Shown: positions 1-64,000, numbered from the stretch's first letter. The stretch is 64,000 nucleotides of DNA from Salinicoccus halitifaciens (GCF_021026095.1 NZ_JAJNCU010000002.1:62001-126000); one strand, 5' to 3'. The notes: generated by a model from the letters alone, not told the origin. Made by a program: numbers and translations.

Positions 1-368
1 TCAAGGTCAGGCATCGGCTTCATCAGCTGTGCGCCGTTTTCCACATCGGCAAGGCCCTTGTCCACTTTGACGAACGGGACGATGCCTTTCTCTGCGAGGT
101 AGTCACCTGTGTATTTGCCCTCGATTTTACGATCCATCGTCTGTTCGAAAAGAATCGCCCCGAGAATCCTGTCTTTGTTGAAAGAAGGTGAAGTGATGAT
201 GCGGGAGCGCATCTCATGGACCAAATCAAACATTTCCTCGTCGCTTGAATACTGGTCCTCATCCACGCCGTAAGCTTTCAGAGCTTTTGGAGTACTGCCG
301 CCGCTCTGGTCGAGCGCTGCGATAAATCCGTCATCATTTTTCATTCTGTTGAACTGTTCCTGATTCAC
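1..368 (-). CDS. fda: Fructose-bisphosphate aldolase class I, 5' part
   Basis: N-terminal 122 residues of a class I aldolase, cut by the window edge. It cleaves fructose 1,6-bisphosphate in glycolysis in the cytoplasm. The translation carries [29 protein letters not shown] and [11 protein letters not shown], which match staphylococcal Fda closely as I recall that family. The start is GTG at 366-368, preceded at 9 nt by an AGGAG site (minus-strand reading of 378-382). The first in-frame ATG comes several codons later and would cut conserved sequence. The family call is firm; the rest of the gene lies outside the window. Confidence 0.93.
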
Positions 369-637
369 TTATAATCACTCCTAAATTTTTTCTCTTCACT
401 TATCATTATGCTAAATAAACACAATTCATGCAATGATTTAATGGGCCCGGGCCTTTACAGAGGCTGGGCGCTGCAAATGCATGGCCGGTGGAGCATCTTA
501 CATCGATGATTCCGATGTGAAAATCCCCGTATTCTATCATTTACCCGGAATGTTATAATTTTAATGAATTTTTTCTTTTATTTTTGAGGATACAGTGATT
601 AATGAAGGTGCCGGTGGCAGGACAGGTGGAATCTATT

Positions 638-773
638 GCTCACTGGGGAGACTGAATGAGCGATGGGGCGGTTCTATCGCTCACCGGGGAGACTGAATGA
701 GCGATGGGGACGTTCTGTCACTCACCGGGAAGATTGAATGAGCGAGGGGGAGGTTCTACCGCTCACTGGGAAG
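638..773. repeat. 41-bp tandem repeat array, about 3.3 copies
   Basis: Units start at 638, 679, 720 and 761 (the last partial), exactly 41 bp apart. Each has an inverted repeat, ATCGCTCA against TGAGCGAT, spanning the unit junction, with a G-rich centre. The unit shares its ends and length with the array at 1311-1710 in the opposite orientation, so both belong to one family. The rest of the 430-bp gap 369-798 has an AT-rich stretch (540-600) that may hold promoters, but no gene that I can see. Confidence 0.85.
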
Positions 774-798
774 TTTATTACAGAAATCGGGTGATCAC

Positions 799-1296
799 AT
801 GGACTTAACAATCAGGAAAGTGACTGTGGAAGATGCAGAAAGAATCGCGGAAATCTGCAGGACGGGCTGGCTGGATACAGTGGAAGATATATTTTCGGAC
901 ACTTATAAGCGTAAGACCGTGGAATTCTGGTATACGCCCGGGAAAGTAGAACAGGATATCAAGAAAGGCCACTATTCATATGTCGCCGAAGCCGGAGGGG
1001 AAGTCGCCGGCGTGATCGGCGGCGGTATGACCGGCAGCACTGTAAATGAAATATTCGTCTTCTACGTTGACGGCAGGTTTAGATATATGAGTATTGGAAA
1101 GAAGCTGCTCGAGACTTTCACCGAACATTTCAGGAATAAAGGGGCACGTCAGCAGTGGGCGTCCGTCCAGGAGGGGAATACACTCGGCCTGCCATTTTAT
1201 GAGGCGCAGGGTTTCCAGTGCGAAGGGGTGAAGGAGACGCGGACCGGCACCGGGGAAGTGCAGCGATCACTCAGGATGAAGCGGGAGATCGGTTGA
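799..1296 (+). CDS. GNAT family N-acetyltransferase
   Basis: A 165-residue protein with a Gcn5-related acetyltransferase layout. It has N-terminal MDLTIRKVTVEDAERIAEIC, a central FVYVDGRFR-type strand (read as EIFVFYVDGRFRYMSIGKKL) where family members bind acetyl-CoA, and a C-terminal LPFYEAQGFQ motif typical of the fold. The canonical Q/RxxGxG/A loop is degenerate here (RFRYMSIGKKL). The substrate cannot be told. The gene sits alone between two arrays of the same 41-bp repeat, with no obvious operon partner and only a weak ribosome site (GGGTGAT) before the ATG. Confidence 0.8.
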   Translation: MDLTIRKVTVEDAERIAEICRTGWLDTVEDIFSDTYKRKTVEFWYTPGKVEQDIKKGHYSYVAEAGGEVAGVIGGGMTGSTVNEIFVFYVDGRFRYMSIGKKLLETFTEHFRNKGARQQWASVQEGNTLGLPFYEAQGFQCEGVKETRTGTGEVQRSLRMKREIG

Positions 1297-1310
1297 TGGT
1301 GAAGGAGTTC

Positions 1311-1710
1311 CCATCGGCCAAGTGGGATTTCGTTTGACCGATAGAACGCTCCCATCGGCCAAGTGGGCTTTCGTTTGACCGATAGAACACGTCTACCGGC
1401 CAAGTGGGATTTCGTTTGACCGATAGAAAGCTCCCATCGACCAAGTGGGATTTCGTTTGACCGATAGAACACGTCTACCGGCCAAGTGGGATTTCGTTTG
1501 ACCGATAGAACACGCCCATCGACCAAGTGGGATTTCGTTTGACCGATAGAACACGTCTACCGGCCAAGTGGGGTTTCGTTTGCCCGATAGAACGCTCCCA
1601 TCGGCCAAATGGGGCTTTGTTTGCCCGATAGAACACGCCCATCGGCCAAGTGGTATTTCGTTTGACCGATAGAACGCTCCTACCGGCCAATTGACACTCC
1701 CATCGCCCGA
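1311..1710. repeat. 41-bp tandem repeat array, about 9.6 copies
   Basis: Ten units start at 1311, 1352, 1393, 1434, 1475, 1516, 1557, 1598, 1639 and 1680, each exactly 41 bp after the last; the final one decays. Every unit reads roughly CATCGGCCAAGTGGGATTT followed by CGTTTGACCGATAGAAC. Two variants tend to alternate at the junction (CTCCCATCGG and CGTCTACCGG). Read on the minus strand the unit aligns without gaps to that of the array at 638-773 at both ends (GTTCTATCG and CGATG). The array fills most of the gap 1297-1871. The remaining part (1711-1871) is AT-rich leader for the next gene, with a TATAAT at 1821-1826. Confidence 0.93.
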
Positions 1711-1871
1711 TAATCACCACCCCCTCCCACAATAATTTGCTAAAATAACGATATATGAATAATTCACTTCTTACGATGGATGCAGAGTGGTTACGGGATG
1801 CCTTTTCATGTAATTTAAATTATAATGAAGGCATGCAGAATGACGTGTGTCTACTAAACTGGAGGATGTAA

Positions 1872-2618
1872 ATGATGTCAACGACTAGAATATTCGGCCA
1901 TCGGGGCGCCAAGGGCCATTATCCCGAAAATACGATGCTCGGTTTCAATAAAGCCTTTGAAATGGGTGCGGACGGCATTGAAATCGATGTCCACCTGACT
2001 AAAGATAAAAAGCTCGTCGTGATTCATGATGAAAGTCTGGACCGCACGACAACCGACAGGGGGCTCGTCAAGGACTGGAAGATCTTCGACCTGAAAAACG
2101 TTAAAACAGGCGTGAAATTCAAAAATATGTCGAAATATAATATGACATGGGATAAGGAAAGGATTCCGGAATTGTTCGAAGTGCTTGCACTTTTCGCCAC
2201 GGAAAACACCGTCATCAACATCGAGCTGAAAACGGATGTATATGATTATAAAGGAATAGAAAGGGAAGTGCATCACACTGTTGCGACGCGGGGCATGCTC
2301 GACAGGGTGGTTTTTTCCTCATTCAATATGGATACTCTCGACCGTCTGAAAAAGCATGATCCGAATGTGAGGATCGCCTACCTGGTCAATGAACTTCCCG
2401 AGAACTATGAGAAGCTGATGGAAGATCATGACTTCGAAGCGTACCACTTAAGAGTGGACTCGGCACTCAAAAATATGGATATCATGAAGGAGAAGGGAAT
2501 CTTCTTCAGAATCTGGACGGTGAACGAAAGGGACCATATCAAGCAGCTGATCGATGCGGGTGTCCGTGGAATCATCACTGATTATCCGGATCTCGCACTC
2601 ACTCTTCTGGACGATTAA
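1872..2618 (+). CDS. Glycerophosphodiester phosphodiesterase (GDPD family)
   Basis: A 248-residue cytoplasmic GDPD-family enzyme that hydrolyses glycerophosphodiesters to glycerol 3-phosphate and an alcohol. The start shows HRGAKGHYPENT with the catalytic His-Arg, followed by GADGIEIDVHLTKD (metal-binding E and D), VVIHDESLDRTT (second catalytic His), INIELK, and near the end RIWTVNERDHIKQLIDAGV and GIITDYPD. There is no signal peptide, unlike exported GlpQ. ATG 1872 follows GGAGG (1861-1865) at 6 nt; a second ATG lies 3 nt on. The enzyme could recycle lipid or teichoic-acid-derived glycerophosphodiesters, which fits the wall-polymer locus next door, but that link is only positional. Confidence 0.92.
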   Translation: MMSTTRIFGHRGAKGHYPENTMLGFNKAFEMGADGIEIDVHLTKDKKLVVIHDESLDRTTTDRGLVKDWKIFDLKNVKTGVKFKNMSKYNMTWDKERIPELFEVLALFATENTVINIELKTDVYDYKGIEREVHHTVATRGMLDRVVFSSFNMDTLDRLKKHDPNVRIAYLVNELPENYEKLMEDHDFEAYHLRVDSALKNMDIMKEKGIFFRIWTVNERDHIKQLIDAGVRGIITDYPDLALTLLDD

Positions 2619-2620
2619 AA

Positions 2621-2653
2621 GACCGCCATCCACAAAAGGATGGCGGTCTTCAT
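2621..2653. terminator. Bidirectional intrinsic terminator
   Basis: An 11-bp perfect stem (GACCGCCATCC against GGATGGCGGTC) with an ACAAAA loop, A-rich before and T-rich after. It lies between the stop codons of the convergent GDPD gene and the nucleotide-sugar dehydrogenase gene and can serve both. Confidence 0.88.
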
Positions 2654-2655
2654 AT

Positions 2656-3969
2656 TTAGAGGCTCCAGTAATGGTAGCCTTTTTCTTTGCATTCGTTTCT
2701 GTCCAGTGTGCCTTTCACATCCACGATCACTCTCTGATTGTTCCTGAACAGGCCGCTCAAGCTGTCCAGATCGAAATCCTTCAAGTATTCCTCATGGGGA
2801 ACTGTCAGCACCACGCAGTCAAGGTCCTTCAGATCTTCGTCACTGACGAGCTCTATACCTAGATCGCGCTTGACCGCTTCCGGCACCGCCACGGGATCGT
2901 GTACAAGGACATTGACGCCGTAATCTTCAAGCTCATCGATGATATCGGTCACTTTAGTGTTCCGTACGTCGGATACATTCTCCTTGAAAGTCAGGCCGAG
3001 CACGGCTACTCGTGCATCCGCGACCTGCTGGCCGGCTTTGATCATCTGTTTGATGATGTTGCCTGCGATATATTTACCCATATCGTCATTCACTTTCCTG
3101 CCCGAGAGGATGATCTGTGAATGATAGCCCAGCTGTTCCGCCTTGTAGGTGAAATAGTACGGGTCCACACCGATGCAGTGGCCGCCGACAAGCCCCGGCG
3201 TGAACTTCAGGAAGTTCCACTTCGTGCCGGCCGCTTCAAGCACTGCATTCGTATCGATGTCCATCTTATTGAAGACCATCGAGAGTTCATTCATGAAAGC
3301 GATGTTGATATCCCTCTGCGAGTTTTCGATCACTTTTGAAGCTTCGGCCACTTTGATGCTCTCTGCTTCATGCACTCCGGCTTCAATGATTGAGCTGTAG
3401 ACGTCTGAGACTTCCTTCAGCGCTTCCTCATCGGAGCCCGAGACGACTTTGACGATGCGGGTCAGTGTATTCACCCTGTCACCCGGATTGATGCGCTCCG
3501 GGGAATAGCCGACTTTGAAATCCTCGCCAAACTTCAGGCCGGACAATTCCTCGAGTATCGGGATGCATATCTCCTCGGTCGTCCCCGGGTAGACCGTGGA
3601 TTCGTATACGACGATCGAACCTTTCGTGAGGTTCCTTCCGACCGTTTCACTCGCACCGATCACAGGCTTCAGATCCGGTGTCTTATCCGTATTGATCGGT
3701 GTCGGCACCGAGACGATGAAGAACTTCGACTGTCCGATGTCCGCCTCATCACTTGTAAACTGCATCGTCGTATTCCGGATCGCTTCATCTCCGACCTCAT
3801 CCGTCACGTCCGTCCCGCCCAAATACTGGTCCAATTTTTCCTGATTGACGTCATAACCGATCACATCATATTTCTTTGCGAACTCAACAGCAAGCGGCAG
3901 GCCGACATACCCCAGCCCGATGATGGCCATCGATGCTTCCTTTGCCTGCAGTTTTTCAAATAAACTCAT
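2656..3969 (-). CDS. Nucleotide-sugar dehydrogenase (UDP-HexNAc 6-dehydrogenase type)
   Basis: A 437-residue NAD-dependent UDP-sugar C6 dehydrogenase making a nucleotide-activated uronic acid. The Rossmann motif is MAIIGLGYVGLPLAVEFAKK near residue 15, followed by IVSVPTPIN, YESTVYPGTTEE, SPERINPGD, the catalytic cysteine in GGHCIGVDPYY, and a C-terminal domain with VLGLTFKENVSDVRNTK. The SPERINPGD and GGHCIGVDPYY signatures resemble the WbpO/TviB/WecC branch, so the substrate is probably UDP-GlcNAc, UDP-GalNAc or UDP-ManNAc rather than UDP-glucose. I start at ATG 3969 because AAGGAAGG sits 10 nt upstream; a longer frame back to 4053 has no such site. It diverges from the UDP-glucose dehydrogenase gene. 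Confidence 0.88.
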   Translation of the reverse strand: MSLFEKLQAKEASMAIIGLGYVGLPLAVEFAKKYDVIGYDVNQEKLDQYLGGTDVTDEVGDEAIRNTTMQFTSDEADIGQSKFFIVSVPTPINTDKTPDLKPVIGASETVGRNLTKGSIVVYESTVYPGTTEEICIPILEELSGLKFGEDFKVGYSPERINPGDRVNTLTRIVKVVSGSDEEALKEVSDVYSSIIEAGVHEAESIKVAEASKVIENSQRDINIAFMNELSMVFNKMDIDTNAVLEAAGTKWNFLKFTPGLVGGHCIGVDPYYFTYKAEQLGYHSQIILSGRKVNDDMGKYIAGNIIKQMIKAGQQVADARVAVLGLTFKENVSDVRNTKVTDIIDELEDYGVNVLVHDPVAVPEAVKRDLGIELVSDEDLKDLDCVVLTVPHEEYLKDFDLDSLSGLFRNNQRVIVDVKGTLDRNECKEKGYHYWSL

Positions 3970-4139
3970 ACCATCTCTACCTTCCTTGATCCACTTTTTC
4001 AAACGTGGAAAATCTATCTTAGTCATTATACAATCAATAATGTTTCCATGCACTACATCTACCCTAAAAAGTAGAATAATAAAAGAGCCTGTGATAAAAT
4101 TAGTGAATGCAATTTATGAGATTAAATTTGAAAAATATA

Positions 4140-4148
4140 TGATATAAA
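4140..4148 (+). promoter_or_regulatory. Extended -10 promoter element for the UDP-glucose dehydrogenase gene
   Basis: TGATATAAA forms a TGn-type extended -10. No good -35 is seen 16-18 bp upstream. The same TGATATAA(A/T) form occurs before the glycosyltransferase operon (5597-5605) and before the ATP-grasp gene at 22867. Confidence 0.4.
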
Positions 4149-4203
4149 TGGAACGATCAGGCTGTATATCAGTGTTCAGTAAAGACTGGGAGTGTAAAGT
4201 TTT

Positions 4204-5511
4204 ATGGATATTGCAGTAATTGGTACAGGCTATGTCGGCCTGGTGACCGGGGCGTGTCTTGCCGAGGTCGGCAACCGGGTGACATGCATCGACATCGATG
4301 AAGAGAAAGTGGCAACATTGAAGCAGGGCATCAGTCCGATATACGAGGCGGGGCTTGAGGAACTGCTCCGGGAGAACATTTCCAGATCACGCCTGGATTT
4401 CACGACGGATTATGAAGAGGGGCTCGCCGGGAAGGACATCGTCTACATCGCAGTCGGCACCCCGCAGAACGACGACGGGTCCGCAGATCTGACCGCCGTC
4501 GAAGCAGTCTGCCGCTCACTGTCAAGACACCTTACACAGGATGTTATCATCGTGACGAAAAGCACGGTGCCGGTCGGGACGAACGAATACATCAAAGCAC
4601 TGATCGAGGAGAATTTGGAAGGTGATGTGACAATAAACATCGCCTCCAACCCGGAATTTTTAAGGCAGGGTTCCGCCGTCCATGATACATTCAACGGGGA
4701 CCGCATCGTCATCGGTGCCGATTCACCGGAAGTGCTGGATGTGCTCGAGACAGTCAATGCAGGCTTCAACCTGCCCATCGTCAGGACGAATCTCCGCAGT
4801 GCGGAAATGATCAAATATGCATCCAACGCATTCCTCGCGACGAAAATCAGCTTCATCAACGAGATGGCGAACCTTTCCGAACGGATCGGGGCGAACATCG
4901 ACGATGTGTCAAGAGGCATGGGGATGGACCGGAGGATAGGCGAGGCATTCCTGAACGCCGGCATCGGGTACGGCGGCTCATGTTTCCCGAAAGATACGCG
5001 TGCAATCATTTCGGTGGCACAGGAAGCTTCATATGATATGCAGATCCTTGAAAACGTCGTCGACTCCAATGAACGCCAGAGGGGCATCATCGTCGACAAA
5101 GTCATGGACCGCTTCCAGTCGATCAAAGGCAAAAAGGTCGCCGTCCTCGGCCTCGCCTTCAAGCCGAACACGGATGATGTCCGTGAGGCGCCATCGATAT
5201 CGGTCATCGAAAAGCTGCTCGATGAAGGTGCCGAAGTGCACACGTTCGATCCTGCAGCCATGGAAAATGCCCGCAAAGTGCTGCCGGAAGGTGTGCATTA
5301 CACGGACAGCATCGAAGCGGCCGTAAAGAATGCGGAGATTGCGATCATACTGACCGAATGGAAGGAAATAAAGGAATTCCCGATTGAAAAGTATGAATCA
5401 CTGATGGAGAATCCGGTGGTCTTCGACGGCAGGAACTGCTTTACGCTCGCAGAAGTCGAAAAGACCGGTGTGGAATACCACTCCATCGGCCGTCCGTCCA
5501 TTGGAAATTAA
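4204..5511 (+). CDS. UDP-glucose 6-dehydrogenase
   Basis: A 435-residue protein of the TuaD/Ugd family that oxidises UDP-glucose to UDP-glucuronate with two NAD. Visible are the N-terminal Rossmann loop GTGYVGLVTGACLAEVGN, VGTPQNDDGSADL, TKSTVPVGTN, SNPEFLRQGSAVHD, EMIKYASNAFLATKISFINE, the active-site cysteine in GYGGSCFPKDT, and the C-terminal LGLAFKPNTDDVREAPS. UDP-GlcA is the precursor of teichuronic acid and of polyglucuronate in teichuronopeptide, so this is probably the donor-making step for the polymer locus that follows. It is a single transcription unit, bounded by its own promoter and a terminator. Confidence 0.95.
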   Translation: MDIAVIGTGYVGLVTGACLAEVGNRVTCIDIDEEKVATLKQGISPIYEAGLEELLRENISRSRLDFTTDYEEGLAGKDIVYIAVGTPQNDDGSADLTAVEAVCRSLSRHLTQDVIIVTKSTVPVGTNEYIKALIEENLEGDVTINIASNPEFLRQGSAVHDTFNGDRIVIGADSPEVLDVLETVNAGFNLPIVRTNLRSAEMIKYASNAFLATKISFINEMANLSERIGANIDDVSRGMGMDRRIGEAFLNAGIGYGGSCFPKDTRAIISVAQEASYDMQILENVVDSNERQRGIIVDKVMDRFQSIKGKKVAVLGLAFKPNTDDVREAPSISVIEKLLDEGAEVHTFDPAAMENARKVLPEGVHYTDSIEAAVKNAEIAIILTEWKEIKEFPIEKYESLMENPVVFDGRNCFTLAEVEKTGVEYHSIGRPSIGN

Positions 5512-5516
5512 GCCCG

Positions 5517-5545
5517 AAAGCCGACGTCGCTGTCGGCTTTTTTTA
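5517..5545 (+). terminator. Intrinsic terminator after the UDP-glucose dehydrogenase gene
   Basis: AAAGCCGAC pairs with GTCGGCTTT around a GTCGCT loop and runs into a T tract just after the stop codon. Confidence 0.88.
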
Positions 5546-5577
5546 TTAGGACTCTCCTCTGGCGGGCAGGCGTTTAT

Positions 5578-5605
5578 TTGTATACTGGACGTGCTGTGAT
5601 ATAAT
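5578..5605 (+). promoter_or_regulatory. Promoter of the glycosyltransferase operon
   Basis: TTGTAT at 5578-5583 and TATAAT at 5600-5605 are 16 bp apart, and TG at 5597-5598 makes the -10 extended. It lies 44 bp upstream of the first glycosyltransferase start and after the preceding terminator. It is likely the main promoter for the export and glycosyltransferase genes up to about 16.5 kb. Confidence 0.65.
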
Positions 5606-5649
5606 ACACGAGGTGAAATATCGGATTTTCCGGGAAGGCTTGAACATTT

Positions 5650-6774
5650 ATGGAGAAGAAGAAAATACTGTTTTTCATATACCGGATGGGCGGCGGCGGT
5701 GCGGCACGGACGCTTTTGAACATCATCAACAACATCGACCGGATGAAGTTTACACCCCTTCTTGTGACGCTCGACCGTGAAGGCGGGTATGAGGAGTATG
5801 TGGCTGCGGATGTCCCCTTCATAAAGCTTGAGACGAAGCGGCTCCGGGGTGCCGTGACCCGGCTTTCGGAAGTGATCAGGGAAGAGCGTCCCGACATCGT
5901 CTTCAGCACGATACCGAATTACAACATCACGGCCCTTCTTGCGACGATACTCTCACGCACGCCGGCCGTCAATGTGGTGAGGGAGGCGGCCTACCTCGGC
6001 GGCACGGCGAAGGAGGATGCCAAACTGCGCTTTGCAGGATTCCTTTACAGGCGTGCCTCCCGGGTGATCGCGCTGTCAGAAGGCGTGAAAGACAATATTA
6101 TTAAGCGATATAAAGTGAATTCTGATAAAATTGATATTATATATAATCCGGTGGACGTGGAAGGCATCCAGGCGCTGATGGCTCAGGATGATATTGATCC
6201 CGGGCATCAGGCGGTCTTCCAGGGCGGCGGCAAAGTCATCATCACCGCGGGACGCTTCCACCACGATAAAGACCAGAAGACATTGCTCAGAGCATTCAAG
6301 TCGGTGCAGGAAGAAATGCCGGGCACCCGGCTGATGATACTCGGCGAAGGTGAGCTTGAGGCTGAACTGAAGCAGCTGGCAGAAGACCTGGGAATAGCGG
6401 ATGCCGTCCATTTTACGGGCTTCCGGCGCAACCCCTATGCCTACTTCGCGCAGTCGGACCTGTTCGTATTATCCTCCGTCCGGGAAGGCTTCGGCCATGT
6501 GCTGACCGAAGCGCTCGCAACAGGCACACCGGTCGTCTCCGCAAAAGCGCACCCCGGGGCCGGGGAAGTGCTGGATGGCGGAGAATACGGGCTGATGTGC
6601 GAACCCTCCGATCCAGAGGCTCTTGCGGCAGGCATTTCATATATGCTGAAGCTGGATGAGGAGAAAAGACAGGCCATCATCGAAAAAGGGCTCCGGCGCG
6701 CCGGGATGTTCCATGCAGAAAAAATCGTGAAGCAGTACGAGCGGATGTTTACGGACGTACTGAAAAAAACTTGA
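5650..6774 (+). CDS. Glycosyltransferase family 4
   Basis: A 374-residue GT-B fold retaining glycosyltransferase, cytoplasmic or membrane-peripheral. The acceptor-side loop is YRMGGGGAARTLLNIINN near the N-terminus. The donor half starts around residue 190 with VIITAGRFHHDKDQKTLLRAF, then ILGEGELEAEL, and the nucleotide-sugar motif EGFGHVLTEALATGTPVVSA (E-x7-E). This is the layout of teichuronic and capsular GT4 enzymes such as TuaC or CapM, but sugar specificity cannot be read. It is first in a tight run: its stop is 17 nt before the next ATG. Confidence 0.9.
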   Translation: MEKKKILFFIYRMGGGGAARTLLNIINNIDRMKFTPLLVTLDREGGYEEYVAADVPFIKLETKRLRGAVTRLSEVIREERPDIVFSTIPNYNITALLATILSRTPAVNVVREAAYLGGTAKEDAKLRFAGFLYRRASRVIALSEGVKDNIIKRYKVNSDKIDIIYNPVDVEGIQALMAQDDIDPGHQAVFQGGGKVIITAGRFHHDKDQKTLLRAFKSVQEEMPGTRLMILGEGELEAELKQLAEDLGIADAVHFTGFRRNPYAYFAQSDLFVLSSVREGFGHVLTEALATGTPVVSAKAHPGAGEVLDGGEYGLMCEPSDPEALAAGISYMLKLDEEKRQAIIEKGLRRAGMFHAEKIVKQYERMFTDVLKKT

Positions 6775-6791
6775 AAAACAGGAGAGTCATT

Positions 6792-7934
6792 ATGGAAAGA
6801 AAAAAAAGCGTGATACATATGACGACCGTCCATCACCCTTATGATCCGAGGATCTACCATAAGCAGTGCAAATCACTCCAGGCGGCCGGGTTCGACGTCA
6901 CACTGATCGCAAGGCGCGATCCGAAGCGGAATGAGGCGGATAAAACCATCCCCCACATTATGCTGAAGACGTATAAGTCGAGGCTCGCCCGCATGGTCTT
7001 CGGCACTTATGATGCGTACAGGCAGGCGAAATCCATGGATGCGGACATCATCACTTTCCACGATCCGGAGCTGATGCCTGCAGCATGGGCCCTCAAGAAG
7101 AAAGGGCATACGGTCATCTATGACATCCATGAAGATTACATCACAAGCATCATGCAGAAGGATTACTTGAGTGAGCCCGTCAAAAGGTTCGCCGCTTCCG
7201 GATATAAATTGATGGAGAAGTTCTTCACCAGGGGCATGGGTCTGTCGCTCGCGGAGAAATACTACGAAGAGCGGTACCCTGACGGCGTGTGGATACTGAA
7301 CTATCCGACGGTGAATGAAAAATTCCTCCGAAACGCGCGCACCGGGCCGGCAGAGGACCGGGTGCTCTACACCGGGAACGTCTCGCATGTCAGGGGCGCA
7401 CTGCAGCATGCGAAGCTGCCGGTGCTGGATCCGGACATCGAAGTGCACTTTGTCGGCAAATGCCCGGGTGAACTTGCCGAAGAGATGTATGAAGTGGCGG
7501 GCAGTGCATCCGGCAGGCTCCATATAGAAGGCATCGACAGCTTCATTGAAAAGGAAGTCATCGAGGAAAGGTACCTTGAGCGGAACTGGCTTGCGGGCAT
7601 CGCGCTGTTCCCGCCGACGGAGCATTACAAAAAGAAGGAACTCACGAAATTCTTCGAATATATGAATGCAGGACTCCCCGTCATCTGTTCCGATTTCCCG
7701 GTATGGCAGGCGTTTATTGAAAAATATGAATGCGGCATAGCGGTCGATCCGGAAGATGACGCGGCGATTAAACGTGCACTCGATTATTTGCGCGAACATC
7801 CGGATGAGGCCGCCCGCATGGGTGAAAACGGGAAAAGGGCCGTGATGGAGGAACTGAACTGGGAGACCCAGGAAAGGAAGCTCGTACGCTGGTACGATGC
7901 GCTCGGAGGGTCCGAGAGGGAACAGGAGGCATGA
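6792..7934 (+). CDS. Glycosyltransferase, GT4-like
   Basis: A 380-residue GT-B type protein. The N-terminal half has VHHPYDPRIYHKQCKSLQAA, IITFHDPELMPAAWALKK and VIYDIHEDY, a pattern found in GT4-like polysaccharide glycosyltransferases. The C-terminal half has VLYTGNVSHVRG and FFEYMNAGLPVICSDFPVWQ, which takes the place of the usual E-x7-E region. The start is ATG 6792 because AGGAGA lies 6 nt before it; the frame runs back to a TTG at 6771 that would put that site inside the gene. It ends 1 nt before the next start, so translation is probably coupled. Confidence 0.82.
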   Translation: MERKKSVIHMTTVHHPYDPRIYHKQCKSLQAAGFDVTLIARRDPKRNEADKTIPHIMLKTYKSRLARMVFGTYDAYRQAKSMDADIITFHDPELMPAAWALKKKGHTVIYDIHEDYITSIMQKDYLSEPVKRFAASGYKLMEKFFTRGMGLSLAEKYYEERYPDGVWILNYPTVNEKFLRNARTGPAEDRVLYTGNVSHVRGALQHAKLPVLDPDIEVHFVGKCPGELAEEMYEVAGSASGRLHIEGIDSFIEKEVIEERYLERNWLAGIALFPPTEHYKKKELTKFFEYMNAGLPVICSDFPVWQAFIEKYECGIAVDPEDDAAIKRALDYLREHPDEAARMGENGKRAVMEELNWETQERKLVRWYDALGGSEREQEA

Positions 7935-7935
7935 A

Positions 7936-8751
7936 ATGATGAATCAGGACATACCGACGGTGTCGGTGATCACACCTGCATATAATGCGGAACGATTCAT
8001 AAAAGAAACGATACAGTCCGTCCTCGACCAGACATATTCCGACTGGGAGATGATCATCGTGGATGATCAGTCCAAGGACAAGACGGTTGAATATATAAAA
8101 GAGGTGCAGGCGGAAGACGACCGCATCCGGCTGGTGGAGCTCGAGGAGAACTCCGGCTCAGCAGTGGCAAGGAACACCGCCATCGAAAATGCGAGGGGGC
8201 GCTATATCGCCTTTCTCGACAGCGATGACAGCTGGACGCCTGAAAAGCTCGAACGCCAGCTCAGATTCATGAAGGATAAGGATATCGCGTTTTCATTCAC
8301 AGCATATGTACGCACGCTGGAAGACGGCACGGAGACGGATTACATTTCAAGGACGCCCGCGACGGTGGACTGGGATGCACTGATGAAGCGCTGTGTCATC
8401 GGCTGCCTCACCGTCATGCTCGACCGGGAAAAGACGGGGGATGTGAAGATGGTGGATATCCGCACGCGTCAGGACTATGCATTGTGGCTCGAACTGACAC
8501 GCCGCGGGTTCACGGCCCACGGCCTTGCGGATGTGCTCGCAAAGTACAGGGTCGTCGGCGATTCCATCTCAAGCAACAAATGGAAAGCGGCAAAGCGCAA
8601 CTGGTATGTATTCAGGCATATCGAATCCCAGAGCCTCCCGAAGACGCTGTGGTATTTCGGCCATTATGCAGTGATTGCCGTGAAAGACTTGATCGATTAC
8701 AAAATTGCTTTGAACAGAGGTCCGGGAAATAAAAACCCCGGACGCGAGTAA
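7936..8751 (+). CDS. TuaG-like family 2 glycosyltransferase
   Basis: A 271-residue inverting GT-A enzyme. It has VSVITPAYNAERFIKETIQS, WEMIIVDDQSKDKT, ENSGSAVARNTAIENARG and the metal-binding FLDSDD. The C-terminal QDYALWLELTRRG, LAKYRVVGDSISSNKWKAAK and the Trp-rich end resemble Bacillus subtilis TuaG of the teichuronic acid operon as I recall it. Start ATG 7936 follows AGGAGG at 6 nt. Its resemblance to TuaG supports a teichuronic-type backbone. Specificity is unknown. Confidence 0.87.
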   Translation: MMNQDIPTVSVITPAYNAERFIKETIQSVLDQTYSDWEMIIVDDQSKDKTVEYIKEVQAEDDRIRLVELEENSGSAVARNTAIENARGRYIAFLDSDDSWTPEKLERQLRFMKDKDIAFSFTAYVRTLEDGTETDYISRTPATVDWDALMKRCVIGCLTVMLDREKTGDVKMVDIRTRQDYALWLELTRRGFTAHGLADVLAKYRVVGDSISSNKWKAAKRNWYVFRHIESQSLPKTLWYFGHYAVIAVKDLIDYKIALNRGPGNKNPGRE

Positions 8752-8774
8752 ACTAGGCGGTGTCATTTTAAATC

Positions 8775-9554
8775 ATGAAAACTTATTTGAAGGAAATGCT
8801 GAGTCGTAAAGACTTGCTATATTATCTTGTGAGGTCCGGCCTGAAGGCGGAGCACCGCAACAGCTATCTCGGCTATTTGTGGTGGCTGCTCGATCCGCTC
8901 CTGAACGTATTGGTCTTTTATTTTCTCATTGTCGTCATATTGGATCGCGGAGGCACCGAAGACTTTCCATTATTTCTCGTTATTGGTCTGATTGTTTGGC
9001 GTTGTATCAGTGCAACACTGGGGTCTTCATCCGGGTCAATCATGCGGTACAGCTCGATTGTAAGCCAGGTGTATCTACCGAAATCGTTGTTCCCCATATC
9101 ATTCACGCTGACCCAACTGTTCAACTTTGCTTTCGGATTCGTGGTTATTGCGGCGTTCCTCGCGTGGTTCCGTGTAATGCCGGGATGGGAAGTTATCTTC
9201 CTGCCGCTGCTGATCATCATACAAACGATATTTTTGCTCGCCATCGGAATGATTCTGGCGTATGTCACTGTGTTTGTAAGAGATCTTGAGAATGTTTTGC
9301 AATATGTCACAAGAGTATTATTCTATGCATCTCCAATCATCTGGGAAGGCGGCAGGCTACCACCGGAATACGGCTGGGCGGTCACTTATAACCCGATTGC
9401 AGTCATCGTCACATCCTACAGGGACATATTGATGTATGGCAATCTGCCAAACTTTTTAGGGCTTGGAATCATTTTGGCTGCATCCATTGTAATAATCGTA
9501 TTCATGCTGTGGTATTACAGTCAAAACGAACATAAAATCATCAAGTCACTATAG
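8775..9554 (+). CDS. ABC-2 type polysaccharide export permease (TagG-like)
   Basis: A 259-residue integral membrane protein with about six hydrophobic segments. The cytoplasmic N-terminal helix includes RSGLKAEHRNSYLGYLWWLL, followed by a first transmembrane segment LLNVLVFYFLIVVI. Later come FVRDLENVLQYVTRVLFYAS and SPIIWEGGRLP, typical of TagG, Wzm and KpsM exporters for lipid-linked polymers. It lies directly before the ATPase gene. Together they should move a finished or growing cell-surface polymer across the membrane, so synthesis is probably cytoplasmic rather than Wzx/Wzy dependent; no flippase or polymerase gene is seen here. Confidence 0.9.
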   Translation: MKTYLKEMLSRKDLLYYLVRSGLKAEHRNSYLGYLWWLLDPLLNVLVFYFLIVVILDRGGTEDFPLFLVIGLIVWRCISATLGSSSGSIMRYSSIVSQVYLPKSLFPISFTLTQLFNFAFGFVVIAAFLAWFRVMPGWEVIFLPLLIIIQTIFLLAIGMILAYVTVFVRDLENVLQYVTRVLFYASPIIWEGGRLPPEYGWAVTYNPIAVIVTSYRDILMYGNLPNFLGLGIILAASIVIIVFMLWYYSQNEHKIIKSL

Positions 9555-9595
9555 TCGTATTATAAGCGAATATATTTATAAAGAGGGTTTTTGAA

Positions 9596-11284
9596 TTGAC
9601 TTCAAACGAAGATTCAAAACTGATAAAAGATGGGGCTCCCACAGGAGAAAAAAGAAAAACAATCGTGGACTCGAAAGACGTCGGTGTGACGTTCTTTTCA
9701 GGGAACCACGCAGCAGATTTAAAATCCAGAATCCTGGAATTTTTTCGTGATTGGAAGCTTCCAGAAAGAGCATTGGTCCAACCATTGAAAGATATCACCT
9801 TTGAAGGCTATGAAGGAGAAATCCTCGGCATCATCGGTTCAAACGGTGCAGGGAAATCCACCCTTTCAAGAATCATTTCCGGCATACTTCAGGAAGACTA
9901 CGGGGTTATGGAAGTGAAAGGCAAAGTCACTGCACTGTTTTCCTTTGGTATGGGGTTCAATCCGGAACTGCCGGGTAAGGAGAATGTCTATCTGAATGGC
10001 ATGATGCTTGGCATCGATAAGAAGGAAATCGATAAATATATACAGGATATAAAAGACTTCTCGGATCTCGGCGACTTCTTCGAGCAGCCAATGAAATACT
10101 ATTCCAGCGGCATGAAGTCGAGGCTCGGCTTCAGTGTCGCTGCAAATTTGCATCCAGAAATACTCATACTGGATGAGGCATTGAACACGGGGGATGCCAA
10201 ATTTTCACAAAAAGCTTCAGTGAAGATGAAATCACTCGTCAAAGAAGCGAAAATGGTCATCCTGGTCACGCACAGTCTCGGATATGCACAGAACAATTGT
10301 GACCGTGTGATGTGGCTGGATGGTGGTACAGTCCGGGAAATCGGTGATCCAAAAACTGTAATCGCGAATTATCGTGCCACTGTACCGAAAAGGCCACAGA
10401 GAAAAAAACGAGGCAAGCTTGAGCTGAGGAAGACCGAAACGGAAATGAAGGACAATGTCGTCATCCGGGCAAAAGATGTCGGTGTGAAGTATAAGCTCAC
10501 AACCGGTGACTTCTGGGCTTTGAAAGATGTGAATTTCGAAGTCCGGGAAGGCGAGGTCGTCGGCATCATCGGCCACAATGGAGCGGGTAAAAGTACACTC
10601 TGCAAGGCGCTCACCAAAATACTCCGTCCAGATGAAGGAGAACTCGAATTGTATGGTGAAACATCTGCTTTACTCGGCTATGGCACCGGCTTCAACCCGC
10701 ATCTTACTGGTGAAGATAATATTTATTTGAATGCCTTGCTGCTTGGTATACCAAAATGGCGTGTCGATGAGAAGTTTGATAAAATCATTGAGTTTACGGG
10801 TCTTGGCGACAAAGTCAAAAAGCCAGTGAAGGATCTATCCAGCGGGCAAAAGGCCCGCCTCGGATTCAGCATCGCTGCAAACCTGCAGCCGGACATCTTC
10901 ATCGTTGACGAAGCGTTGTCGACAGGCGACCTCGCGTTCCAGCAGAAGGCGAGTGAACGCATCCAAGAGATGATGAGCCGTGCGAAAGTCGTCATCATCG
11001 TCTCGCATAGCCTCGCCTTCATAGAGAAGATATGCACGCGCGGCATCTGGATGGAGCAGGGCAGGGTGATGTATGACGGCACTGCAGAGGAAGCGGTGTA
11101 CAAGTACAAGGAAGCCCAGGGCCTCCTGAAGCCGCCCGTACAGAAGCGGCAGAGACAGGGAAGACAAGGGCAGCGAAGACGTGCCGCAAATGGCAGACAG
11201 AACCAAAAGGCCGTGAACCAGAAACCGGGTGCCGGCAACCAGAACGCAAAGCAGGCGCAAAATAAAGCGACGACCCAAAAATGA
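9596..11284 (+). CDS. Polysaccharide export ATPase with two fused nucleotide-binding domains (TagH-like)
   Basis: A 562-residue protein holding two complete TagH/Wzt-type ATPase domains. Domain 1 (about 20-260) has Walker A GSNGAGKST, signature SSGMKSRLGFS and Walker B EILILDEALNTGD. Domain 2 (about 280-500) has GHNGAGKST, SSGQKARLGFS and DIFIVDEALSTGD. Relatives are normally single-domain proteins acting as homodimers; here one chain supplies both halves. The last 50 residues are low complexity, rich in Q, N, K and R. The start is TTG 9596, with GAGGG about 9 nt upstream. It partners the permease just before it. Confidence 0.9.
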   Translation: MTSNEDSKLIKDGAPTGEKRKTIVDSKDVGVTFFSGNHAADLKSRILEFFRDWKLPERALVQPLKDITFEGYEGEILGIIGSNGAGKSTLSRIISGILQEDYGVMEVKGKVTALFSFGMGFNPELPGKENVYLNGMMLGIDKKEIDKYIQDIKDFSDLGDFFEQPMKYYSSGMKSRLGFSVAANLHPEILILDEALNTGDAKFSQKASVKMKSLVKEAKMVILVTHSLGYAQNNCDRVMWLDGGTVREIGDPKTVIANYRATVPKRPQRKKRGKLELRKTETEMKDNVVIRAKDVGVKYKLTTGDFWALKDVNFEVREGEVVGIIGHNGAGKSTLCKALTKILRPDEGELELYGETSALLGYGTGFNPHLTGEDNIYLNALLLGIPKWRVDEKFDKIIEFTGLGDKVKKPVKDLSSGQKARLGFSIAANLQPDIFIVDEALSTGDLAFQQKASERIQEMMSRAKVVIIVSHSLAFIEKICTRGIWMEQGRVMYDGTAEEAVYKYKEAQGLLKPPVQKRQRQGRQGQRRRAANGRQNQKAVNQKPGAGNQNAKQAQNKATTQK

Positions 11285-11305
11285 TATATGAAGGTGGTGC
11301 CTTGA

Positions 11306-13144
11306 ATGCTCAAGAAAATAATATCGAAGCCGGTGGACTGGCTTGTCTACTCGATGCTTGACGAGAAGCAGCGCAAAAAAATCGGTGATGCACTTTCGAA
11401 AAAGCAGAAAGAGAAGATTGTACGCCTGCTGAACGGGAAGAAATTCCAGCAGAGAAAACAACTGAAAGCGCTGAAGCACCATCTTTATAATCTGGGGTTT
11501 ACGGAAAAAGCCCTGAGTGATATGGATGACTTCCTGGACCGGACGGATAATGGTGAAATCAGAAGACTCATCTCCTGGGAGATGAGTCTCTGGCATGCCA
11601 ACAGGAATGATCTGGAAGGTGCAAAGGCTGCGGTCAAATATCTGCCCTTGGCTACAGAAGGCGAGGACAGCCCGGATCAGCAGAGAAGGATCGTCATCGT
11701 CTCAGCGGAGTGCTTCGACCGTCTGTCGCACAGGGAGCATGCACAGGAACTCCTGCAGAAGCAGCTGGATAAAGCACCGCACCCCGACCTGTATCTCGCG
11801 ATGGCGAACCTCGAGGAAGACCTCGAAAAAAGGATGGAATTCATCAATAAGGCTTTCCTGATGTATGACCTCGCGCCGATCGGCTTCAACACAGGCTTCG
11901 ACAGTGCGACTTATGACGATCTCATCACGATGCCTGCTGATGGGACAGTGGACGTGGGGCCGAAAGTTTCCGTAATCCTCCCGGCCTACAAAGCAGAAAC
12001 CGGCATCCGGGTCGCCATCGAATCCATTCTGGCGCAGTCATGGCGGAACCTGGAACTGCTGGTCGTCGATGACTGCAGCCCGGATGCGACAGTGGAGACG
12101 GTGAAGGAATACGTCAATAAAGATCCGAGGGTCCGGCTGCTGTCGACACCGAAGAACAGCGGGCCGTATGTTGCAAGGAATATCGCAATGAAGGAGGCCA
12201 AGGGTGAGTTCATCACCATCAATGATGCGGATGACTGGTCCCACAGGCAAAAGATCGAAACACAGGTCCGGCATCTGATGGACAACCCGAAAGTGATCGC
12301 GAACACTTCCGAGCATGCACGCCTCACTGAAGAATTGAAACTGTACCGGAGGGGCACCCCCGGGAAATATATATTCCCGAACATGTCTTCAATCATGTTC
12401 AGGAAAAAAGAAGTGCTCGACAGGATCGGCTACTGGGACAGTGTGCGTTTTGCTGCAGACGGTGAATTCAAGCGCCGTCTGATCAAAACGTTCGGCCAGA
12501 AGAGCTACGTCGACCTGAAATCGGGGCCGCTGTCGCTGCCGAGACAGTCCGTATCCTCACTGACCGGCAGTTCCGCATTCGGCTATGACGGCTTCTTCAT
12601 GGGCGTCAGAAAAGAATATGTCGAGAGCCTTGAGCATCACCACGATACCGCAGATAACCTCTACTACCCTTATCCTCAGGCCGTACGGCCGTTCCCGGTG
12701 CCGGAACCGATGTGGCCGGAACGGGAGCAGAAGGCGGACGGCTACAGGGAATTCGATGTCGTCCTTGCAGGGGACTTCAGGCAGAACAGCACTTATCATA
12801 TATATAAGATCAACGCGTTGAAGAAGCAGCACAGCCGCATCGGCCTGGTGCAGCTGTATGAATATAACCTGGACATCGAAGGCGGCATGCAGCATGACCT
12901 GCGCAGTATGCTCGGCGGGGAGGATCTCCAGGTGCTCGTCTACGGCGAGAAGATCAAAGCAAAAGAGCTGATCATTACAGGTCCCGGCGTACTCACGGTC
13001 TGGCAGAAATACCGGCCGGAAATCCGGGCAGATAAGCTCACGGCGGAAAATCTGGAAAAACTTGAGCCGCAGGAGCTGGAAACAGTCCAGCAGCGTCTGG
13101 AAGAATACTTTGGCATGAGGGCGGAGGGTATGTCGCATGATTGA
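11306..13144 (+). CDS. Large GT2 protein with helical N-terminal domain
   Basis: A 612-residue protein. Residues 1-200 are helical and resemble TPR-like repeats (LGFTEKALSDMDDFLDR, LYLAMANLEEDLEKRMEFI). A GT-A domain of family 2 follows: VSVILPAYKAETGIRVAIES, LELLVVDDCSPDATVE, NSGPYVARNIAMKEAKGE and the metal site NDADDWS. The last 150 residues (FDVVLAGDFRQNSTYHIYKI onward) form a further domain I do not recognise. It is a clear paralogue of the next gene. ATG 11306 follows a GGTGGTG site. Probably it builds the polymer backbone or a side branch; sugar unknown. Confidence 0.8.
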   Translation: MLKKIISKPVDWLVYSMLDEKQRKKIGDALSKKQKEKIVRLLNGKKFQQRKQLKALKHHLYNLGFTEKALSDMDDFLDRTDNGEIRRLISWEMSLWHANRNDLEGAKAAVKYLPLATEGEDSPDQQRRIVIVSAECFDRLSHREHAQELLQKQLDKAPHPDLYLAMANLEEDLEKRMEFINKAFLMYDLAPIGFNTGFDSATYDDLITMPADGTVDVGPKVSVILPAYKAETGIRVAIESILAQSWRNLELLVVDDCSPDATVETVKEYVNKDPRVRLLSTPKNSGPYVARNIAMKEAKGEFITINDADDWSHRQKIETQVRHLMDNPKVIANTSEHARLTEELKLYRRGTPGKYIFPNMSSIMFRKKEVLDRIGYWDSVRFAADGEFKRRLIKTFGQKSYVDLKSGPLSLPRQSVSSLTGSSAFGYDGFFMGVRKEYVESLEHHHDTADNLYYPYPQAVRPFPVPEPMWPEREQKADGYREFDVVLAGDFRQNSTYHIYKINALKKQHSRIGLVQLYEYNLDIEGGMQHDLRSMLGGEDLQVLVYGEKIKAKELIITGPGVLTVWQKYRPEIRADKLTAENLEKLEPQELETVQQRLEEYFGMRAEGMSHD

Positions 13145-15164
13145 AAATGAACAGCTCACGGCTGAACTGCAGGCAGCCCGTGCAAGGCTCGCGAGGAGCG
13201 AAGCGGACAAAGCCGAATCATATCAGGCGCTTGCAGCAGCAGAAGCTGAATTCCGGAATGCTGAAAAGTTCATCGGGAATGCAAAGAGTCTGCCGCAAAG
13301 CGTGAAAGGATTCATCCGTGCGGCGGGCGGATATGCACTCGGCAGGCGGAACCGCAAGCAATTATACAGCCCGGCCTACCGGCAAAAAGACGCCCGCAAC
13401 AAACTCAAGCCCTATATTTATCATCTGTACGATCTCGGCTTTACGGAGAAAGCACTCCGTGACCTTGAAGCAGTGCATGAGACAGGGGACGGCAGCCTGA
13501 AAAGGGCGGCCGCCTGGGAACTCACTCTCTGGCACGCCAATAAACACACCGAAGCCGGCGCAAAGCGCGCTTTTGAATATTTGCCGGATGCCGTGAAGGG
13601 TGTAAAAGACGCTGATTTCCTGCGCCGTGCGGCGATCATCGCAGCGGAATGCGCAGACCGTGCAGGCAGCAGAGATGCTGCCGGGCAGATACTTGAGGCC
13701 GTAATCAATCAGAATCATCCGGATGTCCATCTTGCGATGGCGAACCTGGAAGATGATCTGGCCAAGCGGGCGGAGTGGATCAACAGGGCCATGGCCCTCT
13801 ACGGACTCACTCCAATCCAATTCGACGGCAGTACGTATGAAGACCTCGCAGCAGAGACACCGCGTGAGACGGAAGGCCCGAAAGTCACCGTCATCATGCC
13901 GGCATACAATGCGGCGGAAGGCATCGCAACAGGGATTGAATCAATCCTGAACCAGACATGGCGCAATATCGAACTCATCATCGTGGACGACTGCAGCCCG
14001 GATGACACCAAAGCTGTCGTAAAAGAGTATGCGGAGAGGGACCCGAGGGTCAAACTGCACTCCACCCCGAAAAACAGCGGGCCGTATGTGGCAAGGAACA
14101 TTGCATTGAAAGAGGCGACGGGTGAATTCGTCACCATCAATGATGCGGATGACTGGTCGCATCCCGAGAAGATCGAGATACAGGTGAGGCATCTGATGGA
14201 CAACAGAGACGTGATCGCCAACACTTCGGCGCATGCAAGGCTGACCGAAGAATTGAAACTCCATAGAAGAGGGACACCCGGTACTTATATTTTTTCAAAT
14301 ATGTCATCATTGATGTTCAGAAGACGGCAGGTTTCAGAAAATATCGGTTACTGGGATACTGTGCGTTTCGCCGCGGACAGCGAGTATAAAAAGCGCATTG
14401 CAGCCGTATTCGGCAGTGAGGCAGTTGTGGATCTCGACAGCGGACCGCTGTCGTTCCCAAGGCAATCGTCGGGGTCGCTCACCGGCAGTTCCGCCTTCGG
14501 CTACAAAGGATTCCTTGCGGGCGTGCGGAAAGAATACGCAGAAGCCCACGGCCGTTTCCACAGGAAGGCTGATAAATTGGAACTGCACTACCCTTACAAC
14601 CAGACGGAACGGAAGTACCCCGTACCGGAACCGATGTGGACCGAAAGGGAAGAGAAGCCGGATGGATACCGCCATTTTGATGTCGTGATCATTGCAGATT
14701 TCAGGATGGCCGGCAGACATCACCAGGGGACGATCAAGGAAATCCAACTGAACAAACGGCGCGGGCTCCGCACCGGGCTCATCCAGATGGCCCATTACGA
14801 TTTCAATATGCTGAAGAGTATTGATGAAAGCATCCGGCAGGTGATCGACGGCAGAGATGTACAGATGCTGGTATATGGGGAGCACATCAAAGCAGACGTA
14901 CTGCTCATCAAACACCCCGGCGTATTTTTGGAACATCAGGCATTTACGCCCGTTGTAAAGGCGCGGGTTGTGCGCGGAGTGCTCGAGGAAAACTGCAGGC
15001 AGCTCAGGCAGTGCACACGTAATGCTTCAGAATATGCAGGCAAAGAGGTAAAATGGTATCCAGCAGATGCCTCAGTGCGTGAAGACATCAATGAAAAGCA
15101 GATCAGGCTCTCTGCGGAGAACTGGACGGATTACACATCCAAACTGGATGACTGGATCATATAA
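13137..15164 (+). CDS. Large GT2 protein, paralogue of the preceding gene
   Basis: A 675-residue protein that starts inside the preceding gene (8-bp overlap, ATGATTGA), so the pair is translationally coupled. Residues 1-60 form an added coiled-coil segment rich in A, E and R. Then come the same helical region (LGFTEKALRDLEAVHE, VHLAMANLEDDLAKRAEWIN), the GT2 core (VTVIMPAYNAAEGIATGIES, IELIIVDDCSPDDTK, NSGPYVARNIALKEATGE, NDADDWS) and the same C-terminal domain with VPEPMWTEREEKPDGYRHFD. The tandem copy may act on a different acceptor or work with the first as a pair. Confidence 0.8.
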   Translation: MIENEQLTAELQAARARLARSEADKAESYQALAAAEAEFRNAEKFIGNAKSLPQSVKGFIRAAGGYALGRRNRKQLYSPAYRQKDARNKLKPYIYHLYDLGFTEKALRDLEAVHETGDGSLKRAAAWELTLWHANKHTEAGAKRAFEYLPDAVKGVKDADFLRRAAIIAAECADRAGSRDAAGQILEAVINQNHPDVHLAMANLEDDLAKRAEWINRAMALYGLTPIQFDGSTYEDLAAETPRETEGPKVTVIMPAYNAAEGIATGIESILNQTWRNIELIIVDDCSPDDTKAVVKEYAERDPRVKLHSTPKNSGPYVARNIALKEATGEFVTINDADDWSHPEKIEIQVRHLMDNRDVIANTSAHARLTEELKLHRRGTPGTYIFSNMSSLMFRRRQVSENIGYWDTVRFAADSEYKKRIAAVFGSEAVVDLDSGPLSFPRQSSGSLTGSSAFGYKGFLAGVRKEYAEAHGRFHRKADKLELHYPYNQTERKYPVPEPMWTEREEKPDGYRHFDVVIIADFRMAGRHHQGTIKEIQLNKRRGLRTGLIQMAHYDFNMLKSIDESIRQVIDGRDVQMLVYGEHIKADVLLIKHPGVFLEHQAFTPVVKARVVRGVLEENCRQLRQCTRNASEYAGKEVKWYPADASVREDINEKQIRLSAENWTDYTSKLDDWII

Positions 15165-15194
15165 AAATCCCTTATAAATATGGTGGTGGAAAAC

Positions 15195-16532
15195 ATGGCG
15201 GATGAACGGAAGAAAGAGAAGCGGGCGCTCATCAGGGCATTGATGCAGGCGGAAGCTGAGATCAATAAGACGGAGCGGGAAAAAGAAGCGGCCGATAAAC
15301 GGATCAAACAAATTAAAAGCAGCAGGACGTACCAGACGGCCGGACCTGTGAAAAAGTTCAGAACAGGTCAGGACGACGCGCAGGAAATCACCCTGCTCCG
15401 GGAAGAGCTGGATAAAGTCAAAAAAGAGCTTGAAGAGACGAAAGAAGCGCTGCATCTCTCAAAGCTTGACAGTCGTTCGATGAACAGCGTCAAAGTACGC
15501 CATTCCGTCAGGGAAATGAAGAATGATGCGCGCCTCCTCGATTACATAGAAGGCGCGGTCAGGGAGAAACGGCAGCATGATGAAAATTACATCGATGCGC
15601 TGACGTATGCCGCAAGGCTCTTCATGCATGAACGGGACGAGCTCAGGGAAGCGGTTTATTCGACGCTTCTTCAAGGGTTCAAGATCGAGGACATCCCGGA
15701 GTTCATGATGCGTGAAGCATTGACCGGCAGCCTGCAGCTGAAGCAGGCGGCTTCCTTCAGGGCTTCTCTGAACATGCGGATCAGGCAGCATCAGCTGACC
15801 GGAGGACTGCCTGAGTACGTACTCGATGATAAGCAGGCGGCCTATGCGTTCATTGATAAACTCGCAATCAGACGGCCGTGGACTTTGGATAAGACTTACA
15901 AAGCGGATGAACTGCCGCTTGAACCCCGGACAGTCGTGAAGCCGAGGGACGGCGCAGGGGCGAGGGGTGTGTACCTGATCCATGACTTTAATGATATAAT
16001 CGACCTCAAGCGTGCGAGGGCGATCGACAGTAAAGAAGCCTTGACCGCGAGCATGAAGACAGACATTGAAAGCGGCTGGGTGGAAGAAGACGATTGGATG
16101 ATGGAAGAACTCATCATGGAAGACAGAGAGAATAAAATCCCGGGAAGCGACATCAAGTTCTACTGCTTCTATGGCGAAGTCGGCCTGGTGCTTGAGATCA
16201 AACGATATCCCGAACTGAAATACTGCTGGTGGACGGCAGACGGCGAACGGGTGCATACGGGCAAGTATGACAACGACCCGTTCAAGGGTGCAGGTGTCAG
16301 CTGGGAAGAAATTGAAATGGCACAAAAAATCAGCAAAGAAATCCCGGCGCCGTTCATCAGAATCGACTTCCTGAGATCTGAAGACGGTCTTGTGTTCGGC
16401 GAATTTACGCCGAAACCCGGCAACTATGATGAGTTTGATACGGAGACAGATCAGTGGATGGGCGATATGTACCTTGAAGCAGAAGGCCGGTTGTTCCTGG
16501 ATTTGATGGAGCAGAAGACGTTCGTTTTTTAA
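15195..16532 (+). CDS. TupA-like ATP-grasp protein
   Basis: A 445-residue protein. Residues 1-95 are charged coiled coil containing SSRTYQTAGPVKKF, a variant of the S-x-SW[KR]xTxPLR tail found at the C-termini of later proteins. The ATP-grasp part has VVKPRDGAGARGVYLI (ATP-binding loop), SDIKFYCFYGEVG, LEIKRYPELKYCWW and FIRIDFLRSEDG then FGEFTPKPGNYDEFD. These fit the TupA-like ATP-grasp family, named after the teichuronopeptide gene tupA of alkaliphilic Bacillus. The expected reaction is ATP-driven amide or peptide bond formation on a wall polymer. I prefer ATG 15195, as GGTGGTGG lies just upstream; ATG 15180 is possible. Confidence 0.7.
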   Translation: MADERKKEKRALIRALMQAEAEINKTEREKEAADKRIKQIKSSRTYQTAGPVKKFRTGQDDAQEITLLREELDKVKKELEETKEALHLSKLDSRSMNSVKVRHSVREMKNDARLLDYIEGAVREKRQHDENYIDALTYAARLFMHERDELREAVYSTLLQGFKIEDIPEFMMREALTGSLQLKQAASFRASLNMRIRQHQLTGGLPEYVLDDKQAAYAFIDKLAIRRPWTLDKTYKADELPLEPRTVVKPRDGAGARGVYLIHDFNDIIDLKRARAIDSKEALTASMKTDIESGWVEEDDWMMEELIMEDRENKIPGSDIKFYCFYGEVGLVLEIKRYPELKYCWWTADGERVHTGKYDNDPFKGAGVSWEEIEMAQKISKEIPAPFIRIDFLRSEDGLVFGEFTPKPGNYDEFDTETDQWMGDMYLEAEGRLFLDLMEQKTFVF

Positions 16533-16588
16533 GAAATTGACCGGAAATGAGAATCTCCAATATTAAGGTCTCGGAAAGGGGCAAGATG

Positions 16589-18004
16589 ATGTCTGAAGAT
16601 TTTAAGAAGTACAGGAAGCTTGGAATGCGGACTAATTCCGCAAGTTTTAAAAGTTGGTATGATGCTGGATTATTACAAGAGATTGACGAAGATTTTCTTC
16701 TCGAAGCCAAAGCTTACTGGAGTGAAAAATCAAGTTTGAAACCGAGGACTGCGCTGCATCTTGCTTTTATGAATCTGACTGGGCGAAAAGATGTTCGATT
16801 GGTTCCCACAAATATAATGAACTATGAAGTACTCCCGGTCTTCAATGATTATAATCTGACGGAGTTTTACGGAGACAAAAATATATACGACCTGGTGATA
16901 AAGCCTCCGAACTCTGCAGTATCCGTTTTGAGGGCGATTAATGGAAAATACTTCAATCCCGGGTACGATCAAATCGATATCGAGGAAGCCTCCGGACTTC
17001 TGAGGGATGCGGGCACCAATATGATTATCAAGCCCAGCCGGAGCAACAATGGCACCGGTATTTCGAGACTCTCTTTTCAGGATGATAAGATTTTTATAGG
17101 TGATGAAGAGATAAGAATTGATGCACTACTGAAAAAATTTGGTGGTAATTTCATTGTCCAGGAAATGCTGAAACAACATCCGAATATGGCGGCACCGCAC
17201 CCCGGTTCAGTCAATACAATCAGGATGGTGACATTCAGATGGAAGAACGAGATAAGGTACTTGCTGGCTTTTGCACGATTCGGCAGTGACGGTGATATCA
17301 GGGACAACGCAAATGTTGAAAGCAGTCCAAGGGTAGGCGTGAAGGATAATGGTGAATTTTTTGAATATGGAATTGGTCAAAGTGGGGAAAAGTTCACGGA
17401 ACATCCGACGACCGGTTTCAAAATCGCGGACCTTCAGCCGATACCAAATTATGAGGAATTCAAACAATTTGTAAAAGACACCCATAAGAACTTCCTGCAC
17501 CTAGATTTTGTGTCTTGGGATATCGCAGTCGGTGTTGACTGGAAGCCTGTCTTCATCGAAGCGAATTTTGCAGGATCGACCTCTTTTTATCAATTGGTTT
17601 CACAAAGGTCCATTTTCGGAGATATGACAGAGGAAGTAATGGCTCATGTGAAGGCTAAAGTCATCAAAAACCACAAAGTTCCGATGGGCAAATATTTCAA
17701 TAAGAGAAAGAAAAAACTAAAAGCCGGTATGGAAAGAGAAAAAGAGAAAAAAGAAGCAGAAATCATCGAGCTTAAAAAGAAAATTAAAGAAGCTTCTGAA
17801 AAAAGGTCAGCGGCTGTCATAGAAAAGAAAATCGAAACCCTTCAAAGAGATAAAGAAAGATTGGAAACCAAAACTAAAAAAGAAAAGAAAGAATTAATGA
17901 GAGAATTGAATCATTATAAAAAGAAATATGAAAAGGTGGAACAAAGTACAAGCTGGCGGATCACCGGCCCTGTCCGGAAAGTGAAGTCGCTGCTTAAGAA
18001 ATGA
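16589..18004 (+). CDS. Sugar-transfer-associated ATP-grasp protein
   Basis: A 471-residue protein. The ATP-grasp core (about 90-360) shows MIIKPSRSNNGTGISRL, FIVQEMLKQHPNMAAPHPGS, VNTIRMVTFRW, NANVESSPRVGVKDNGEF and FVSWDIAVGVDWKPVFIEAN. These resemble the sugar-transfer-associated ATP-grasp family (Pfam ATPgrasp_ST). The C-terminal 90 residues are Lys/Glu-rich coiled coil ending in STSWRITGPVRKVKSLLKK. Its close paralogue lies at 19640. AAAGGGG precedes ATG 16586 and 16589; I choose 16589 to match that paralogue. From here the DNA becomes AT-rich compared with the genes before it. Substrate unknown; ligation of an amino or acyl group to the polymer is likely. Confidence 0.75.
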   Translation: MSEDFKKYRKLGMRTNSASFKSWYDAGLLQEIDEDFLLEAKAYWSEKSSLKPRTALHLAFMNLTGRKDVRLVPTNIMNYEVLPVFNDYNLTEFYGDKNIYDLVIKPPNSAVSVLRAINGKYFNPGYDQIDIEEASGLLRDAGTNMIIKPSRSNNGTGISRLSFQDDKIFIGDEEIRIDALLKKFGGNFIVQEMLKQHPNMAAPHPGSVNTIRMVTFRWKNEIRYLLAFARFGSDGDIRDNANVESSPRVGVKDNGEFFEYGIGQSGEKFTEHPTTGFKIADLQPIPNYEEFKQFVKDTHKNFLHLDFVSWDIAVGVDWKPVFIEANFAGSTSFYQLVSQRSIFGDMTEEVMAHVKAKVIKNHKVPMGKYFNKRKKKLKAGMEREKEKKEAEIIELKKKIKEASEKRSAAVIEKKIETLQRDKERLETKTKKEKKELMRELNHYKKKYEKVEQSTSWRITGPVRKVKSLLKK

Positions 18005-18051
18005 AGTGCTGCACTTTATAAAAAATCACGTATACAGGTTGGAGAGAGATT

Positions 18052-19488
18052 ATGACGGAAATTTACCCGAGCTGGCTCACTAAAGAAATGCTTCGTGGAA
18101 TACGCAGATTCAATATAGATGCTTATTTGGTCGCCTTGGAAGGCTGGAGAAGGGGATTATCCCTGACTTTTTACGACCATCGGACAGACTTGACGGATAT
18201 GAAACTGATCGGTTTTGATCCCATCGGAAAGCTTTTCTCCCTCTCTTCAAGTGATAAAACGCATTTTTTTTACAGGACACGTGGAGATATGATCTCGAAT
18301 GAAGCAGTAGATACAGGAACAGACAAGGAAGCGACTAAAAAGCTGCTTACTGAAGCAGGTGTGACAGTCCCCAGGGGATTCAGCTTCACATCTGACACCC
18401 CACTGGAGGAGCTCAAGAAATCAATGGTAGGGATGGAAAAGCCATTTGTACTCAAACCTACATTTGGCAGTCTCGGTAAAGGTGTGACAACGAACATCCA
18501 ATCGGAGGAAACTTTTTTCCAAAGCCTTGAATATGCACAGAAGACCTATGATTATAAAGATTTTCTGGCAGAGCAGCATATTCTTGGAGATGATGTGCGT
18601 GTATATGTTGTAGGTGATGAAGTTGTGGCGGCGACTAAAAGGATTCCTGCAAATATTACCGGAGATGGACAGAGTACAATTGAAGAACTGGTCGAAGAGA
18701 AGAATGAAATGCGTAAATTGAATCCACATATGTCCACACGACTCATAAAAGTAGATGACAGAATGAAGGGTTACTTATCGAATCAGGGCTTAGATCTGAT
18801 GAGTGTGCCGGAAAGCGGGCAAACTGTCTTTTTAAAAGGTGAGAGCAATATATCAGCCGGTGGAGATTCAATAGATATCACGGATGAATTGGGTGAAGAA
18901 GCAGCCTTGACGGCAGTTGAGGCAGTCAGGGCGATTCCCGGCCTCCATCATGCGGGTGTGGATTTGATTGTAAATGAGGGTAAAGGTACAGTGATTGAAA
19001 TCAATTCCACCGGCAGCACCGCGCTCCATACTTTCCCTCTGTACGGAGAGGCCCGAAATGTTTCAAAAAAAATCATCGATTATTATTTCCCTGAAACGAA
19101 GGATATGACCACAAGCGATTGTTTATTCTTCAATTATACAGGTATACTTAAACAGTTGAGGGCCAACCAGTTGAAGAAGGTCGAAATCACCGACGCACCT
19201 GTCGGTGAAATATATGCCAAAAGATATGTCGTTTCAGGCAAAGTCCAAAAAGTAGGGTACAGAATATGGGCGGAGAACCAGGCGATAGCGCATGGACTTC
19301 ATGGATATGCCAAAAATTTGAAGAATGGGGAAGTCGTGGTTGTAGTGGCAGGACCGGAAAAAGAAAAAGTTGATGCATTCAAAGAGGCATGCTATGAAGG
19401 GCCAGAAAGGGCCAGAGTGCATAATGTCAAAGAATACATCTGGAAAAAAGAAGTCAAAGTTGGATTTGAAATTAAATCTGCAAAATGA
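18052..19488 (+). CDS. CphA-like ATP-grasp ligase fused to an intact acylphosphatase domain
   Basis: A 478-residue protein with three parts. The N-terminal domain carries VALEGWRRGLSLTF and a THFFYRTRGDMI strand. The ATP-grasp domain (about 90-350) resembles the ligase half of cyanophycin synthetase: AGVTVPRG, FVLKPTFGSLGKGV, ANITGDGQSTIEELVEEKN, NISAGGDSIDITDE and VIEINSTG. The acylphosphatase domain (391-475) reads VSGKVQKVGYR and HGYAKN; Arg404 and Asn422 are 18 residues apart, as in true acylphosphatases (R23/N41). There is no coiled-coil tail. ATP-grasp enzymes pass through an acyl phosphate, so the fused domain could be an editing or hydrolytic module; that is inference. Confidence 0.82.
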   Translation: MTEIYPSWLTKEMLRGIRRFNIDAYLVALEGWRRGLSLTFYDHRTDLTDMKLIGFDPIGKLFSLSSSDKTHFFYRTRGDMISNEAVDTGTDKEATKKLLTEAGVTVPRGFSFTSDTPLEELKKSMVGMEKPFVLKPTFGSLGKGVTTNIQSEETFFQSLEYAQKTYDYKDFLAEQHILGDDVRVYVVGDEVVAATKRIPANITGDGQSTIEELVEEKNEMRKLNPHMSTRLIKVDDRMKGYLSNQGLDLMSVPESGQTVFLKGESNISAGGDSIDITDELGEEAALTAVEAVRAIPGLHHAGVDLIVNEGKGTVIEINSTGSTALHTFPLYGEARNVSKKIIDYYFPETKDMTTSDCLFFNYTGILKQLRANQLKKVEITDAPVGEIYAKRYVVSGKVQKVGYRIWAENQAIAHGLHGYAKNLKNGEVVVVVAGPEKEKVDAFKEACYEGPERARVHNVKEYIWKKEVKVGFEIKSAK

Positions 19489-19639
19489 AAAGATACCGAT
19501 AACGGAAAATAGGGAATTACATATATACTCTGTGTTAATATATTATGTAATCAAACATGTCAGAAATCCTCGAAAGCATATAGCAGATCGGTATATTCAC
19601 TTGTAATTTACTTTTTATGAAAGTATGGGAGAAATGAGT

Positions 19640-21061
19640 ATGATAGAGAACACTAAAAAATTCAAAGAATTGGGAATCAGCACCACCACCAAAATTAATA
19701 AAGATTGGTATGACGCAGGACTATTGGATAACATTGATGAAAGTTTCCTGAAAGAAGTGGACAGCTATTGGAGTCCCAAGACTGAAAGAAAGATAGATAA
19801 AGGTTTATATACTGCTTTCATGAATTTGCACGGCATCAAGGAACCGAAATTGATAACCGGAAGTGTAATGCGTTATGAAGTGCTTCCCGTCTTCAATGAT
19901 TACGATATGACAGGCTATTATGGGGATAAAAATATCTATGACTTGATCATCGATCGCTCCCGCTCTGCTGTGACCGTCGTAAGAAGTATAAGGGGACAAT
20001 ACTTTGATGCTGATTACAATACCATATCGCCTGAAACTGCACTTGAATTGTTATCAAAAAATGAAAATGGTCTCATAATTAAGCCGAGTAAAGGTAACAA
20101 CGGCAGTGGTATAGCGAAGCTGGAGTTAAAGGGAGATAAAGTACTTTTCGAAGATAAATACATTTCGGTTGAACGACTTCTTAAAAAATTCAGAGGTAAC
20201 TTCATAGTGCAAGAAATGTTGAAACAACATCCCAATATGGCGGCACCGCATCCTGCATCGGTCAATACGATCAGAATGGTCACATTTAGATGGAATAACG
20301 AAATAAAATATTTATTGGCATTTGCACGTTTTGGCAGTGGCGACGACATAAGGGATAATGCGAATGTGGACAGCAGTCCACGTATAGGTGTCAAAGACAC
20401 AGGAGAATTTTTCGATTTTGGAATCGGACAAAGTGGGGAGAAGTTCACGGAACATCCAACGACCGGATTTAAATTTTCCGATCTTAAGCCGATTCCGAAT
20501 TATGAAGAATTCAAGAAATTCGTAACAGACAGTCATAAGCATTTCATACACTTGGATTTCGTCTCCTGGGATATTGCGGTGGGCACTGACGGCAAACCGG
20601 TCTTCATAGAAGCGAACTTCGCAGGCTCAACTGCTTTTTATCAGCTAGTTTCCCAAAAACCGATGTTCGGTGATATGACGGAAGAAGTTATGAAATATGT
20701 CAAAGAAACCATCGACACCAAAAGTCCTAAGCTGATGAAAAAGCACCGGAAACGCATTGAGAAAAAAGAGTTGGAAAGCCTCAAGAAAGAACTTGGACAA
20801 AACGAAAGACTGGTCAAAGAATTGAAAAAGGAATTAAATCAGTTGAAAAATGATTCGACCTCGTCCAAAGAATTGAAAAATAAGTATAATAATATGAAAA
20901 GGTCTATGGACACAATCAGAGATGAAACAGAAAAAGAGAAACAGCAACTGATCAAAGAGAGAGATAAATACAAGAAAAAATATGAAGAGATGGCTGGGAG
21001 CACAAGCTGGCGCATTACAGAACCGGTTCGTAAGGTCGGTTCAGTGTTTAAGAAAAAATAA
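19640..21061 (+). CDS. Sugar-transfer-associated ATP-grasp protein, second copy
   Basis: A 473-residue paralogue of the 16589 protein, with near-identical core motifs: LIIKPSKGNNGSGIAKL, FIVQEMLKQHPNMAAPHPAS, NANVDSSPRIGVKDTGEF and FVSWDIAVGTDGKPVFIEAN. The C-terminal coiled coil is about as long and ends in STSWRITEPVRKVGSVFKKK. I start at ATG 19640, which has GGGAG 8 nt upstream; ATG 19625 and 19634 are too far from or too close to that site. It is followed, like the first copy, by a CphA-like gene, so a two-gene block appears duplicated. The 150 bp before it hold no clear promoter. Confidence 0.75.
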   Translation: MIENTKKFKELGISTTTKINKDWYDAGLLDNIDESFLKEVDSYWSPKTERKIDKGLYTAFMNLHGIKEPKLITGSVMRYEVLPVFNDYDMTGYYGDKNIYDLIIDRSRSAVTVVRSIRGQYFDADYNTISPETALELLSKNENGLIIKPSKGNNGSGIAKLELKGDKVLFEDKYISVERLLKKFRGNFIVQEMLKQHPNMAAPHPASVNTIRMVTFRWNNEIKYLLAFARFGSGDDIRDNANVDSSPRIGVKDTGEFFDFGIGQSGEKFTEHPTTGFKFSDLKPIPNYEEFKKFVTDSHKHFIHLDFVSWDIAVGTDGKPVFIEANFAGSTAFYQLVSQKPMFGDMTEEVMKYVKETIDTKSPKLMKKHRKRIEKKELESLKKELGQNERLVKELKKELNQLKNDSTSSKELKNKYNNMKRSMDTIRDETEKEKQQLIKERDKYKKKYEEMAGSTSWRITEPVRKVGSVFKKK

Positions 21062-21118
21062 GCAGCGTGACGGGTTGGTATGTCCCAGCTATAAATATCT
21101 CACCATGAACACCAGAAG

Positions 21119-21156
21119 TACCCACAGACAAGGAAAGACATCTTATTCTGTGGGTA
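21119..21156. other. 10-bp hairpin in the ATP-grasp intergenic region
   Basis: TACCCACAGA at 21119-21128 pairs perfectly with TCTGTGGGTA at 21147-21156 around an 18-nt loop, about 95 nt before the next start codon. It lacks a T run, so it is not a classic terminator. It may be an RNA processing or stability element, or an operator. Confidence 0.5.
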
Positions 21157-21249
21157 TTACTTATGAAATGAGAAGTGGTTAAGACGGCTCAACAACTGAT
21201 GGAAAATCTGCATTCAAAGGGAACTTTCCAGCTTAAAAGGAGAAATATA

Positions 21250-22686
21250 ATGGATTATACAGGATTATACAATAATTTTTCGGCAATCAATAAACAGATG
21301 CCAAGACGGGCAAAAGGTTTTGGGCTGGTCACCTATTCAATCGCTCTCGAAGCGTGGAGAAGAGGACTCGAATTGAAATTCTACACAGGATTCGTCAGAA
21401 ATCAGGCGAGGATCTACTACCGTCTGAAAAGTGAAGAGCGGGAGCACACTTTCAGAATCAGCTTTGGCGGCAATATGGATAAAGAAGTCAGGAAAATCGT
21501 GAACAGCAAAGAACAGGCAAAAGAATATTTGGCCAAAGGGGATGTGCCGGTTCCCCGGGGCGGAGCGGTTTCTATAGAAAACGGTTATGAAGAAGTTTAC
21601 TCGATTATTGAGTCGACAGGGTATCCTGCAGTCGTAAAGCCGATCAATGGGAGACTCGGACAGGGTGTCCACACAGATATCAAGAATCAAAAAGAATTGG
21701 AAGCGGCTTTAAATAACTTGGAAGAACTCGGGTATAAGGACATTATGGTGGAAAATTTCATAGTGGGGGAAGATACACGGGTCTATGTGACAAAGGATGA
21801 AGTCATTGCAGCATATAAAAGGGAACCTGCCAATGTCATCGGTGACGGCAAAAGGACGATCAAAGAATTGATTGGGGTTAAAAATAAAATCCGTCAGACC
21901 AATCCTCACGCCAAGAAGAATAAATTGGAAATTACAGGCAAGGTGAAAGCCTACCTTAAAGAAAAAGGCTTCTCCCTTACAAGTATACCTGCCAAGGATG
22001 AAGTGGTATATCTCACTGACAGTACATTGCATATCGACGGCTGTGAAGTCGTAGATGTTACAGATGAGCTGACACCAAAAATCCGGGAAATTGCCAGGAA
22101 TGCAGTGAAAGCCATTCCAGGTATGGAACTGAGCGGATTGGATATTATGGTTAATAAAGAGAAAGATGAAGGGTATGTGCTGGAATTGAATGCCAGCCCT
22201 AATATTGCCGGCCATCTATTTCCCATGATTGGTGAACCAAGAGACGTCCACAAAGCATTCATAGATCATTTCTTTCCGGAAACCAAAGAGAGGGACTCGG
22301 GAAGATTCCAAAATTTCGTCTTTGATTTTGATAACATCAATAAAATCCTGAAAAGCGGAGTAGTGACAGAAGTCACTGTCCCTCGACTTCCTGAAGGTGA
22401 GTTGAATGCAAAGACTTTTGAAATATCCGGTAATGTCTCCAAACTAGTTCCATTGATACGCCGCCGGGCAGTAGGGACGAAATTGGGTGGTGAAGTGGTA
22501 AAAGAAGAAAAAGACCTTCTGATCATCAAAGTGGCAGGAGCTTCAAACGATATAGAAAAATTTACAGAGTATATGCTCAGCAAGAAAAATTCTAAAATAA
22601 ACGTGAAGATATCTGATGATCAAAACTGGGAAGGTGAATATCAATACTACTTCAAATCTTTGATTGAATTTGAAGTGACAAAGTAA
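21250..22686 (+). CDS. CphA-like ATP-grasp protein with degenerate acylphosphatase-like domain
   Basis: A 478-residue protein. The N-terminal domain has TYSIALEAWRRGLELKF and TFRISFGGNMDKEVRKIV. The ATP-grasp shows VVKPINGRLGQGVHTDI, DIMVENFIVGEDTRVYV, ANVIGDGKRTIKELI and VLELNASPNIAGHLFP. The C-terminal 90 residues keep the acylphosphatase strand order (FEISGNVSKL, LLIIKVAGASNDIEKF), but the Arg and Asn positions are Leu and Glu. There is no SWKxTxPLR tail. I start at ATG 21250, 7 nt after AAAAGGAG; a GTG at 21175 is far from any good site. Its closest local relative is the protein at 32314. A terminator follows. Confidence 0.8.
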   Translation: MDYTGLYNNFSAINKQMPRRAKGFGLVTYSIALEAWRRGLELKFYTGFVRNQARIYYRLKSEEREHTFRISFGGNMDKEVRKIVNSKEQAKEYLAKGDVPVPRGGAVSIENGYEEVYSIIESTGYPAVVKPINGRLGQGVHTDIKNQKELEAALNNLEELGYKDIMVENFIVGEDTRVYVTKDEVIAAYKREPANVIGDGKRTIKELIGVKNKIRQTNPHAKKNKLEITGKVKAYLKEKGFSLTSIPAKDEVVYLTDSTLHIDGCEVVDVTDELTPKIREIARNAVKAIPGMELSGLDIMVNKEKDEGYVLELNASPNIAGHLFPMIGEPRDVHKAFIDHFFPETKERDSGRFQNFVFDFDNINKILKSGVVTEVTVPRLPEGELNAKTFEISGNVSKLVPLIRRRAVGTKLGGEVVKEEKDLLIIKVAGASNDIEKFTEYMLSKKNSKINVKISDDQNWEGEYQYYFKSLIEFEVTK

Positions 22687-22697
22687 ATTCATCTAAG

Positions 22698-22728
22698 AAG
22701 AGTCCGGCTTTTCAGCCGGGCTCTTTAT
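22698..22728 (+). terminator. Intrinsic terminator inside the ATP-grasp array
   Basis: GAGTCCGGCT at 22700-22709 pairs with AGCCGGGCTC at 22714-22723 around TTTC, then TTTA. It follows the stop codon at 22686 and divides the array into at least two transcription units. Confidence 0.8.
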
Positions 22729-22785
22729 TAATATATATTAAATACCGTAGACAGCTGGATTAAAATTTATCCCGCAATTTGTATA

Positions 22786-22794
22786 TGATATAAT
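22786..22794 (+). promoter_or_regulatory. Extended -10 promoter element in the ATP-grasp array
   Basis: TGATATAAT is a perfect extended -10. The -35 region 17 bp upstream (TTTATC) is weak. It follows the terminator at 22698-22728 and probably drives the genes from 22867 to 32149. Confidence 0.6.
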
Positions 22795-22866
22795 TCTTTG
22801 GAGTGTGACATATCATAAAGTGACCACTGAATTCTTAAATTTCGAGAGAAAGTGAAAAGAAATCCC

Positions 22867-23967
22867 ATGGATATTAATTTATTAAAAGATACTTTAATTG
22901 AACATTTCAACGATACAGTGGTGAATCAGTATGATTCCCATATGGACTCTGTACCTGAAATCGCAAAAGAGGCGATCAAAAAATTTGATGACATGAAGTA
23001 TGAAATGGCATCACCCTCTAAAATCGTCTTCTATTATAGAGGCAGGGAAGTCGGTGGATTTAACGGTCAGAATATCATGACCAATAAAAAAGAAGGTACC
23101 CGCATTGCAAGGGACAAATATAAAACTGAACAATATCTGATGGAAAAAAAGGTCGCTACAACAAAGTCCTTCATTTATGATGCCAATCAGTTTGAAGAAG
23201 CAAAGAAAGAGTTGGAAAAACACACTATGCCTTTTGTAATAAAGCCGTACAATTTGAGCTCGGGCAAAGGCGTAGTGATGAATGTCAATCCGGAAAATGT
23301 CAGCGAAGCCTGGTTAAACTGCCTAAAGGCATATGAAGGAAGCACCGATGGCGCACAAGTAATTATACAACCGCAATTACCAGGGATTGAAGCCCGTTTT
23401 TTGGTTATCAATGAACATTTCAGTTCCGCCATTTTGAGGGTACCGGCAAATATAACCGGGGATGGGAATTCTACGATAAGAGAACTGATTAAATGCAAGA
23501 ATCATTTGAGAAAACAGAACCCCCATCTTAAAAAGTTCATGATTCCTTTGAATCTGCAGCTTGAAAGTTATCTGACTGATATAGATTTGAATTTGGACAG
23601 TGTGGTCCAAAAAAACAGAGTAATCTTCTTTACGAGTGTTTCGAATGTGGCACTAGGAGGAGATACATTGGAAATCAGCCATCTTGTTTCCGACAATTTG
23701 AAGCGCCTTGCCGAAAGTGCAGTAGAAGCGGTGCCTCATTTGAAATCAGCCGGTGTGGATATCATGTTTTCGAGGTTTAATGATGAAGAAGCAAAAGTTC
23801 TGGAGCTGAATCATGCAGCCAATCTTGTGATGCATTATTATCCCTGGAAAGGGACGCCCAAACAACCCATTCATGATTATATAAATGACATTTATGAAGA
23901 AGCTCAACGTGAGAAAAAGTCTTTCGGCAGGTTAAAAAAATTCATTAGGAAACGCCTTAATAATTAA
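22867..23967 (+). CDS. Short CphA-like ATP-grasp protein without acylphosphatase domain
   Basis: A 366-residue protein. Its N-terminal 85 residues lack the ALExWRRG box and differ from its neighbours (SKIVFYYRGREVGGF). The ATP-grasp is recognisable by FVIKPYNLSSGKGVVMNV, VPANITGDGNSTIRELI, LRKQNPHLKKF, NVALGGDTLEISH and VLELNHAANLVMHYYP. The chain then stops after a short basic tail (FGRLKKFIRKRLNN), so the acylphosphatase-like domain and coiled coil are missing. The start is uncertain: GTG 22852 also fits; neither has a strong ribosome site. It is the first gene after an internal terminator and promoter. Probably an amide-forming ligase; substrate unknown. Confidence 0.72.
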   Translation: MDINLLKDTLIEHFNDTVVNQYDSHMDSVPEIAKEAIKKFDDMKYEMASPSKIVFYYRGREVGGFNGQNIMTNKKEGTRIARDKYKTEQYLMEKKVATTKSFIYDANQFEEAKKELEKHTMPFVIKPYNLSSGKGVVMNVNPENVSEAWLNCLKAYEGSTDGAQVIIQPQLPGIEARFLVINEHFSSAILRVPANITGDGNSTIRELIKCKNHLRKQNPHLKKFMIPLNLQLESYLTDIDLNLDSVVQKNRVIFFTSVSNVALGGDTLEISHLVSDNLKRLAESAVEAVPHLKSAGVDIMFSRFNDEEAKVLELNHAANLVMHYYPWKGTPKQPIHDYINDIYEEAQREKKSFGRLKKFIRKRLNN

Positions 23968-24031
23968 TCAAATATAAAAAAGAACGACTGTAAAAGGTTC
24001 ACCGAACCAGGCAACGTTAGGGGGGAACGAT

Positions 24032-25324
24032 ATGCAAGATAAATCAGCGGAATGGTTTCCGCATTTGTCCGGGCAAATCCTAGAGGAGAATTACGGTTCT
24101 CATTTCGATGCTTTTCTTATTGCTCTGGAAGGCTGGAGACGCGGCTTGACTTTGAGATGGCATGTGAAAGAGTCAGAGAAATTTCCCGGGATGCTGACGT
24201 GGGAAGACAATGAGCCGGGACAGCTGTTTTCATTAAAATCGGATGAGGATTGTCATTATTTCTTCCGGTCACGTGGAGACAAGGTGACAAAAGAAGCAGT
24301 GAAGACCACGCGAGATACGGAAAAACTCCAAAAGAAGCTCCTTTCAGCAGGCATCACCCTGCCTGCTGAAAGACAATCCACTAAAGATGAATATAATTCC
24401 AAATCGGAAGAACTCGTTGAAAAGTACAGTATCTATATGGTTGGCGATGACATTGTAGGCGCGATCAAATACGAACCTTCTGGTACTGCAGTCAATGTTG
24501 AAGAACCTCTCGATGTATTGGATGTATTACCTGAAGCATTCAAAGAAACGGCACTCAAAGCGTCGGAAACCATACCAGGATTCGGACATGGCATTATCAA
24601 TATAATCACTCAAGGAAATACGCCTGAGCCTTATGTAAACGGAGTGGACTTGACAGGCCGGATATCGGAGTTCCTTTATCCTGTACAAGGGAAAGCGAGG
24701 GATATACCCGCTGCCATCATCGATTATTATTTTCCGGGAACATGTAAAAATGTTCACAATGCTCACAATGCTCCTGTTATATTTTTTGATTATAATGAAG
24801 TCATCCAGCCTTTAAGGGACAGGACAGCAGATAACGTGAAAATCGTTTCATATGAATGTGGCAGTCTGATATCCAGAAAGTTCATACTTTCAGGTGAAGT
24901 GGATAAATACTCATTCCACCGATGGATCAAAGGAGAGGCAAAAGAGTACAATCTTGATGGTTATACAAGGTACAGGAGTGATGGCAAGTTGGAAATCGTT
25001 GCAGCAACCCCTGATGAAGAGAAAATAAATGCTTTTTATGGCAAAATACTTGAAAGACAGTCAGACCATAATATTACTATTATTGGAATGAAAGAATTCT
25101 TAGAATCGATAAAGAAAGGTTTTTCAAATATAGGGGAGCGGAGAGAGTTGCTCAATCTGTATCACGAGGCTCAAGAAGACTTGAAATCAGCTGAAGAAGA
25201 AATCGAAGTGCTCGAAGATAAGCATCTCGATATGCTCAACAGCAATTCATGGAAAGCGACTGCGCCGCTCCGGAAGTTTACAGGCGTGGGTAAAGGTCTG
25301 TACCGCCATCTCAGAAAAAAATAA
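24032..25324 (+). CDS. Degenerate ATP-grasp-like protein (likely pseudoenzyme)
   Basis: A 430-residue protein that begins and ends like its neighbours but lacks the catalytic middle. The N-terminal box LIALEGWRRGLTLRW and the strand HYFFRSRGDKVTKEAVK match the 18052 protein. The ATP-binding loop (KPxxGxxGxGV) and the whole GDGxxTIxELI segment are absent, and the metal-binding ExN motif is replaced by VNGVDLTG. The acylphosphatase-like domain follows (FILSGEVDKYSFHRW) with His and Tyr at the two catalytic positions. It closes with a coiled coil and SNSWKATAPLRKF. The frame is intact, with a good ribosome site (AGGGGGG), so it is probably kept as a non-catalytic partner. Confidence 0.7.
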   Translation: MQDKSAEWFPHLSGQILEENYGSHFDAFLIALEGWRRGLTLRWHVKESEKFPGMLTWEDNEPGQLFSLKSDEDCHYFFRSRGDKVTKEAVKTTRDTEKLQKKLLSAGITLPAERQSTKDEYNSKSEELVEKYSIYMVGDDIVGAIKYEPSGTAVNVEEPLDVLDVLPEAFKETALKASETIPGFGHGIINIITQGNTPEPYVNGVDLTGRISEFLYPVQGKARDIPAAIIDYYFPGTCKNVHNAHNAPVIFFDYNEVIQPLRDRTADNVKIVSYECGSLISRKFILSGEVDKYSFHRWIKGEAKEYNLDGYTRYRSDGKLEIVAATPDEEKINAFYGKILERQSDHNITIIGMKEFLESIKKGFSNIGERRELLNLYHEAQEDLKSAEEEIEVLEDKHLDMLNSNSWKATAPLRKFTGVGKGLYRHLRKK

Positions 25325-25406
25325 GAGAATATGAGCATGGCCGGTCTGACATGAGTTCAGGATGGAAAATGTCGATCGGTCTTCCCTGGAAGAGGAGATT
25401 CTGAAA

Positions 25407-26996
25407 ATGATAGATAAAATACAAATTTTAAATGACACTCCAAGCGAAATTTATCCACACTCAGCACACGGACCGGCTTTGATGACATATACTATTGCAC
25501 TTGAAGCCTGGCAAAGAGGAATTGAAGTCAAATTCTTCACCATATATGTCAAAAATCAGTTGAAAATTAGATATAAATTGTCTCATAAGAATGAAGATCA
25601 CACTTTTCAATTGTCATTGGGAGATAAAGTTTCAAAAGAGGCAAGGAAAATTGGGAGAAGCAAAGCATTGACGAAGCAATACCTTAAAGCAGCAGGCGTA
25701 CCAGTGCCTGAAGGGAAGATGCTCTCGATTCATAATAGTGACTATAATGAAGCGGCTGAGTATGCAGGGCATATCGGATATCCTGTCATCGTCAAGCCGG
25801 CAGAGGCGAGCCTGGCCATCGGCGTTCGCACCAATATTCAAAGTAAAGAAGATCTTCATGAAGCATTGGACCATGTTCATGTGGAACTTGGATATAAAGA
25901 TATTATTATTGAGCGGCATGCAGCAGGTTATGATACGAGGACTTATGTGGCAGGAGATCAGGTGATTGCCTCTTTTAAGAGGGTGCGGGGAAACATAATC
26001 GGAGATGGAGAGAGCAGTATTATGCAATTGATCGAAATGAAAAATAAATACCGGAAGATGAACCCGCATCTGAGTGGAGATTTGATTGAAGTCGAAGAGA
26101 ATTTGATTGATTTCATAAATGAACAAGGCTATCAATTGGACAGCATTCTTGAAAATGGTAAGAAAGTGGATTTAAGCGGCAGTACATTCGCAAAAGATTA
26201 TTCGGAAACAGTGGATATCACGGATGAACTCACTGAAAACTTTAAGAAGACCGCTGTCGAAGCAATCAGATGTCTGCCGGGCATGAACCTGGCAGGTGTC
26301 GATATTATCATGGATCAGGAGAATGACAGGAATTATGTACTCGAAGTGAACTGCAGACCTAATATCGGCGGGCACCTGTTCCCTGTAATCGGACAGAGCA
26401 GGGATGTGCCGGGAGCCATTATTGATTATTACTTCCCTGAAACGGCTGAAATTGAAAAGAAAGAATCTGCCTGGTTCACTTTCGATTTCGATAGTATCAC
26501 GGACTTCCTTAAGAAAGGGATTGTCAAAGAAGTCACCTTGCCGCCACTTCCAAAGAAGAATGTGGTGAATAAACATCTGATCATAACCGGTGATATTGAA
26601 AAATATGACCATTGGTTATTCAAAAGTGCCATAGGCCACAGGGTCGGTGGACATATGAAGAAAATCACCTGCAACAAAGCAAGACTGATCATAGCAGGAA
26701 GAAAGCAACGTGTTGAAGTTTTTATGGAAAAACTGTCCTCGAAATCTTCAATTATGGATATTGAATTGATTGATGAAAACAGATGGGACTCTCATATCAT
26801 GTATAAATTTGAAGTATTCGATGAGATGAAACCTGTTGCACTCATTTCAAAAGAAGGTCATATCGAGTCGGAAAACAGAAGACTTAAAAAAGAGAATGAA
26901 CAACTGAAGAAAGAGATGTCACAGTTGAAAGAAAGCAACTCATGGAAAGTCACCAGGCCATTAAGAATGATTAGCAGGCTAAGGAAGAATGATTAA
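25407..26996 (+). CDS. CphA-like ATP-grasp ligase with acylphosphatase-like domain and coiled-coil tail
   Basis: A 529-residue protein: TIALEAWQRGIEVKF, HTFQLSLGDKVSKEARKI, AGVPVPEGK, IVKPAEASLAIGVRTNI, IIERHAAGYDTRTYV, GDGESSIMQLIEMKN, VDITDELTE and VLEVNCRPNIGGHLFP. The glycine-rich ATP loop is changed to a Ser-Leu-Ala form shared only with the 35134 protein. The acylphosphatase-like region (HLIITGDIEKYDHW) lacks both catalytic residues. The tail QLKESNSWKVTRPLRMI follows a short coiled coil. I start at ATG 25407, 9 nt after GAGGAG and level with its paralogues; ATG 25362 has no clear site. Likely forms an amide bond on a surface polymer. Confidence 0.78.
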   Translation: MIDKIQILNDTPSEIYPHSAHGPALMTYTIALEAWQRGIEVKFFTIYVKNQLKIRYKLSHKNEDHTFQLSLGDKVSKEARKIGRSKALTKQYLKAAGVPVPEGKMLSIHNSDYNEAAEYAGHIGYPVIVKPAEASLAIGVRTNIQSKEDLHEALDHVHVELGYKDIIIERHAAGYDTRTYVAGDQVIASFKRVRGNIIGDGESSIMQLIEMKNKYRKMNPHLSGDLIEVEENLIDFINEQGYQLDSILENGKKVDLSGSTFAKDYSETVDITDELTENFKKTAVEAIRCLPGMNLAGVDIIMDQENDRNYVLEVNCRPNIGGHLFPVIGQSRDVPGAIIDYYFPETAEIEKKESAWFTFDFDSITDFLKKGIVKEVTLPPLPKKNVVNKHLIITGDIEKYDHWLFKSAIGHRVGGHMKKITCNKARLIIAGRKQRVEVFMEKLSSKSSIMDIELIDENRWDSHIMYKFEVFDEMKPVALISKEGHIESENRRLKKENEQLKKEMSQLKESNSWKVTRPLRMISRLRKND

Positions 26997-27034
26997 AACT
27001 GGCTTTCTGCAAAGTTTTGGAGGGAAGTTTTAAC

Positions 27035-28630
27035 ATGGATTTTAAACATGAAGGTTGGCTGCCGCATCTGATAGATTCCATCCCCGTTGCAGCACGTAAA
27101 AACCATACAAGTCTTTATACAATTGCCCTGGAAGGCTGGAGACGGGGACTCGGGGTTAGGTTCTTCAAAGGTGACAATCATGAGATAGGCTGTATTTTAA
27201 CATGGAAGGACAGAGAGTACAGTTTTATCGGCTCCAGCGGTGAATTGATTACGGATGATATCATTGAGATATGTAATGATAAAGGCAGAACCAATGAATT
27301 TCTCTCAAAAGCCGGTGTCCCCATCCCACTTGGAAAAGAGTTCGGGGAAGATGTTGCTGATGAAGTAATCCTTGGTTATGCAAAACAGATTAATTTTCCT
27401 CTCGTTTTAAAACCGACAGATGGCAGAGCGGGAAGAGGCGTCTATGCCGGAATTAAAAATGAGCAGGATTTAAAACATGCCTTAAAGGCGGTCAGAGTAA
27501 ACCTGGGGTATAAGAATATCCTGGTCCAGCAGTATGTGACAGGGGATGAGGTTCGCATCTATGTACTGGATGGCAGAGTGCTGGCTGCTTCCAACAGGAG
27601 ACCTGCGAACATACTGGGCGATGGCACATCGACCGTAAAAGAACTAATTGTGAGAAAGAATATATTGAGAAAAAAGGTTCCAAGCTTGTATTTCAGACCG
27701 ATTAAAATCGATAAGGAGGTTCATGATGCCTTGAAAAATGCTGGGTATACTATGGAAAGTATACCAAAGAAGGATGAGCGAATCTTCCTGAGAAGAATCA
27801 GCAATTTATCCAGAGGCGGTGAATCGGTGGATATCACCGATAAACTGACACCAGAACAAAGGAGTATCGCCATCAGGGCAACCAAGGCCATCCCAGGTTT
27901 AGTGCAGTGCGGTGTGGATATGATCATCAATGAAGAGACCGGGTCCGGCGTCATACTGGAATTGAATACGAGACCCGGCATAGGAAATCATCTGTTTCCC
28001 GTAGAAGGAACAGCAACCGATATACCCAAAGAAATTTTGAATTATTATATCCCTGAAACAAAAGCGTTTGAAACCGTACATTCAAATGCCTATTTTGAAT
28101 TTGATCACATATTGGACACTTTAAAAGGAGACTCCGCCGCAGAAATCGAAATTCGGCCATATACGGGAAAGTTGAGTGCATTTAAAATAATTGTAAGCGG
28201 CGAAAATGACTATTCTTTACTCTATGATGAAATTGAACCAATCATTTTTGAACAAAATCTGCATGGTCATCTGGAGCCGAAGCCACCTCAGACATCAGTG
28301 TTAATAGTGGCGGGGGCCAATATGGATATATTGCAGAATTTCATCAAGGACTTAAAAAAGATTACCGGCAATCTGGATTTGACCATAACCGGCATTGAGG
28401 AGTTTCAGAATCCTGTAATGACTGGATTCAGAATGCTGGATGATGGTAAAGATATGAGCTTGAGAAGTTTAAGGGCAGAAATTAAAAAGATTGAAGAGAA
28501 GAGAAGCTTAATCGAAAAGGAAACAGTACGGATCAACCGAAGGATAAATTTGATACAAAAAAGTGTATCATGGAAATTATCTGCCCCATTCAGAGTTCTA
28601 TTTGATAAAATTGGAAGGAAAAGAAACTGA
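27035..28630 (+). CDS. CphA-like ATP-grasp ligase with acylphosphatase-like domain and coiled-coil tail
   Basis: A 531-residue protein. It has YTIALEGWRRGLGVRF, AGVPIPLGK, LVLKPTDGRAGRGVYAGI, ILVQQYVTGDEVRIYV, ANILGDGTSTVKELIVRKN, LSRGGESVDITDKLT and VILELNTRPGIGNHLFP, so the ATP-grasp core looks active. The acylphosphatase-like domain (IIVSGENDYSLLY) has lost the catalytic Arg and Asn. The end is coiled coil plus KSVSWKLSAPFRVLFDKIG, a diverged form of the shared tail. ATG 27035 follows GGAGGG at 10 nt; an upstream ATG at 27017 overlaps that site. It lies 38 nt after the preceding stop, in one operon. Confidence 0.78.
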   Translation: MDFKHEGWLPHLIDSIPVAARKNHTSLYTIALEGWRRGLGVRFFKGDNHEIGCILTWKDREYSFIGSSGELITDDIIEICNDKGRTNEFLSKAGVPIPLGKEFGEDVADEVILGYAKQINFPLVLKPTDGRAGRGVYAGIKNEQDLKHALKAVRVNLGYKNILVQQYVTGDEVRIYVLDGRVLAASNRRPANILGDGTSTVKELIVRKNILRKKVPSLYFRPIKIDKEVHDALKNAGYTMESIPKKDERIFLRRISNLSRGGESVDITDKLTPEQRSIAIRATKAIPGLVQCGVDMIINEETGSGVILELNTRPGIGNHLFPVEGTATDIPKEILNYYIPETKAFETVHSNAYFEFDHILDTLKGDSAAEIEIRPYTGKLSAFKIIVSGENDYSLLYDEIEPIIFEQNLHGHLEPKPPQTSVLIVAGANMDILQNFIKDLKKITGNLDLTITGIEEFQNPVMTGFRMLDDGKDMSLRSLRAEIKKIEEKRSLIEKETVRINRRINLIQKSVSWKLSAPFRVLFDKIGRKRN

Positions 28631-28672
28631 TATGAGTCTTTTAACGATACGGAATTCGGAGGTTACATTATA

Positions 28673-30286
28673 ATGAGCGAAACAGAATTCAGATGGATGC
28701 CTCATCATGAAGGTGCCGTACCACCGGCTGGCCAGGGAAAAAGGATAAGCACCTATACAGTGGCGCTTGAAGGATGGCGCAGAGGCTTGAATTTAAAATA
28801 TTACAGTCATTTTGATGAAAAAAATCTATTGAAGGTCAGGTATTCATTGAGCGATGGCACAAAAACCCATCATTTCCAACTCTCTATGGGAGATGGTGTG
28901 ACGCAAGAGGCCTTCGATATTTGTGATAATAAAGAAACCACAAAAAAATACTTGAGAAATGCAGATGTACCAGTGCCTGTTCCCACAGGCAAAATGTTCA
29001 ATGAAAACTCAACCGATGAAGAGATTCTGGCATTTGCCGAAACGATGGAGTTTCCAATCGTACTCAAGCCCACCGACGGCAATGCGGGAAACGGCGTTTT
29101 CGCGAATATCCAGACCATGGAAGAGCTTAAAGACATCATACCGCATGTCCGTGAAGAGCTCGGGTTCAAAGAGGTAATTGTAGAGGATTACATTCCCGGA
29201 AGAGAGTTCAGAGTCGTTGTCATAGGTGACCGGGTGCTCGGGGCAATGATCCGCAGACCGGCGAGTGTTCTGGGGGATGGCAAGCACACTATCAAAGAAT
29301 TAATCGCCCAGACAAATGAAATTAGAATGACAAACCCTCATTTAACGAGCAGATTAATTAAAGTGGACCGGGAAATCCGTACAATGCTCAAGAGAAAAGG
29401 CTATAAGTTAAATACAATTCCTGATGAAGGAGAACGGGTTTATCTGCGTGAAAAGAGTAATTTATCGAAAGGTGGGGACGCTATTGATGTGACGGATAAA
29501 TTGACCGAAAACCTCAAAGCGATCGCTAGAAATGTCGGACCTGCCATACCCGGATTGGAACATTACGGGGTTGATATGATTGTGGATGAAGAGAATGACA
29601 CCGGAGTTATTCTGGAAGTTAATGCAAGACCGGGTTTTGGAGGACATCTCTTCCCGATGGAGGGGACTCCAAGAGATTTCGCCAAAGAAATCATTGACTA
29701 TTATTTTCCTAAGACGAAAGGCAAAGGTAGATCATGGCTGTATTTTGATTTCGACAGCGCTCTGGAACCAATTAGAAACAGGACTGCCTCCTCGGTGGAA
29801 ATTACGACTATTTCACCCAAAAAACTTCGCGGTAAAAAATTTATCCTGTCTGGAAAAGTTATCGTGCCCGGTTATCGCGGATGGATAAAACAGCAGGCGA
29901 AATATAGAAATTTAAATGGATATGTTGAAAATAAAGAAGATGGCACAGTTGAAGTCCTGGCTGCAGGGACCGATCCGCTGGTTCTCGAAGGTTTCGTAAA
30001 TAAGTGCTTTAAGGGTCCCAAAGATAAAGATGTGGAAGTGACGGCTATACATGAAGAGAATTGGGATAAGCCGGTTAAACTAGGCTTTGACATCATTAAT
30101 CGCAAAACCGATTTAACGCCTTTGGAACTCGAAAAGGAAATCGAGAAGCTTAAAACTGATAATGAAAAATTGGAAATGAAGAATCAGTATCTCATCGACA
30201 GGCATAATCGTTTCAAAGCGAGAAAAACCTGGAAGATGACCGCACCTTTAAGATTTGCATATAAGCTTATAAGTAGGAAAAAATAA
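28673..30286 (+). CDS. CphA-like ATP-grasp ligase fused to an apparently intact acylphosphatase domain
   Basis: A 537-residue protein. N-terminal TYTVALEGWRRGLNLKYY and HHFQLSMGDGVTQEAF lead to the ATP-grasp: IVLKPTDGNAGNGVFANI, VIVEDYIPGREFRVVV, ASVLGDGKHTIKELIAQTN, LSKGGDAIDVTDKLT and VILEVNARPGFGGHLFP. The acylphosphatase domain reads FILSGKVIVPGYRGW and NGYVEN; Arg402 and Asn420 keep the 18-residue spacing of true acylphosphatases. With the 18052 protein it is one of only two in the array to do so. The end is coiled coil and RKTWKMTAPLRFAYKLI. GGAGG precedes ATG at 10 nt. Substrate unknown. Confidence 0.82.
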   Translation: MSETEFRWMPHHEGAVPPAGQGKRISTYTVALEGWRRGLNLKYYSHFDEKNLLKVRYSLSDGTKTHHFQLSMGDGVTQEAFDICDNKETTKKYLRNADVPVPVPTGKMFNENSTDEEILAFAETMEFPIVLKPTDGNAGNGVFANIQTMEELKDIIPHVREELGFKEVIVEDYIPGREFRVVVIGDRVLGAMIRRPASVLGDGKHTIKELIAQTNEIRMTNPHLTSRLIKVDREIRTMLKRKGYKLNTIPDEGERVYLREKSNLSKGGDAIDVTDKLTENLKAIARNVGPAIPGLEHYGVDMIVDEENDTGVILEVNARPGFGGHLFPMEGTPRDFAKEIIDYYFPKTKGKGRSWLYFDFDSALEPIRNRTASSVEITTISPKKLRGKKFILSGKVIVPGYRGWIKQQAKYRNLNGYVENKEDGTVEVLAAGTDPLVLEGFVNKCFKGPKDKDVEVTAIHEENWDKPVKLGFDIINRKTDLTPLELEKEIEKLKTDNEKLEMKNQYLIDRHNRFKARKTWKMTAPLRFAYKLISRKK

Positions 30287-30331
30287 ATCACGATCATCGT
30301 TTATCCAACTAATATGATTGGGGGATGTCAC

Positions 30332-32149
30332 ATGGTAAACACGATTGAAGAATCGTTGGAACATCTGCAGGAAGCAGTGCCTCCGGAAGGATACGGAAAC
30401 AAACTGAGCATGTATTTGATTGCCCTCGAAGCCTGGAGAAGGGGCATTAAAGTTAATTTTTACACTATTGAGAACCCGGACAATAAGATTCTGGTGAGAT
30501 ACTCTTTAGAGCTGGGCGAGAAAGTGCATCACTTCGAGTCTTCATTGGGTGACAAGCTCTCCAGAGAAGCATTCGACGTATGTGAGTATAAAGATTTAAC
30601 CAAGAAATATTTGAAGGACGCGGGCGTTAAAGTGCCAGAAGGTAAAGTTTTCAGTACCTCAGAAGATGAAAGTGTCGTCTTGGAATTTGTTAAAACCTTG
30701 TCATTTCCCATAGTGGTCAAACCTTTAGATGAGAATGCCGGTAAAGGTGTGTTCTCAAATATTAGTTCCGAAAAGGACCTTTTGGATATTCTGTCTTACC
30801 TTCGCGATGATCTTGGATATGCCTACATCATGATTGAAGAGTTTATACCAGGAACAGAGTACCGGATTTTAACAGTGGATGGTAAAGTCGAAGGTGCTGT
30901 CAACAGGATACCGGCAAATATCATAGGGAATGGAGAAGACACGATACAAAAGCTGATCAGGCTGAAAAATCGAAGCAAAGCTGATAATCCAGCTCTGTCC
31001 AAAAAAAGAATCAGGGTTGATAAAGAAGTTCAGAGAATCATTGAGAGTCAAGGTTATACTCTGGAGAGTGTGCTCGAGGAAGGCGAAAGATTATTCTTGC
31101 GGACCAAATCGAACATCTCTGCCGGCGGAGACCCGGTGGAAATCACTGAGAACCTCTCAAAAGAGATCATAAGCACAGCTGAAAAAGCAACACAGGCGGT
31201 GCCCGGATTAAATATCGCAGGGTTGGATATGATTATCGATCCTGATACGGGTGAGCCTACGGTTATAGAAGTCAATACCAAGCCGATGATTGGTTTGCAT
31301 GTATTTCCTGTGGAAGGTACCGCAAAAGATGTTGTGAAGCCGATTGTTGATTTTTATTTTCCGGAGACGAAAGAAACGGAGCGATCCAATTTATATTTTG
31401 ATTTCGATGCTAAAATTGCGCCTCTTGACAATCTGACTGTTTACGAGGTCCAGGTCCATCCGCTTAAAAATGCAGGGCCCAAATTCACAAGGAAGTATGA
31501 AGTGAAACTCAGCGAAGCCAAGAGTGGCCTATCGGCTGCCATTAGGCTGAAAGCTTTAAAGTTGGGGATTCACGGTTATGTCAACAGAATCAGTTCAGAC
31601 TGTTATGAGATTGTGGCTGCAGGTGAAAATGAGACGGTGCTTGATAAATTCATAGGATATTTTTCTGCTGAAGATTCGGATTTCAATGTCTCAGAAATCG
31701 AAGAACAGATCTGGGAAAAATCCGTGAATACTGGATTTGTCATTAAGAAAGTGACAGTGGAAGAGCTGGAAGACAGACTGAAAAAAGAGCAAAAGAGATA
31801 TGAGATCCTCCATGAAAAATTGGATCAGGCAGAAAAACAGCTGTTGAACGAGGAAGAGAAAACGGCCGGACTCCTTGAGAAAATCGAAGCGCTGCAAGCG
31901 GAAATCGATGAATTCAAAGAGAGTTTCGATGCACTCAATAAGAAGTATATCTCCGCAGTTTTGAATCTGGGTGAAAAAGAAAGGGCATTGATCAGCTTTG
32001 AAAACACCATGGGAGAGAAAATCAAGGCTCTGGAAACTGAGATTGTTCAGCTAAAAAAGAAATATAAAGATACTGTGAATAGTAAGTCCTGGAAACTGAC
32101 CCGGCCTTTAAGGAGATATAACCCGGTCGGCAAAAGCAGGAAGAAATAA
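30332..32149 (+). CDS. CphA-like ATP-grasp ligase with long coiled-coil tail
   Basis: A 605-residue protein, the longest of the set. It has YLIALEAWRRGIKVNFY, HHFESSLGDKLSREAFDV, AGVKVPEGK, IVVKPLDENAGKGVFSNI, IMIEEFIPGTEYRILTV, ANIIGNGEDTIQKLIRLKN, ISAGGDPVEITENLS and VIEVNTKPMIGLHVFP. The usual GDG triplet is GNG. The acylphosphatase-like domain lacks Arg and Asn at the expected places. Residues from about 480 to 590 are a long heptad-like coiled coil, ending in NSKSWKLTRPLRRYNPVG. I start at ATG 30332, 6-7 nt after GGGGGA; ATG 30314 lies before that site. A terminator follows directly. Confidence 0.78.
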   Translation: MVNTIEESLEHLQEAVPPEGYGNKLSMYLIALEAWRRGIKVNFYTIENPDNKILVRYSLELGEKVHHFESSLGDKLSREAFDVCEYKDLTKKYLKDAGVKVPEGKVFSTSEDESVVLEFVKTLSFPIVVKPLDENAGKGVFSNISSEKDLLDILSYLRDDLGYAYIMIEEFIPGTEYRILTVDGKVEGAVNRIPANIIGNGEDTIQKLIRLKNRSKADNPALSKKRIRVDKEVQRIIESQGYTLESVLEEGERLFLRTKSNISAGGDPVEITENLSKEIISTAEKATQAVPGLNIAGLDMIIDPDTGEPTVIEVNTKPMIGLHVFPVEGTAKDVVKPIVDFYFPETKETERSNLYFDFDAKIAPLDNLTVYEVQVHPLKNAGPKFTRKYEVKLSEAKSGLSAAIRLKALKLGIHGYVNRISSDCYEIVAAGENETVLDKFIGYFSAEDSDFNVSEIEEQIWEKSVNTGFVIKKVTVEELEDRLKKEQKRYEILHEKLDQAEKQLLNEEEKTAGLLEKIEALQAEIDEFKESFDALNKKYISAVLNLGEKERALISFENTMGEKIKALETEIVQLKKKYKDTVNSKSWKLTRPLRRYNPVGKSRKK

Positions 32150-32155
32150 AATGGG

Positions 32156-32187
32156 GAGCCTTTATTTTAAATAAAGGTTCTTTTTTA
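32156..32187 (+). terminator. Intrinsic terminator
   Basis: GAGCCTTTAT at 32156-32165 (one G-T pair) folds with ATAAAGGTTC at 32171-32180, followed by TTTTTT. It ends the central ATP-grasp transcription unit. Confidence 0.85.
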
Positions 32188-32237
32188 GCCTTTTTAATCG
32201 TAAACAGTGAAACAGTAAAATAAAGATGTACATTTAC

Positions 32238-32267
32238 TTGACAGTATCGGTTAGAAAAAATTATGAT
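32238..32267 (+). promoter_or_regulatory. Sigma-A-type promoter before the ATP-grasp gene at 32314
   Basis: A perfect TTGACA at 32238-32243 and TATGAT at 32262-32267 with an 18-bp spacer. It lies between a terminator and the next start codon, 47 bp upstream of the ATG. This is the best-matching promoter in the array. Confidence 0.75.
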
Positions 32268-32313
32268 AAGTCCAATACAGTACTTAATAGGGTTGTAAAA
32301 AAAGGGGTAAATT

Positions 32314-33924
32314 ATGAATCAGAAAAAATTCTTTAATGATTATTCAGCAATCCAAAAGCAACTTCCCGCCCAAGCCAAAGGGCTTCCGCTAATCACTTAT
32401 TCAATCACGCTTGAAGCGTGGCGAAGAGGGATTGAGGTCAGCTTTTTCAGTGCAGCTGCAAAAAACAGGCAAAGTACATACTATACTTTGAAGAATGCGG
32501 GGATAGAATACAATTTCCGCCTCTCTTTCGGAGGCTTGATGGAAAAAGCGGCGAGGAAAATCGTGAATGATAAAGCGGAGACAAAAAAATATCTAAAAGC
32601 TGCAGATATTTCTGTTCCCGAGGGACGAAGCATTCAGTTGAACAACAATCTGGAAGAGATTGTGGAATATGCGGCTTCCATCGGTTTTCCTGTGGTCGCG
32701 AAGCCTCTTGATGCACGAAATGCAACAGGAGTTTTCACCGATCTTAAGAATCGCGAGGCCCTCGAAGGTGCTCTTAAGATTTTAAGGGAAGACTTAAATT
32801 GTGGAGAAGTGATTGTCGAGCAGTACGTCAAGGGCGAAGATACAAGAGTTTATGTCATCGAAGATGAAGTGATCGCAGCCTATATCAGGCGACCGGCGAA
32901 TGTAATAGGGGATGGCCGGAAAAACATTGAAGAGCTGATAAAAGAGAAAAACGAGATACGGCAAAATAACCCTCATTTGAAAAAATTCAACATCGAAATA
33001 GACGATAAATTATTGTCTTATCTCAAGGACAATAGTTTGAGCCTGACAAGTGTTCCGGAAGACGGAGAAAGGGTTTATCTGAGCAAAAGCACACTTCATC
33101 CGGACGGATGTGAAACGGTCGATGTGACGGACGAACTCTCAGACAAAATGAAAGCTCTGGCGGTGGAAGCATTGAAGGCCATACCTGGCATGAAGGTCAG
33201 CGGAATAGATATAATTGTTGACCGGAGTGAAGATAAAGGATATATATTGGAGCTGAATGGTGCTCCAAATATTTGCGGACATATCTATCCGATGGAAGGA
33301 GAACCGAAAGATGTGCCTAAGGCATTGATCGATTACCACTTCCCTGAAACGGCGGATAAGACAGTTGATAACCATGAATATTTCACTTTCGATCTGGATA
33401 CTGTTTCCAAAACTCTGAAGAGCGGAGCGGTCAAGCGTGTTACACTGCCTGCTTTACCTGAGGGAAAACTTGCATCGATGAAGATTGCAGTCAGCGGTTA
33501 TACTGAAAAAAACATTTCGGATATTCATCGTACTGCAGTCAGGTTACAACTTGGAGGGAAAATCATCAGGAAAGCTAATAAAAAATTAATCGTGAAGGTC
33601 GCCGGCAAGAAAGACAAAGTAAAAGAATTCAGCAAAATCATACTCAGAAAGATCGGTCCAGGTGCGGAAGTGATTGAAGAGAATCGTTGGTACGGCGCTT
33701 ATCCATATTATTTCAAAGCACCTTCCATAGATAAGTCGAAAGAGACATCCCAGGCTATGAAGCTAAGATCAGAAAATATCAAATTGAAGGAATCTGTATC
33801 CAAGCTAAAGGATATCGAAAAAGAAAACCAACGTCTTTTAAAGGAAATAGACGAATTGAAAAGCAGCCGTTCTTGGAAAGTGACCAAGCCTTTAAGAAGC
33901 GTCAAGTCAAGACTGATAAATTAA
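32314..33924 (+). CDS. CphA-like ATP-grasp ligase with acylphosphatase-like domain and coiled-coil tail
   Basis: A 536-residue protein, closest locally to the 21250 protein: ITYSITLEAWRRGIEVSFF, NFRLSFGGLMEKAARKI, VVAKPLDARNATGVFTDL, VIVEQYVKGEDTRVYV, ANVIGDGRKNIEELIKEKN and ILELNGAPNICGHIYP. The ATP loop has lost some glycines. The acylphosphatase-like domain (KIAVSGYTEKNISD) has Asp where the catalytic Arg should be. Unlike its relative, it carries a coiled coil and the tail SSRSWKVTKPLRSVKSRL. It is a monocistronic unit with its own strong promoter and terminator, so it is probably regulated apart from the others. Confidence 0.78.
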   Translation: MNQKKFFNDYSAIQKQLPAQAKGLPLITYSITLEAWRRGIEVSFFSAAAKNRQSTYYTLKNAGIEYNFRLSFGGLMEKAARKIVNDKAETKKYLKAADISVPEGRSIQLNNNLEEIVEYAASIGFPVVAKPLDARNATGVFTDLKNREALEGALKILREDLNCGEVIVEQYVKGEDTRVYVIEDEVIAAYIRRPANVIGDGRKNIEELIKEKNEIRQNNPHLKKFNIEIDDKLLSYLKDNSLSLTSVPEDGERVYLSKSTLHPDGCETVDVTDELSDKMKALAVEALKAIPGMKVSGIDIIVDRSEDKGYILELNGAPNICGHIYPMEGEPKDVPKALIDYHFPETADKTVDNHEYFTFDLDTVSKTLKSGAVKRVTLPALPEGKLASMKIAVSGYTEKNISDIHRTAVRLQLGGKIIRKANKKLIVKVAGKKDKVKEFSKIILRKIGPGAEVIEENRWYGAYPYYFKAPSIDKSKETSQAMKLRSENIKLKESVSKLKDIEKENQRLLKEIDELKSSRSWKVTKPLRSVKSRLIN

Positions 33925-33935
33925 AAAGTGTAAAC

Positions 33936-33970
33936 GTCCCGTAAACAATAAAGAGTTTACGGGACATTTC
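33936..33970 (+). terminator. Intrinsic terminator (short T tract)
   Basis: An 11-bp perfect stem, GTCCCGTAAAC against GTTTACGGGAC, with an 8-nt loop. The following T tract is short (ATTTC). It lies just after the gene ending at 33924. Confidence 0.7.
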
Positions 33971-34028
33971 ATATAGATGAGGCTCTTTATTCAAAGATAT
34001 ATCACACCCTTTGTATAAGCATCTTTCA

Positions 34029-34475
34029 TTATAGCGCTTTTTCTGAAATGTCATAAACCTCATGATAAGGTTTCGATTTCAGCACACTCTCATCACGGTC
34101 GAGACCTTTGTCTGTCCCTCGTTTTTTGTGTGCATGTGAGTAGGCTTCGGAGTCTTGCCAATTCCTGAACGCCTCTTCAGATGCCCATTGGGTCAGGACG
34201 ATATAGATGTCACTGTCAAGCGGACGGGAAACTCTTATGGCTTTAAAGCCTTCTTCATTTTCAATCTTCTTCGGGCGGTTTAGAAATCTTTCTTCAAATT
34301 TCTCCCGTCCTGCGGGTTTGACGGGGATGCAGTTCAGGACGATGGTGCCGCTGTTTTCCAGTCTGCCGGACTGGTCGATGATTTCGTACTGGTCATCGCC
34401 GATTTGAATGTTTGTGCCTTCTTCTTTTACTTCGATCGTATCTTCATTGTCGTTTTGTTTAAGAGTGATAATAAT
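34029..34475 (-). CDS. HmoB-like haem-degrading monooxygenase (ABM domain), non-canonical start
   Basis: An open frame of about 148 residues. It contains YEIIDQSGRLENSGTIVLN, GREKFEERFLNRPKKIENE, GFKAIRVSRPLDSDIYIVLT and QWASEEAFRNWQDSEAYSHA followed by HKKRG, which match Bacillus HmoB closely as I recall it. HmoB opens haem to release iron. No in-frame ATG, GTG or TTG exists until near the C-terminus, and a stop (TAA) lies upstream. GGAGG (34485-34489) sits 9 nt before an ATT codon at 34473-34475, the best-placed start; a CTG at 34482-34484 would give MNVIII but abuts the ribosome site. Either a rare start codon is used or the start codon has been lost. Function is likely, expression uncertain. 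Confidence 0.72.
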   Translation of the reverse strand: MIITLKQNDNEDTIEVKEEGTNIQIGDDQYEIIDQSGRLENSGTIVLNCIPVKPAGREKFEERFLNRPKKIENEEGFKAIRVSRPLDSDIYIVLTQWASEEAFRNWQDSEAYSHAHKKRGTDKGLDRDESVLKSKPYHEVYDISEKAL

Positions 34476-34513
34476 GACGTTCAGCCTCCAAAATTATAAT
34501 AGATGATGTTAAT

Positions 34514-34981
34514 TCAACCTTCCAATTCCCCGAAAGCCTCTTTCAGCGTCTTCTGCCTGAAGTCGAAGATTTCCTCGAGTCGCTTTTCCACCATCAGCTT
34601 GTGGGCGGCGCGGCCGATGATCTGGAACGGGAGGATATAGTTCACTGTATCGATGATTTCCACACCGCCTTCAATCTCGCGGAAATGGTGCTGGTGGTGC
34701 CAGAATTTGAACGGGCCGAAGCGCTGTTCATCAACAAAATATCTACCTTCTTCCACATGTGTGATCTCGGTGATCCATTTGACGGGAAACTTCGGGAAAG
34801 GTTCGATATTATATTGTATGATCATGCCGGCATACATGCCGGGGAAGTCCTCGCCAATCATCTTGAATGGCATGTCCCCCGGGGTGATTTCCTCAAGGTT
34901 CTGCGGGTTGGAGAAGAAGGACCACGCTTCTTCCGGGGTGACGGGTAATTTCTGATGACGTGTCAAAGTATACATCTTCAT
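34514..34981 (-). CDS. SRPBCC family protein
   Basis: A 155-residue protein of the START/Bet v 1-like fold, which forms a hydrophobic ligand cavity. It has LPVTPEEAWSFFSNPQNLEE and ITPGDMPFKM at the N-terminus, VKWITEITHVEEGRYFVDEQ and FGPFKFWHHQHHF in the middle, and a long C-terminal helix (RAAHKLMVEKRLEEIFDFRQ). Members are often annotated cell-division inhibitor or cyclase/dehydrase, without firm function. It reads on the minus strand together with the HmoB-like gene, which begins 38 nt further on and may be co-transcribed. It interrupts the ATP-grasp array. Confidence 0.82.
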   Translation of the reverse strand: MKMYTLTRHQKLPVTPEEAWSFFSNPQNLEEITPGDMPFKMIGEDFPGMYAGMIIQYNIEPFPKFPVKWITEITHVEEGRYFVDEQRFGPFKFWHHQHHFREIEGGVEIIDTVNYILPFQIIGRAAHKLMVEKRLEEIFDFRQKTLKEAFGELEG

Positions 34982-35133
34982 TTGATATACTCCTTTTTCA
35001 ATTCACTTTTACGATGCCGTTTATCCGTTTGAATCTTTTCGTAACGATTCCCTTCCATATATAAATTGAAACGTTCGGAGGATTACGTATATAATTCATT
35101 ATAAGGTACATAAGGGGAAAGAGGAGATTTTTC

Positions 35134-36660
35134 ATGGCATTGAAAGCACTTGATATTTATGAAAACATCATGCTGAACCATCCTGTGGAAGCGCAGGGGG
35201 CAAGCATCAGCATGTACAGGATGACACTCGAAGCATGGCGGCGGGGGATTGAAGTGAGGTTCATGACGGTGTACGTGAAGAACCGCATCAAGATTCGGCA
35301 TAAGCTGTCGTACGGAGGCCGGGAATACAGGTTCCAGCTGTCCCTCGGCGACAAGGTCGCAAAAGAGGCAAGGCAGATCGGTAAAAGCAAGGAACTGACG
35401 AAGCAGCATCTGGCTGCAGCGGGTGTTTCGGTGCCGGAGGGTAAAGTCATCTCCATTCAAAATAATGATTTTGGGGAAGCTTTGGAATATGCGGAATCAA
35501 TCGGCTATCCGGTGATCGTCAAACCGGCACACGCGAGCCTTGCGATCGGGGTGCGGACGAACCTCAAGGACAGGGCGTCACTGGCCGAAGCGTTGGAACA
35601 TATCCACGGTGAACTGGGCTACACTGAAATCATCGTGGAGCGTCATGCAGAGGGGTTCGATACGCGGGCCTATGTCATTGAAAATGAAATGATTGCTGCG
35701 TTCAAGCGGATTCCTGCCCATATTGAAGGGGACGGCGGGCATACCATCAGGCAGCTGATAGAACTTAAGAATCAACGGCGTAAATTGAATCCGCACTTGA
35801 GCAACAGCCAAATAAAAATGGATGACGCGCTCATTGATTACATCGGCCGTCATGGTTACAATCTTGATTCTGTACTTGGGAAAGGTGAAAAAATCAACCT
35901 GACGGACAGTACATTCGCAAGCAATGCGGCGGACACGGTGGATATCACCGATGAAGTCACCGAGGATTATAAAATGACCGCAGTCAACGCGGTGAAGAGC
36001 ATACCCGGTATGAACATGGGCGGTGTCGATATCATCAGGGATCCGGAGAAGGATGTCAATAAAGTGCTTGAAATCAACTGCAGGCCGGACCTCGGCGGCC
36101 ATATGTTCCCGATTTACGGGGAATCAAGGGATGTCGCAAAGAAAATCGTCGATTACTATTTTCCCGAGACGGCATCAATCGACACCGGCATCAATGAATA
36201 CTTCACTTTCGACTTCGATGAGATCTTCCGCTTCCTTAAAAAAGGCATAGTGAAGGAAGTCATATTGCCGCCGCTTCCGAAGAGCAAGGTTGAAAATGTC
36301 CACCTGGAGCTGAAAGGCAATATTAACTTTTACCGCACTGTCCTGTTCAATTCGGCAGCTGGTCACAGGCTTGGCGGGAATATAAGGATGCTTGGGAAAG
36401 ATAGGGCGAAGATGGTGGTCGCCGGGACGACGAAACATCTGACATCATTTTTACAGGAACTCATGAAAATTGCCCCTAAGCTGGATATTACAGTTACAGC
36501 CCAGAACGAATGGGACTCGCTGCTGATGTATAAGTTTGAAATTCCGGAAACGGCATCCATCCCTCTCAACCGCCTGAGGAGAGAGAATATGGACATGCGG
36601 AAAGAAATTGAAGCCCTGAAAAAGGAGCTTGCCGACGTGAAAAAAGGCAGTCCTCTATAA
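35134..36660 (+). CDS. CphA-like ATP-grasp protein, GC-rich outlying member of the array
   Basis: A 508-residue protein, close in sequence to that at 25407: RMTLEAWRRGIEVRF, YRFQLSLGDKVAKEARQI, IVKPAHASLAIGVRTNL, IIVERHAEGFDTRAYV, GDGGHTIRQLIELKN and VLEINCRPDLGGHMFP. The acylphosphatase-like domain (VHLELKGNINFYRT) is degenerate. It ends in a short coiled coil and KKGSPL, so the SWKxTxPLR tail is missing. Its DNA is GC-rich (33 of 60 in 35281-35340) where the 25407 gene is AT-rich (16 of 60 in 25561-25620), which points to different histories. It is monocistronic, with a GAGGAG ribosome site and its own terminator. Confidence 0.78.
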   Translation: MALKALDIYENIMLNHPVEAQGASISMYRMTLEAWRRGIEVRFMTVYVKNRIKIRHKLSYGGREYRFQLSLGDKVAKEARQIGKSKELTKQHLAAAGVSVPEGKVISIQNNDFGEALEYAESIGYPVIVKPAHASLAIGVRTNLKDRASLAEALEHIHGELGYTEIIVERHAEGFDTRAYVIENEMIAAFKRIPAHIEGDGGHTIRQLIELKNQRRKLNPHLSNSQIKMDDALIDYIGRHGYNLDSVLGKGEKINLTDSTFASNAADTVDITDEVTEDYKMTAVNAVKSIPGMNMGGVDIIRDPEKDVNKVLEINCRPDLGGHMFPIYGESRDVAKKIVDYYFPETASIDTGINEYFTFDFDEIFRFLKKGIVKEVILPPLPKSKVENVHLELKGNINFYRTVLFNSAAGHRLGGNIRMLGKDRAKMVVAGTTKHLTSFLQELMKIAPKLDITVTAQNEWDSLLMYKFEIPETASIPLNRLRRENMDMRKEIEALKKELADVKKGSPL

Positions 36661-36670
36661 TGATTGCAGC

Positions 36671-36711
36671 AAAAAAGACATCAGTCTGTAATTCAGACTG
36701 ATGTCTTTTTT
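36671..36711. terminator. Bidirectional intrinsic terminator
   Basis: A 12-bp stem, GACATCAGTCTG against CAGACTGATGTC, with a TAATT loop, flanked by six A and six T. It serves the ATP-grasp gene and the convergent permease gene. Confidence 0.92.
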
Positions 36712-36713
36712 AT

Positions 36714-38035
36714 TTATTCGGTCACTTGTTCACCAATCGGTGTCTCCACCTTCTTCCTTGATTTCATGTAGCCCATATCACCGATATGGTAGATGAAGTT
36801 CAGGACGATGGCGGTGGTGCTGCCCATGACGATGCCGCTTTCTGTGATCACCTTCAGGTTTTCAGGGACGATCGCGAACATTTCAGGGACGACGGTCACG
36901 CCGAGGCCCATGCCGACGGATATCGCAACAATCATCAGGTTCCTCTGGTCGCTGAAATCGACGCGGCTGAGCATCTTGATGCCGTAGGCGATGACCATGC
37001 CGAACATGGCGAGCATCGCGCCACCGAGGACGGGTGTCGGGATTGCGATTGTGATGGCCCCGATTTTAGGGACGAGGCCGAGCAGGATGAGCATCCCGCC
37101 TGCGATATAGATGATCTGGTTGCTTTTAACCCCGGACAGCTGCACGAGGCCGACGTTCTGCGAATAAGTCGTGTAGGGGAATGCATTGACCAGTCCGCCG
37201 AGGATGATGGCGATGCCTTCTGCGCGGTATCCCCTCTTCAAGTCGTCGCCTTCCACTTTCTTATCCGTGATGTCGCCGAGGGCGAAGTATACTCCTGTCG
37301 CTTCGACGAGGCCGACCGTCACGACAAGCATCATTGTAAGTATTGGTATCAGGTGGAATTCAGGTGTCCCGAAATAAAAGACCTGCGGCAGATGGAACCA
37401 TGACGCTTCACCGACTGCACTGAAATCGACCATGCCCATGAATCCTGCCACCACGGTGCCGATGATGATGCCTGACAGTATCGCAATCGATTTGAGGAAC
37501 CCTTTGCCGAACCTGAAAAGGATCAGTATGACGGCAAGTGTACCGAAGCCGAGCATCAGGTTGGTCATCGAGCCGTAATCTGCACTGCCCTGTCCGCCGG
37601 CGATGTCATTCATCGCGACCGGCACGAGAGTGACACCGATGATGAGGACGACTGCTCCTGTGACGACCGGCGGGAAGAGTCTCACCAGTCTGCTGAAGAA
37701 CGAGCCGATCAGAATAACGAAGAGTCCTGCTGTGAGGATCGCTCCGTAAATCGCCGGTATACCGTAAGTATTGCCGATGGCGATCATTGGACCGACAGCG
37801 GTGAATGTACAACCGAGCACGACAGGAAGGCCGATGCCTGAGAATTTCTTTTTCCATACCTGCAGGATCGTCGCGACGCCGCACATCATGATATCGATGG
37901 CAATCAGGTAGGTGAGCTGTGCGGCTGTCAGTCCGAGGGCGCTGCCTACTAGGAGCGGCACGACGACCGCACCTGCATACATCGCGAGAACATGCTGGAG
38001 GCCGAGTGAAAGCTGCTTCGTTTTGGACAGCTGCA

Positions 38036-38036
<1 letters not shown>
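36714..38036 (-). CDS. pbuX: Xanthine permease (NCS2 family)
   Basis: A 440-residue membrane protein with about 12-14 hydrophobic segments, of the nucleobase:cation symporter-2 family. Visible are LGLQHVLAMYAGAVVVPLLV at the N-terminus, GLPVVLGCTFTAVGPMIAIG, the family motif around VGLVEATGVYFALGDI, and NAFPYTTYSQNVGLVQLSGV, which matches the QN-x-G signature. It takes up xanthine, for conversion by Xpt. ATG overlaps the xpt stop by one base (TGATG), so the two are translationally coupled and both lie under the upstream purine riboswitch. The xanthine rather than uracil call rests mainly on this operon. Confidence 0.93.
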
Positions 38037-38629
<593 letters not shown>

Positions 38630-38639
38630 TCATTCGTAT

Positions 38640-38690
38640 ATTTAAAAAACACCCGGAGCGTTTCATCATGAGATGAGCACACTCCGGGTG
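38640..38690 (-). terminator. Riboswitch-controlled terminator upstream of xpt
   Basis: On the minus strand CACCCGGAG (38682-38690) pairs with CTCCGGGTG (38650-38658), followed by a T run before the xpt ribosome site. The left arm lies just after the aptamer, so ligand binding should favour this off-state hairpin. Confidence 0.88.
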
Positions 38691-38712
38691 CAGACAGACC
38701 ACGGCAGTTACC

Positions 38713-38783
38713 CACCCATAGTCGGGAACTTTAAGGCTTCCCGGTAGAAACTTGCAGACCATATCACTGCGATTATATGAGTG
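38713..38783 (-). promoter_or_regulatory. Purine riboswitch aptamer, guanine/xanthine class
   Basis: The minus-strand RNA has P1 arms CACTCATA and TATGGGTG (one G-U), core ATAATCGCAGTGATATGG, loop segments GTTTCTACCGGG and CCTTAAAGTTCCC, and the J3/1 element GACTATG. The specificity base (C74 in xpt numbering) is C, which pairs with guanine-type ligands; the adenine class has U. Expected outcome: guanine or hypoxanthine binding ends xpt-pbuX transcription. Confidence 0.95.
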
Positions 38784-38805
38784 TAATTTGATTTTATTGA
38801 TACTT

Positions 38806-38833
38806 ATATTAACATAAAACACGAACTTATCAA
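38806..38833 (-). promoter_or_regulatory. Probable promoter of the xpt-pbuX operon
   Basis: Minus-strand TTGATA (38828-38833) and TAATAT (38806-38811), 16 bp apart, about 23 bp before the aptamer. Sequence fit is moderate, position is right. Confidence 0.5.
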
Positions 38834-38999
38834 GGTGATAATTTGTCAATGTGCTCGAAAATAACGTTTTCAATATAAAATTACAATATAACTTTCGTGT
38901 TTTCAGTAAATATATTGTAAAATAAAAGCCCAGATGAAAAAACAGGAACTTGTTCTGTATAATTGAAGGGGAAGAGAACTTCAAAGGGGAGGATATAAC

Positions 39000-39383
39000 A
39001 TGATTCAGTCTTTAAACGATTTTTTCAGGAAAACATTCCAGTTCAGGGGGAGGGCGACAAGGAAGGATTACTGGCTGCCGACTTTTGCCCTGGTGGTGGC
39101 GAGCGTGTTGATACGTTCATTGAACCTGCCGCGCCGGCTGGAGGATGTCATTGGCGTCCTCTCCATCCTGCCGTCGATCAGCCTGACGTCGAGGCGATAC
39201 CAGGATGCAGGGGTCTCAGGTTGGTTCCAGCTACCGCAGCTGCTGTCGTTCCTGCTGCTCCCGCTCGTGTTCATGAATTTTGTGGCAAAATGGATGAAAG
39301 CCGTCATCATCACCGTCATCGCACTATTCAATACAGTCGGCTTCATATTGACACTTCTGCCGAGTGATAAGCTTAGGAAATAG
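39000..39383 (+). CDS. DUF805 family membrane protein
   Basis: A 127-residue protein with the N-terminal DUF805 pattern FRKTFQFRGRATRKDYW, then hydrophobic segments at about 27-42, 75-92 and 97-118. The middle has SLTSRRYQDAGVSGWFQLP, a typical family motif (RRxxDxGxSGW). The family is widespread in bacterial membranes and has no settled function. The gene stands 13 nt before the GntR regulator and may share its mRNA. Confidence 0.82.
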   Translation: MIQSLNDFFRKTFQFRGRATRKDYWLPTFALVVASVLIRSLNLPRRLEDVIGVLSILPSISLTSRRYQDAGVSGWFQLPQLLSFLLLPLVFMNFVAKWMKAVIITVIALFNTVGFILTLLPSDKLRK

Positions 39384-39395
39384 AGGAAAGGTCTG

Positions 39396-40142
39396 GTGAC
39401 GATATTCGTGGATGAACTCCATATTTCTAAAGAGAACATCATAAGGAATGCACTGCAGGAGCAAATCATTAACCATACGCTGCAGCCGGGGGATAAGGTG
39501 CCGAGTGAAAATGCGCTCGCTGATGAATATCAGGTGAAGCGGATCGAGGTACGCAATGCCCTGGTCACGATGGAGAAGATGGGCTTGGTTGAAAGCAGGC
39601 AGGGGGTCGGGCGTTTCATCAAGAAGAAGATACCGACGATTGAACTGGATATTTCGGGGCGCGTCAGCTTTTCAGAAAAGATGAGAAGCCAGAACCTTCC
39701 ATATAGAAGTGAAGTGATTCATGCGGATTATGTCACCGACGAGGAAATCCGGCTGTATGACGACCGCATCAACTGCGGGCCGGATGAGCGGATATTCAAA
39801 GTTGCACGGCTCAGGATCGTCTACGATATACCATGTGCCATCCACATTTCGTACATCCGGGAGAAGTTCGTGCCTGATATCGAGAGGGATAAAAATCAAC
39901 TCGATTCGGTCTTCGGATATTACCAAAAAGAAGGTTTTACAAATTTAAAATCAAAGACATCCGTCATTTCTACGGCATTTCCGACAATCGATGAGCAGCA
40001 AATATTAAAGTGCAATGAATTGGTGCCACTCTTCATATACGAAACGGATACTCACGATGAAGAAAGAGGCATCCAGCTCGAATTTGTCCGCATCCTCTAC
40101 AGAAGTGACCTTTTCAAACATAAACTGATCACAAGTCAGTAA
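39396..40142 (+). CDS. GntR family transcriptional regulator with UTRA domain
   Basis: A 248-residue regulator. Residues 1-80 form a winged helix (LQPGDKVPSENALADEYQVK, then TMEKMGLVESRQGVGRFI). Residues 95-240 form a UTRA/HutC-type ligand domain with KVARLRIVYDIPCAIHISYI and LEFVRILYRSD. PhnF, a regulator of phosphonate operons, is of this type, and phnG starts 1.1 kb downstream, so a role in phn control is possible. The toxin-antitoxin pair and a terminator in between weaken the link. Start GTG 39396 follows GGAAAGG. Confidence 0.85.
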   Translation: MTIFVDELHISKENIIRNALQEQIINHTLQPGDKVPSENALADEYQVKRIEVRNALVTMEKMGLVESRQGVGRFIKKKIPTIELDISGRVSFSEKMRSQNLPYRSEVIHADYVTDEEIRLYDDRINCGPDERIFKVARLRIVYDIPCAIHISYIREKFVPDIERDKNQLDSVFGYYQKEGFTNLKSKTSVISTAFPTIDEQQILKCNELVPLFIYETDTHDEERGIQLEFVRILYRSDLFKHKLITSQ

Positions 40143-40186
40143 AAGTAATATTGATTTGCTCTGTCAAAAGACTTTTTTTCATTAAA

Positions 40187-40234
40187 ATATCCAGATCCTT
40201 GATGATGTGTATCAAGGTCTGGATATTTTTTTTA
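40187..40234. terminator. Strong intrinsic terminator
   Basis: ATATCCAGATCCTTGAT folds with ATCAAGGTCTGGATAT (one G-U), loop GATGTGT, then eight T. It ends the GntR gene and, with an A-rich left flank, may also serve the convergent PIN gene whose stop codon is at 40236. Confidence 0.9.
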
Positions 40235-40235
40235 T

Positions 40236-40733
40236 TTATGAATTGTTATCTTCCTCAGCTATTTCAAGAACTTTACTATATAGTTTTGTATCAATATACA
40301 TACCGGCATTAATCAATTCATCCAACAATGTCTTCACGTTTTCTACTATACCGAGCTGTTTTGATTTTAACACTACACCTATAGTTCCTGTCACTTTTAA
40401 ATTATGGTATTTTGCATATTTTCGGGCTAATAAATCATCTATTATACAAAGGTCTGCTTTTATTTCATTTGCAAGTATCATCACTTCTACTTCACCTTTA
40501 TGAAGGCTTGTCCCAAATAATTTTTTCGCTTCTTCATTTCTTATATCAGCAATAGTAATGAAGCCACTCTCTCTAATAAAATCATTGGGTTTAACAGTCT
40601 TTACATCTAATATTACTTCCTCATAAACAGCCGTTGGGATTATTACTTCTCCATATACTTTTTCAAGTAAATCCAACTGTCCAATGTTATTAAGTGCAAT
40701 CAGCGGAGTTGAATTCACCACTATTTTACGCAT
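40236..40733 (-). CDS. PIN-domain toxin (DUF3368 type)
   Basis: A 165-residue protein starting MRKIVVNSTPLIALNNIGQL, the usual start of DUF3368 PIN proteins. It has acidic residues in VIIPTAVYEEV, SLHKGEVEVMILA and CIIDDLLARKYA that would bind metal in a PIN ribonuclease. The start ATG overlaps the end of the partner gene by 8 bp (ATGCGTAA). A frame extending back to 40844 lies inside that partner and is not used. It is likely a toxin of a type II system; target unknown. DNA is AT-rich. Confidence 0.82.
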   Translation of the reverse strand: MRKIVVNSTPLIALNNIGQLDLLEKVYGEVIIPTAVYEEVILDVKTVKPNDFIRESGFITIADIRNEEAKKLFGTSLHKGEVEVMILANEIKADLCIIDDLLARKYAKYHNLKVTGTIGVVLKSKQLGIVENVKTLLDELINAGMYIDTKLYSKVLEIAEEDNNS

Positions 40734-40983
40734 TTCTGATATCTTCCAATAGTTCTTCATCATCTTCAAAATTGAATATGGAGATTTCATTTGAAGACAG
40801 TAACTTGATGAAATCCTCCTTTGGCATTTCAGCAAGTTCAGCACACTGACCCAAGGAGAGTTTTCTTTCTTTGTAATACTTCACTGCCAGTGTCTGTTTC
40901 ATATCTTTTACAATATCTTCATCGCTTATTCTTAAGGAAAGCACTATGTCTTCTGGAATGGTGATCTTCGTTTTATATTCCAT
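40726..40983 (-). CDS. UPF0175 family antitoxin-like protein
   Basis: An 85-residue protein with the UPF0175 pattern: YKTKITIPEDIVLSLRISDE, DMKQTLAVKYYKERKLSLGQ and CAELAEMPKEDFIKLLSS, ending in an acidic tail. This family has a helix-turn-helix-like centre and commonly precedes DUF3368 PIN toxins. It is the first gene of the pair and overlaps the toxin start by 8 bp, the usual coupling. ATG 40983 follows AAAGGA at about 9 nt; a GTG 9 nt further upstream is less likely. Confidence 0.82.
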   Translation of the reverse strand: MEYKTKITIPEDIVLSLRISDEDIVKDMKQTLAVKYYKERKLSLGQCAELAEMPKEDFIKLLSSNEISIFNFEDDEELLEDIRNA

Positions 40984-41090
40984 AAAAATCACGTCCTTTC
41001 ATAATATCATTATACCTTAAATTTACTGAAGTCAGAATATTTTTGTCTTTCATAGCTTGAGTCCCATATGGAGTGTCTATGGAATCATCA

Positions 41091-41133
41091 ACGGACGCAA
41101 AATCTCATTGTAAAGATTTTGCGTCCGTTTTTT
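41091..41133 (+). terminator. Terminator or attenuator upstream of phnG
   Basis: A 15-bp perfect stem, ACGGACGCAAAATCT against AGATTTTGCGTCCGT, loop of 8 nt, then six T. No plus-strand gene precedes it, since the toxin-antitoxin pair reads the other way. It therefore may act as a leader attenuator of the phn operon or end a short RNA. Confidence 0.8.
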
Positions 41134-41157
41134 CATGTTATCCGCTGATTGTATTCC

Positions 41158-41187
41158 AGTCTTTACATACTTTACAGACTCTTAAAT
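41158..41187 (+). promoter_or_regulatory. Candidate operator / PhoP-box-like repeats before phnG
   Basis: AGTCT at 41158-41162 and AGACT at 41176-41180 form an inverted repeat. Inside and after it are TTTACA (41162-41167), TTTACA (41171-41176) and TTAAAT (41182-41187). The last two have the 11-bp period of Bacillus PhoP boxes. It lies 50 bp before phnG. A GntR operator is the other reading. Evidence is only motif-like. Confidence 0.35.
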
Positions 41188-41237
41188 GTTTTCAGCTTGG
41201 CAACAAGTTAGCATTATTCATGAGGGAGGCGGATGAC

Positions 41238-41657
41238 ATGAACAAGAAAAAATGGACAACCTTATTTATCCGTTACGGAAAAAAAGAAGCGGCGGAATTT
41301 TACGCCTTACATAAAGATCAGATGGAATATACCACGGTCTCGGGCCCGGTGGAGGGACTCACGATGATCAAGGTGCGCGAACATGCACAGAATTCATTGT
41401 TCTACCTCGGTGAAGTGCGGGTCACTGAAACGAAGCTCAGACACGGGAAGGAAATCGGACTCGGTGTCGTCAAAGGTGACGAACCGGAACTCAGCACCGC
41501 GCTCGCATTCATCGATCTGTGCTTCAAGACGGATCAATTCACCTATACATTGAACAACATCTTAAGTGACCTGGAAGACCGGGAAGCGGAAGCGGTCCAT
41601 AAAAAAACACAGGAAATTCTACGGACCAAAGTGAATTTCGACATGATGAACGATTAG
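41238..41657 (+). CDS. phnG: C-P lyase subunit PhnG
   Basis: A 139-residue subunit of the carbon-phosphorus lyase core complex (PhnGHIJ). With PhnH and PhnI it makes alpha-D-ribose 1-alkylphosphonate 5-triphosphate from ATP and phosphonate. Recognisable segments are TVSGPVEGLTMIKVREHAQN, FYLGEVRVTETKLRHG, LGVVKGDEPELSTALAFID and the C-terminal TKVNFDMM. ATG 41238 follows GGAGG at about 8 nt; the frame runs back to 41073 through the leader terminator and is not coding there. First gene of the phn operon. Confidence 0.92.
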   Translation: MNKKKWTTLFIRYGKKEAAEFYALHKDQMEYTTVSGPVEGLTMIKVREHAQNSLFYLGEVRVTETKLRHGKEIGLGVVKGDEPELSTALAFIDLCFKTDQFTYTLNNILSDLEDREAEAVHKKTQEILRTKVNFDMMND

Positions 41658-41668
41658 GAGGCAGTCAA

Positions 41669-42229
41669 TTGAATACACAGATTCATCAGACACAGAAACA
41701 TTACAGGACACTCGTCGACATATTCAGCTACCCGGGCAAAATTGCCGCAACGATGGAGAACATGGATAACTACAGCACATTCGGCGACGGGGTGCTGATG
41801 ACAGCGGTGACGCTGCTCGACAACGAAGTGACGTTCCATACGACATTCAAGAGCGACGGCCAGGAGATCTCCCTTCTGACGGGGAGCGAACAGGGTGCGG
41901 ACATTGAACACTCGGATTACCTGATTGTGAAGGAGAAAGATCTGGAAGCCCGGATTTTTGAAGAGGCGGCGGCAGGGACGCTCGCTTCACCTGAAAAATC
42001 GGCCACGGTGATCATCGAAGCAGACTCTCTGCACGAAGGCAGCGGGTACCGCCTGACGGGGCCGGGCATAAAGGAAGAAACAATCATCAATATTTCACTG
42101 GAACCCCGTTGGATCGGACTCAGAAATGAAAAATGCAAAGAATACCCGCTCGGCGTGGACATGATAATTGCAGATGGTGCGAACAATATGATGGCAATAC
42201 CAAGAACTACGAAAATCGAGGTGATATAA
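41669..42229 (+). CDS. phnH: C-P lyase subunit PhnH
   Basis: A 186-residue subunit of the C-P lyase core. The family start is present (HYRTLVDIFSYPGKIAATME), then LLDNEVTFHTTF and YLIVKEKDLEARIFEEAAAG, and at the end YRLTGPGIKEETI, EYPLGVDMIIAD and IPRTTKIEV. It sits at an interface of the PhnGHIJ complex. The start is TTG 41669 with AGGAGG upstream, 11 nt after phnG. Its stop directly precedes the phnI ATG. Confidence 0.93.
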   Translation: MNTQIHQTQKHYRTLVDIFSYPGKIAATMENMDNYSTFGDGVLMTAVTLLDNEVTFHTTFKSDGQEISLLTGSEQGADIEHSDYLIVKEKDLEARIFEEAAAGTLASPEKSATVIIEADSLHEGSGYRLTGPGIKEETIINISLEPRWIGLRNEKCKEYPLGVDMIIADGANNMMAIPRTTKIEVI

Positions 42230-43315
42230 ATGGGTTACGTTGCTGTAAAAGGCGGAAAAGAGGCCATTGAAAAATCCGTTGAAATGTACAAATCCAGGCG
42301 CTTCAGGGAAGGGCAGGATATCGAGGTTGAAAGCATCAAGACGAACATGCGCCAGCTCATCAACCAGGTGATGTCGGAAGCGAGCTTTTACGACAGGGAT
42401 CTGTGCGCGCTCGCAATCAAGCAGGCGGAAGGGAACATGGAGGAAGCGGTCTTCCTGATGCGTGCCCACCGCTCGACACTGCCGAGATTATATTACTCAA
42501 CTGTGACCAATACACGGGAAATGTTCGTCAAAAGGCGCGTTTCTGCGAGCTTCAAGGATATACCGGGCGGCCAGATACTCGGCGCTTCCCCGGACTACAC
42601 CCACCGCCTGCTGGATGATGCGCTCCTCGGGCTGCAGACGCTTGCGGACTATGTGACGGATGAAGGCGAGGAAGAAATTGAATACGACTATAAGCTTGAT
42701 GCACTGCCGAAAGTCATCGACTACCTGGAGGCGGAAGGCCTTTATTCGAAACCGGAAATCGATGACACACTGCCGGACGACATCACGAAGAAGTCGATAG
42801 AGTATCCTTCATCGAGGAGTGAACGGCTGCAGTCGCTCACACGCGGCCAGACCGGTGCGGTCACTTCGCTCGGCTACGCTGAGATCAGGGGCTACGGCTT
42901 CTCGACGCATCCAAACATCGGCGAATGCCGCGTTGGGGATCAGCCGGTTCATATCGAAGACATGGACGGGGAGGAATATTTCATCGGGGACATCGAACTC
43001 ACCGAAATCGATGCTTTCCTGCCGGATGAAAAAGAAAGCTCGGATAAAGAGGACCATCAGTCGGAGATGACGTTCAACATCGGCTATGGTCTGACATTCG
43101 GACAGAATGAGACGAAGGCGATCGCGATGAGCGTGCTTGATTACAGCCTGTCGCACCCGGTGGAGAATGCACCGACGACGGATGATGAATTCGTGCTGTA
43201 CCATATCGATTCAGTCGAATCGACGGGTTTTATTTCACATTTGAAGCTGCCGCATTACGTGACGTTCCAGTCGAAGCTGGACCGCATGAGGCAGTCGGGA
43301 AGGAAGTCGGAATAA
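42230..43315 (+). CDS. phnI: C-P lyase subunit PhnI
   Basis: A 361-residue protein that acts as the nucleosidase-like subunit, displacing adenine from ATP with phosphonate. It opens with the family MGYVAVKGGKEAIEKS, and carries QLINQVMSEASFYDRDLCAL, EGNMEEAVFLMRAHRSTLPR, SASFKDIPGGQILGASPDYT and LTRGQTGAVTSLGYAEIRGY. The C-terminal part has NIGYGLTFGQNETKAIAMSV and LDYSL. Length matches the family. It overlaps phnJ by one base and is coupled to it. Confidence 0.95.
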   Translation: MGYVAVKGGKEAIEKSVEMYKSRRFREGQDIEVESIKTNMRQLINQVMSEASFYDRDLCALAIKQAEGNMEEAVFLMRAHRSTLPRLYYSTVTNTREMFVKRRVSASFKDIPGGQILGASPDYTHRLLDDALLGLQTLADYVTDEGEEEIEYDYKLDALPKVIDYLEAEGLYSKPEIDDTLPDDITKKSIEYPSSRSERLQSLTRGQTGAVTSLGYAEIRGYGFSTHPNIGECRVGDQPVHIEDMDGEEYFIGDIELTEIDAFLPDEKESSDKEDHQSEMTFNIGYGLTFGQNETKAIAMSVLDYSLSHPVENAPTTDDEFVLYHIDSVESTGFISHLKLPHYVTFQSKLDRMRQSGRKSE

Positions 43316-44160
43316 TGGTTCAAAATTTTGCATTTCTCGATGAACATTCTAAAAAGGAGATCCGCCGCAAAACATTGAAGGCGATCGCGATACCGGGCTA
43401 CCAGGTGCCGTTCGCATCAAGGGAGCTGCCGATCGCACGCGGCTGGGGCACCGGCGGACTGCAGCTGACGCTCTCGCTCATCGGGCGGGAGGATATCATC
43501 AAGGTGATTGACCAGGGGTCCGATGAATCGGTGAACGCGGTCAACATCAGGAAGCTGATCCAGGACACCACCGGCGTCGAAGAGACGATAGATATGAATG
43601 AGGCGACACTGGTCCAGTCACGCCACAGGATTCCCGAAGTGCCGCTCCACCCGTCGCAGATACTCGTGCTGCAGGTGCCGATGCCGGAACCGCTCCGGGC
43701 GGTCGAGCCGTCGGAACGCGTGACGAAGGCGCTGCACGGCGACAAGGAATACAGTGGTGCATGGATCAAGATGTTCGAACAGATCATGAAGTACGGCCAT
43801 GTCACGGATGATGCGGACTATCCGGTGCTCGTGAACGGACGATATGTCATGGCGCCGAGTCCGATCCCGAGGTTCGACAACCCGAAGATGAACGACAACG
43901 AAGGATTGATACTGCTCGGGGCAGGCCGTGAGAAGAAGATTTATGCTGTGCCGCCGCATACGCATGTGGCATCCCTTGCATTCGACGACCATCCGTTTGA
44001 AATCGAGGACTTTTCAGATAAAGTCTGCCGCGAGTCCGGTGCGAGCGGCGTCTTCATGGATGAGCTCATCGATCCGGATACAGGCGAAAAATATTATGTC
44101 ACAAATGATACAAGCTATATGCTTGAGCAGTTGAACAAGGAGGAAGAGCATGTCAACTAA
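43315..44160 (+). CDS. phnJ: C-P lyase subunit PhnJ lacking most conserved cysteines
   Basis: A 281-residue homologue of the radical SAM C-P bond-cleaving subunit. The first 220 residues match PhnJ well: IAIPGYQVPFASRELPIARG with the radical-bearing Gly, GWGTGGLQLTLSLIG, RHRIPEVPLHPSQI, NGRYVMAPSPIPRFDNPKMN, GAGREKKIYAVPP and FDDHPFEIED. The end, however, reads KVCRESGASGVFMDEL and YYVTNDTSYMLEQL. Against E. coli CAICGSTHSYLDEV and FVCSDTDYC, Cys241 is kept, Cys244 is Ser, Cys266 is Thr and the catalytic Cys272 is Met. The frame stays aligned across the change, so it is not a frameshift. The cluster and the thiyl chemistry of E. coli PhnJ could not form in the known way. Confidence 0.9.
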   Translation: MVQNFAFLDEHSKKEIRRKTLKAIAIPGYQVPFASRELPIARGWGTGGLQLTLSLIGREDIIKVIDQGSDESVNAVNIRKLIQDTTGVEETIDMNEATLVQSRHRIPEVPLHPSQILVLQVPMPEPLRAVEPSERVTKALHGDKEYSGAWIKMFEQIMKYGHVTDDADYPVLVNGRYVMAPSPIPRFDNPKMNDNEGLILLGAGREKKIYAVPPHTHVASLAFDDHPFEIEDFSDKVCRESGASGVFMDELIDPDTGEKYYVTNDTSYMLEQLNKEEEHVN

Positions 44161-44989
44161 TGATATCGTGATGTCCATCCGCGACGTGTCAAAACGTTTC
44201 GGTGAGGGCTGTGAGGCCTGCCGGGAGGACACATCCATATTGAACGGCAACATATGCCCCGACTGCGGCACCGTCCATGCGGTCCGCGACATCTCATTCG
44301 ACCTGCATGAAGGTGAAATACTCGGCATCGTGGGCGAATCCGGCAGCGGCAAGAGTACGCTGATGAAGATGATGTACTTCGATCAGGAGAATACATCGGG
44401 GGACTACTACTTGCGCTCCTATGAAAACGGCGCTGAAAACGTCTTTGACGTATCATCCCAGAAGAAACGCGAAATCCGCAACGAGCAGCTCGGCATGGTC
44501 TATCAGAACCCGCTGCACGGTCTGAAGATCAACTTCTCGTCGATGACGAACATCGCTGAGAAATTGATTGCGGGCGGCAGCAGGAACGTCGGTGAAATGA
44601 CGGCGCGCGGTGATATGTTCCTTGAAAAAGTGAACATCCCGTTATCGAGGAAGTTTGAAGCGCCCAAAAACTTCTCGGGCGGCATGCAGCAGCGGGTGCA
44701 GATCGCAAAAGCGCTGTCCAACTATCCGCCGATATTGCTCCTCGATGAAGTGACGACGGGTCTTGACTTGTCGGTACAGGCGGATGTGCTTGAACTGATC
44801 AAGGAGATCCAAAGGGAGATGGGCGTCAGCATGATCGTCGTCTCCCATGACCTCGCCATCATCCGGATGCTGTGCGACAGGACGATGGTGCTTTTGAACG
44901 GTGAAGTCATCGAAAGCGGCATCACCGATCAGATTTTGGAAGACCCGCAGCACGAATACACACAGCAGCTTGTCTATTCGATTCTTTAG
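44150..44989 (+). CDS. phnK: Phosphonate C-P lyase ABC-type ATPase PhnK
   Basis: A 279-residue ABC ATPase that binds the C-P lyase core near PhnJ. Walker A is GESGSGKST, the signature SGGMQQRVQIAKAL, and Walker B ILLLDEVTTGLD. Between strands near the N-terminus is an insert with two Cys-x2-Cys pairs (GCEACRED and ICPDCGTV) that resembles a zinc ribbon; E. coli PhnK lacks it. I recall similar inserts in other PhnK proteins but cannot check. It overlaps phnJ by 11 bp, with AAGGAGGA inside that gene. Confidence 0.93.
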   Translation: MSTNDIVMSIRDVSKRFGEGCEACREDTSILNGNICPDCGTVHAVRDISFDLHEGEILGIVGESGSGKSTLMKMMYFDQENTSGDYYLRSYENGAENVFDVSSQKKREIRNEQLGMVYQNPLHGLKINFSSMTNIAEKLIAGGSRNVGEMTARGDMFLEKVNIPLSRKFEAPKNFSGGMQQRVQIAKALSNYPPILLLDEVTTGLDLSVQADVLELIKEIQREMGVSMIVVSHDLAIIRMLCDRTMVLLNGEVIESGITDQILEDPQHEYTQQLVYSIL

Positions 44990-45000
44990 GAGGAACCATT

Positions 45001-46185
45001 TTGAAAGTAATCATAAACGGAAACATCATTTTGGAAGATGAAATGCTTGAGCATGGTGCGGTTGTCATCGACAAGGACGTGATCATAGATATACTGCCTG
45101 CAGCTGAGGCGGGGCATTATGTCAAAGATGCAGACTCGGTCATCGATGCGAAGGGCGGCTACATCACCCCGGGCTTCATCGATATCCATTCAGATTATAT
45201 AGAGGGCATCGTCGCCCCGCGCCCGACGTCCATGATGGACGTCCACCTCGGGATACGCGAGTCCGAACGGATTTTGAGTTCACACGGCATCTCGACGATC
45301 TTCCATTCACTGTCGATTTATAAGAAGGACATGTTCGGTCATAAGCCGGTCCGTTCGCCGGAGAATGTGGATAAACTCATCCGGGCGATCGATCAGACCC
45401 ACAATGAGAAGAGGCTGATCAGGCACCGCCTGCATGCGCGTTTTGAAATCGATTCGGTCGAACAGGTCCCGATGATTCGGGAGCATATTGAAAAAGACCG
45501 CGTGCATCTGCTCAGTTTTATGGACCACACGCCGGGCCAGGGGCAGTACCGGGATATTGAAATGTACCTGAAGACGATGAAGGGCTATCAGGACTTATCC
45601 GACGCCCAGATCGTCCAGGTGATGGAACAGAAGCAGAGCCACGATACATTATCATTTGAAGATATGAAGGAACTTGCGGATCTTGCCATCAGCAGGGGGA
45701 TCGCCGTCGCCTCGCATGACGATGATTCGACGGAGAAGATCGATCTTGCCAAAAAGCTCGGCACGACGATCAGTGAATTCCCGATATACATGGATGTCGC
45801 AAAATATGCCCACGGCGGGGAAATGCATACGCTCGCCGGTGCACCGAACATCATGCTCGGCGGCTCACATTCCGGCAATCTGAATGCGCGTGAAGCCATT
45901 GAAGCGGGCTGTATATCGATTCTATGCAGCGACTATTATCCTGCATCGATGCTGCACGGCGTTTTCCAGCTGCACCAGCAGTACGGCGTGCCGCTCGCGG
46001 AAGCGGTAAAACTGATCACCGTCAACCCGGCAAAAGCGGTCAATATGGACGATGAAATCGGCTCGATCCAAATCGGAAAAAAGGCGGACATCAACGTCAT
46101 CCAGATGGATGATGACTACCCTATGATCACGGAATGCATCGTCAACGGCTTCACCGTGAGCCGCTATCATTACAGAGTGGAGTGA
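45001..46185 (+). CDS. phnM: RPnTP diphosphatase PhnM
   Basis: A 394-residue amidohydrolase-fold enzyme that removes pyrophosphate from alpha-D-ribose 1-alkylphosphonate 5-triphosphate. It shows YITPGFIDIHSDYIEGIVAP followed by RP, FHSLSIYK, DHTPGQGQYRDIEMY, GIAVASHDDDS with metal-ligand residues, LGGSHSGNLNAREA and a C-terminal AVNMDDEIGSIQIGKKADIN. The start is TTG 45001 with AGGAGG 8 nt upstream, 11 nt after phnK. It supplies the substrate of PhnJ. Confidence 0.94.
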   Translation: MKVIINGNIILEDEMLEHGAVVIDKDVIIDILPAAEAGHYVKDADSVIDAKGGYITPGFIDIHSDYIEGIVAPRPTSMMDVHLGIRESERILSSHGISTIFHSLSIYKKDMFGHKPVRSPENVDKLIRAIDQTHNEKRLIRHRLHARFEIDSVEQVPMIREHIEKDRVHLLSFMDHTPGQGQYRDIEMYLKTMKGYQDLSDAQIVQVMEQKQSHDTLSFEDMKELADLAISRGIAVASHDDDSTEKIDLAKKLGTTISEFPIYMDVAKYAHGGEMHTLAGAPNIMLGGSHSGNLNAREAIEAGCISILCSDYYPASMLHGVFQLHQQYGVPLAEAVKLITVNPAKAVNMDDEIGSIQIGKKADINVIQMDDDYPMITECIVNGFTVSRYHYRVE

Positions 46186-46189
46186 GAGA

Positions 46190-46885
46190 ATGTTAACAGT
46201 TGAAAATTTCGGCAAATCGTTTACGACCCATCATTTGAATCAGACGCGCAAGGCGGTCTCAGGCATCTCCTTTAATGTTGAAAAGGGTGAATTCCTGGGC
46301 ATCGTCGGGAAGAGCGGCAGCGGCAAGTCGACGGTGTTGAAAAGTATTTACGGCACTTACAAACCGAATGAAGGGCAGATCCTCTATGATTCCGAGCGCT
46401 TCGGCACTGTGAACCTGCATGAAATCCCGGATCATGATCTGATCAGGCTCAGGAAGACTGAAATCGGCTATGTATCCCAGTTTTTGAAAGTGATGCCGAG
46501 GACGACCTCTTTTGAGCTTGTCGTATTGTCACTGCTTGAGATGGGCGTGGACCGGGTGACGGCGGAAGTGACCGCCGAGGAGACGCTCCGCCATTTCGAC
46601 CTGCCCGAGGCATTATGGCACAACTATCCGAACACTTTCTCAGGCGGCGAGAAGCTCAGGCTGAATATCGCATGTGCAGTCGTCAAGGCACCGAGGCTTT
46701 TATTGCTTGATGAACCGACAGCCTCACTCGATCAGGCATCGAAGCTTAAGGTGCGGGAGTCCATCTCTAAATTGAAGGACAGCGGCACGACGCTGATCGG
46801 GATCTTCCACGACCTTGAATTCATGGAAGGTCTGTGTGACAAAGTGTATGACATGTCCGCGCGTGCAGTGAAGGAGACGGTATGA
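46190..46885 (+). CDS. phnL: Phosphonate C-P lyase ABC-type ATPase PhnL
   Basis: A 231-residue ABC ATPase. Walker A is GKSGSGKSTVLKSIYGTYKP, the signature SGGEKLRLNIACAV, and Walker B LLLLDEPTASLD. The N-terminal KSFTTHHLNQTRKAVSGISF and the segment IGYVSQFLKVMPRTTSFELV are typical of PhnL. It joins PhnK on the core complex in E. coli. Its stop overlaps the next start by 4 bp (ATGA). Confidence 0.92.
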   Translation: MLTVENFGKSFTTHHLNQTRKAVSGISFNVEKGEFLGIVGKSGSGKSTVLKSIYGTYKPNEGQILYDSERFGTVNLHEIPDHDLIRLRKTEIGYVSQFLKVMPRTTSFELVVLSLLEMGVDRVTAEVTAEETLRHFDLPEALWHNYPNTFSGGEKLRLNIACAVVKAPRLLLLDEPTASLDQASKLKVRESISKLKDSGTTLIGIFHDLEFMEGLCDKVYDMSARAVKETV

Positions 46886-47703
46886 TGCGTGTCGATCTTC
46901 ATGTGCACAGCAATCATTCGGACGGTGCAGACAGCCTGGAGGCGGTGATTGAGAAAGCGCGCCGGGCGGGTGTCACCACACTCAGCTTCGTCGATCATGA
47001 CATCACCGGAACGTATGAGGCAGCACTGCCGGCGGCAGAGGCAGCGGGCATCAGGTTGATTCCCGGCATTGAAATCTCCGCCTATGACTTCAAACGCGGC
47101 AGGAAAATCCATGTGCTCGGCTACAGCTATGACCCTGATGCCCTGAACATCAAGGAACTGACGGGACCGCTGCTTGCGCGGCGCCATAAACATTCACTCT
47201 GGCAGATCGAACGCATCAACAGAGCAGGCTGCAAAGTGGACGCGGAGACGATCGCAGAAACCGCAAAGCCGTCCCGCGTGATCTACAAACAGCACATCAT
47301 GCAGTATCTGACGGACAACGATTATGAATCCGGCGCCTACCAGCATCTGTACAAATCCCTTTTCAAAGGGGAGGGACCTGCATCCGGGGACATCGAGTAC
47401 ATCGATGCGCGGGATGCGCTCCATGCAATCAGGGCGGACGGGGGACTCGCCGTCATCGCACATCCCGGCCAGATGGACAGCTACGATTTCATCGAAGAGA
47501 ACATCGGCCTGATCGACGGTATTGAACTGCTCCATCCCGATCATGATGCAGATGACCATGCGCGCATCAGGGAGATCGCGGATCGATATGGACTCGCGCT
47601 CACGGGCGGCAGTGATTACCACGGCAGCTTCGGCACGGCGGTGGACGTCGGCGTTGACGCGGGAATGTTAAGGTTTGAACGGCAATTGTTGGGATATTCT
47701 TAA
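46882..47703 (+). CDS. PHP-family phosphodiesterase (PhnPP-like)
   Basis: A 273-residue PHP-domain protein with metal-binding motifs VDLHVHSNHSDGADSLEAVI, FVDHDITG, IPGIEISAYD, VIAHPGQMDSYDF and TGGSDYHGSFG. In phn operons lacking phnP, a PHP enzyme (PhnPP, described for Eggerthella lenta Elen0235) hydrolyses 5-phosphoribosyl 1,2-cyclic phosphate, the PhnJ product. No phnP or phnN is seen here, and the 4-bp overlap with phnL ties this gene to the pathway. The function is therefore a good inference rather than proven. Confidence 0.8.
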   Translation: MMRVDLHVHSNHSDGADSLEAVIEKARRAGVTTLSFVDHDITGTYEAALPAAEAAGIRLIPGIEISAYDFKRGRKIHVLGYSYDPDALNIKELTGPLLARRHKHSLWQIERINRAGCKVDAETIAETAKPSRVIYKQHIMQYLTDNDYESGAYQHLYKSLFKGEGPASGDIEYIDARDALHAIRADGGLAVIAHPGQMDSYDFIEENIGLIDGIELLHPDHDADDHARIREIADRYGLALTGGSDYHGSFGTAVDVGVDAGMLRFERQLLGYS

Positions 47704-47715
47704 CTTGTGTTAAGA
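47698..47715. promoter_or_regulatory. Palindrome at the end of the phnPP-like gene
   Basis: TCTTAAC and GTTAAGA are perfect 7-bp arms around TTGT, overlapping the stop codon. A second weaker palindrome (GTAAA...TTTAC) follows at 47720-47734. They may be operator or PhoP-type sites for phnD or a weak hairpin; I cannot decide. Confidence 0.4.
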
Positions 47716-47800
47716 GATGGTAAATCGTGTTTACGGGTGAATGAATATCGTTTTTAATGAAGAAGGATTAAAAATCAATCACTAAGGAGCAAGTCTATTC

Positions 47801-48868
47801 ATGAGAAATTTAATATACCTATTATTGGGTTTAACGGTTTTCCTTGCAGCATGCGGCAACGGTTCAGGCGAGGATGCTTCCGCTGAAGGCAACTCGGATG
47901 GCGCGGACAGCGGTGAGACGAACGACGACCCGATCGTCCTCGTATGGTATCCGAACGAATCCGGCAATGAACTGGAAGACGGACGCGATGAAATGGGCGC
48001 GATCATCGAAGAGGCGACCGGACGTGAAGTTGAACATCAGCTGACGACGGATTATGCCATCGCAATCGAAAGCATCGTCAATGACAACGCAGATTTAGCA
48101 TTTACAGGCGCGGAAGGTTACATACAGGCAAACGACAGAAATGATGCGATACAGCCGCTGGTGGTGCCGTCAGGCCCGTCAGGCACTGAAGAAGACGCAC
48201 TTTACTACAGCTGGTTTGCGGCACTTCCTGAAAACATGGAGGAATATTCGGACGGCGAAGGCGGCTACTCCCTCGATAACTTCGAAGGTAAGAACTTCTC
48301 ATTCGTGTCATCTTCATCCACATCAGGGTTCAGGGTGCCATCTTCCACACTGGTCGCACACTTCAGCGAGCAGGAAGAATATGCAGATCTCGAAGCAGAA
48401 GATCTTGCTGAAAGCGGCACACTTTTCAATGAAGTGATGTTCGGCAACACGCACCAGGGTTCTGCAGTGAACCTGCTGAACGGCAGGGCGGACCTTGCAG
48501 CATTCTGTGATACATGTGTCGAGAACTACGTTGAAGTGGTCGACGGCGAGGAAAATACGGCAGGCGCAACATACCAGGTGAAAGAAGACGCTGCACAGCC
48601 GTTCGAGAGCATGGGCGGACAGGAATTCGGCATCATCTCCGCGACTCCGGTACTGAACGCACCGTTCATCATGAACACAGGCACATTGAGCGAGGAAGAA
48701 GTTGCATCACTGCGGGAAACGATGACTTCGGATGAAGTCGCAAACAACGAGAAGATCTTCGTTCCTGAAGATTCCGATGCACCGGCACTGTTCACGAAGT
48801 CTGCGGATGAGAGATTCGTTGAAGTTGAAGACGCATGGTTCGACCCGATCAGGGAACTCAACCAGTAA
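47801..48868 (+). CDS. phnD: Phosphonate ABC transporter substrate-binding lipoprotein
   Basis: A 355-residue lipoprotein. The signal peptide MRNLIYLLLGLTVFLAAC ends in a lipobox with Cys17, followed by an acidic linker (about 18-45). The binding domain has VLVWYPNESGNELEDGRDEM, AIIEEATGREVE, ADLAFTGAEGYIQANDRND, FSFVSSSSTSGFRVPSSTL and NLLNGRADLAAFCDTCVENY, typical of PhnD/PtxB-type phosphonate binding. It sits on the outer face of the membrane and delivers phosphonates to PhnE. A hairpin after the gene may raise its level over that of the other transport genes. Confidence 0.93.
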   Translation: MRNLIYLLLGLTVFLAACGNGSGEDASAEGNSDGADSGETNDDPIVLVWYPNESGNELEDGRDEMGAIIEEATGREVEHQLTTDYAIAIESIVNDNADLAFTGAEGYIQANDRNDAIQPLVVPSGPSGTEEDALYYSWFAALPENMEEYSDGEGGYSLDNFEGKNFSFVSSSSTSGFRVPSSTLVAHFSEQEEYADLEAEDLAESGTLFNEVMFGNTHQGSAVNLLNGRADLAAFCDTCVENYVEVVDGEENTAGATYQVKEDAAQPFESMGGQEFGIISATPVLNAPFIMNTGTLSEEEVASLRETMTSDEVANNEKIFVPEDSDAPALFTKSADERFVEVEDAWFDPIRELNQ

Positions 48869-48884
48869 TTTATAAGAAATTCAT

Positions 48885-48914
48885 AAAAGAAGGGAGATGA
48901 CTCCCTTCTTTTAA
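48885..48914 (+). terminator. Attenuating hairpin between phnD and phnC
   Basis: A 12-bp perfect stem, AAAAGAAGGGAG against CTCCCTTCTTTT, loop ATGA. It lies 16 nt after the phnD stop and just before the phnC ribosome site. Such hairpins often reduce read-through from an abundant binding protein to the membrane parts. Confidence 0.7.
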
Positions 48915-48929
48915 TTAGGAGGAATATGA

Positions 48930-49799
48930 GTGGCTACCGAATTGAAAAGCCGTTCCAAAGTAACAGAAAAGAAAGCCGACCCCGTCATATTCAATTTTCC
49001 GGAGGAAGCACATTTAGAGAAGATCATCGAGCGTCCGGTCATCATGCAGGTGAAAGACCTGTACAAAAATTATACGAAAGATACGAAAGTGCTGAAAAAC
49101 ATCAATTTCGACATCAAGGAAGGCGAACTCCTGTCGATCATCGGACCTTCAGGTGCCGGCAAATCGACATTGCTGCGCACGATCAACCGGATGATCGAAC
49201 CGACCAGCGGCGAAATCATCTTCGGTGATGAAAATATCACAAAGCTCAAGGGCAGAGGCCTTCGGAAGATGCGTACGGATATCGGCATGATCTTCCAGCA
49301 CTACAACCTGGTCGACCGTCTCAGCGTATTCGAAAATGTGCTGCACGGCTTGCTCGGCTACAAGAACAGCCTGCAGGGGATATTCTCCCTTTATTCCGAG
49401 GAGGAAAAGGAGAAGGCACTGGAAATCATCACGGAACTCGGCATCGAAGACCATATCTATAAACGCTGCGATGAACTGTCCGGCGGTCAGAAACAGCGTG
49501 TCGGCATCGCCAGGGCACTGATCCAGGATCCAAAGATCATACTATGTGATGAACCGATCGCTTCACTCGACCCGAAGGCATCCATGGTCATCATGGAATA
49601 CTTGAAACGCATCTCACGCGAGCGCGGCATCACGGTCATCGTGAACCTCCACCAGGTCGATGTCGCAAAGAAATATTCCGACCGGATGATCGGACTGAAC
49701 GCTGGTGAGATCGTCTTCAATGATGTCCCGGAAGAACTGGATCAGGGCGTCGTCACGAAAATATACGGCTCCAAAGCTGATGAACTGATAGTGGAGTAG
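48930..49799 (+). CDS. phnC: Phosphonate ABC transporter ATPase
   Basis: A 289-residue ABC ATPase. It has Walker A GPSGAGKSTLLRTINRMIEP, MIFQHYNLVDRLSVFENVLH, the signature ELSGGQKQRVGIARALIQDP and Walker B ILCDEPIASLDP, all standard for PhnC. Residues 1-30 form a charged N-terminal extension that most PhnC proteins lack. The start is GTG 48930, 8-9 nt after AGGAGG. It powers uptake through the two PhnE proteins that follow. Confidence 0.94.
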   Translation: MATELKSRSKVTEKKADPVIFNFPEEAHLEKIIERPVIMQVKDLYKNYTKDTKVLKNINFDIKEGELLSIIGPSGAGKSTLLRTINRMIEPTSGEIIFGDENITKLKGRGLRKMRTDIGMIFQHYNLVDRLSVFENVLHGLLGYKNSLQGIFSLYSEEEKEKALEIITELGIEDHIYKRCDELSGGQKQRVGIARALIQDPKIILCDEPIASLDPKASMVIMEYLKRISRERGITVIVNLHQVDVAKKYSDRMIGLNAGEIVFNDVPEELDQGVVTKIYGSKADELIVE

Positions 49800-49810
49800 G
49801 GTGAAAAATT

Positions 49811-50626
49811 ATGAGCAGTAAATCATCAACACAACATTTATCCAGGGTGAACATCATCCGCAAAAAGCATCTCAGGCTGACGATTGCAGTCCTCATCATA
49901 CTCGGGCTGATCATCCTCGCGGGTGAGATCACGAATTATGATCATATCGACGGCCTCGTCAGCATCCCGGCGGCGATTTCCTGGCTGTTTTCGAATATGC
50001 TTTTCTCAGCAGGGACGCTTGCCAACTTCCCGACGGTGCTCAGGCTCCTGTGGGAGACGATCCTCATCTCGATCGTATCGACGACGACGGCTTCGGTGTT
50101 CGCGCTCATCTTCGCCCTGCTCGGTTCACAGCTGACACAGGTGAACACATTTCTGATGTATGTGGCGAAACTCGTCGCTTCCATCAGCCGTAACATCCCG
50201 GTCGTGGCCTGGGCACTCATCCTCGTCCTGAGCTTCGGAACGAACTCGGCAACGGGATTCCTTGCGCTGTTTTTCGCGACATTCGGTTTCCTCGTCCGTG
50301 CATACATAGAGACCATCGATGAAGCGAGCAGCGATTCGATCGAAGCCTTGAGGGCGACCGGTGCGACCTACCCGCAGATGATCTTCAAGGCGGTGCTCCC
50401 GGGCAGCATGCCCCAGCTCTTCAGCTGGACGCTGTTCATGATAGAGACGAACATCAGGAGCGCAACACTCGTCGGGCTCCTCACAGGTACAGGTATCGGC
50501 TACTTATTCGATCTTTACTACAAACAGCTGAATTACGAAATGGTTTCCCTGATCACGCTGTCGATCGTCGTTGCGGTATTGATCATTGAAACAATTTCAA
50601 ACCGTATCAGAAGGGAGATCATTTGA
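49811..50626 (+). CDS. phnE: Phosphonate ABC transporter permease, first copy
   Basis: A 271-residue inner membrane permease with about six transmembrane segments (first at 18-32, LTIAVLIILGLIILAG). The BPD_transp_1 domain has VLRLLWETILISIVSTTTAS, ISRNIPVVAWALILVLSFGT and the EAA-type loop SSDSIEALRATGATYPQMIF, which contacts PhnC. It pairs with the second permease as a heterodimer, a common arrangement in Gram-positive phosphonate transporters. One-base coupling (TGATG) joins it to the next gene. Confidence 0.93.
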   Translation: MSSKSSTQHLSRVNIIRKKHLRLTIAVLIILGLIILAGEITNYDHIDGLVSIPAAISWLFSNMLFSAGTLANFPTVLRLLWETILISIVSTTTASVFALIFALLGSQLTQVNTFLMYVAKLVASISRNIPVVAWALILVLSFGTNSATGFLALFFATFGFLVRAYIETIDEASSDSIEALRATGATYPQMIFKAVLPGSMPQLFSWTLFMIETNIRSATLVGLLTGTGIGYLFDLYYKQLNYEMVSLITLSIVVAVLIIETISNRIRREII

Positions 50627-51447
50627 TGGATTTACAACTGGACCGTACACATGACGGCAAAATAAAAATCAACCGGCCCACACGCGGACAGAAATCCCTG
50701 AAATGGATTCTGATCGGCACGGCACTGTTCACGGTTGCCGGATTCTTCATGATGGATTACAGCGGGCTTGTCCTGTCACAGGCAATCGCCGACACTTTGA
50801 GCAACCTGTACCAGATGTTCCTGCAGCCGGAATTGAGCCAGGTCGGCTTCGGCACGGCGATGTCCCAGGTGGTGGTGACGCTGTCGCTCGCATTCCTCTC
50901 GACCATCTTAGGTGCAGTAATTTCACTGTTCCTTGCATTCGGGACGGCAGTGAACCTCTCCAAGCCGTGGCTCAGCACACTGATCAAAGGTGTGATCACG
51001 ATCGCCCGTGCAGTGCCGACCGTACTGTGGGTGCTGATATTCGCGATTGCGGCGGGACTCGGTTCCATTGCGGCGGTGATCGGCATGATGTTCCACTCGG
51101 TCGCCTACCTCGTCAAGGCATACTCGGAAGCGTTCGAAGAGATCGATGAAGGGAAGATCGAAGCGCTGCGTGCAACCGGGTCGAGCTACTGGCAGATCCT
51201 CTTCCAGGTCGTCATACCGGAGACGAAGAGCTATCTCATTTCATGGACGTTCCTGCGCTTTGAAATCAACTTCGGCGTTGCGGTCGCCATGGGTGCCGCT
51301 GCAGGGGCAGGCGGCATCGGTTATGAACTCTTCATGTCGAGCACTTTCTATTATGATATGAATGAAGTGGGCATGATCACGATCATCATACTGATCGTTG
51401 CGATCATACTCGAACTCATCGCAAACAGGCTGAAGGTCAAAGCCTGA
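50626..51447 (+). CDS. phnE: Phosphonate ABC transporter permease, second copy
   Basis: A 273-residue permease with six or so transmembrane segments, paralogous to the preceding gene. Motifs include QVVVTLSLAFLSTILGAVIS, TIARAVPTVLWVLIFAIAAG, MMFHSVAYLVKAYSEAFEEI and the EAA loop DEGKIEALRATGSSYWQILF. I start at ATG 50626, 8 nt after GGGAG; a TTG at 50623 is the alternative. It is the last gene of the phosphonate cluster; a strong bidirectional terminator follows. Confidence 0.93.
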   Translation: MDLQLDRTHDGKIKINRPTRGQKSLKWILIGTALFTVAGFFMMDYSGLVLSQAIADTLSNLYQMFLQPELSQVGFGTAMSQVVVTLSLAFLSTILGAVISLFLAFGTAVNLSKPWLSTLIKGVITIARAVPTVLWVLIFAIAAGLGSIAAVIGMMFHSVAYLVKAYSEAFEEIDEGKIEALRATGSSYWQILFQVVIPETKSYLISWTFLRFEINFGVAVAMGAAAGAGGIGYELFMSSTFYYDMNEVGMITIIILIVAIILELIANRLKVKA

Positions 51448-51457
51448 AACGAAAAAA

Positions 51458-51498
51458 ACGTACGCCGCTTCCCGAGGAAGTCCGGCGTACGTTTTTTA
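51458..51498. terminator. Bidirectional intrinsic terminator
   Basis: ACGTACGCCG pairs with CGGCGTACGT around a 15-nt loop, with runs of A and T outside. It ends both the phosphonate transporter genes and the convergent DMT gene. Confidence 0.9.
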
Positions 51499-51503
51499 TA
51501 TTC

Positions 51504-52421
51504 TCAGAACAGCTGCAGTATGAGTATCCCGAGAACGATGATTGCGACGGCGATGATGCGCCGTCTGCCGACAGGCTGCCTCGGCAGTCCGAGCAGCCCG
51601 AAGTGGTCGATCAGGAGACCCATGATGATCTGGCCGAAGATGGCGGACATCATCGTCAAAGTCACGCCGAGGTAAGGCATGAGGAGGATGTTCATCCCGA
51701 TGTAGACCGCTCCGAGCAGTCCGCTCGTGAAGTACCACGGTTTGAATGCAGTGCCGTCCACCTTGAGTTTGAAGGACAGCCTGCGGTGCACGATGAGGGC
51801 GATGAAGAAGAGGGCGGTCGTCCCCATCAGGAATGAGATGAATGCTGCAAACAGCGTCGAGTCGACTTCGAGGCTGAGCGCGCTGTTCACCGCAGTCTGC
51901 ATCGGCGGGATCATCCCGGTGAACAGGCCGAGGAACACCCAGGCCCGGGAATGCTGTTCGCCGACGGCGAGTCTTTTATTGATGTTCATATATATGATGC
52001 CGATGATGAGGCACGACACGCCGGCGATGTGCATCGGATGGAACGGCTGGGGTGCGGCCTCGAACCAGCCGAAAGTGTCGATCATGATGCCGATGATCAT
52101 CTGCCCCGTGACCGTGACGATGACGGTGAGCGCCGCACCGATCCGCGGGAGCAGGACAAAGTTCGCCGTAAGGAAGATGACGCCCATCACCCCCCCGGTG
52201 AACCATATGTATGAATAATCCTGCGCACCGAAGAATGATGCGGAGAACTTTTCGGTGTTCAGTGCCAGGTTCATGGCGAATAAAGCAATCGTTCCGACGA
52301 GGAATGAATAGAACGAAGTGATGAAGACAGCCCTTGAAAATCTTGAGAATTCTGCATTGATGGAAGTCTGCAGCGGTACGGCCATACCGCCGAGGACACC
52401 GAGCAATATAAGGAGGTACAC
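51504..52421 (-). CDS. DMT superfamily permease, YdcZ/DUF606 type, two repeats
   Basis: A 305-residue membrane protein with about ten transmembrane segments in two homologous halves. Each half has the DUF606 pattern: LLGVLGGMAVPLQTSINAEF and FLGLFTGMIPPMQTAVNSAL at the starts, VFITSFYSFLVGTIALF and LFAAFISFLMGTTALFF in the middle, then TVIVTVTGQMIIGIMIDTFG and TMMSAIFGQIIMGLLIDHFG at the ends. The substrate is unknown. The start is GTG 52421 after AGGAA. It stands alone. Confidence 0.88.
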   Translation of the reverse strand: MYLLILLGVLGGMAVPLQTSINAEFSRFSRAVFITSFYSFLVGTIALFAMNLALNTEKFSASFFGAQDYSYIWFTGGVMGVIFLTANFVLLPRIGAALTVIVTVTGQMIIGIMIDTFGWFEAAPQPFHPMHIAGVSCLIIGIIYMNINKRLAVGEQHSRAWVFLGLFTGMIPPMQTAVNSALSLEVDSTLFAAFISFLMGTTALFFIALIVHRRLSFKLKVDGTAFKPWYFTSGLLGAVYIGMNILLMPYLGVTLTMMSAIFGQIIMGLLIDHFGLLGLPRQPVGRRRIIAVAIIVLGILILQLF

Positions 52422-52580
52422 GGCATTTCCTGCTTTCTTTGTAAACCCGGAAGTTTTTTATCCGGGCATATTTATTATATATGCTGTAACAATCATATCA
52501 TTTTTCCAGTATATCAATTGAGAGTTTTTCGCTAAACAAGTAATATAGTAAGGTGATACTGACCATAGGAGAGATAATCA

Positions 52581-53171
52581 ATGAATGTTTCAGATGCAAT
52601 CAGGACAAGAAGAAGCGTGAAGATCTTTAAGGACACGGAACCGCTTGACCGCGAGACCGTTGAAAGTCTGATCGAAGCGGCCACATGGGCTCCGAACCAT
52701 TACTTCACCGAGCCATGGAGATTCATCGTGGTGCAGGGCGAGGGCAGGAAGCAGCTGTCGGATGTCATGAAGAAATGGGCGACCGCAAAAGCGGATGACC
52801 CGGAATCGCCTGAAGCCGAGAAGCGCATCATGAAAATTGCAGCGAAGCCGATGCTCGCCCCGACGATCATCATCGCCGTCCTTTCAAGGGACCTCGACAA
52901 TAAGAAAGCGATCTATACGGAAGATGTCTGTGCAGTCGCGGCCGCCGTGCAGAATATGCTCCTTGAAGCCCACAGTAAAGGCATCGGTGCAATCTGGAAG
53001 AGCGGCCCGGCCTATCATGCGGAGCCGGTGAAGGATTACTTCAACCTGCGTCAGGATGAGGAGATCCTCGGTGCGGTATTTTTAGGCGAGTCCGCTATGA
53101 GGGACGATCTCAAAGTCCACAGGATACCGCACCAGGAGAAGACTGAATGGATCACGGGTGAAACGGAATAA
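52581..53171 (+). CDS. Nitroreductase family protein
   Basis: A 196-residue FMN-dependent oxidoreductase of the YdjA-like branch. It starts with AIRTRRSVKIFKDTEPLDRE, the FMN-binding RTRRS region. It then has LIEAATWAPNHYFTEPWRFI, KPMLAPTIIIAVLSRD, AAAVQNMLLEAHSKGIGAIW and a C-terminal GAVFLGE. It would reduce nitro or quinone compounds with NAD(P)H in the cytoplasm; the real substrate is unknown. Its stop overlaps the start of a small membrane-protein gene by one base. Confidence 0.92.
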   Translation: MNVSDAIRTRRSVKIFKDTEPLDRETVESLIEAATWAPNHYFTEPWRFIVVQGEGRKQLSDVMKKWATAKADDPESPEAEKRIMKIAAKPMLAPTIIIAVLSRDLDNKKAIYTEDVCAVAAAVQNMLLEAHSKGIGAIWKSGPAYHAEPVKDYFNLRQDEEILGAVFLGESAMRDDLKVHRIPHQEKTEWITGETE

Positions 53172-53329
53172 TGAGGAAAATCCTGGCCACGGTCTTATTC
53201 TTTTTAGGTACGTTATTAATGTTCGGAACGATGACGATCATTCCGGAAAACTGGATCATCCCTTCATATATCGGGGTGGCGATATTATTCATCATCGGCA
53301 TGTATATGAGCTATACGGCCGAACTTTAA
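53171..53329 (+). CDS. Small membrane protein, 52 residues
   Basis: A short gene coupled to the nitroreductase gene (TAATG overlap). The protein begins MRKILATVLFFLGTLLMFGT, has a short polar turn (IIPENWIIPS), then a second hydrophobic segment YIGVAILFIIGMYMSYTA, and ends in EL. Two transmembrane helices with a tight hairpin are predicted by eye. It lies 19 nt before the RND permease gene, so an accessory role to that pump is possible but not shown. No family recognised. Confidence 0.7.
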   Translation: MRKILATVLFFLGTLLMFGTMTIIPENWIIPSYIGVAILFIIGMYMSYTAEL

Positions 53330-53348
53330 ACGAATCGGAGACTGCAAC

Positions 53349-56300
53349 GTGAAGAATATATTTGAAGTTTTATTGGAACGCAGCCGTCTGCTGGTGATTC
53401 TGATCATCACCATCGCACTGCTTGGCGTATATACATTTCTTACCATAGAGAACAGGGAAATACCCGAAGTCGAAGTCAACGTCATCAATATAACGACACC
53501 GTGGCCCGGCGCCGACAGGGCGGATGTCGAGACGAACATCACCAATGTGATTGAAAGCGATATATTCGGAATAGACGGCATCGACACCGTGTCATCCGTC
53601 TCACAGGATGATGTTTCAGTCGTCACCATGGAACTTTCGGATGAAGCTGAACCGGACCAGGTGGAAAATGATATCAATAACCTGGTCGGCCAGGTGGCCG
53701 GAGACCTGCCGGAAAATGCAGCCCAGCCGCAGGTGGAAAGCGTGAGCAATGCGTTTCCGCTGCTGAGCTACATATTCCAGAGTGAAAACGGGGAGGGGCT
53801 TGAAGATCTGAGGAGCCAGGTCGATGACCTCGCCCTTGATGTGACACAGATGGATGGGGTCAGTGATGTCACGATCAAAGGTTATGATGACCGTACGGTC
53901 AATATCGATCTCGACCGGGAGGCGCTGGAGGAAAATCAGATCACACCGGATCAGATCATCCAGGAGATCGACCAGTCCTTCAACCCGGTCATCCTCGGGA
54001 GCCAGGTCGAAGATGATGAAAACATCCGGCTGAGCTTCGAGAGCATGGCCCCGCTCGATACGTTCGAAAGCATCCGGATCGGGGATGACGACACGCCCCT
54101 TACGGACATTGCCTCTATTGAACTCACCGCTGATGAGCGGGAGGATATCATCGAGCATAACGGGGAAGAGGCTGTATCATTCACAGTGTTCCTGAGTCCC
54201 GGGGAGGATGTGCCTTCGACATCCGAAAGCGTCGAAGCGGTCGTTTCACAACATACGGACCAGTTCGATGAAAACATATCCGTCACGACGATATCATCGG
54301 AGCGCGAGAATGTTGAGGAGATTTTCGTCGGACTGTACACCTCGCTCCTGCTCGCCCTCGTCGCGGTGATTGTCGGTACATCACTCGGATTATCGTTCAT
54401 CGGTTCTGCCGTGGTTATGATCACGGTCATACTGTCGATCTTTATCGGGCTGATCCCGCTGCCCTGGCTCGGGGTCGACCTGAACCAGATTTCCGTCATC
54501 GGCCTGATCATCGCACTCGGCATACTCGTCGACGACTCGATCGTGGTCAACGACAATATCGAACGCCGGCTGTCGATCGGCGACAATAAGCGTGATGCCA
54601 TGTACAACGGCATGAAGGAAGTTGCGCCTTCGGTCATCGCCTCGACGCTTGCGATCGTCCTTGCATTCTCGCCATTGCTGCTTCTGTCCGGGGCGAACGG
54701 CGAGTTCATACGGGCGCTGCCGAGCATCCTGATCACGACGATCATCGTTTCGACGATACTTGCGATCTTCCTTGTGCCGGCATTGAGGTACCTCATGCCC
54801 GTCAAGAATATTTCCGAGAATGCAGGGATTTTCGGCAAGGCGTTCACCGGGCTATCGAACTGGTATGCGGACCGGATGCTGCCGAAATTCATCAGACGGC
54901 CTGTCATCACGTTCAGCATCGTGCTGGTCGTCGGTTTGCTGTCACTTGGACTCGTGCGGTTCACGCCATTTGAATTCTTCCCTGAGGCGGACCGCTCGGA
55001 AGTGACCGTGGATGTGCTGTTCGATGACGGACAGACGATTGAGGAGACACATGAGCGCACAGGTGAGATCGTCGATTATCTGAGTGATACCATCGATAAT
55101 CTGGAAGGTGTGACCCGGTTTACGGGGTCCGGGCTGCCGAACCTGTTCGGTGCCTCCCTGGACCAGTCCGGCGAACATACCGCCCAGATTGCCTTATACA
55201 TCGATAAGGAAGTCATGAGTGCTTCAGAGGTCATCGACACTTATGAAGCGGATCTCCGGGAGGAATTCCCGGAGGCGAAGATCTTTATGGACACGATCGT
55301 CCAGGGTCCGCCGGAAGGTGCGCCTGTGACGCTCGACGTCTACAATGAAGATCTCGACCTCCTCGAGGAGTCACTCGAGACGTTCAGGGAGGGACTAGAA
55401 TCGGAAGGTGCAATCGTCACATCCAACATGGGTGAGCCGGTCGATACCGTCAAGTATGCCATCGACCGGGAGGCACTGGAAGATGCAGAGCTTTCCGTCT
55501 CCCAGGTGAAGAACGAATTGAACCTGCTCGGACAGGGCATCCCTGTCCAGGAAATCATCATCGAGGATGAGCAGGTCGAATCGACGATGAAGTACGCAGA
55601 TGAATATGACCTGGAAGATATAGACATCATCAAATTTTCAGGAGAAGCGCCTGAAACCTTCCCGCTTGCTGATTTTGTAGACCTTGAAGAGACGAACGAA
55701 TACCAGACGATCGCCCATGATAACGGGGACCGCCAGGTTTCGATGGAGGTTTACAACCTCGAGGAAAGTGAAGTCGAGGAAATCGTGGACGGACTTGCAG
55801 GGGATATGAATGATACGACCGACATCGTCGTCGGCGGCGAGGCCACAGATCAGACGGACTTCTTCATTGAAATCGGCGTCCTGTTCGCAGTGATCGTCGT
55901 ACTCGTCTATCTTGTGATTGCATTCGAGTTCAACTCGCTCGTCCTGCCGCTCGTTATCGTATTCAGTATCTTCCTCTCCATCAGCGGCGGCTTCATCGGA
56001 CTGTTCGTCACCCAGACGCCGTTGTCCTTCATGGGCGTGATGGGGATGGTGTCCCTTGCCGGAATCGTCGTGAGGAATGCGGTCGTGCTGGTCGACTTCA
56101 TTGAGGCAAGGCGGAAGGACGGCAGCTTCGTGATCAATGAAGCGATCATCGAAAGCGGACGTGCCCGGATGCGGCCGATCCTCCTGACGACGATCACGAC
56201 GATCATCGCGCTGCTGCCTGTCGCACTCGGCGGGGATCCGCTGTTCGAACCGCTTGCCATCACCATCATCGCAGGCCTTGCATTTTCATCGGTGCTGTCG

Positions 56301-56357
56301 CTGATTGTGACGCCAAGCCTGTATATGATCTACTACAGAATAAAGTACAAAGATTGA
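53349..56357 (+). CDS. RND superfamily efflux permease
   Basis: A 1002-residue permease with the layout of the AcrB family: TM1 near 13-31, a large extracytoplasmic loop, six TM segments around 330-500, a second loop, and the last six from about 845. Motifs include NITTPWPGADRADVETNITN, the proton-relay pair in GILVDDSIVVNDNIERRL, and GMVSLAGIVVRNAVVLVDFI. No adaptor protein or outer channel gene is near, as expected in a Gram-positive cell. Start GTG 53349 follows GGAG. The substrate is unknown; drugs, lipids or export of polymer precursors are all possible. Confidence 0.92.
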   Translation: MKNIFEVLLERSRLLVILIITIALLGVYTFLTIENREIPEVEVNVINITTPWPGADRADVETNITNVIESDIFGIDGIDTVSSVSQDDVSVVTMELSDEAEPDQVENDINNLVGQVAGDLPENAAQPQVESVSNAFPLLSYIFQSENGEGLEDLRSQVDDLALDVTQMDGVSDVTIKGYDDRTVNIDLDREALEENQITPDQIIQEIDQSFNPVILGSQVEDDENIRLSFESMAPLDTFESIRIGDDDTPLTDIASIELTADEREDIIEHNGEEAVSFTVFLSPGEDVPSTSESVEAVVSQHTDQFDENISVTTISSERENVEEIFVGLYTSLLLALVAVIVGTSLGLSFIGSAVVMITVILSIFIGLIPLPWLGVDLNQISVIGLIIALGILVDDSIVVNDNIERRLSIGDNKRDAMYNGMKEVAPSVIASTLAIVLAFSPLLLLSGANGEFIRALPSILITTIIVSTILAIFLVPALRYLMPVKNISENAGIFGKAFTGLSNWYADRMLPKFIRRPVITFSIVLVVGLLSLGLVRFTPFEFFPEADRSEVTVDVLFDDGQTIEETHERTGEIVDYLSDTIDNLEGVTRFTGSGLPNLFGASLDQSGEHTAQIALYIDKEVMSASEVIDTYEADLREEFPEAKIFMDTIVQGPPEGAPVTLDVYNEDLDLLEESLETFREGLESEGAIVTSNMGEPVDTVKYAIDREALEDAELSVSQVKNELNLLGQGIPVQEIIIEDEQVESTMKYADEYDLEDIDIIKFSGEAPETFPLADFVDLEETNEYQTIAHDNGDRQVSMEVYNLEESEVEEIVDGLAGDMNDTTDIVVGGEATDQTDFFIEIGVLFAVIVVLVYLVIAFEFNSLVLPLVIVFSIFLSISGGFIGLFVTQTPLSFMGVMGMVSLAGIVVRNAVVLVDFIEARRKDGSFVINEAIIESGRARMRPILLTTITTIIALLPVALGGDPLFEPLAITIIAGLAFSSVLSLIVTPSLYMIYYRIKYKD

Positions 56358-56365
56358 TGAAACAG

Positions 56366-56400
56366 ATCACCTCCTGCTCATTGCAGGGGGTGATTTTTAT
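56366..56400 (+). terminator. Intrinsic terminator after the RND permease gene
   Basis: ATCACCTCCTGC pairs with GCAGGGGGTGAT (one G-U) around TCATT, followed by a T-rich tract. Confidence 0.85.
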
Positions 56401-56495
56401 TATCAGAAAATATAATTGTAAGCGGATACAAAAAGATTGTAAGAACCGGAATTATCGGATAAAATTGAATCATATCAAACAAAGGGGTGTATTAA

Positions 56496-58016
56496 ATGGC
56501 ATTTGAATTTCCGAATGAAGAAAATGCTCAATACAAAATCAAGGACAAGTACCAGAATTTCATAGGGGGAGAATGGGTCGACCCGGTGGACGGCGAGTAT
56601 TTCGACAATGAATCACCGGTCATCGGCCAGGTCGTGTCACAGGTGCCGCGCTCGAAGCAGGCGGATGTGGACAATGCGGTGAAGGCGGCACACGAGGCGC
56701 AGAAGTCTTGGGGGAAGACTTCTCCGGCCGAAAGAAGCATGGTGTTATTGAAGATTGCGGATAAAGTGGAGGAACACCTGGAGGAGCTTGCGGTGCTTGA
56801 AACATTCGAGAACGGCAAGGCGGTCAGGGAGACGCTGAATGCGGATCTGCCTCTGGTGGTCGACCACTACAGATATTTTGCGGGCGTCATCCGTGCACAG
56901 GAAGGCAGCATCTCGCAGCTCGATGAAGATACCGTCGCGTATCATTTCCATGAGCCCCTCGGTGTAGTGGGGCAGATCATTCCGTGGAACTTCCCGCTGC
57001 TCATGGCTGCGTGGAAGATTGCACCGGCACTCGCTGCCGGCAACTCGATCGTGCTGAAGCCGGCGGAGCAGACGCCGACGACGATCCTGCATTTCGCGGA
57101 ACTCATCCAGGATATCGTGCCAAAAGGCGTCCTCAACATCGTGAACGGCTTCGGCGCTGAAGCGGGACAGGCGCTTGCGACGCATCAGGACATCAATAAG
57201 ATTGCATTCACGGGTGAGACGACTACCGGCCGGATCATCATGCAGAATGCGAGCCAGAACATCATCCCGGTGACGCTTGAACTGGGCGGCAAATCGCCGA
57301 ACATCTTCGCAAAAGATGTCATGGACGCAGATGACGGCTATCTGGATAAGGCGATTGAAGGACTTGTGATGTTCGCGCTGAACCAGGGTGAAGTGTGTAC
57401 ATGTCCGTCACGTGCACTCATCCATGAGGACATTTACGATGAATTCATGGAAAGGGTCATCAAACGGGTAGAAGAGATCAAGGTCGGCAACCCGCTGGAT
57501 GAAAATACGATGATGGGTGCACAGACATCCCGCGAGCAGAAGGAGAAAATCACCTCCTACCTCGATATCGGCAGGAAGGAAGGCGCTGAAATCCTGACGG
57601 GCGGAAACGTCAAGGAGATGGACGGCGAACTCGGTGAAGGCTACTACATCGAACCGACGATCTTCAAAGGCAACAACAAAATGAGGATTTTCCAGGAAGA
57701 GATTTTCGGACCGGTACTTGCGGTCGCAACTTATAAAGACGATGAAGAAGCGCTTGAGATTGCGAATGACACCATGTACGGACTGGGTGCAGGTGTATGG
57801 ACAAGGTCGCAGAACAGGGCGTACCGTTTCGGACGGGCGATCCAGGCAGGACGTGTATGGGTGAACACGTATCATGACTACCCGGCACATGCTGCATTTG
57901 GCGGATACAAAATGAGTGGTATCGGCAGGGAGAACCACTTGATGATGCTGAGCCATTATCAGCAGACGAAGAACCTGCTCATCAGCTACGGAGAGTCACC
58001 TAAAGGATTTTTCTAA
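56496..58016 (+). CDS. Aldehyde dehydrogenase (NAD-dependent)
   Basis: A 506-residue cytoplasmic dehydrogenase oxidising aldehydes to acids. It has [33 protein letters not shown], the Glu motif [12 protein letters not shown], the catalytic Cys in [24 protein letters not shown] and the C-terminal [14 protein letters not shown]. It resembles the ExaC/AldB-type enzymes found next to DUF779 genes. The start is firm: AAAGGGGTG precedes ATG 56496. The DUF779 gene follows at once, so the two are co-expressed. Acetaldehyde or a similar short aldehyde is the likely substrate. Confidence 0.95.
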
Positions 58017-58352
58017 ATGACGGCAGATAACAAATCTGTGGATGCAACACAATCCGCCAAGGATCTGATCCGGGAATTGAAGGAAGAACACGGCGAACTC
58101 GTCTTCCACCAGTCAGGAGGATGCTGTGACGGCTCGAGCCCGATGTGCCTGAAGAAGGACATGATCATCATCGGCCCCGCCGATGTGAAGCTCGGGGAAA
58201 TTGAAGGTGTGGAATTTTACATGCACCGCCAGCAGTACGAATACTGGAAGCACACGAAACTCACGGTCGATGTCGTCAAAGGCAACGGCGGCATGTTCAG
58301 TGTAGAAGGCCCGAGAGGCGTGCGGTTCCACATCCGGAGCGAGCCGAAATGA
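58017..58352 (+). CDS. DUF779 family protein
   Basis: A 111-residue protein with the family motif HQSGGCCDGSSPMCLKKDM, two adjacent Cys plus one more suggesting metal or thiol chemistry, and VEFYMHRQQYEYWKHTKLTV and GMFSVEGPRGVRFHIRS. DUF779 genes commonly accompany aldehyde dehydrogenases of this type and may aid their assembly or activity. Its ATG abuts the stop of that gene (TAAATG), so translation is coupled. Confidence 0.9.
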   Translation: MTADNKSVDATQSAKDLIRELKEEHGELVFHQSGGCCDGSSPMCLKKDMIIIGPADVKLGEIEGVEFYMHRQQYEYWKHTKLTVDVVKGNGGMFSVEGPRGVRFHIRSEPK

Positions 58353-58360
58353 TTTGAAAT

Positions 58361-58406
58361 AAAAAACCTGCAGTGCCTTTTATTGAAAAGGACTGCAGGT
58401 TTTTTG
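58361..58406 (+). terminator. Intrinsic terminator after the aldehyde dehydrogenase operon
   Basis: AAACCTGCAGT and CTGCAGGTTT form a stem, extended by CCTTTT/AAAAGG with one mismatch, loop ATTG, then six T. Flanking A and T runs could let it work in both directions. Confidence 0.88.
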
Positions 58407-58430
58407 CTGATTTTGACCTTTATTCGGTTT

Positions 58431-58512
58431 AACGCCTGCTCGTTTCGTTCACGAACAGGTGTTAAAAGTTTAATGGATGCTCGTTTCGCCCGCGAGCAGG
58501 TGTTGAACTGCC
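58431..58512. repeat. Two tandem 41-bp hairpin repeats
   Basis: Units at 58431-58471 and 58472-58512 share GCTCGTTTCG and CAGGTGTT at the same offsets. Each folds into a hairpin: CCTGCTCG with CGAACAGG (one mismatch) in the first, TGCTCG with CGAGCA in the second. The unit length equals that of the arrays near 0.6 and 1.3-1.7 kb, but the sequence is different. Confidence 0.75.
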
Positions 58513-58522
58513 AAAAGCGGTT

Positions 58523-59431
58523 TTATTTGTATAAAGGTACTCCAAAGTGATCCAGCACGTACTTCGGCACGAAGTATCTGGCGGTTTTCTTCGGATCCAC
58601 GATCTGGTTGACCTGGGTGTGGCCGGTCAGGCTCAGCAGTTTCGCCATTTCATCGACTGATTTCCCGGCGTATGGTTTAAGGAACTTGATCATCTCCTTG
58701 ACGCTCTGATCGACTGCAGTGTCGAGATCGACTTTAGAGACGTTCATATAGGCACCTTCCTCATTAACAAGCAGTGGATGCGAAATGTCGATATCTTCAA
58801 CGATTTCAAGCTTTACGGTGGCTTCGCATTCCACTTCAAGCCCGGATACGCCGATTTCCCCGTCACCCATGGCGCCGTGGGCATCGCCGAGTCCGAACAG
58901 GCCGCCTTCATGGAATACAGGCAGGTAGAGTGTGGCACCTTCGGTGATTTTGATGGAGTCCATGTTTCCGCCGTGGTCGCCGGGAGTGCCGTTGTTCACA
59001 GGGTCGCCTTCAGGCGCGACACCGATGACGCCGATCATTTTATTGACCGGAATTTCAAGGCCGTCGAAATCGACAGTCTGTTTCTCTTTGTCGATCGGCA
59101 GTATCTTCCGTGTGAACTCGGTCAGCTCATCGCCCATGACTCCGGACTCAGGACCGGTCACGACGATGCCCTCGTCGCCGATGTCGAGCTTCTCGATGGT
59201 CACCTTCAGCACATTTCCCGGCTTCAAGCCGTTCACATAGACGGGGCCGGTCGCAGGGTTGATCTCATCCCAGTTCAATCTTGTCGTCGTATCCTCCTCG
59301 GAAGTGATCTGGCCGGTGAAGCAGTCGTGCGCCTCCATTACGACCGTATCCCCGGAATCGACGTAAAGCGCAGGTGCATTGTTCTTGTCCATTGCATAAA
59401 ATTTGTTGTCTTTTGTTAAATTATGATGCAT
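58523..59431 (-). CDS. Acetamidase/formamidase family protein
   Basis: A 302-residue protein of the FmdA/AmdA family, which hydrolyses formamide or acetamide to ammonia and the acid. Motifs are SGDTVVMEAHDCFTGQI, NPATGPVYVNGLKPGNVLKV, GVIGVAPEGDPVNNGTPGDH, GGNMDSIKI and GGLFGLGDAHGAMGDGEIGV followed by SGLEVE, with the conserved acidic and His residues. ATG 59431 follows GGAGGG. It is monocistronic. The true substrate may be another short amide. Confidence 0.92.
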   Translation of the reverse strand: MHHNLTKDNKFYAMDKNNAPALYVDSGDTVVMEAHDCFTGQITSEEDTTTRLNWDEINPATGPVYVNGLKPGNVLKVTIEKLDIGDEGIVVTGPESGVMGDELTEFTRKILPIDKEKQTVDFDGLEIPVNKMIGVIGVAPEGDPVNNGTPGDHGGNMDSIKITEGATLYLPVFHEGGLFGLGDAHGAMGDGEIGVSGLEVECEATVKLEIVEDIDISHPLLVNEEGAYMNVSKVDLDTAVDQSVKEMIKFLKPYAGKSVDEMAKLLSLTGHTQVNQIVDPKKTARYFVPKYVLDHFGVPLYK

Positions 59432-59579
59432 GATTACCCTCCGTCATATAATTAAAAGTTTTGAACCGTTACATATAGGATACCTTTAAAATAAGGATAT
59501 ATATAGTTTTTGAATTGGCCGGGGCCGTGGGCGCCGGAGTGATCTTACGCAAAACATCAAGCAGGGAGCAGGGTTGTAA

Positions 59580-60047
59580 ATGTCCGGTTATATCGTTTAT
59601 CTTACAATATTCATATTAGGCGCCATACCACTCTTCGAAGCGACGTTCGTCGTGCCGATTGCGATCCTCGGCGGCTCGAGTTTGATACCGTCACTGATTG
59701 CAGGGATCCTCGGCAACGCTCTGACAATCTTCCTGGTCGTCATCTTCAGTGAGAAGGTGCGGGACTGGTTCATGAAGAATAAAGAATCCAAACGGAGCAG
59801 GCGGGCGGAAGGCATATGGAAGAAGTTCGGCTTCTACGGATTCGTGTTCCTCGGGCCGATCCTCCTCAGCTCGCATGTCGCAGCCATCGCGGCCGTGTCA
59901 TTCGGGGCGACCAAGACGAAGACCGTAGCGTACGTCACTTTGAGCCTCATCCTCTGGACACTGCCGCTTGCGATACTCGCCCATTACGGGACGGATCTCC
60001 TCGGGCTTGAAGATATGCAGTTCCTGCAAAGCTACTTGAATTCATGA
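59580..60047 (+). CDS. Small multidrug export protein family membrane protein
   Basis: A 155-residue membrane protein with about four hydrophobic segments (4-22, 30-52, 85-105, 115-135). It carries LGAIPLFEATFVVPIAILGG, IPSLIAGILGNALTIFLVVI, a cytoplasmic basic stretch (FMKNKESKRSRRAEG) and GFYGFVFLGPILLSSHVAAI. This is the pattern of Pfam Sm_multidrug_ex; the name rests on little experiment. It stands alone. Confidence 0.82.
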   Translation: MSGYIVYLTIFILGAIPLFEATFVVPIAILGGSSLIPSLIAGILGNALTIFLVVIFSEKVRDWFMKNKESKRSRRAEGIWKKFGFYGFVFLGPILLSSHVAAIAAVSFGATKTKTVAYVTLSLILWTLPLAILAHYGTDLLGLEDMQFLQSYLNS

Positions 60048-60060
60048 TGAGTTGGCCTGA

Positions 60061-60204
60061 TTCGATTATGTCCGTCTGAAATAAAGAGATAATCGATTTT
60101 GGAGTCGCTATTCGATTAAGTAAGTCACATGGAAATAAAGAGATAATCGATTCTGGAATCGCTATTCGATTAAGTCGCCCGGAATTCAAAAGATAATCGA
60201 TTCT
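60061..60204. repeat. Degenerate tandem repeat with TTCGATTA/TAATCGA palindromes
   Basis: TTCGATTA occurs at 60061, 60111 and 60165; TAATCGA at 60090, 60144 and 60194. The period is thus 50 or 54 bp. Each copy also holds AATAAAGAG or AAAAG before TAATCGA and GGARTCGCTA after it. The two motifs are inverted repeats of each other, so each unit can fold. The array fills most of the gap between 60048 and the terminator at 60237. Confidence 0.8.
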
Positions 60205-60236
60205 CCACCCTGGGCGTCCCGCATATATCCGATAAT

Positions 60237-60262
60237 AAAGAGGCTGCAAAAGCAGCCTCTTT
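60237..60262 (-). terminator. Intrinsic terminator of the oligopeptide-binding protein gene
   Basis: AAAGAGGCTGC pairs with GCAGCCTCTTT, loop AAAA. It lies just beyond the stop of the minus-strand gene that ends at 60268; the T tract on that strand is short. Confidence 0.8.
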
Positions 60263-60267
60263 AATGT

Positions 60268-61962
60268 TTATTCCGGGAATGATACGTTTTCCAGCCTGAT
60301 GATGCCGACCGGATCGAGTTCAACGCCTTCCACGAGCGTGTCATTCACCCCGATGCCAAGCTCACCGTAGTAGAGCGGGGCGATCGGCAGATCTTCAACA
60401 AGTATCTCCTGGGCTTCAGCGTACGCATCTTCGCGTTCGCCTTCATCGCTTGCCTGTCTGCCTGCTTCCAGCAGTTCATCAAGTTCAGGATTCGAGTAGT
60501 TCCAGCGGTTGCCCGAACCGTCCTGGCTGTCGGTGTGGAACATCGGATACAGACCGTAGTCCGCATCGCCCGTCACCGTGATCCACTGCAGCATGAACAT
60601 ATCATGGTCGCCCTGGTCGGCCATCTCAAGGAATGTGCCGAACTCATACTGCTCGATTTCCAGGTTGACGCCGATCTCGCTCAATGTATCCTGCATGAAC
60701 AGTGCGATGTCCCTGTTCACCTCAGAATCGGACATCCAGATTGTCGCATCAAAGCCGTCCGGGTGGTCCGATTGTGCCATGTATTCCTGCGCCTGTTCCA
60801 GGTCGTATTCCATTTCATCCTGGGAATCGTCATGGCCGAAGACCGGCGGTGCAATATGCGTCGAGGCGAGGATACCGCGGCCGTCCAGCATATCGTTGAT
60901 GATGCTGTCACGGTCGATGGCGTGGGAAATCGCCTTCCTTACATTTTCATCGTCAAAAGGTTCTTTTTCATAGTTGAATGCGAGGTAGGTCATGGATAAA
61001 CCGTCCTGATCGATGATGTCGGTATCCTCATGATCCCTGACGCGCGGCATGTTCTCGGCATCGACGCTGTCGTTGACCGCAATGCCGCCAGTTTCCAGTT
61101 CAGCGAGGCGCGACTGGTTCTCAGGGATGACCCTGTATGTCACCGTGTCGAAATTGCGTTCATCGCCGTGGAAATCCTCAAAGCGTTCAAGCACGACATT
61201 GTCCCCCGGATTCCTTTCGGACAGCTGAAGATGGTTGGTGCCGTCCGGGTTTTCAGCGATGACCTGACCGAGTTCCGCAGCGATTGCTTCGGAGACTTCC
61301 TCGAATTCATCCCCGCCTTCTTCCCTCAGTTCATAGTATTCTTCCAGTGTGACTTCAGATTCCGCACTGTCGAGTGCATTCTGGTAATCCTCATCGATGA
61401 CTTCCTTGCTCAGTATACCTGCGGTGTTGTGCGCGAGGTTGCTGAGGAGTGGTGCGAACGGATACTCCGTATGGAGCGTCACTTCGTGGTCACCTGTGAC
61501 TTCGACGTCTTCAACCATTTCGAACATGAATGCCACCGATGCGCCGACGCTCGGGTCGAGCAGGCGGTCGAACGTCGCTTCGACATCTTCTGCAGTGAAT
61601 TCGGAACCGTTATGGAATGTCACGCCTTCCTTCAATGTAAAGACCCACGTGTTGTCATCGACCTGTTCCCAATCGGTCGCAAGCCCCTCGCCGATTTCCA
61701 TATCCAGGTCCTGGCTGACAAGTGTGTCGAAAATCTGCGTCCTGAGCTGTGCGGAAGGAATATCATTGGATCCGTGCGGATCCATCGTGACGGGTTCGTT
61801 GATCAGCCCGATCGTAAGGTCCCCTCCCTGGCCGCCTTCTTCCGCCACATCGTCATCCGCCTCGACTTCTCCGTCCCCATTGCCCTCACCGTTGCCGTTG
61901 CATGCTGCCATCACGAGCATCAATGCAAACATCAACGGGATGAGCCAAAATTTCCTGTTCAT
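60268..61962 (-). CDS. Oligopeptide/dipeptide ABC transporter substrate-binding lipoprotein
   Basis: A 564-residue lipoprotein of the SBP_bac_5 family. The signal peptide MNRKFWLIPLMFALMLVMAA is followed by the lipobox Cys21 and a low-complexity G/N/E/D linker up to about residue 48. The binding domain has GLINEPVTMDPHGSND, DTLVSQDLDMEIGEGLATDW, TFTLKEGVTFHNGSEFTAED in slightly different spelling (VFTLKEGVTFHNG), and a C-terminal DLPIAPLYYGELGIGVND. No permease or ATPase gene lies nearby, so it is an orphan binding protein that may feed a system elsewhere. Confidence 0.9.
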   Translation of the reverse strand: MNRKFWLIPLMFALMLVMAACNGNGEGNGDGEVEADDDVAEEGGQGGDLTIGLINEPVTMDPHGSNDIPSAQLRTQIFDTLVSQDLDMEIGEGLATDWEQVDDNTWVFTLKEGVTFHNGSEFTAEDVEATFDRLLDPSVGASVAFMFEMVEDVEVTGDHEVTLHTEYPFAPLLSNLAHNTAGILSKEVIDEDYQNALDSAESEVTLEEYYELREEGGDEFEEVSEAIAAELGQVIAENPDGTNHLQLSERNPGDNVVLERFEDFHGDERNFDTVTYRVIPENQSRLAELETGGIAVNDSVDAENMPRVRDHEDTDIIDQDGLSMTYLAFNYEKEPFDDENVRKAISHAIDRDSIINDMLDGRGILASTHIAPPVFGHDDSQDEMEYDLEQAQEYMAQSDHPDGFDATIWMSDSEVNRDIALFMQDTLSEIGVNLEIEQYEFGTFLEMADQGDHDMFMLQWITVTGDADYGLYPMFHTDSQDGSGNRWNYSNPELDELLEAGRQASDEGEREDAYAEAQEILVEDLPIAPLYYGELGIGVNDTLVEGVELDPVGIIRLENVSFPE

Positions 61963-62060
61963 CTAATTTCCCCCTTGTTTGAATTTAAATATATTATACC
62001 TAATGTGGAAACGCTTTACAAAATTATTTTGAAATATTCAGTAAATTATTGAGCGCATAG

Positions 62061-62090
62061 AAAAACGGGGACAGCAATCACTGTCCCCGC
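62061..62090 (-). terminator. Intrinsic terminator of the first amidotransferase-like gene
   Basis: CGGGGACAG and CTGTCCCCG form a 9-bp perfect stem with loop CAATCA. On the minus strand it is followed by five T, 4 nt after the stop codon region of the gene ending at 62094. Confidence 0.88.
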
Positions 62091-62093
62091 ATC

Positions 62094-62807
62094 CTACGCA
62101 TACTGGCGGACCGCCGCCGCAACGAACGCCTGGAAGATTTTCTTTGAAGCCTCGTCATTGAAGTAGGTGCCTTCCGGATGCCACTGCAGCCCGATGACGA
62201 AGTCATGCACCGTGCTCTCCACGGCTTCGACGACACCGTCGGGGGATAAGCCTGAAATGATGAAATGGTCCGGCACATCTTTATTGGCCTGGTGGTGGAA
62301 GGTATTGGTCTTGATCGAAGTTTCGCCGACGATCCTGTGCAATAAAGAACCCGCCTCGATATCGACCGTATGTGCAAGGTAATTCCTTGCCGCTTTCTGC
62401 GTGTGCTGGTTCAGTTCAGCCTCCATCTGGCTGTAGATATCCTGGTACATCGTGCCGCCCTGCTGGATGTTCAAAATCTGTGCACCGCGGCATATGCCGA
62501 GTATGGGGATGCCTTTTTCAAGCGCATGTTCGATGAGTGCACTTTCATACGCGTCGCGGCCGGGTTCGATTTCCCCGAGTTCCCGATGCGGTTCTTCGCC
62601 GAAGAGGGCGGGCTCGATATCGTTGCCGCCCGTGAGCAGCAGTGCATCGATGTTGTCGATCTGGGTCTTTATTTTCCCGGGGTCCTCTGTTTTGGCGAGC
62701 ACCATCGGCACCCCGTCCGAATCGTTGATGGCATCAATGTACGTCGTCGGCAGCGTCAGTCCTTTTTCAGAGATGAAAGTCGTGATTCCGATGATCGGCT
62801 GTGGCAT
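62094..62807 (-). CDS. Class I glutamine amidotransferase-like hydrolase (peptidase C26), copy 1
   Basis: A 237-residue protein of the PuuD-like gamma-glutamyl hydrolase family. It shows PIIGITTFISEKGLTLPTTY, ALLLTGGNDIEPALFGEEPH, the nucleophile Cys in PILGICRGAQILNIQQGG, and the catalytic His in VIGLQWHPEGTYFNDEASKK. I start at ATG 62807, preceded by AAAGGGAG at 7 nt; an ATG at 62825 overlaps that site. It and the next gene are tandem paralogues. Gamma-glutamyl-GABA or another gamma-glutamyl amide is the expected substrate. Confidence 0.9.
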   Translation of the reverse strand: MPQPIIGITTFISEKGLTLPTTYIDAINDSDGVPMVLAKTEDPGKIKTQIDNIDALLLTGGNDIEPALFGEEPHRELGEIEPGRDAYESALIEHALEKGIPILGICRGAQILNIQQGGTMYQDIYSQMEAELNQHTQKAARNYLAHTVDIEAGSLLHRIVGETSIKTNTFHHQANKDVPDHFIISGLSPDGVVEAVESTVHDFVIGLQWHPEGTYFNDEASKKIFQAFVAAAVRQYA

Positions 62808-62883
62808 GGATAAACTCCCTTTCATATGTTTACAGACAAGGGTAGCACACTCCGGGTATCACGGCCAACCCCGGAATCGGGGC

Positions 62884-62913
62884 AAAAAAATAAGACCCGG
62901 AGGTCTTATTTCT
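62884..62913 (-). terminator. Intrinsic terminator overlapping the stop codon of the second amidotransferase-like gene
   Basis: AATAAGACC (62889-62897) pairs with GGTCTTATT (62902-62910), loop CGGA. On the minus strand a T run follows. The stop codon at 62906-62908 lies inside the stem. Confidence 0.85.
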
Positions 62914-63619
62914 TCTTGCCGGCGGCATTGATGAAAGCTTCAATAATCTTCCTGGAAGGTTCATTGAATTCAAATGCATCCTCCGGATGGAACTGGAGTC
63001 CGATGACGAAATCATGCTCCCTGCTTTCAATTGCTTCGATGACGCCGTCCGGTGCCACGGCTGCGACCTCGAACGAGGCGCCGATATCATGGTTCGCCTG
63101 ATGGTGGAAGCTGTTGACGGACATCTCCGTCACCCCGGTGATGTCATGCAGCTTCGTCCCTTCGAATATTTCTATCTTATGGTTCAAAAAATCCCTGTTC
63201 GAAGTCTGCCTGTGCTGGATCAGCCCCTCGCCGTATTCCGAAGCCAGATCCTGATACATTGTCCCGCCGGCCACACTGTTCAAAAGCTGGCTGCCGCGGC
63301 ATATGCCGAGTATCGGTAGGTCCTTTTCAAGTGCGAGGTGGATCAGTTCAAGTTCATACTCGTCCCGGCCGGCCTCGACATTTTCAAGCTTTGGATGCGG
63401 GTTCTCGCCGTATGTCGCAGGATTGATGTCATTCCCGCCGGTGAGGAAGAGCGCATCGATATGCTCGAGCTGCCCCTTGATCACTTCTTTGTCCTCGACT
63501 TTCGGCAGGAGCAGCGGGATGCCGCCGAGTTTTGAAATCGAATAGATGAAAGTCGCGCTCAGTTCCAGATGGTCGCCGTCGACGACTTCCGTCGTGATGC
63601 CGATAATGGGTAATGTCAT
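62906..63619 (-). CDS. Class I glutamine amidotransferase-like hydrolase (peptidase C26), copy 2
   Basis: A 237-residue paralogue of the gene that follows it: PIIGITTEVVDGDHLELSAT, ALFLTGGNDINPATYGENPH, nucleophile Cys in PILGICRGSQLLNSVAGG, and the His motif VIGLQFHPEDAFEFNEPSRK. ATG 63619 follows GAGGAG. It has its own terminator, so the two copies are probably separate transcripts. Two copies of equal length suggest different gamma-glutamyl substrates or dosage. Confidence 0.9.
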   Translation of the reverse strand: MTLPIIGITTEVVDGDHLELSATFIYSISKLGGIPLLLPKVEDKEVIKGQLEHIDALFLTGGNDINPATYGENPHPKLENVEAGRDEYELELIHLALEKDLPILGICRGSQLLNSVAGGTMYQDLASEYGEGLIQHRQTSNRDFLNHKIEIFEGTKLHDITGVTEMSVNSFHHQANHDIGASFEVAAVAPDGVIEAIESREHDFVIGLQFHPEDAFEFNEPSRKIIEAFINAAGKKK

Positions 63620-63691
63620 AATGATCTCCTCTTTTAAAAAGTGGTTTGTACACCAACTATTACCCTTTACCGCATATATTAATCCACGGGG

Positions 63692-64000
63692 CTAATTATT
63701 GCCGGATATATTCTCGTAGGCGGGGATTTTACCCTGCTCGTAACTGCCGAGTATGTTGACGTAGGCACCCCTCCGGGTGATTTCATCCAGCGCCCTGGCG
63801 AGACCCGCTTCCTGGATGCCTTTCTCCACGTCTATGAAGAAACCGTATGAGAACGGCCTGTTCTGGATTGGCCTCGACATGAGGTAGACGAGGTTCACAT
63901 CATTTTCCTTGAAGATGCTCAAAATCCCATGCAGTGAGCCCGTGCTATGGTCCGTTTCGATGTAGAGTGACGTCTTGTCCTTGAAGTCCGGTGAGCTGCC
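63692..64000 (-). CDS. pheA: Prephenate dehydratase, C-terminal part
   Basis: The last 102 residues of a prephenate dehydratase, cut by the window edge. The enzyme makes phenylpyruvate for phenylalanine synthesis. The visible part is the regulatory ACT domain: TSLYIETDHSTGSLHGILSI, LVYLMSRPIQNRPFSYGFFI and a C-terminal LGSYEQGKIP. The SRP and the GSLHxIL motif are the phenylalanine-binding marks of this family. The catalytic domain lies outside the window. Confidence 0.88.
   Translation of the reverse strand, partial: GSSPDFKDKTSLYIETDHSTGSLHGILSIFKENDVNLVYLMSRPIQNRPFSYGFFIDVEKGIQEAGLARALDEITRRGAYVNILGSYEQGKIPAYENISGNN

Follow-up and report, generated by a model that had tools for sequence, protein, structure and literature searches.

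Among the closest described counterparts of the locus reported here is the teichuronopeptide system of H. halodurans C-125. Its product is poly-γ-L-glutamate with polyglucuronic acid, and OB2920 of O. iheyensis is given as the sole known homologue of its TupA protein (PMC8153356). The B. halodurans genome contains no pgs/cap operon that would explain the L-PGA, and an ATP-grasp synthetase has been suggested (PMC3815933). For the capsule of C. jejuni, amidation of glucuronate by a ligase with a TupA domain has been demonstrated (PMC11800379). In CphA, His267 stabilizes the acyl phosphate, while Arg458, Asn394, and Arg323 bind Asp; the roles assigned here to the CphA pocket and catalytic residues are taken from the same source (PMC9427784).

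In the window, a 64,000-nt stretch of the 2.68-Mb genome of Salinicoccus halitifaciens, 13 reading frames of the ATP-grasp family lie at 15180–36660 on the + strand. The locus resembles the teichuronopeptide system (H. halodurans C-125, tupA) in having a TupA-type gene beside genes for uronate activation and glycosyltransferases and in its alkaliphile setting, but peptide ligases were never identified there, whereas the window encodes eight intact WRRG proteins, one short ATP-grasp, and two sugar-transfer-associated ones. With CphA1 and CphA2, the WRRG proteins share the ATP-grasp (G) domain, modeled with a Z-score of 30, and the residues for ATP, Mg, and the acceptor carboxylate; unlike CphA, they lack the fused Mur-ligase domain, carry a C-terminal acylphosphatase-fold domain instead, and belong to a wall-polymer export operon. 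The equivalent of R323 is kept, and that of N394 in most groups, while H267 and R458 mostly are not. Cyanophycin synthesis is ruled out by the absent Mur domain and the missing key residues. The C-terminal domain of C. jejuni Cj1438 is likewise a TupA-like ATP-grasp that amidates the glucuronate of a surface polymer (PMC11800379), but it is a single ligase that adds serinol or ethanolamine phosphate, and there is no WRRG array. The pgs/cap operons have their PGA_cap (CapA/PgsA-like) and racemase genes in common with sister operons of the locus; the window itself has a glycopolymer and an ABC exporter in place of a CapB/PgsB-type polymerase. The teichuronic acid (tua) operon shares the TuaD-like and TuaG-like genes, whereas TagG/TagH-type ABC export and the ligase array are found in the window. 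The abstract of Iyer et al. 2009 reportedly names capsular polymers and teichuronopeptides, and that study may already predict parts of the present picture.

Organization of the Locus

A TviB-like nucleotide-sugar dehydrogenase, predicted to supply an amino-uronate, is encoded on the − strand at 2656–4053 (NCBIfam NDP-sugDHase, 1.4e-118; TviB model, 4.3e-144, below its cut-off). The features described below are all on the + strand. The operon begins, at a conserved start, with a TuaD-like UDP-glucose 6-dehydrogenase at 4204–5511, predicted to supply GlcA (NCBIfam TuaD, 1.1e-170, below cut-off; NDP-sugDHase above cut-off). It is followed by a GT4 glycosyltransferase at 5650–6774 (PF00534, 1.8e-41), a GT4-like glycosyltransferase at 6771–7934 (PF00534, 1.3e-9), a TuaG-like GT2 glycosyltransferase at 7897–8751 (NCBIfam TuaG, 2.6e-107, below cut-off), a TagG-like ABC-2 permease at 8775–9554 (PF01061, 7.4e-11), a TagH-like ATPase with two ABC domains at 9596–11284 (TagH model, 2.5e-105, above its cut-off), and two large GT2-domain glycosyltransferases at 11306–13144 and 13137–15164 (PF00535, 8.2e-34 and 6.4e-37, respectively). 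The profiles thus bear out the uronate dehydrogenases, the TuaG-like and other glycosyltransferases, and the TagG/TagH-type exporter that a preliminary description of this DNA had placed upstream of the ligases. The profile scan revealed no CapB/PgsB-type Mur-type ligase among the scanned genes of the locus, and the window's own operon contains no racemase, PGA_cap, or Mur ligase.

The ligase genes start with a predicted TupA-like ATP-grasp ligase at 15180–16532 (PF14305, 1.8e-68; AlphaFold2 model; conserved residues), followed by two sugar-transfer-associated ATP-grasps at 16547–18004 and 19625–21061 (PF14397, 1.2e-34 and 1.7e-35) and a short CphA-like ATP-grasp at 22852–23967 (cyanophycin synthetase model, 8.8e-41), which has the catalytic residues without the WRRG signature or an acylphosphatase domain. 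Interspersed with these are the WRRG proteins, assigned from profile and tree, and for some also from alignment, pocket residues, or a model: predicted ligases of ortholog groups gamma (18052–19488), zeta (27017–28630), delta (28673–30286), and epsilon (30314–32149), four predicted ligases of the theta group (21175–22686, 25362–26996, 32314–33924, and 35134–36660), and the group-alpha protein W1 (24032–25324). All 13 frames, that is, one TupA-like, two sugar-transfer-associated, one short CphA-like, and nine WRRG, were recovered with their profile matches as previously described. The array had been given as 15195–36660; its end is correct, while its first gene begins at 15180. It had also been regarded as a single locus, which is true of 12 genes. 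The gene at 35134–36660 is a separate unit, set apart from the array by ~1.2 kb with minus-strand genes, and has a GC content of 0.50 compared to 0.39–0.43 for the array. The array cannot be ascribed to chance, because cyanophycin synthetase models recognize the tested paralogues at 1e-60 to 1e-72 and like arrays occur in dozens of genomes.

Fold and Catalytic Residues

The WRRG protein 28673 has cyanophycin synthetase as its best curated match (6e-72) and matches PDB 7wac at 9.5e-43. In its AlphaFold2 model, built from 76 sequences and having a pLDDT of 94.1, residues 17–351 match GshF (3ln6) and CphA1 (7wae) with Z-scores of 30.7 and 30.3, respectively, and residues 384–476 match acylphosphatases with a Z-score of 16.8 and an rmsd of 1.3 Å. 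The WRRG motif of this model is located on helix 22–36, inside the matched ATP-grasp part. Judging from this model and, for the other members, from profile and alignment, the nine WRRG proteins are predicted to be cyanophycin-synthetase-type ATP-grasp ligases fused to an acylphosphatase-fold domain. Such a fusion is unusual, and a literature search combining ATP-grasp with "acylphosphatase domain" found no paper.

The TupA-like protein gave a model with a pLDDT of 85, in which a long, helical N-terminus precedes an ATP-grasp domain at residues 187–444 (Z-score of 12.2 to RimK). Residues K254, D324, R342, D396, and E408 are invariant among 36 homologues, and no solved TupA structure was found by profile search. 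The ATP-grasp identity claimed at the outset is thus supported by the profiles and by the structure-based domain search, in which both modeled proteins match ATP-grasp structures.

The residues for ATP, Mg, and the acceptor carboxylate are nearly invariant across the WRRG groups. In the numbering of 28673, K87, K132, R180, D301, and E315 are kept in 225 of 226 WRRG proteins and N317 in 224. Within the window, the ATP-binding lysines K87 and K132 and the Mg ligands D301, E315, and N317 are present in eight of the nine WRRG proteins and in the short CphA-like protein. The catalytic Arg+Asn pair of acylphosphatases has a different distribution, being found in the window in 18052 and 28673 only and, among the groups, in 12/12 gamma and 14/23 delta proteins but in none of alpha or beta. 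We speculate that the acylphosphatase domain might serve in gamma and delta to clear stalled acyl phosphates, as a form of editing, and that in the other groups it is probably a binding module.

The exception to this conservation is 24032–25324. Here, ~118 residues of the ATP-grasp core are missing through several in-frame gaps, and the equivalents of K87, K132, R180, D301, E315, and N317 are all changed or deleted, which makes it the sole protein among the 226 in which the whole catalytic set is lost. From the alignment it looks catalytically dead, so that 12, not 13, of the ATP-grasps in the window look active; the idea of thirteen functional ligases has to be given up on this point. Since the frame is open and its N-terminal part is 60% identical to the L. 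alkaliphilus orthologue, the product may persist as a non-catalytic protein. In the window it adjoins the short intact ATP-grasp 22852. Dead WRRG proteins adjoin MurF-like ligases in three relatives; these are low-scoring sequences outside the set of 226. One may guess that a dead WRRG protein and an adjacent intact ligase work as a pair.

Conservation and Distribution of the Operon

When 84,980 species genomes were scanned and the best 80 matches retained, 66 loci were obtained. Among these matches, WRRG proteins occur in ~60 species of Bacillaceae and Salinicoccus/Lacicoccus, usually directly after the TupA gene, in the conserved order Ugd-GT4-GT4-GT2-TagG-TagH-GT2-GT2-TupA-W-W-(W..). Nearly all of the loci come from genera known to be halophilic, halotolerant, or alkaliphilic. 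Across families, the ligase genes keep their association with TupA, with uronate dehydrogenases, and with a TagG/TagH-type exporter, which answers the synteny check proposed earlier. Full-length WRRG proteins are rare in general: in even samples that include the window genome, they were found in 2/399 Bacilli genomes (matches better than 1e-100) and in 2/398 genomes of the phylum. In one alkaliphile-rich family of 41 genomes, five have WRRG and five have operon-type TupA, four being common to both. The window genome belongs to a genus group that includes genomes we take to be Salinicoccus kekensis, Lacicoccus alkaliphilus, and L. qingdaonensis. The earlier remark was that no described locus is known to have so many such genes; the array is not unique, as the nearest relatives of the window genome carry 6–11 WRRG matches per genome and other Bacillaceae usually 2–6 copies.

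The sister operons contain additional partners, namely PGA_cap in 20 loci, an amino-acid (aspartate/cysteate-type) racemase in five, and a glutamate racemase in two. They also hold a MurF-like ligase and two fusions, one of PGA_cap with TupA and one of acylphosphatase with a YheCD ATP-grasp. Partners of these kinds would be required by a pathway that makes peptides. Phage carriage was ruled out, the phage matches covering at most 50% of the query at ~30–35% identity and none lying in viral contigs, and so was plasmid carriage, with at most 68% coverage at the same ~30–35% identity; the annotated proteins among these matches are CphA.

In the genome that we take to be that of O. iheyensis HTE831, the only gene with a TupA domain is located in a TupA-WRRG operon of the same type, with four WRRG genes and PGA_cap. 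This TupA is OB2920, the homologue connected with teichuronopeptide in the literature. A second genome is presumably that of H. halodurans, given 99% identity to the RNase H of this species; being in many contigs, it is probably not strain C-125. It contains neither WRRG nor operon-type TupA, the only TupA-domain protein being one of 292 residues in another kind of locus. The tie to the chemically characterized teichuronopeptide is therefore indirect.

Ortholog Groups and Probable Exchange of the Ligase Cassette

In the tree of 226 WRRG sequences, most groups are well supported, and they unite members of different genera. Group alpha takes the first position after TupA in every one of 50 operons, and the second is mostly occupied by beta (37) or zeta (9). 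The mutual information between position and group is 1.59 bits compared to a shuffle maximum of 0.33, a descriptive value, the related genomes not being independent. The tree and these positions identify the groups, at the sequence level, as ancient orthologs that keep their place in the operon. The pocket positions (CphA H267, N394, and 454–460) vary from one group to another, with little variation inside a group: F267/T454/Q456 in alpha, L267/T454/Q456 in beta, and G or A267/R454/P455/G456/H460 in delta, while theta and eta2 lack N394. Such group-specific pockets would fit different substrates for each group.

These relationships also bear on how the array arose. Recent tandem duplication without functional meaning would account for the four theta genes (21175, 25362, 32314, and 35134), which form two pairs with 49–55% mutual identity compared to at most 42% outside the family and are, by this sequence comparison, younger family-specific duplicates. 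The window gamma, zeta, delta, and epsilon proteins, in contrast, are nearer to their orthologues in other families (45–58%) than to their window paralogues (at most 40%), and plain tandem duplication, accepted for theta, is ruled out for these four by identity and tree. The tree, together with a catalytic set that is kept, save single changes, in 225/226 proteins, makes duplication of this kind very improbable as an account of the whole array. Because the theta genes are family-specific duplicates and not old, separate steps, a count of 13 genes does not have to imply 13 steps. Of the proposal of one enzyme per residue or linkage, the ancient fixed-position groups with their own pockets speak in favor, while four theta duplicates and one dead gene do not conform to it.

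Comparison with S. kekensis suggests that part of the array probably has a history of its own. The synonymous divergence (pS) is 0.19–0.59 for the GT2, TagG, TagH, GT2, GT2, and TupA genes and 0.28–0.40 for 35134 (0.40, with 92.5% protein identity to the orthologue) and its right-hand neighbors, whereas every gene in 16547–33924 has a pS of 0.76–0.85 and a GC content of 0.39–0.43, compared to 0.45–0.54 in the flanking operon genes. Some cassette genes have no S. kekensis orthologue and were compared with paralogues, but for the gamma, delta, and epsilon genes and the short one the comparison is between orthologues and gives the same result. In the two control pairs, L. qingdaonensis/YB14-2 and O. 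iheyensis/G530, the ligases have diverged to the same degree as their flanks. The contrast in GC and pS suggests that the low-GC ligase cassette (16547–33924, + strand) was probably replaced while the genes on either side were conserved, a pattern shared with capsule loci. Fast evolution in place is less likely, since synonymous sites are affected too; these sites are saturated, which makes dN/dS unusable for the cassette.

Proposed Pathway and Alternatives

We consider it rather probable that the locus makes a secondary wall polymer with uronic acid that carries peptides, similar to teichuronopeptide, that are built by successive ATP-dependent ligases before export, with the ortholog groups taking different residues or linkages. 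The two dehydrogenases would supply UDP-uronates, from which the glycosyltransferases would build the chain, presumably on a lipid carrier. The TupA-type ligase would then form the initial amide link with the carboxylate of a uronate, an attachment with a precedent in C. jejuni (PMC11800379). The WRRG ligases would add further residues in turn by the chemistry of CphA and GshF, in an order and with substrates that we infer: ATP would phosphorylate the terminal carboxylate of the chain, and the incoming amino acid would attack the acyl phosphate through its amino group. Different ancient ortholog groups may take different residues or linkages, and the product would leave through the TagG/TagH-type exporter. 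The uronic-acid polymer with successive amino-acid ligation that had been envisaged from the start is favored by the fold, the operon linkage, the ortholog groups, and the sister-operon partners; what is dropped is thirteen separate steps, one gene being dead, one lying outside the operon, and four being duplicates. Against this pathway count the mostly absent equivalents of CphA His267 and Arg458, the lack of a racemase, PGA_cap, or Mur ligase in the window operon, and the dead alpha gene. With its first-position ligase dead, the peptide in the window must start differently.

A stricter version, to which we give somewhat less than even credence, is an ordered assembly line, free of ribosome and NRPS, in which each ancient WRRG group adds one defined residue; the gene set and its order would spell the peptide, and cassette exchange would rewrite it in a serotype-like manner. 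The probable exchange of 16547–33924 between conserved flanks, with control pairs lacking the contrast, can also be read differently, namely that the ligases are alternative decorators, each joining one amino acid or amine to the uronic-acid polymer as an amide and thereby varying the surface to escape phages or grazers, as in serotype loci. The patchy presence among close relatives, the theta duplicates, and the one-step amidation known from C. jejuni agree with this, but the fixed position and order of the ancient groups across many genera point to a coordinated pathway in most species, and we regard independent decoration as rather unlikely. It is improbable that all WRRG proteins are redundant poly-glutamate (or poly-aspartate) ligases that extend one homopolymer, copy number acting as dose. 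Teichuronopeptide does carry poly-γ-L-glutamate (PMC8153356, PMC3815933), and RimK and CphA are homologous polymerases; the pocket residues, however, are group-specific and conserved within each group, and the groups hold their operon positions.

Conclusions

The literature examined does not identify the enzymes behind the peptide portion of teichuronopeptide, a wall polymer associated with life at high pH. The conserved TupA-WRRG operon offers concrete candidates in ~60 mostly salt- or alkali-loving species among the best 80 matches, O. iheyensis HTE831 included, and the WRRG set would add peptide ligases with naturally divergent amino-acid pockets.

Features of the ligase array

Many of the WRRG proteins, which are CphA-type ATP-grasp ligases fused to a C-terminal acylphosphatase-fold domain, and some of the sugar-transfer-associated (ST) ATP-grasp ligases have in common a C-terminal tail with the motif S-x-S-W-x-x-T-x-P-x-R, as in the ST protein at 16547-18004 and the WRRG protein at 25362-26996 of the window. 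The tail, which is preceded by a predicted helix, is perhaps a docking or membrane tag. The last ligase gene (35134-36660) is cut off from the array by two genes on the minus strand (33990-35133), one SRPBCC-like (34514-34981) and one IsdG/ABM monooxygenase-like, both families being named by eye; the former has no Pfam match.

Related loci in other genomes

Among the loci of other genomes (L-handles, coordinates internal to each locus), eleven encode a GH127-like protein next to the ligase operon, at 3459-5120 in L021 and in similar places in the ten others. In three loci (L091:14638-17449, L094:1773-4550, and L099:4628-7333), a MurF-like ligase is directly adjoined by a WRRG protein without the catalytic Lys, Arg, and Glu, as if the other ligase were the partner of the dead ATP-grasp. 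The two kinds of fold that make up the WRRG proteins are fused in reversed order in L049 (13397-14956), where the acylphosphatase domain is N-terminal to a YheC/D-type ATP-grasp.

The same bacterial family also has another kind of locus (L103, L104, L105, L106, L109, and L110; e.g., L106:6024-9564), in which up to three CphA-like ATP-grasp ligases (at least one per locus), each 350-460 residues long, are encoded on both strands amid glycosyltransferase genes. L106 additionally encodes a heparinase II/III-like protein.

Outside the class Bacilli, genome G599 encodes a WRRG protein, a CphA-like protein of 936 residues, and an ST-like ATP-grasp near one another (L146:10180-11772 and 15000-17810), with TagG/TagH genes close to these ligases (L147:396-2668). 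This locus is a distant version of the WRRG ligase system.
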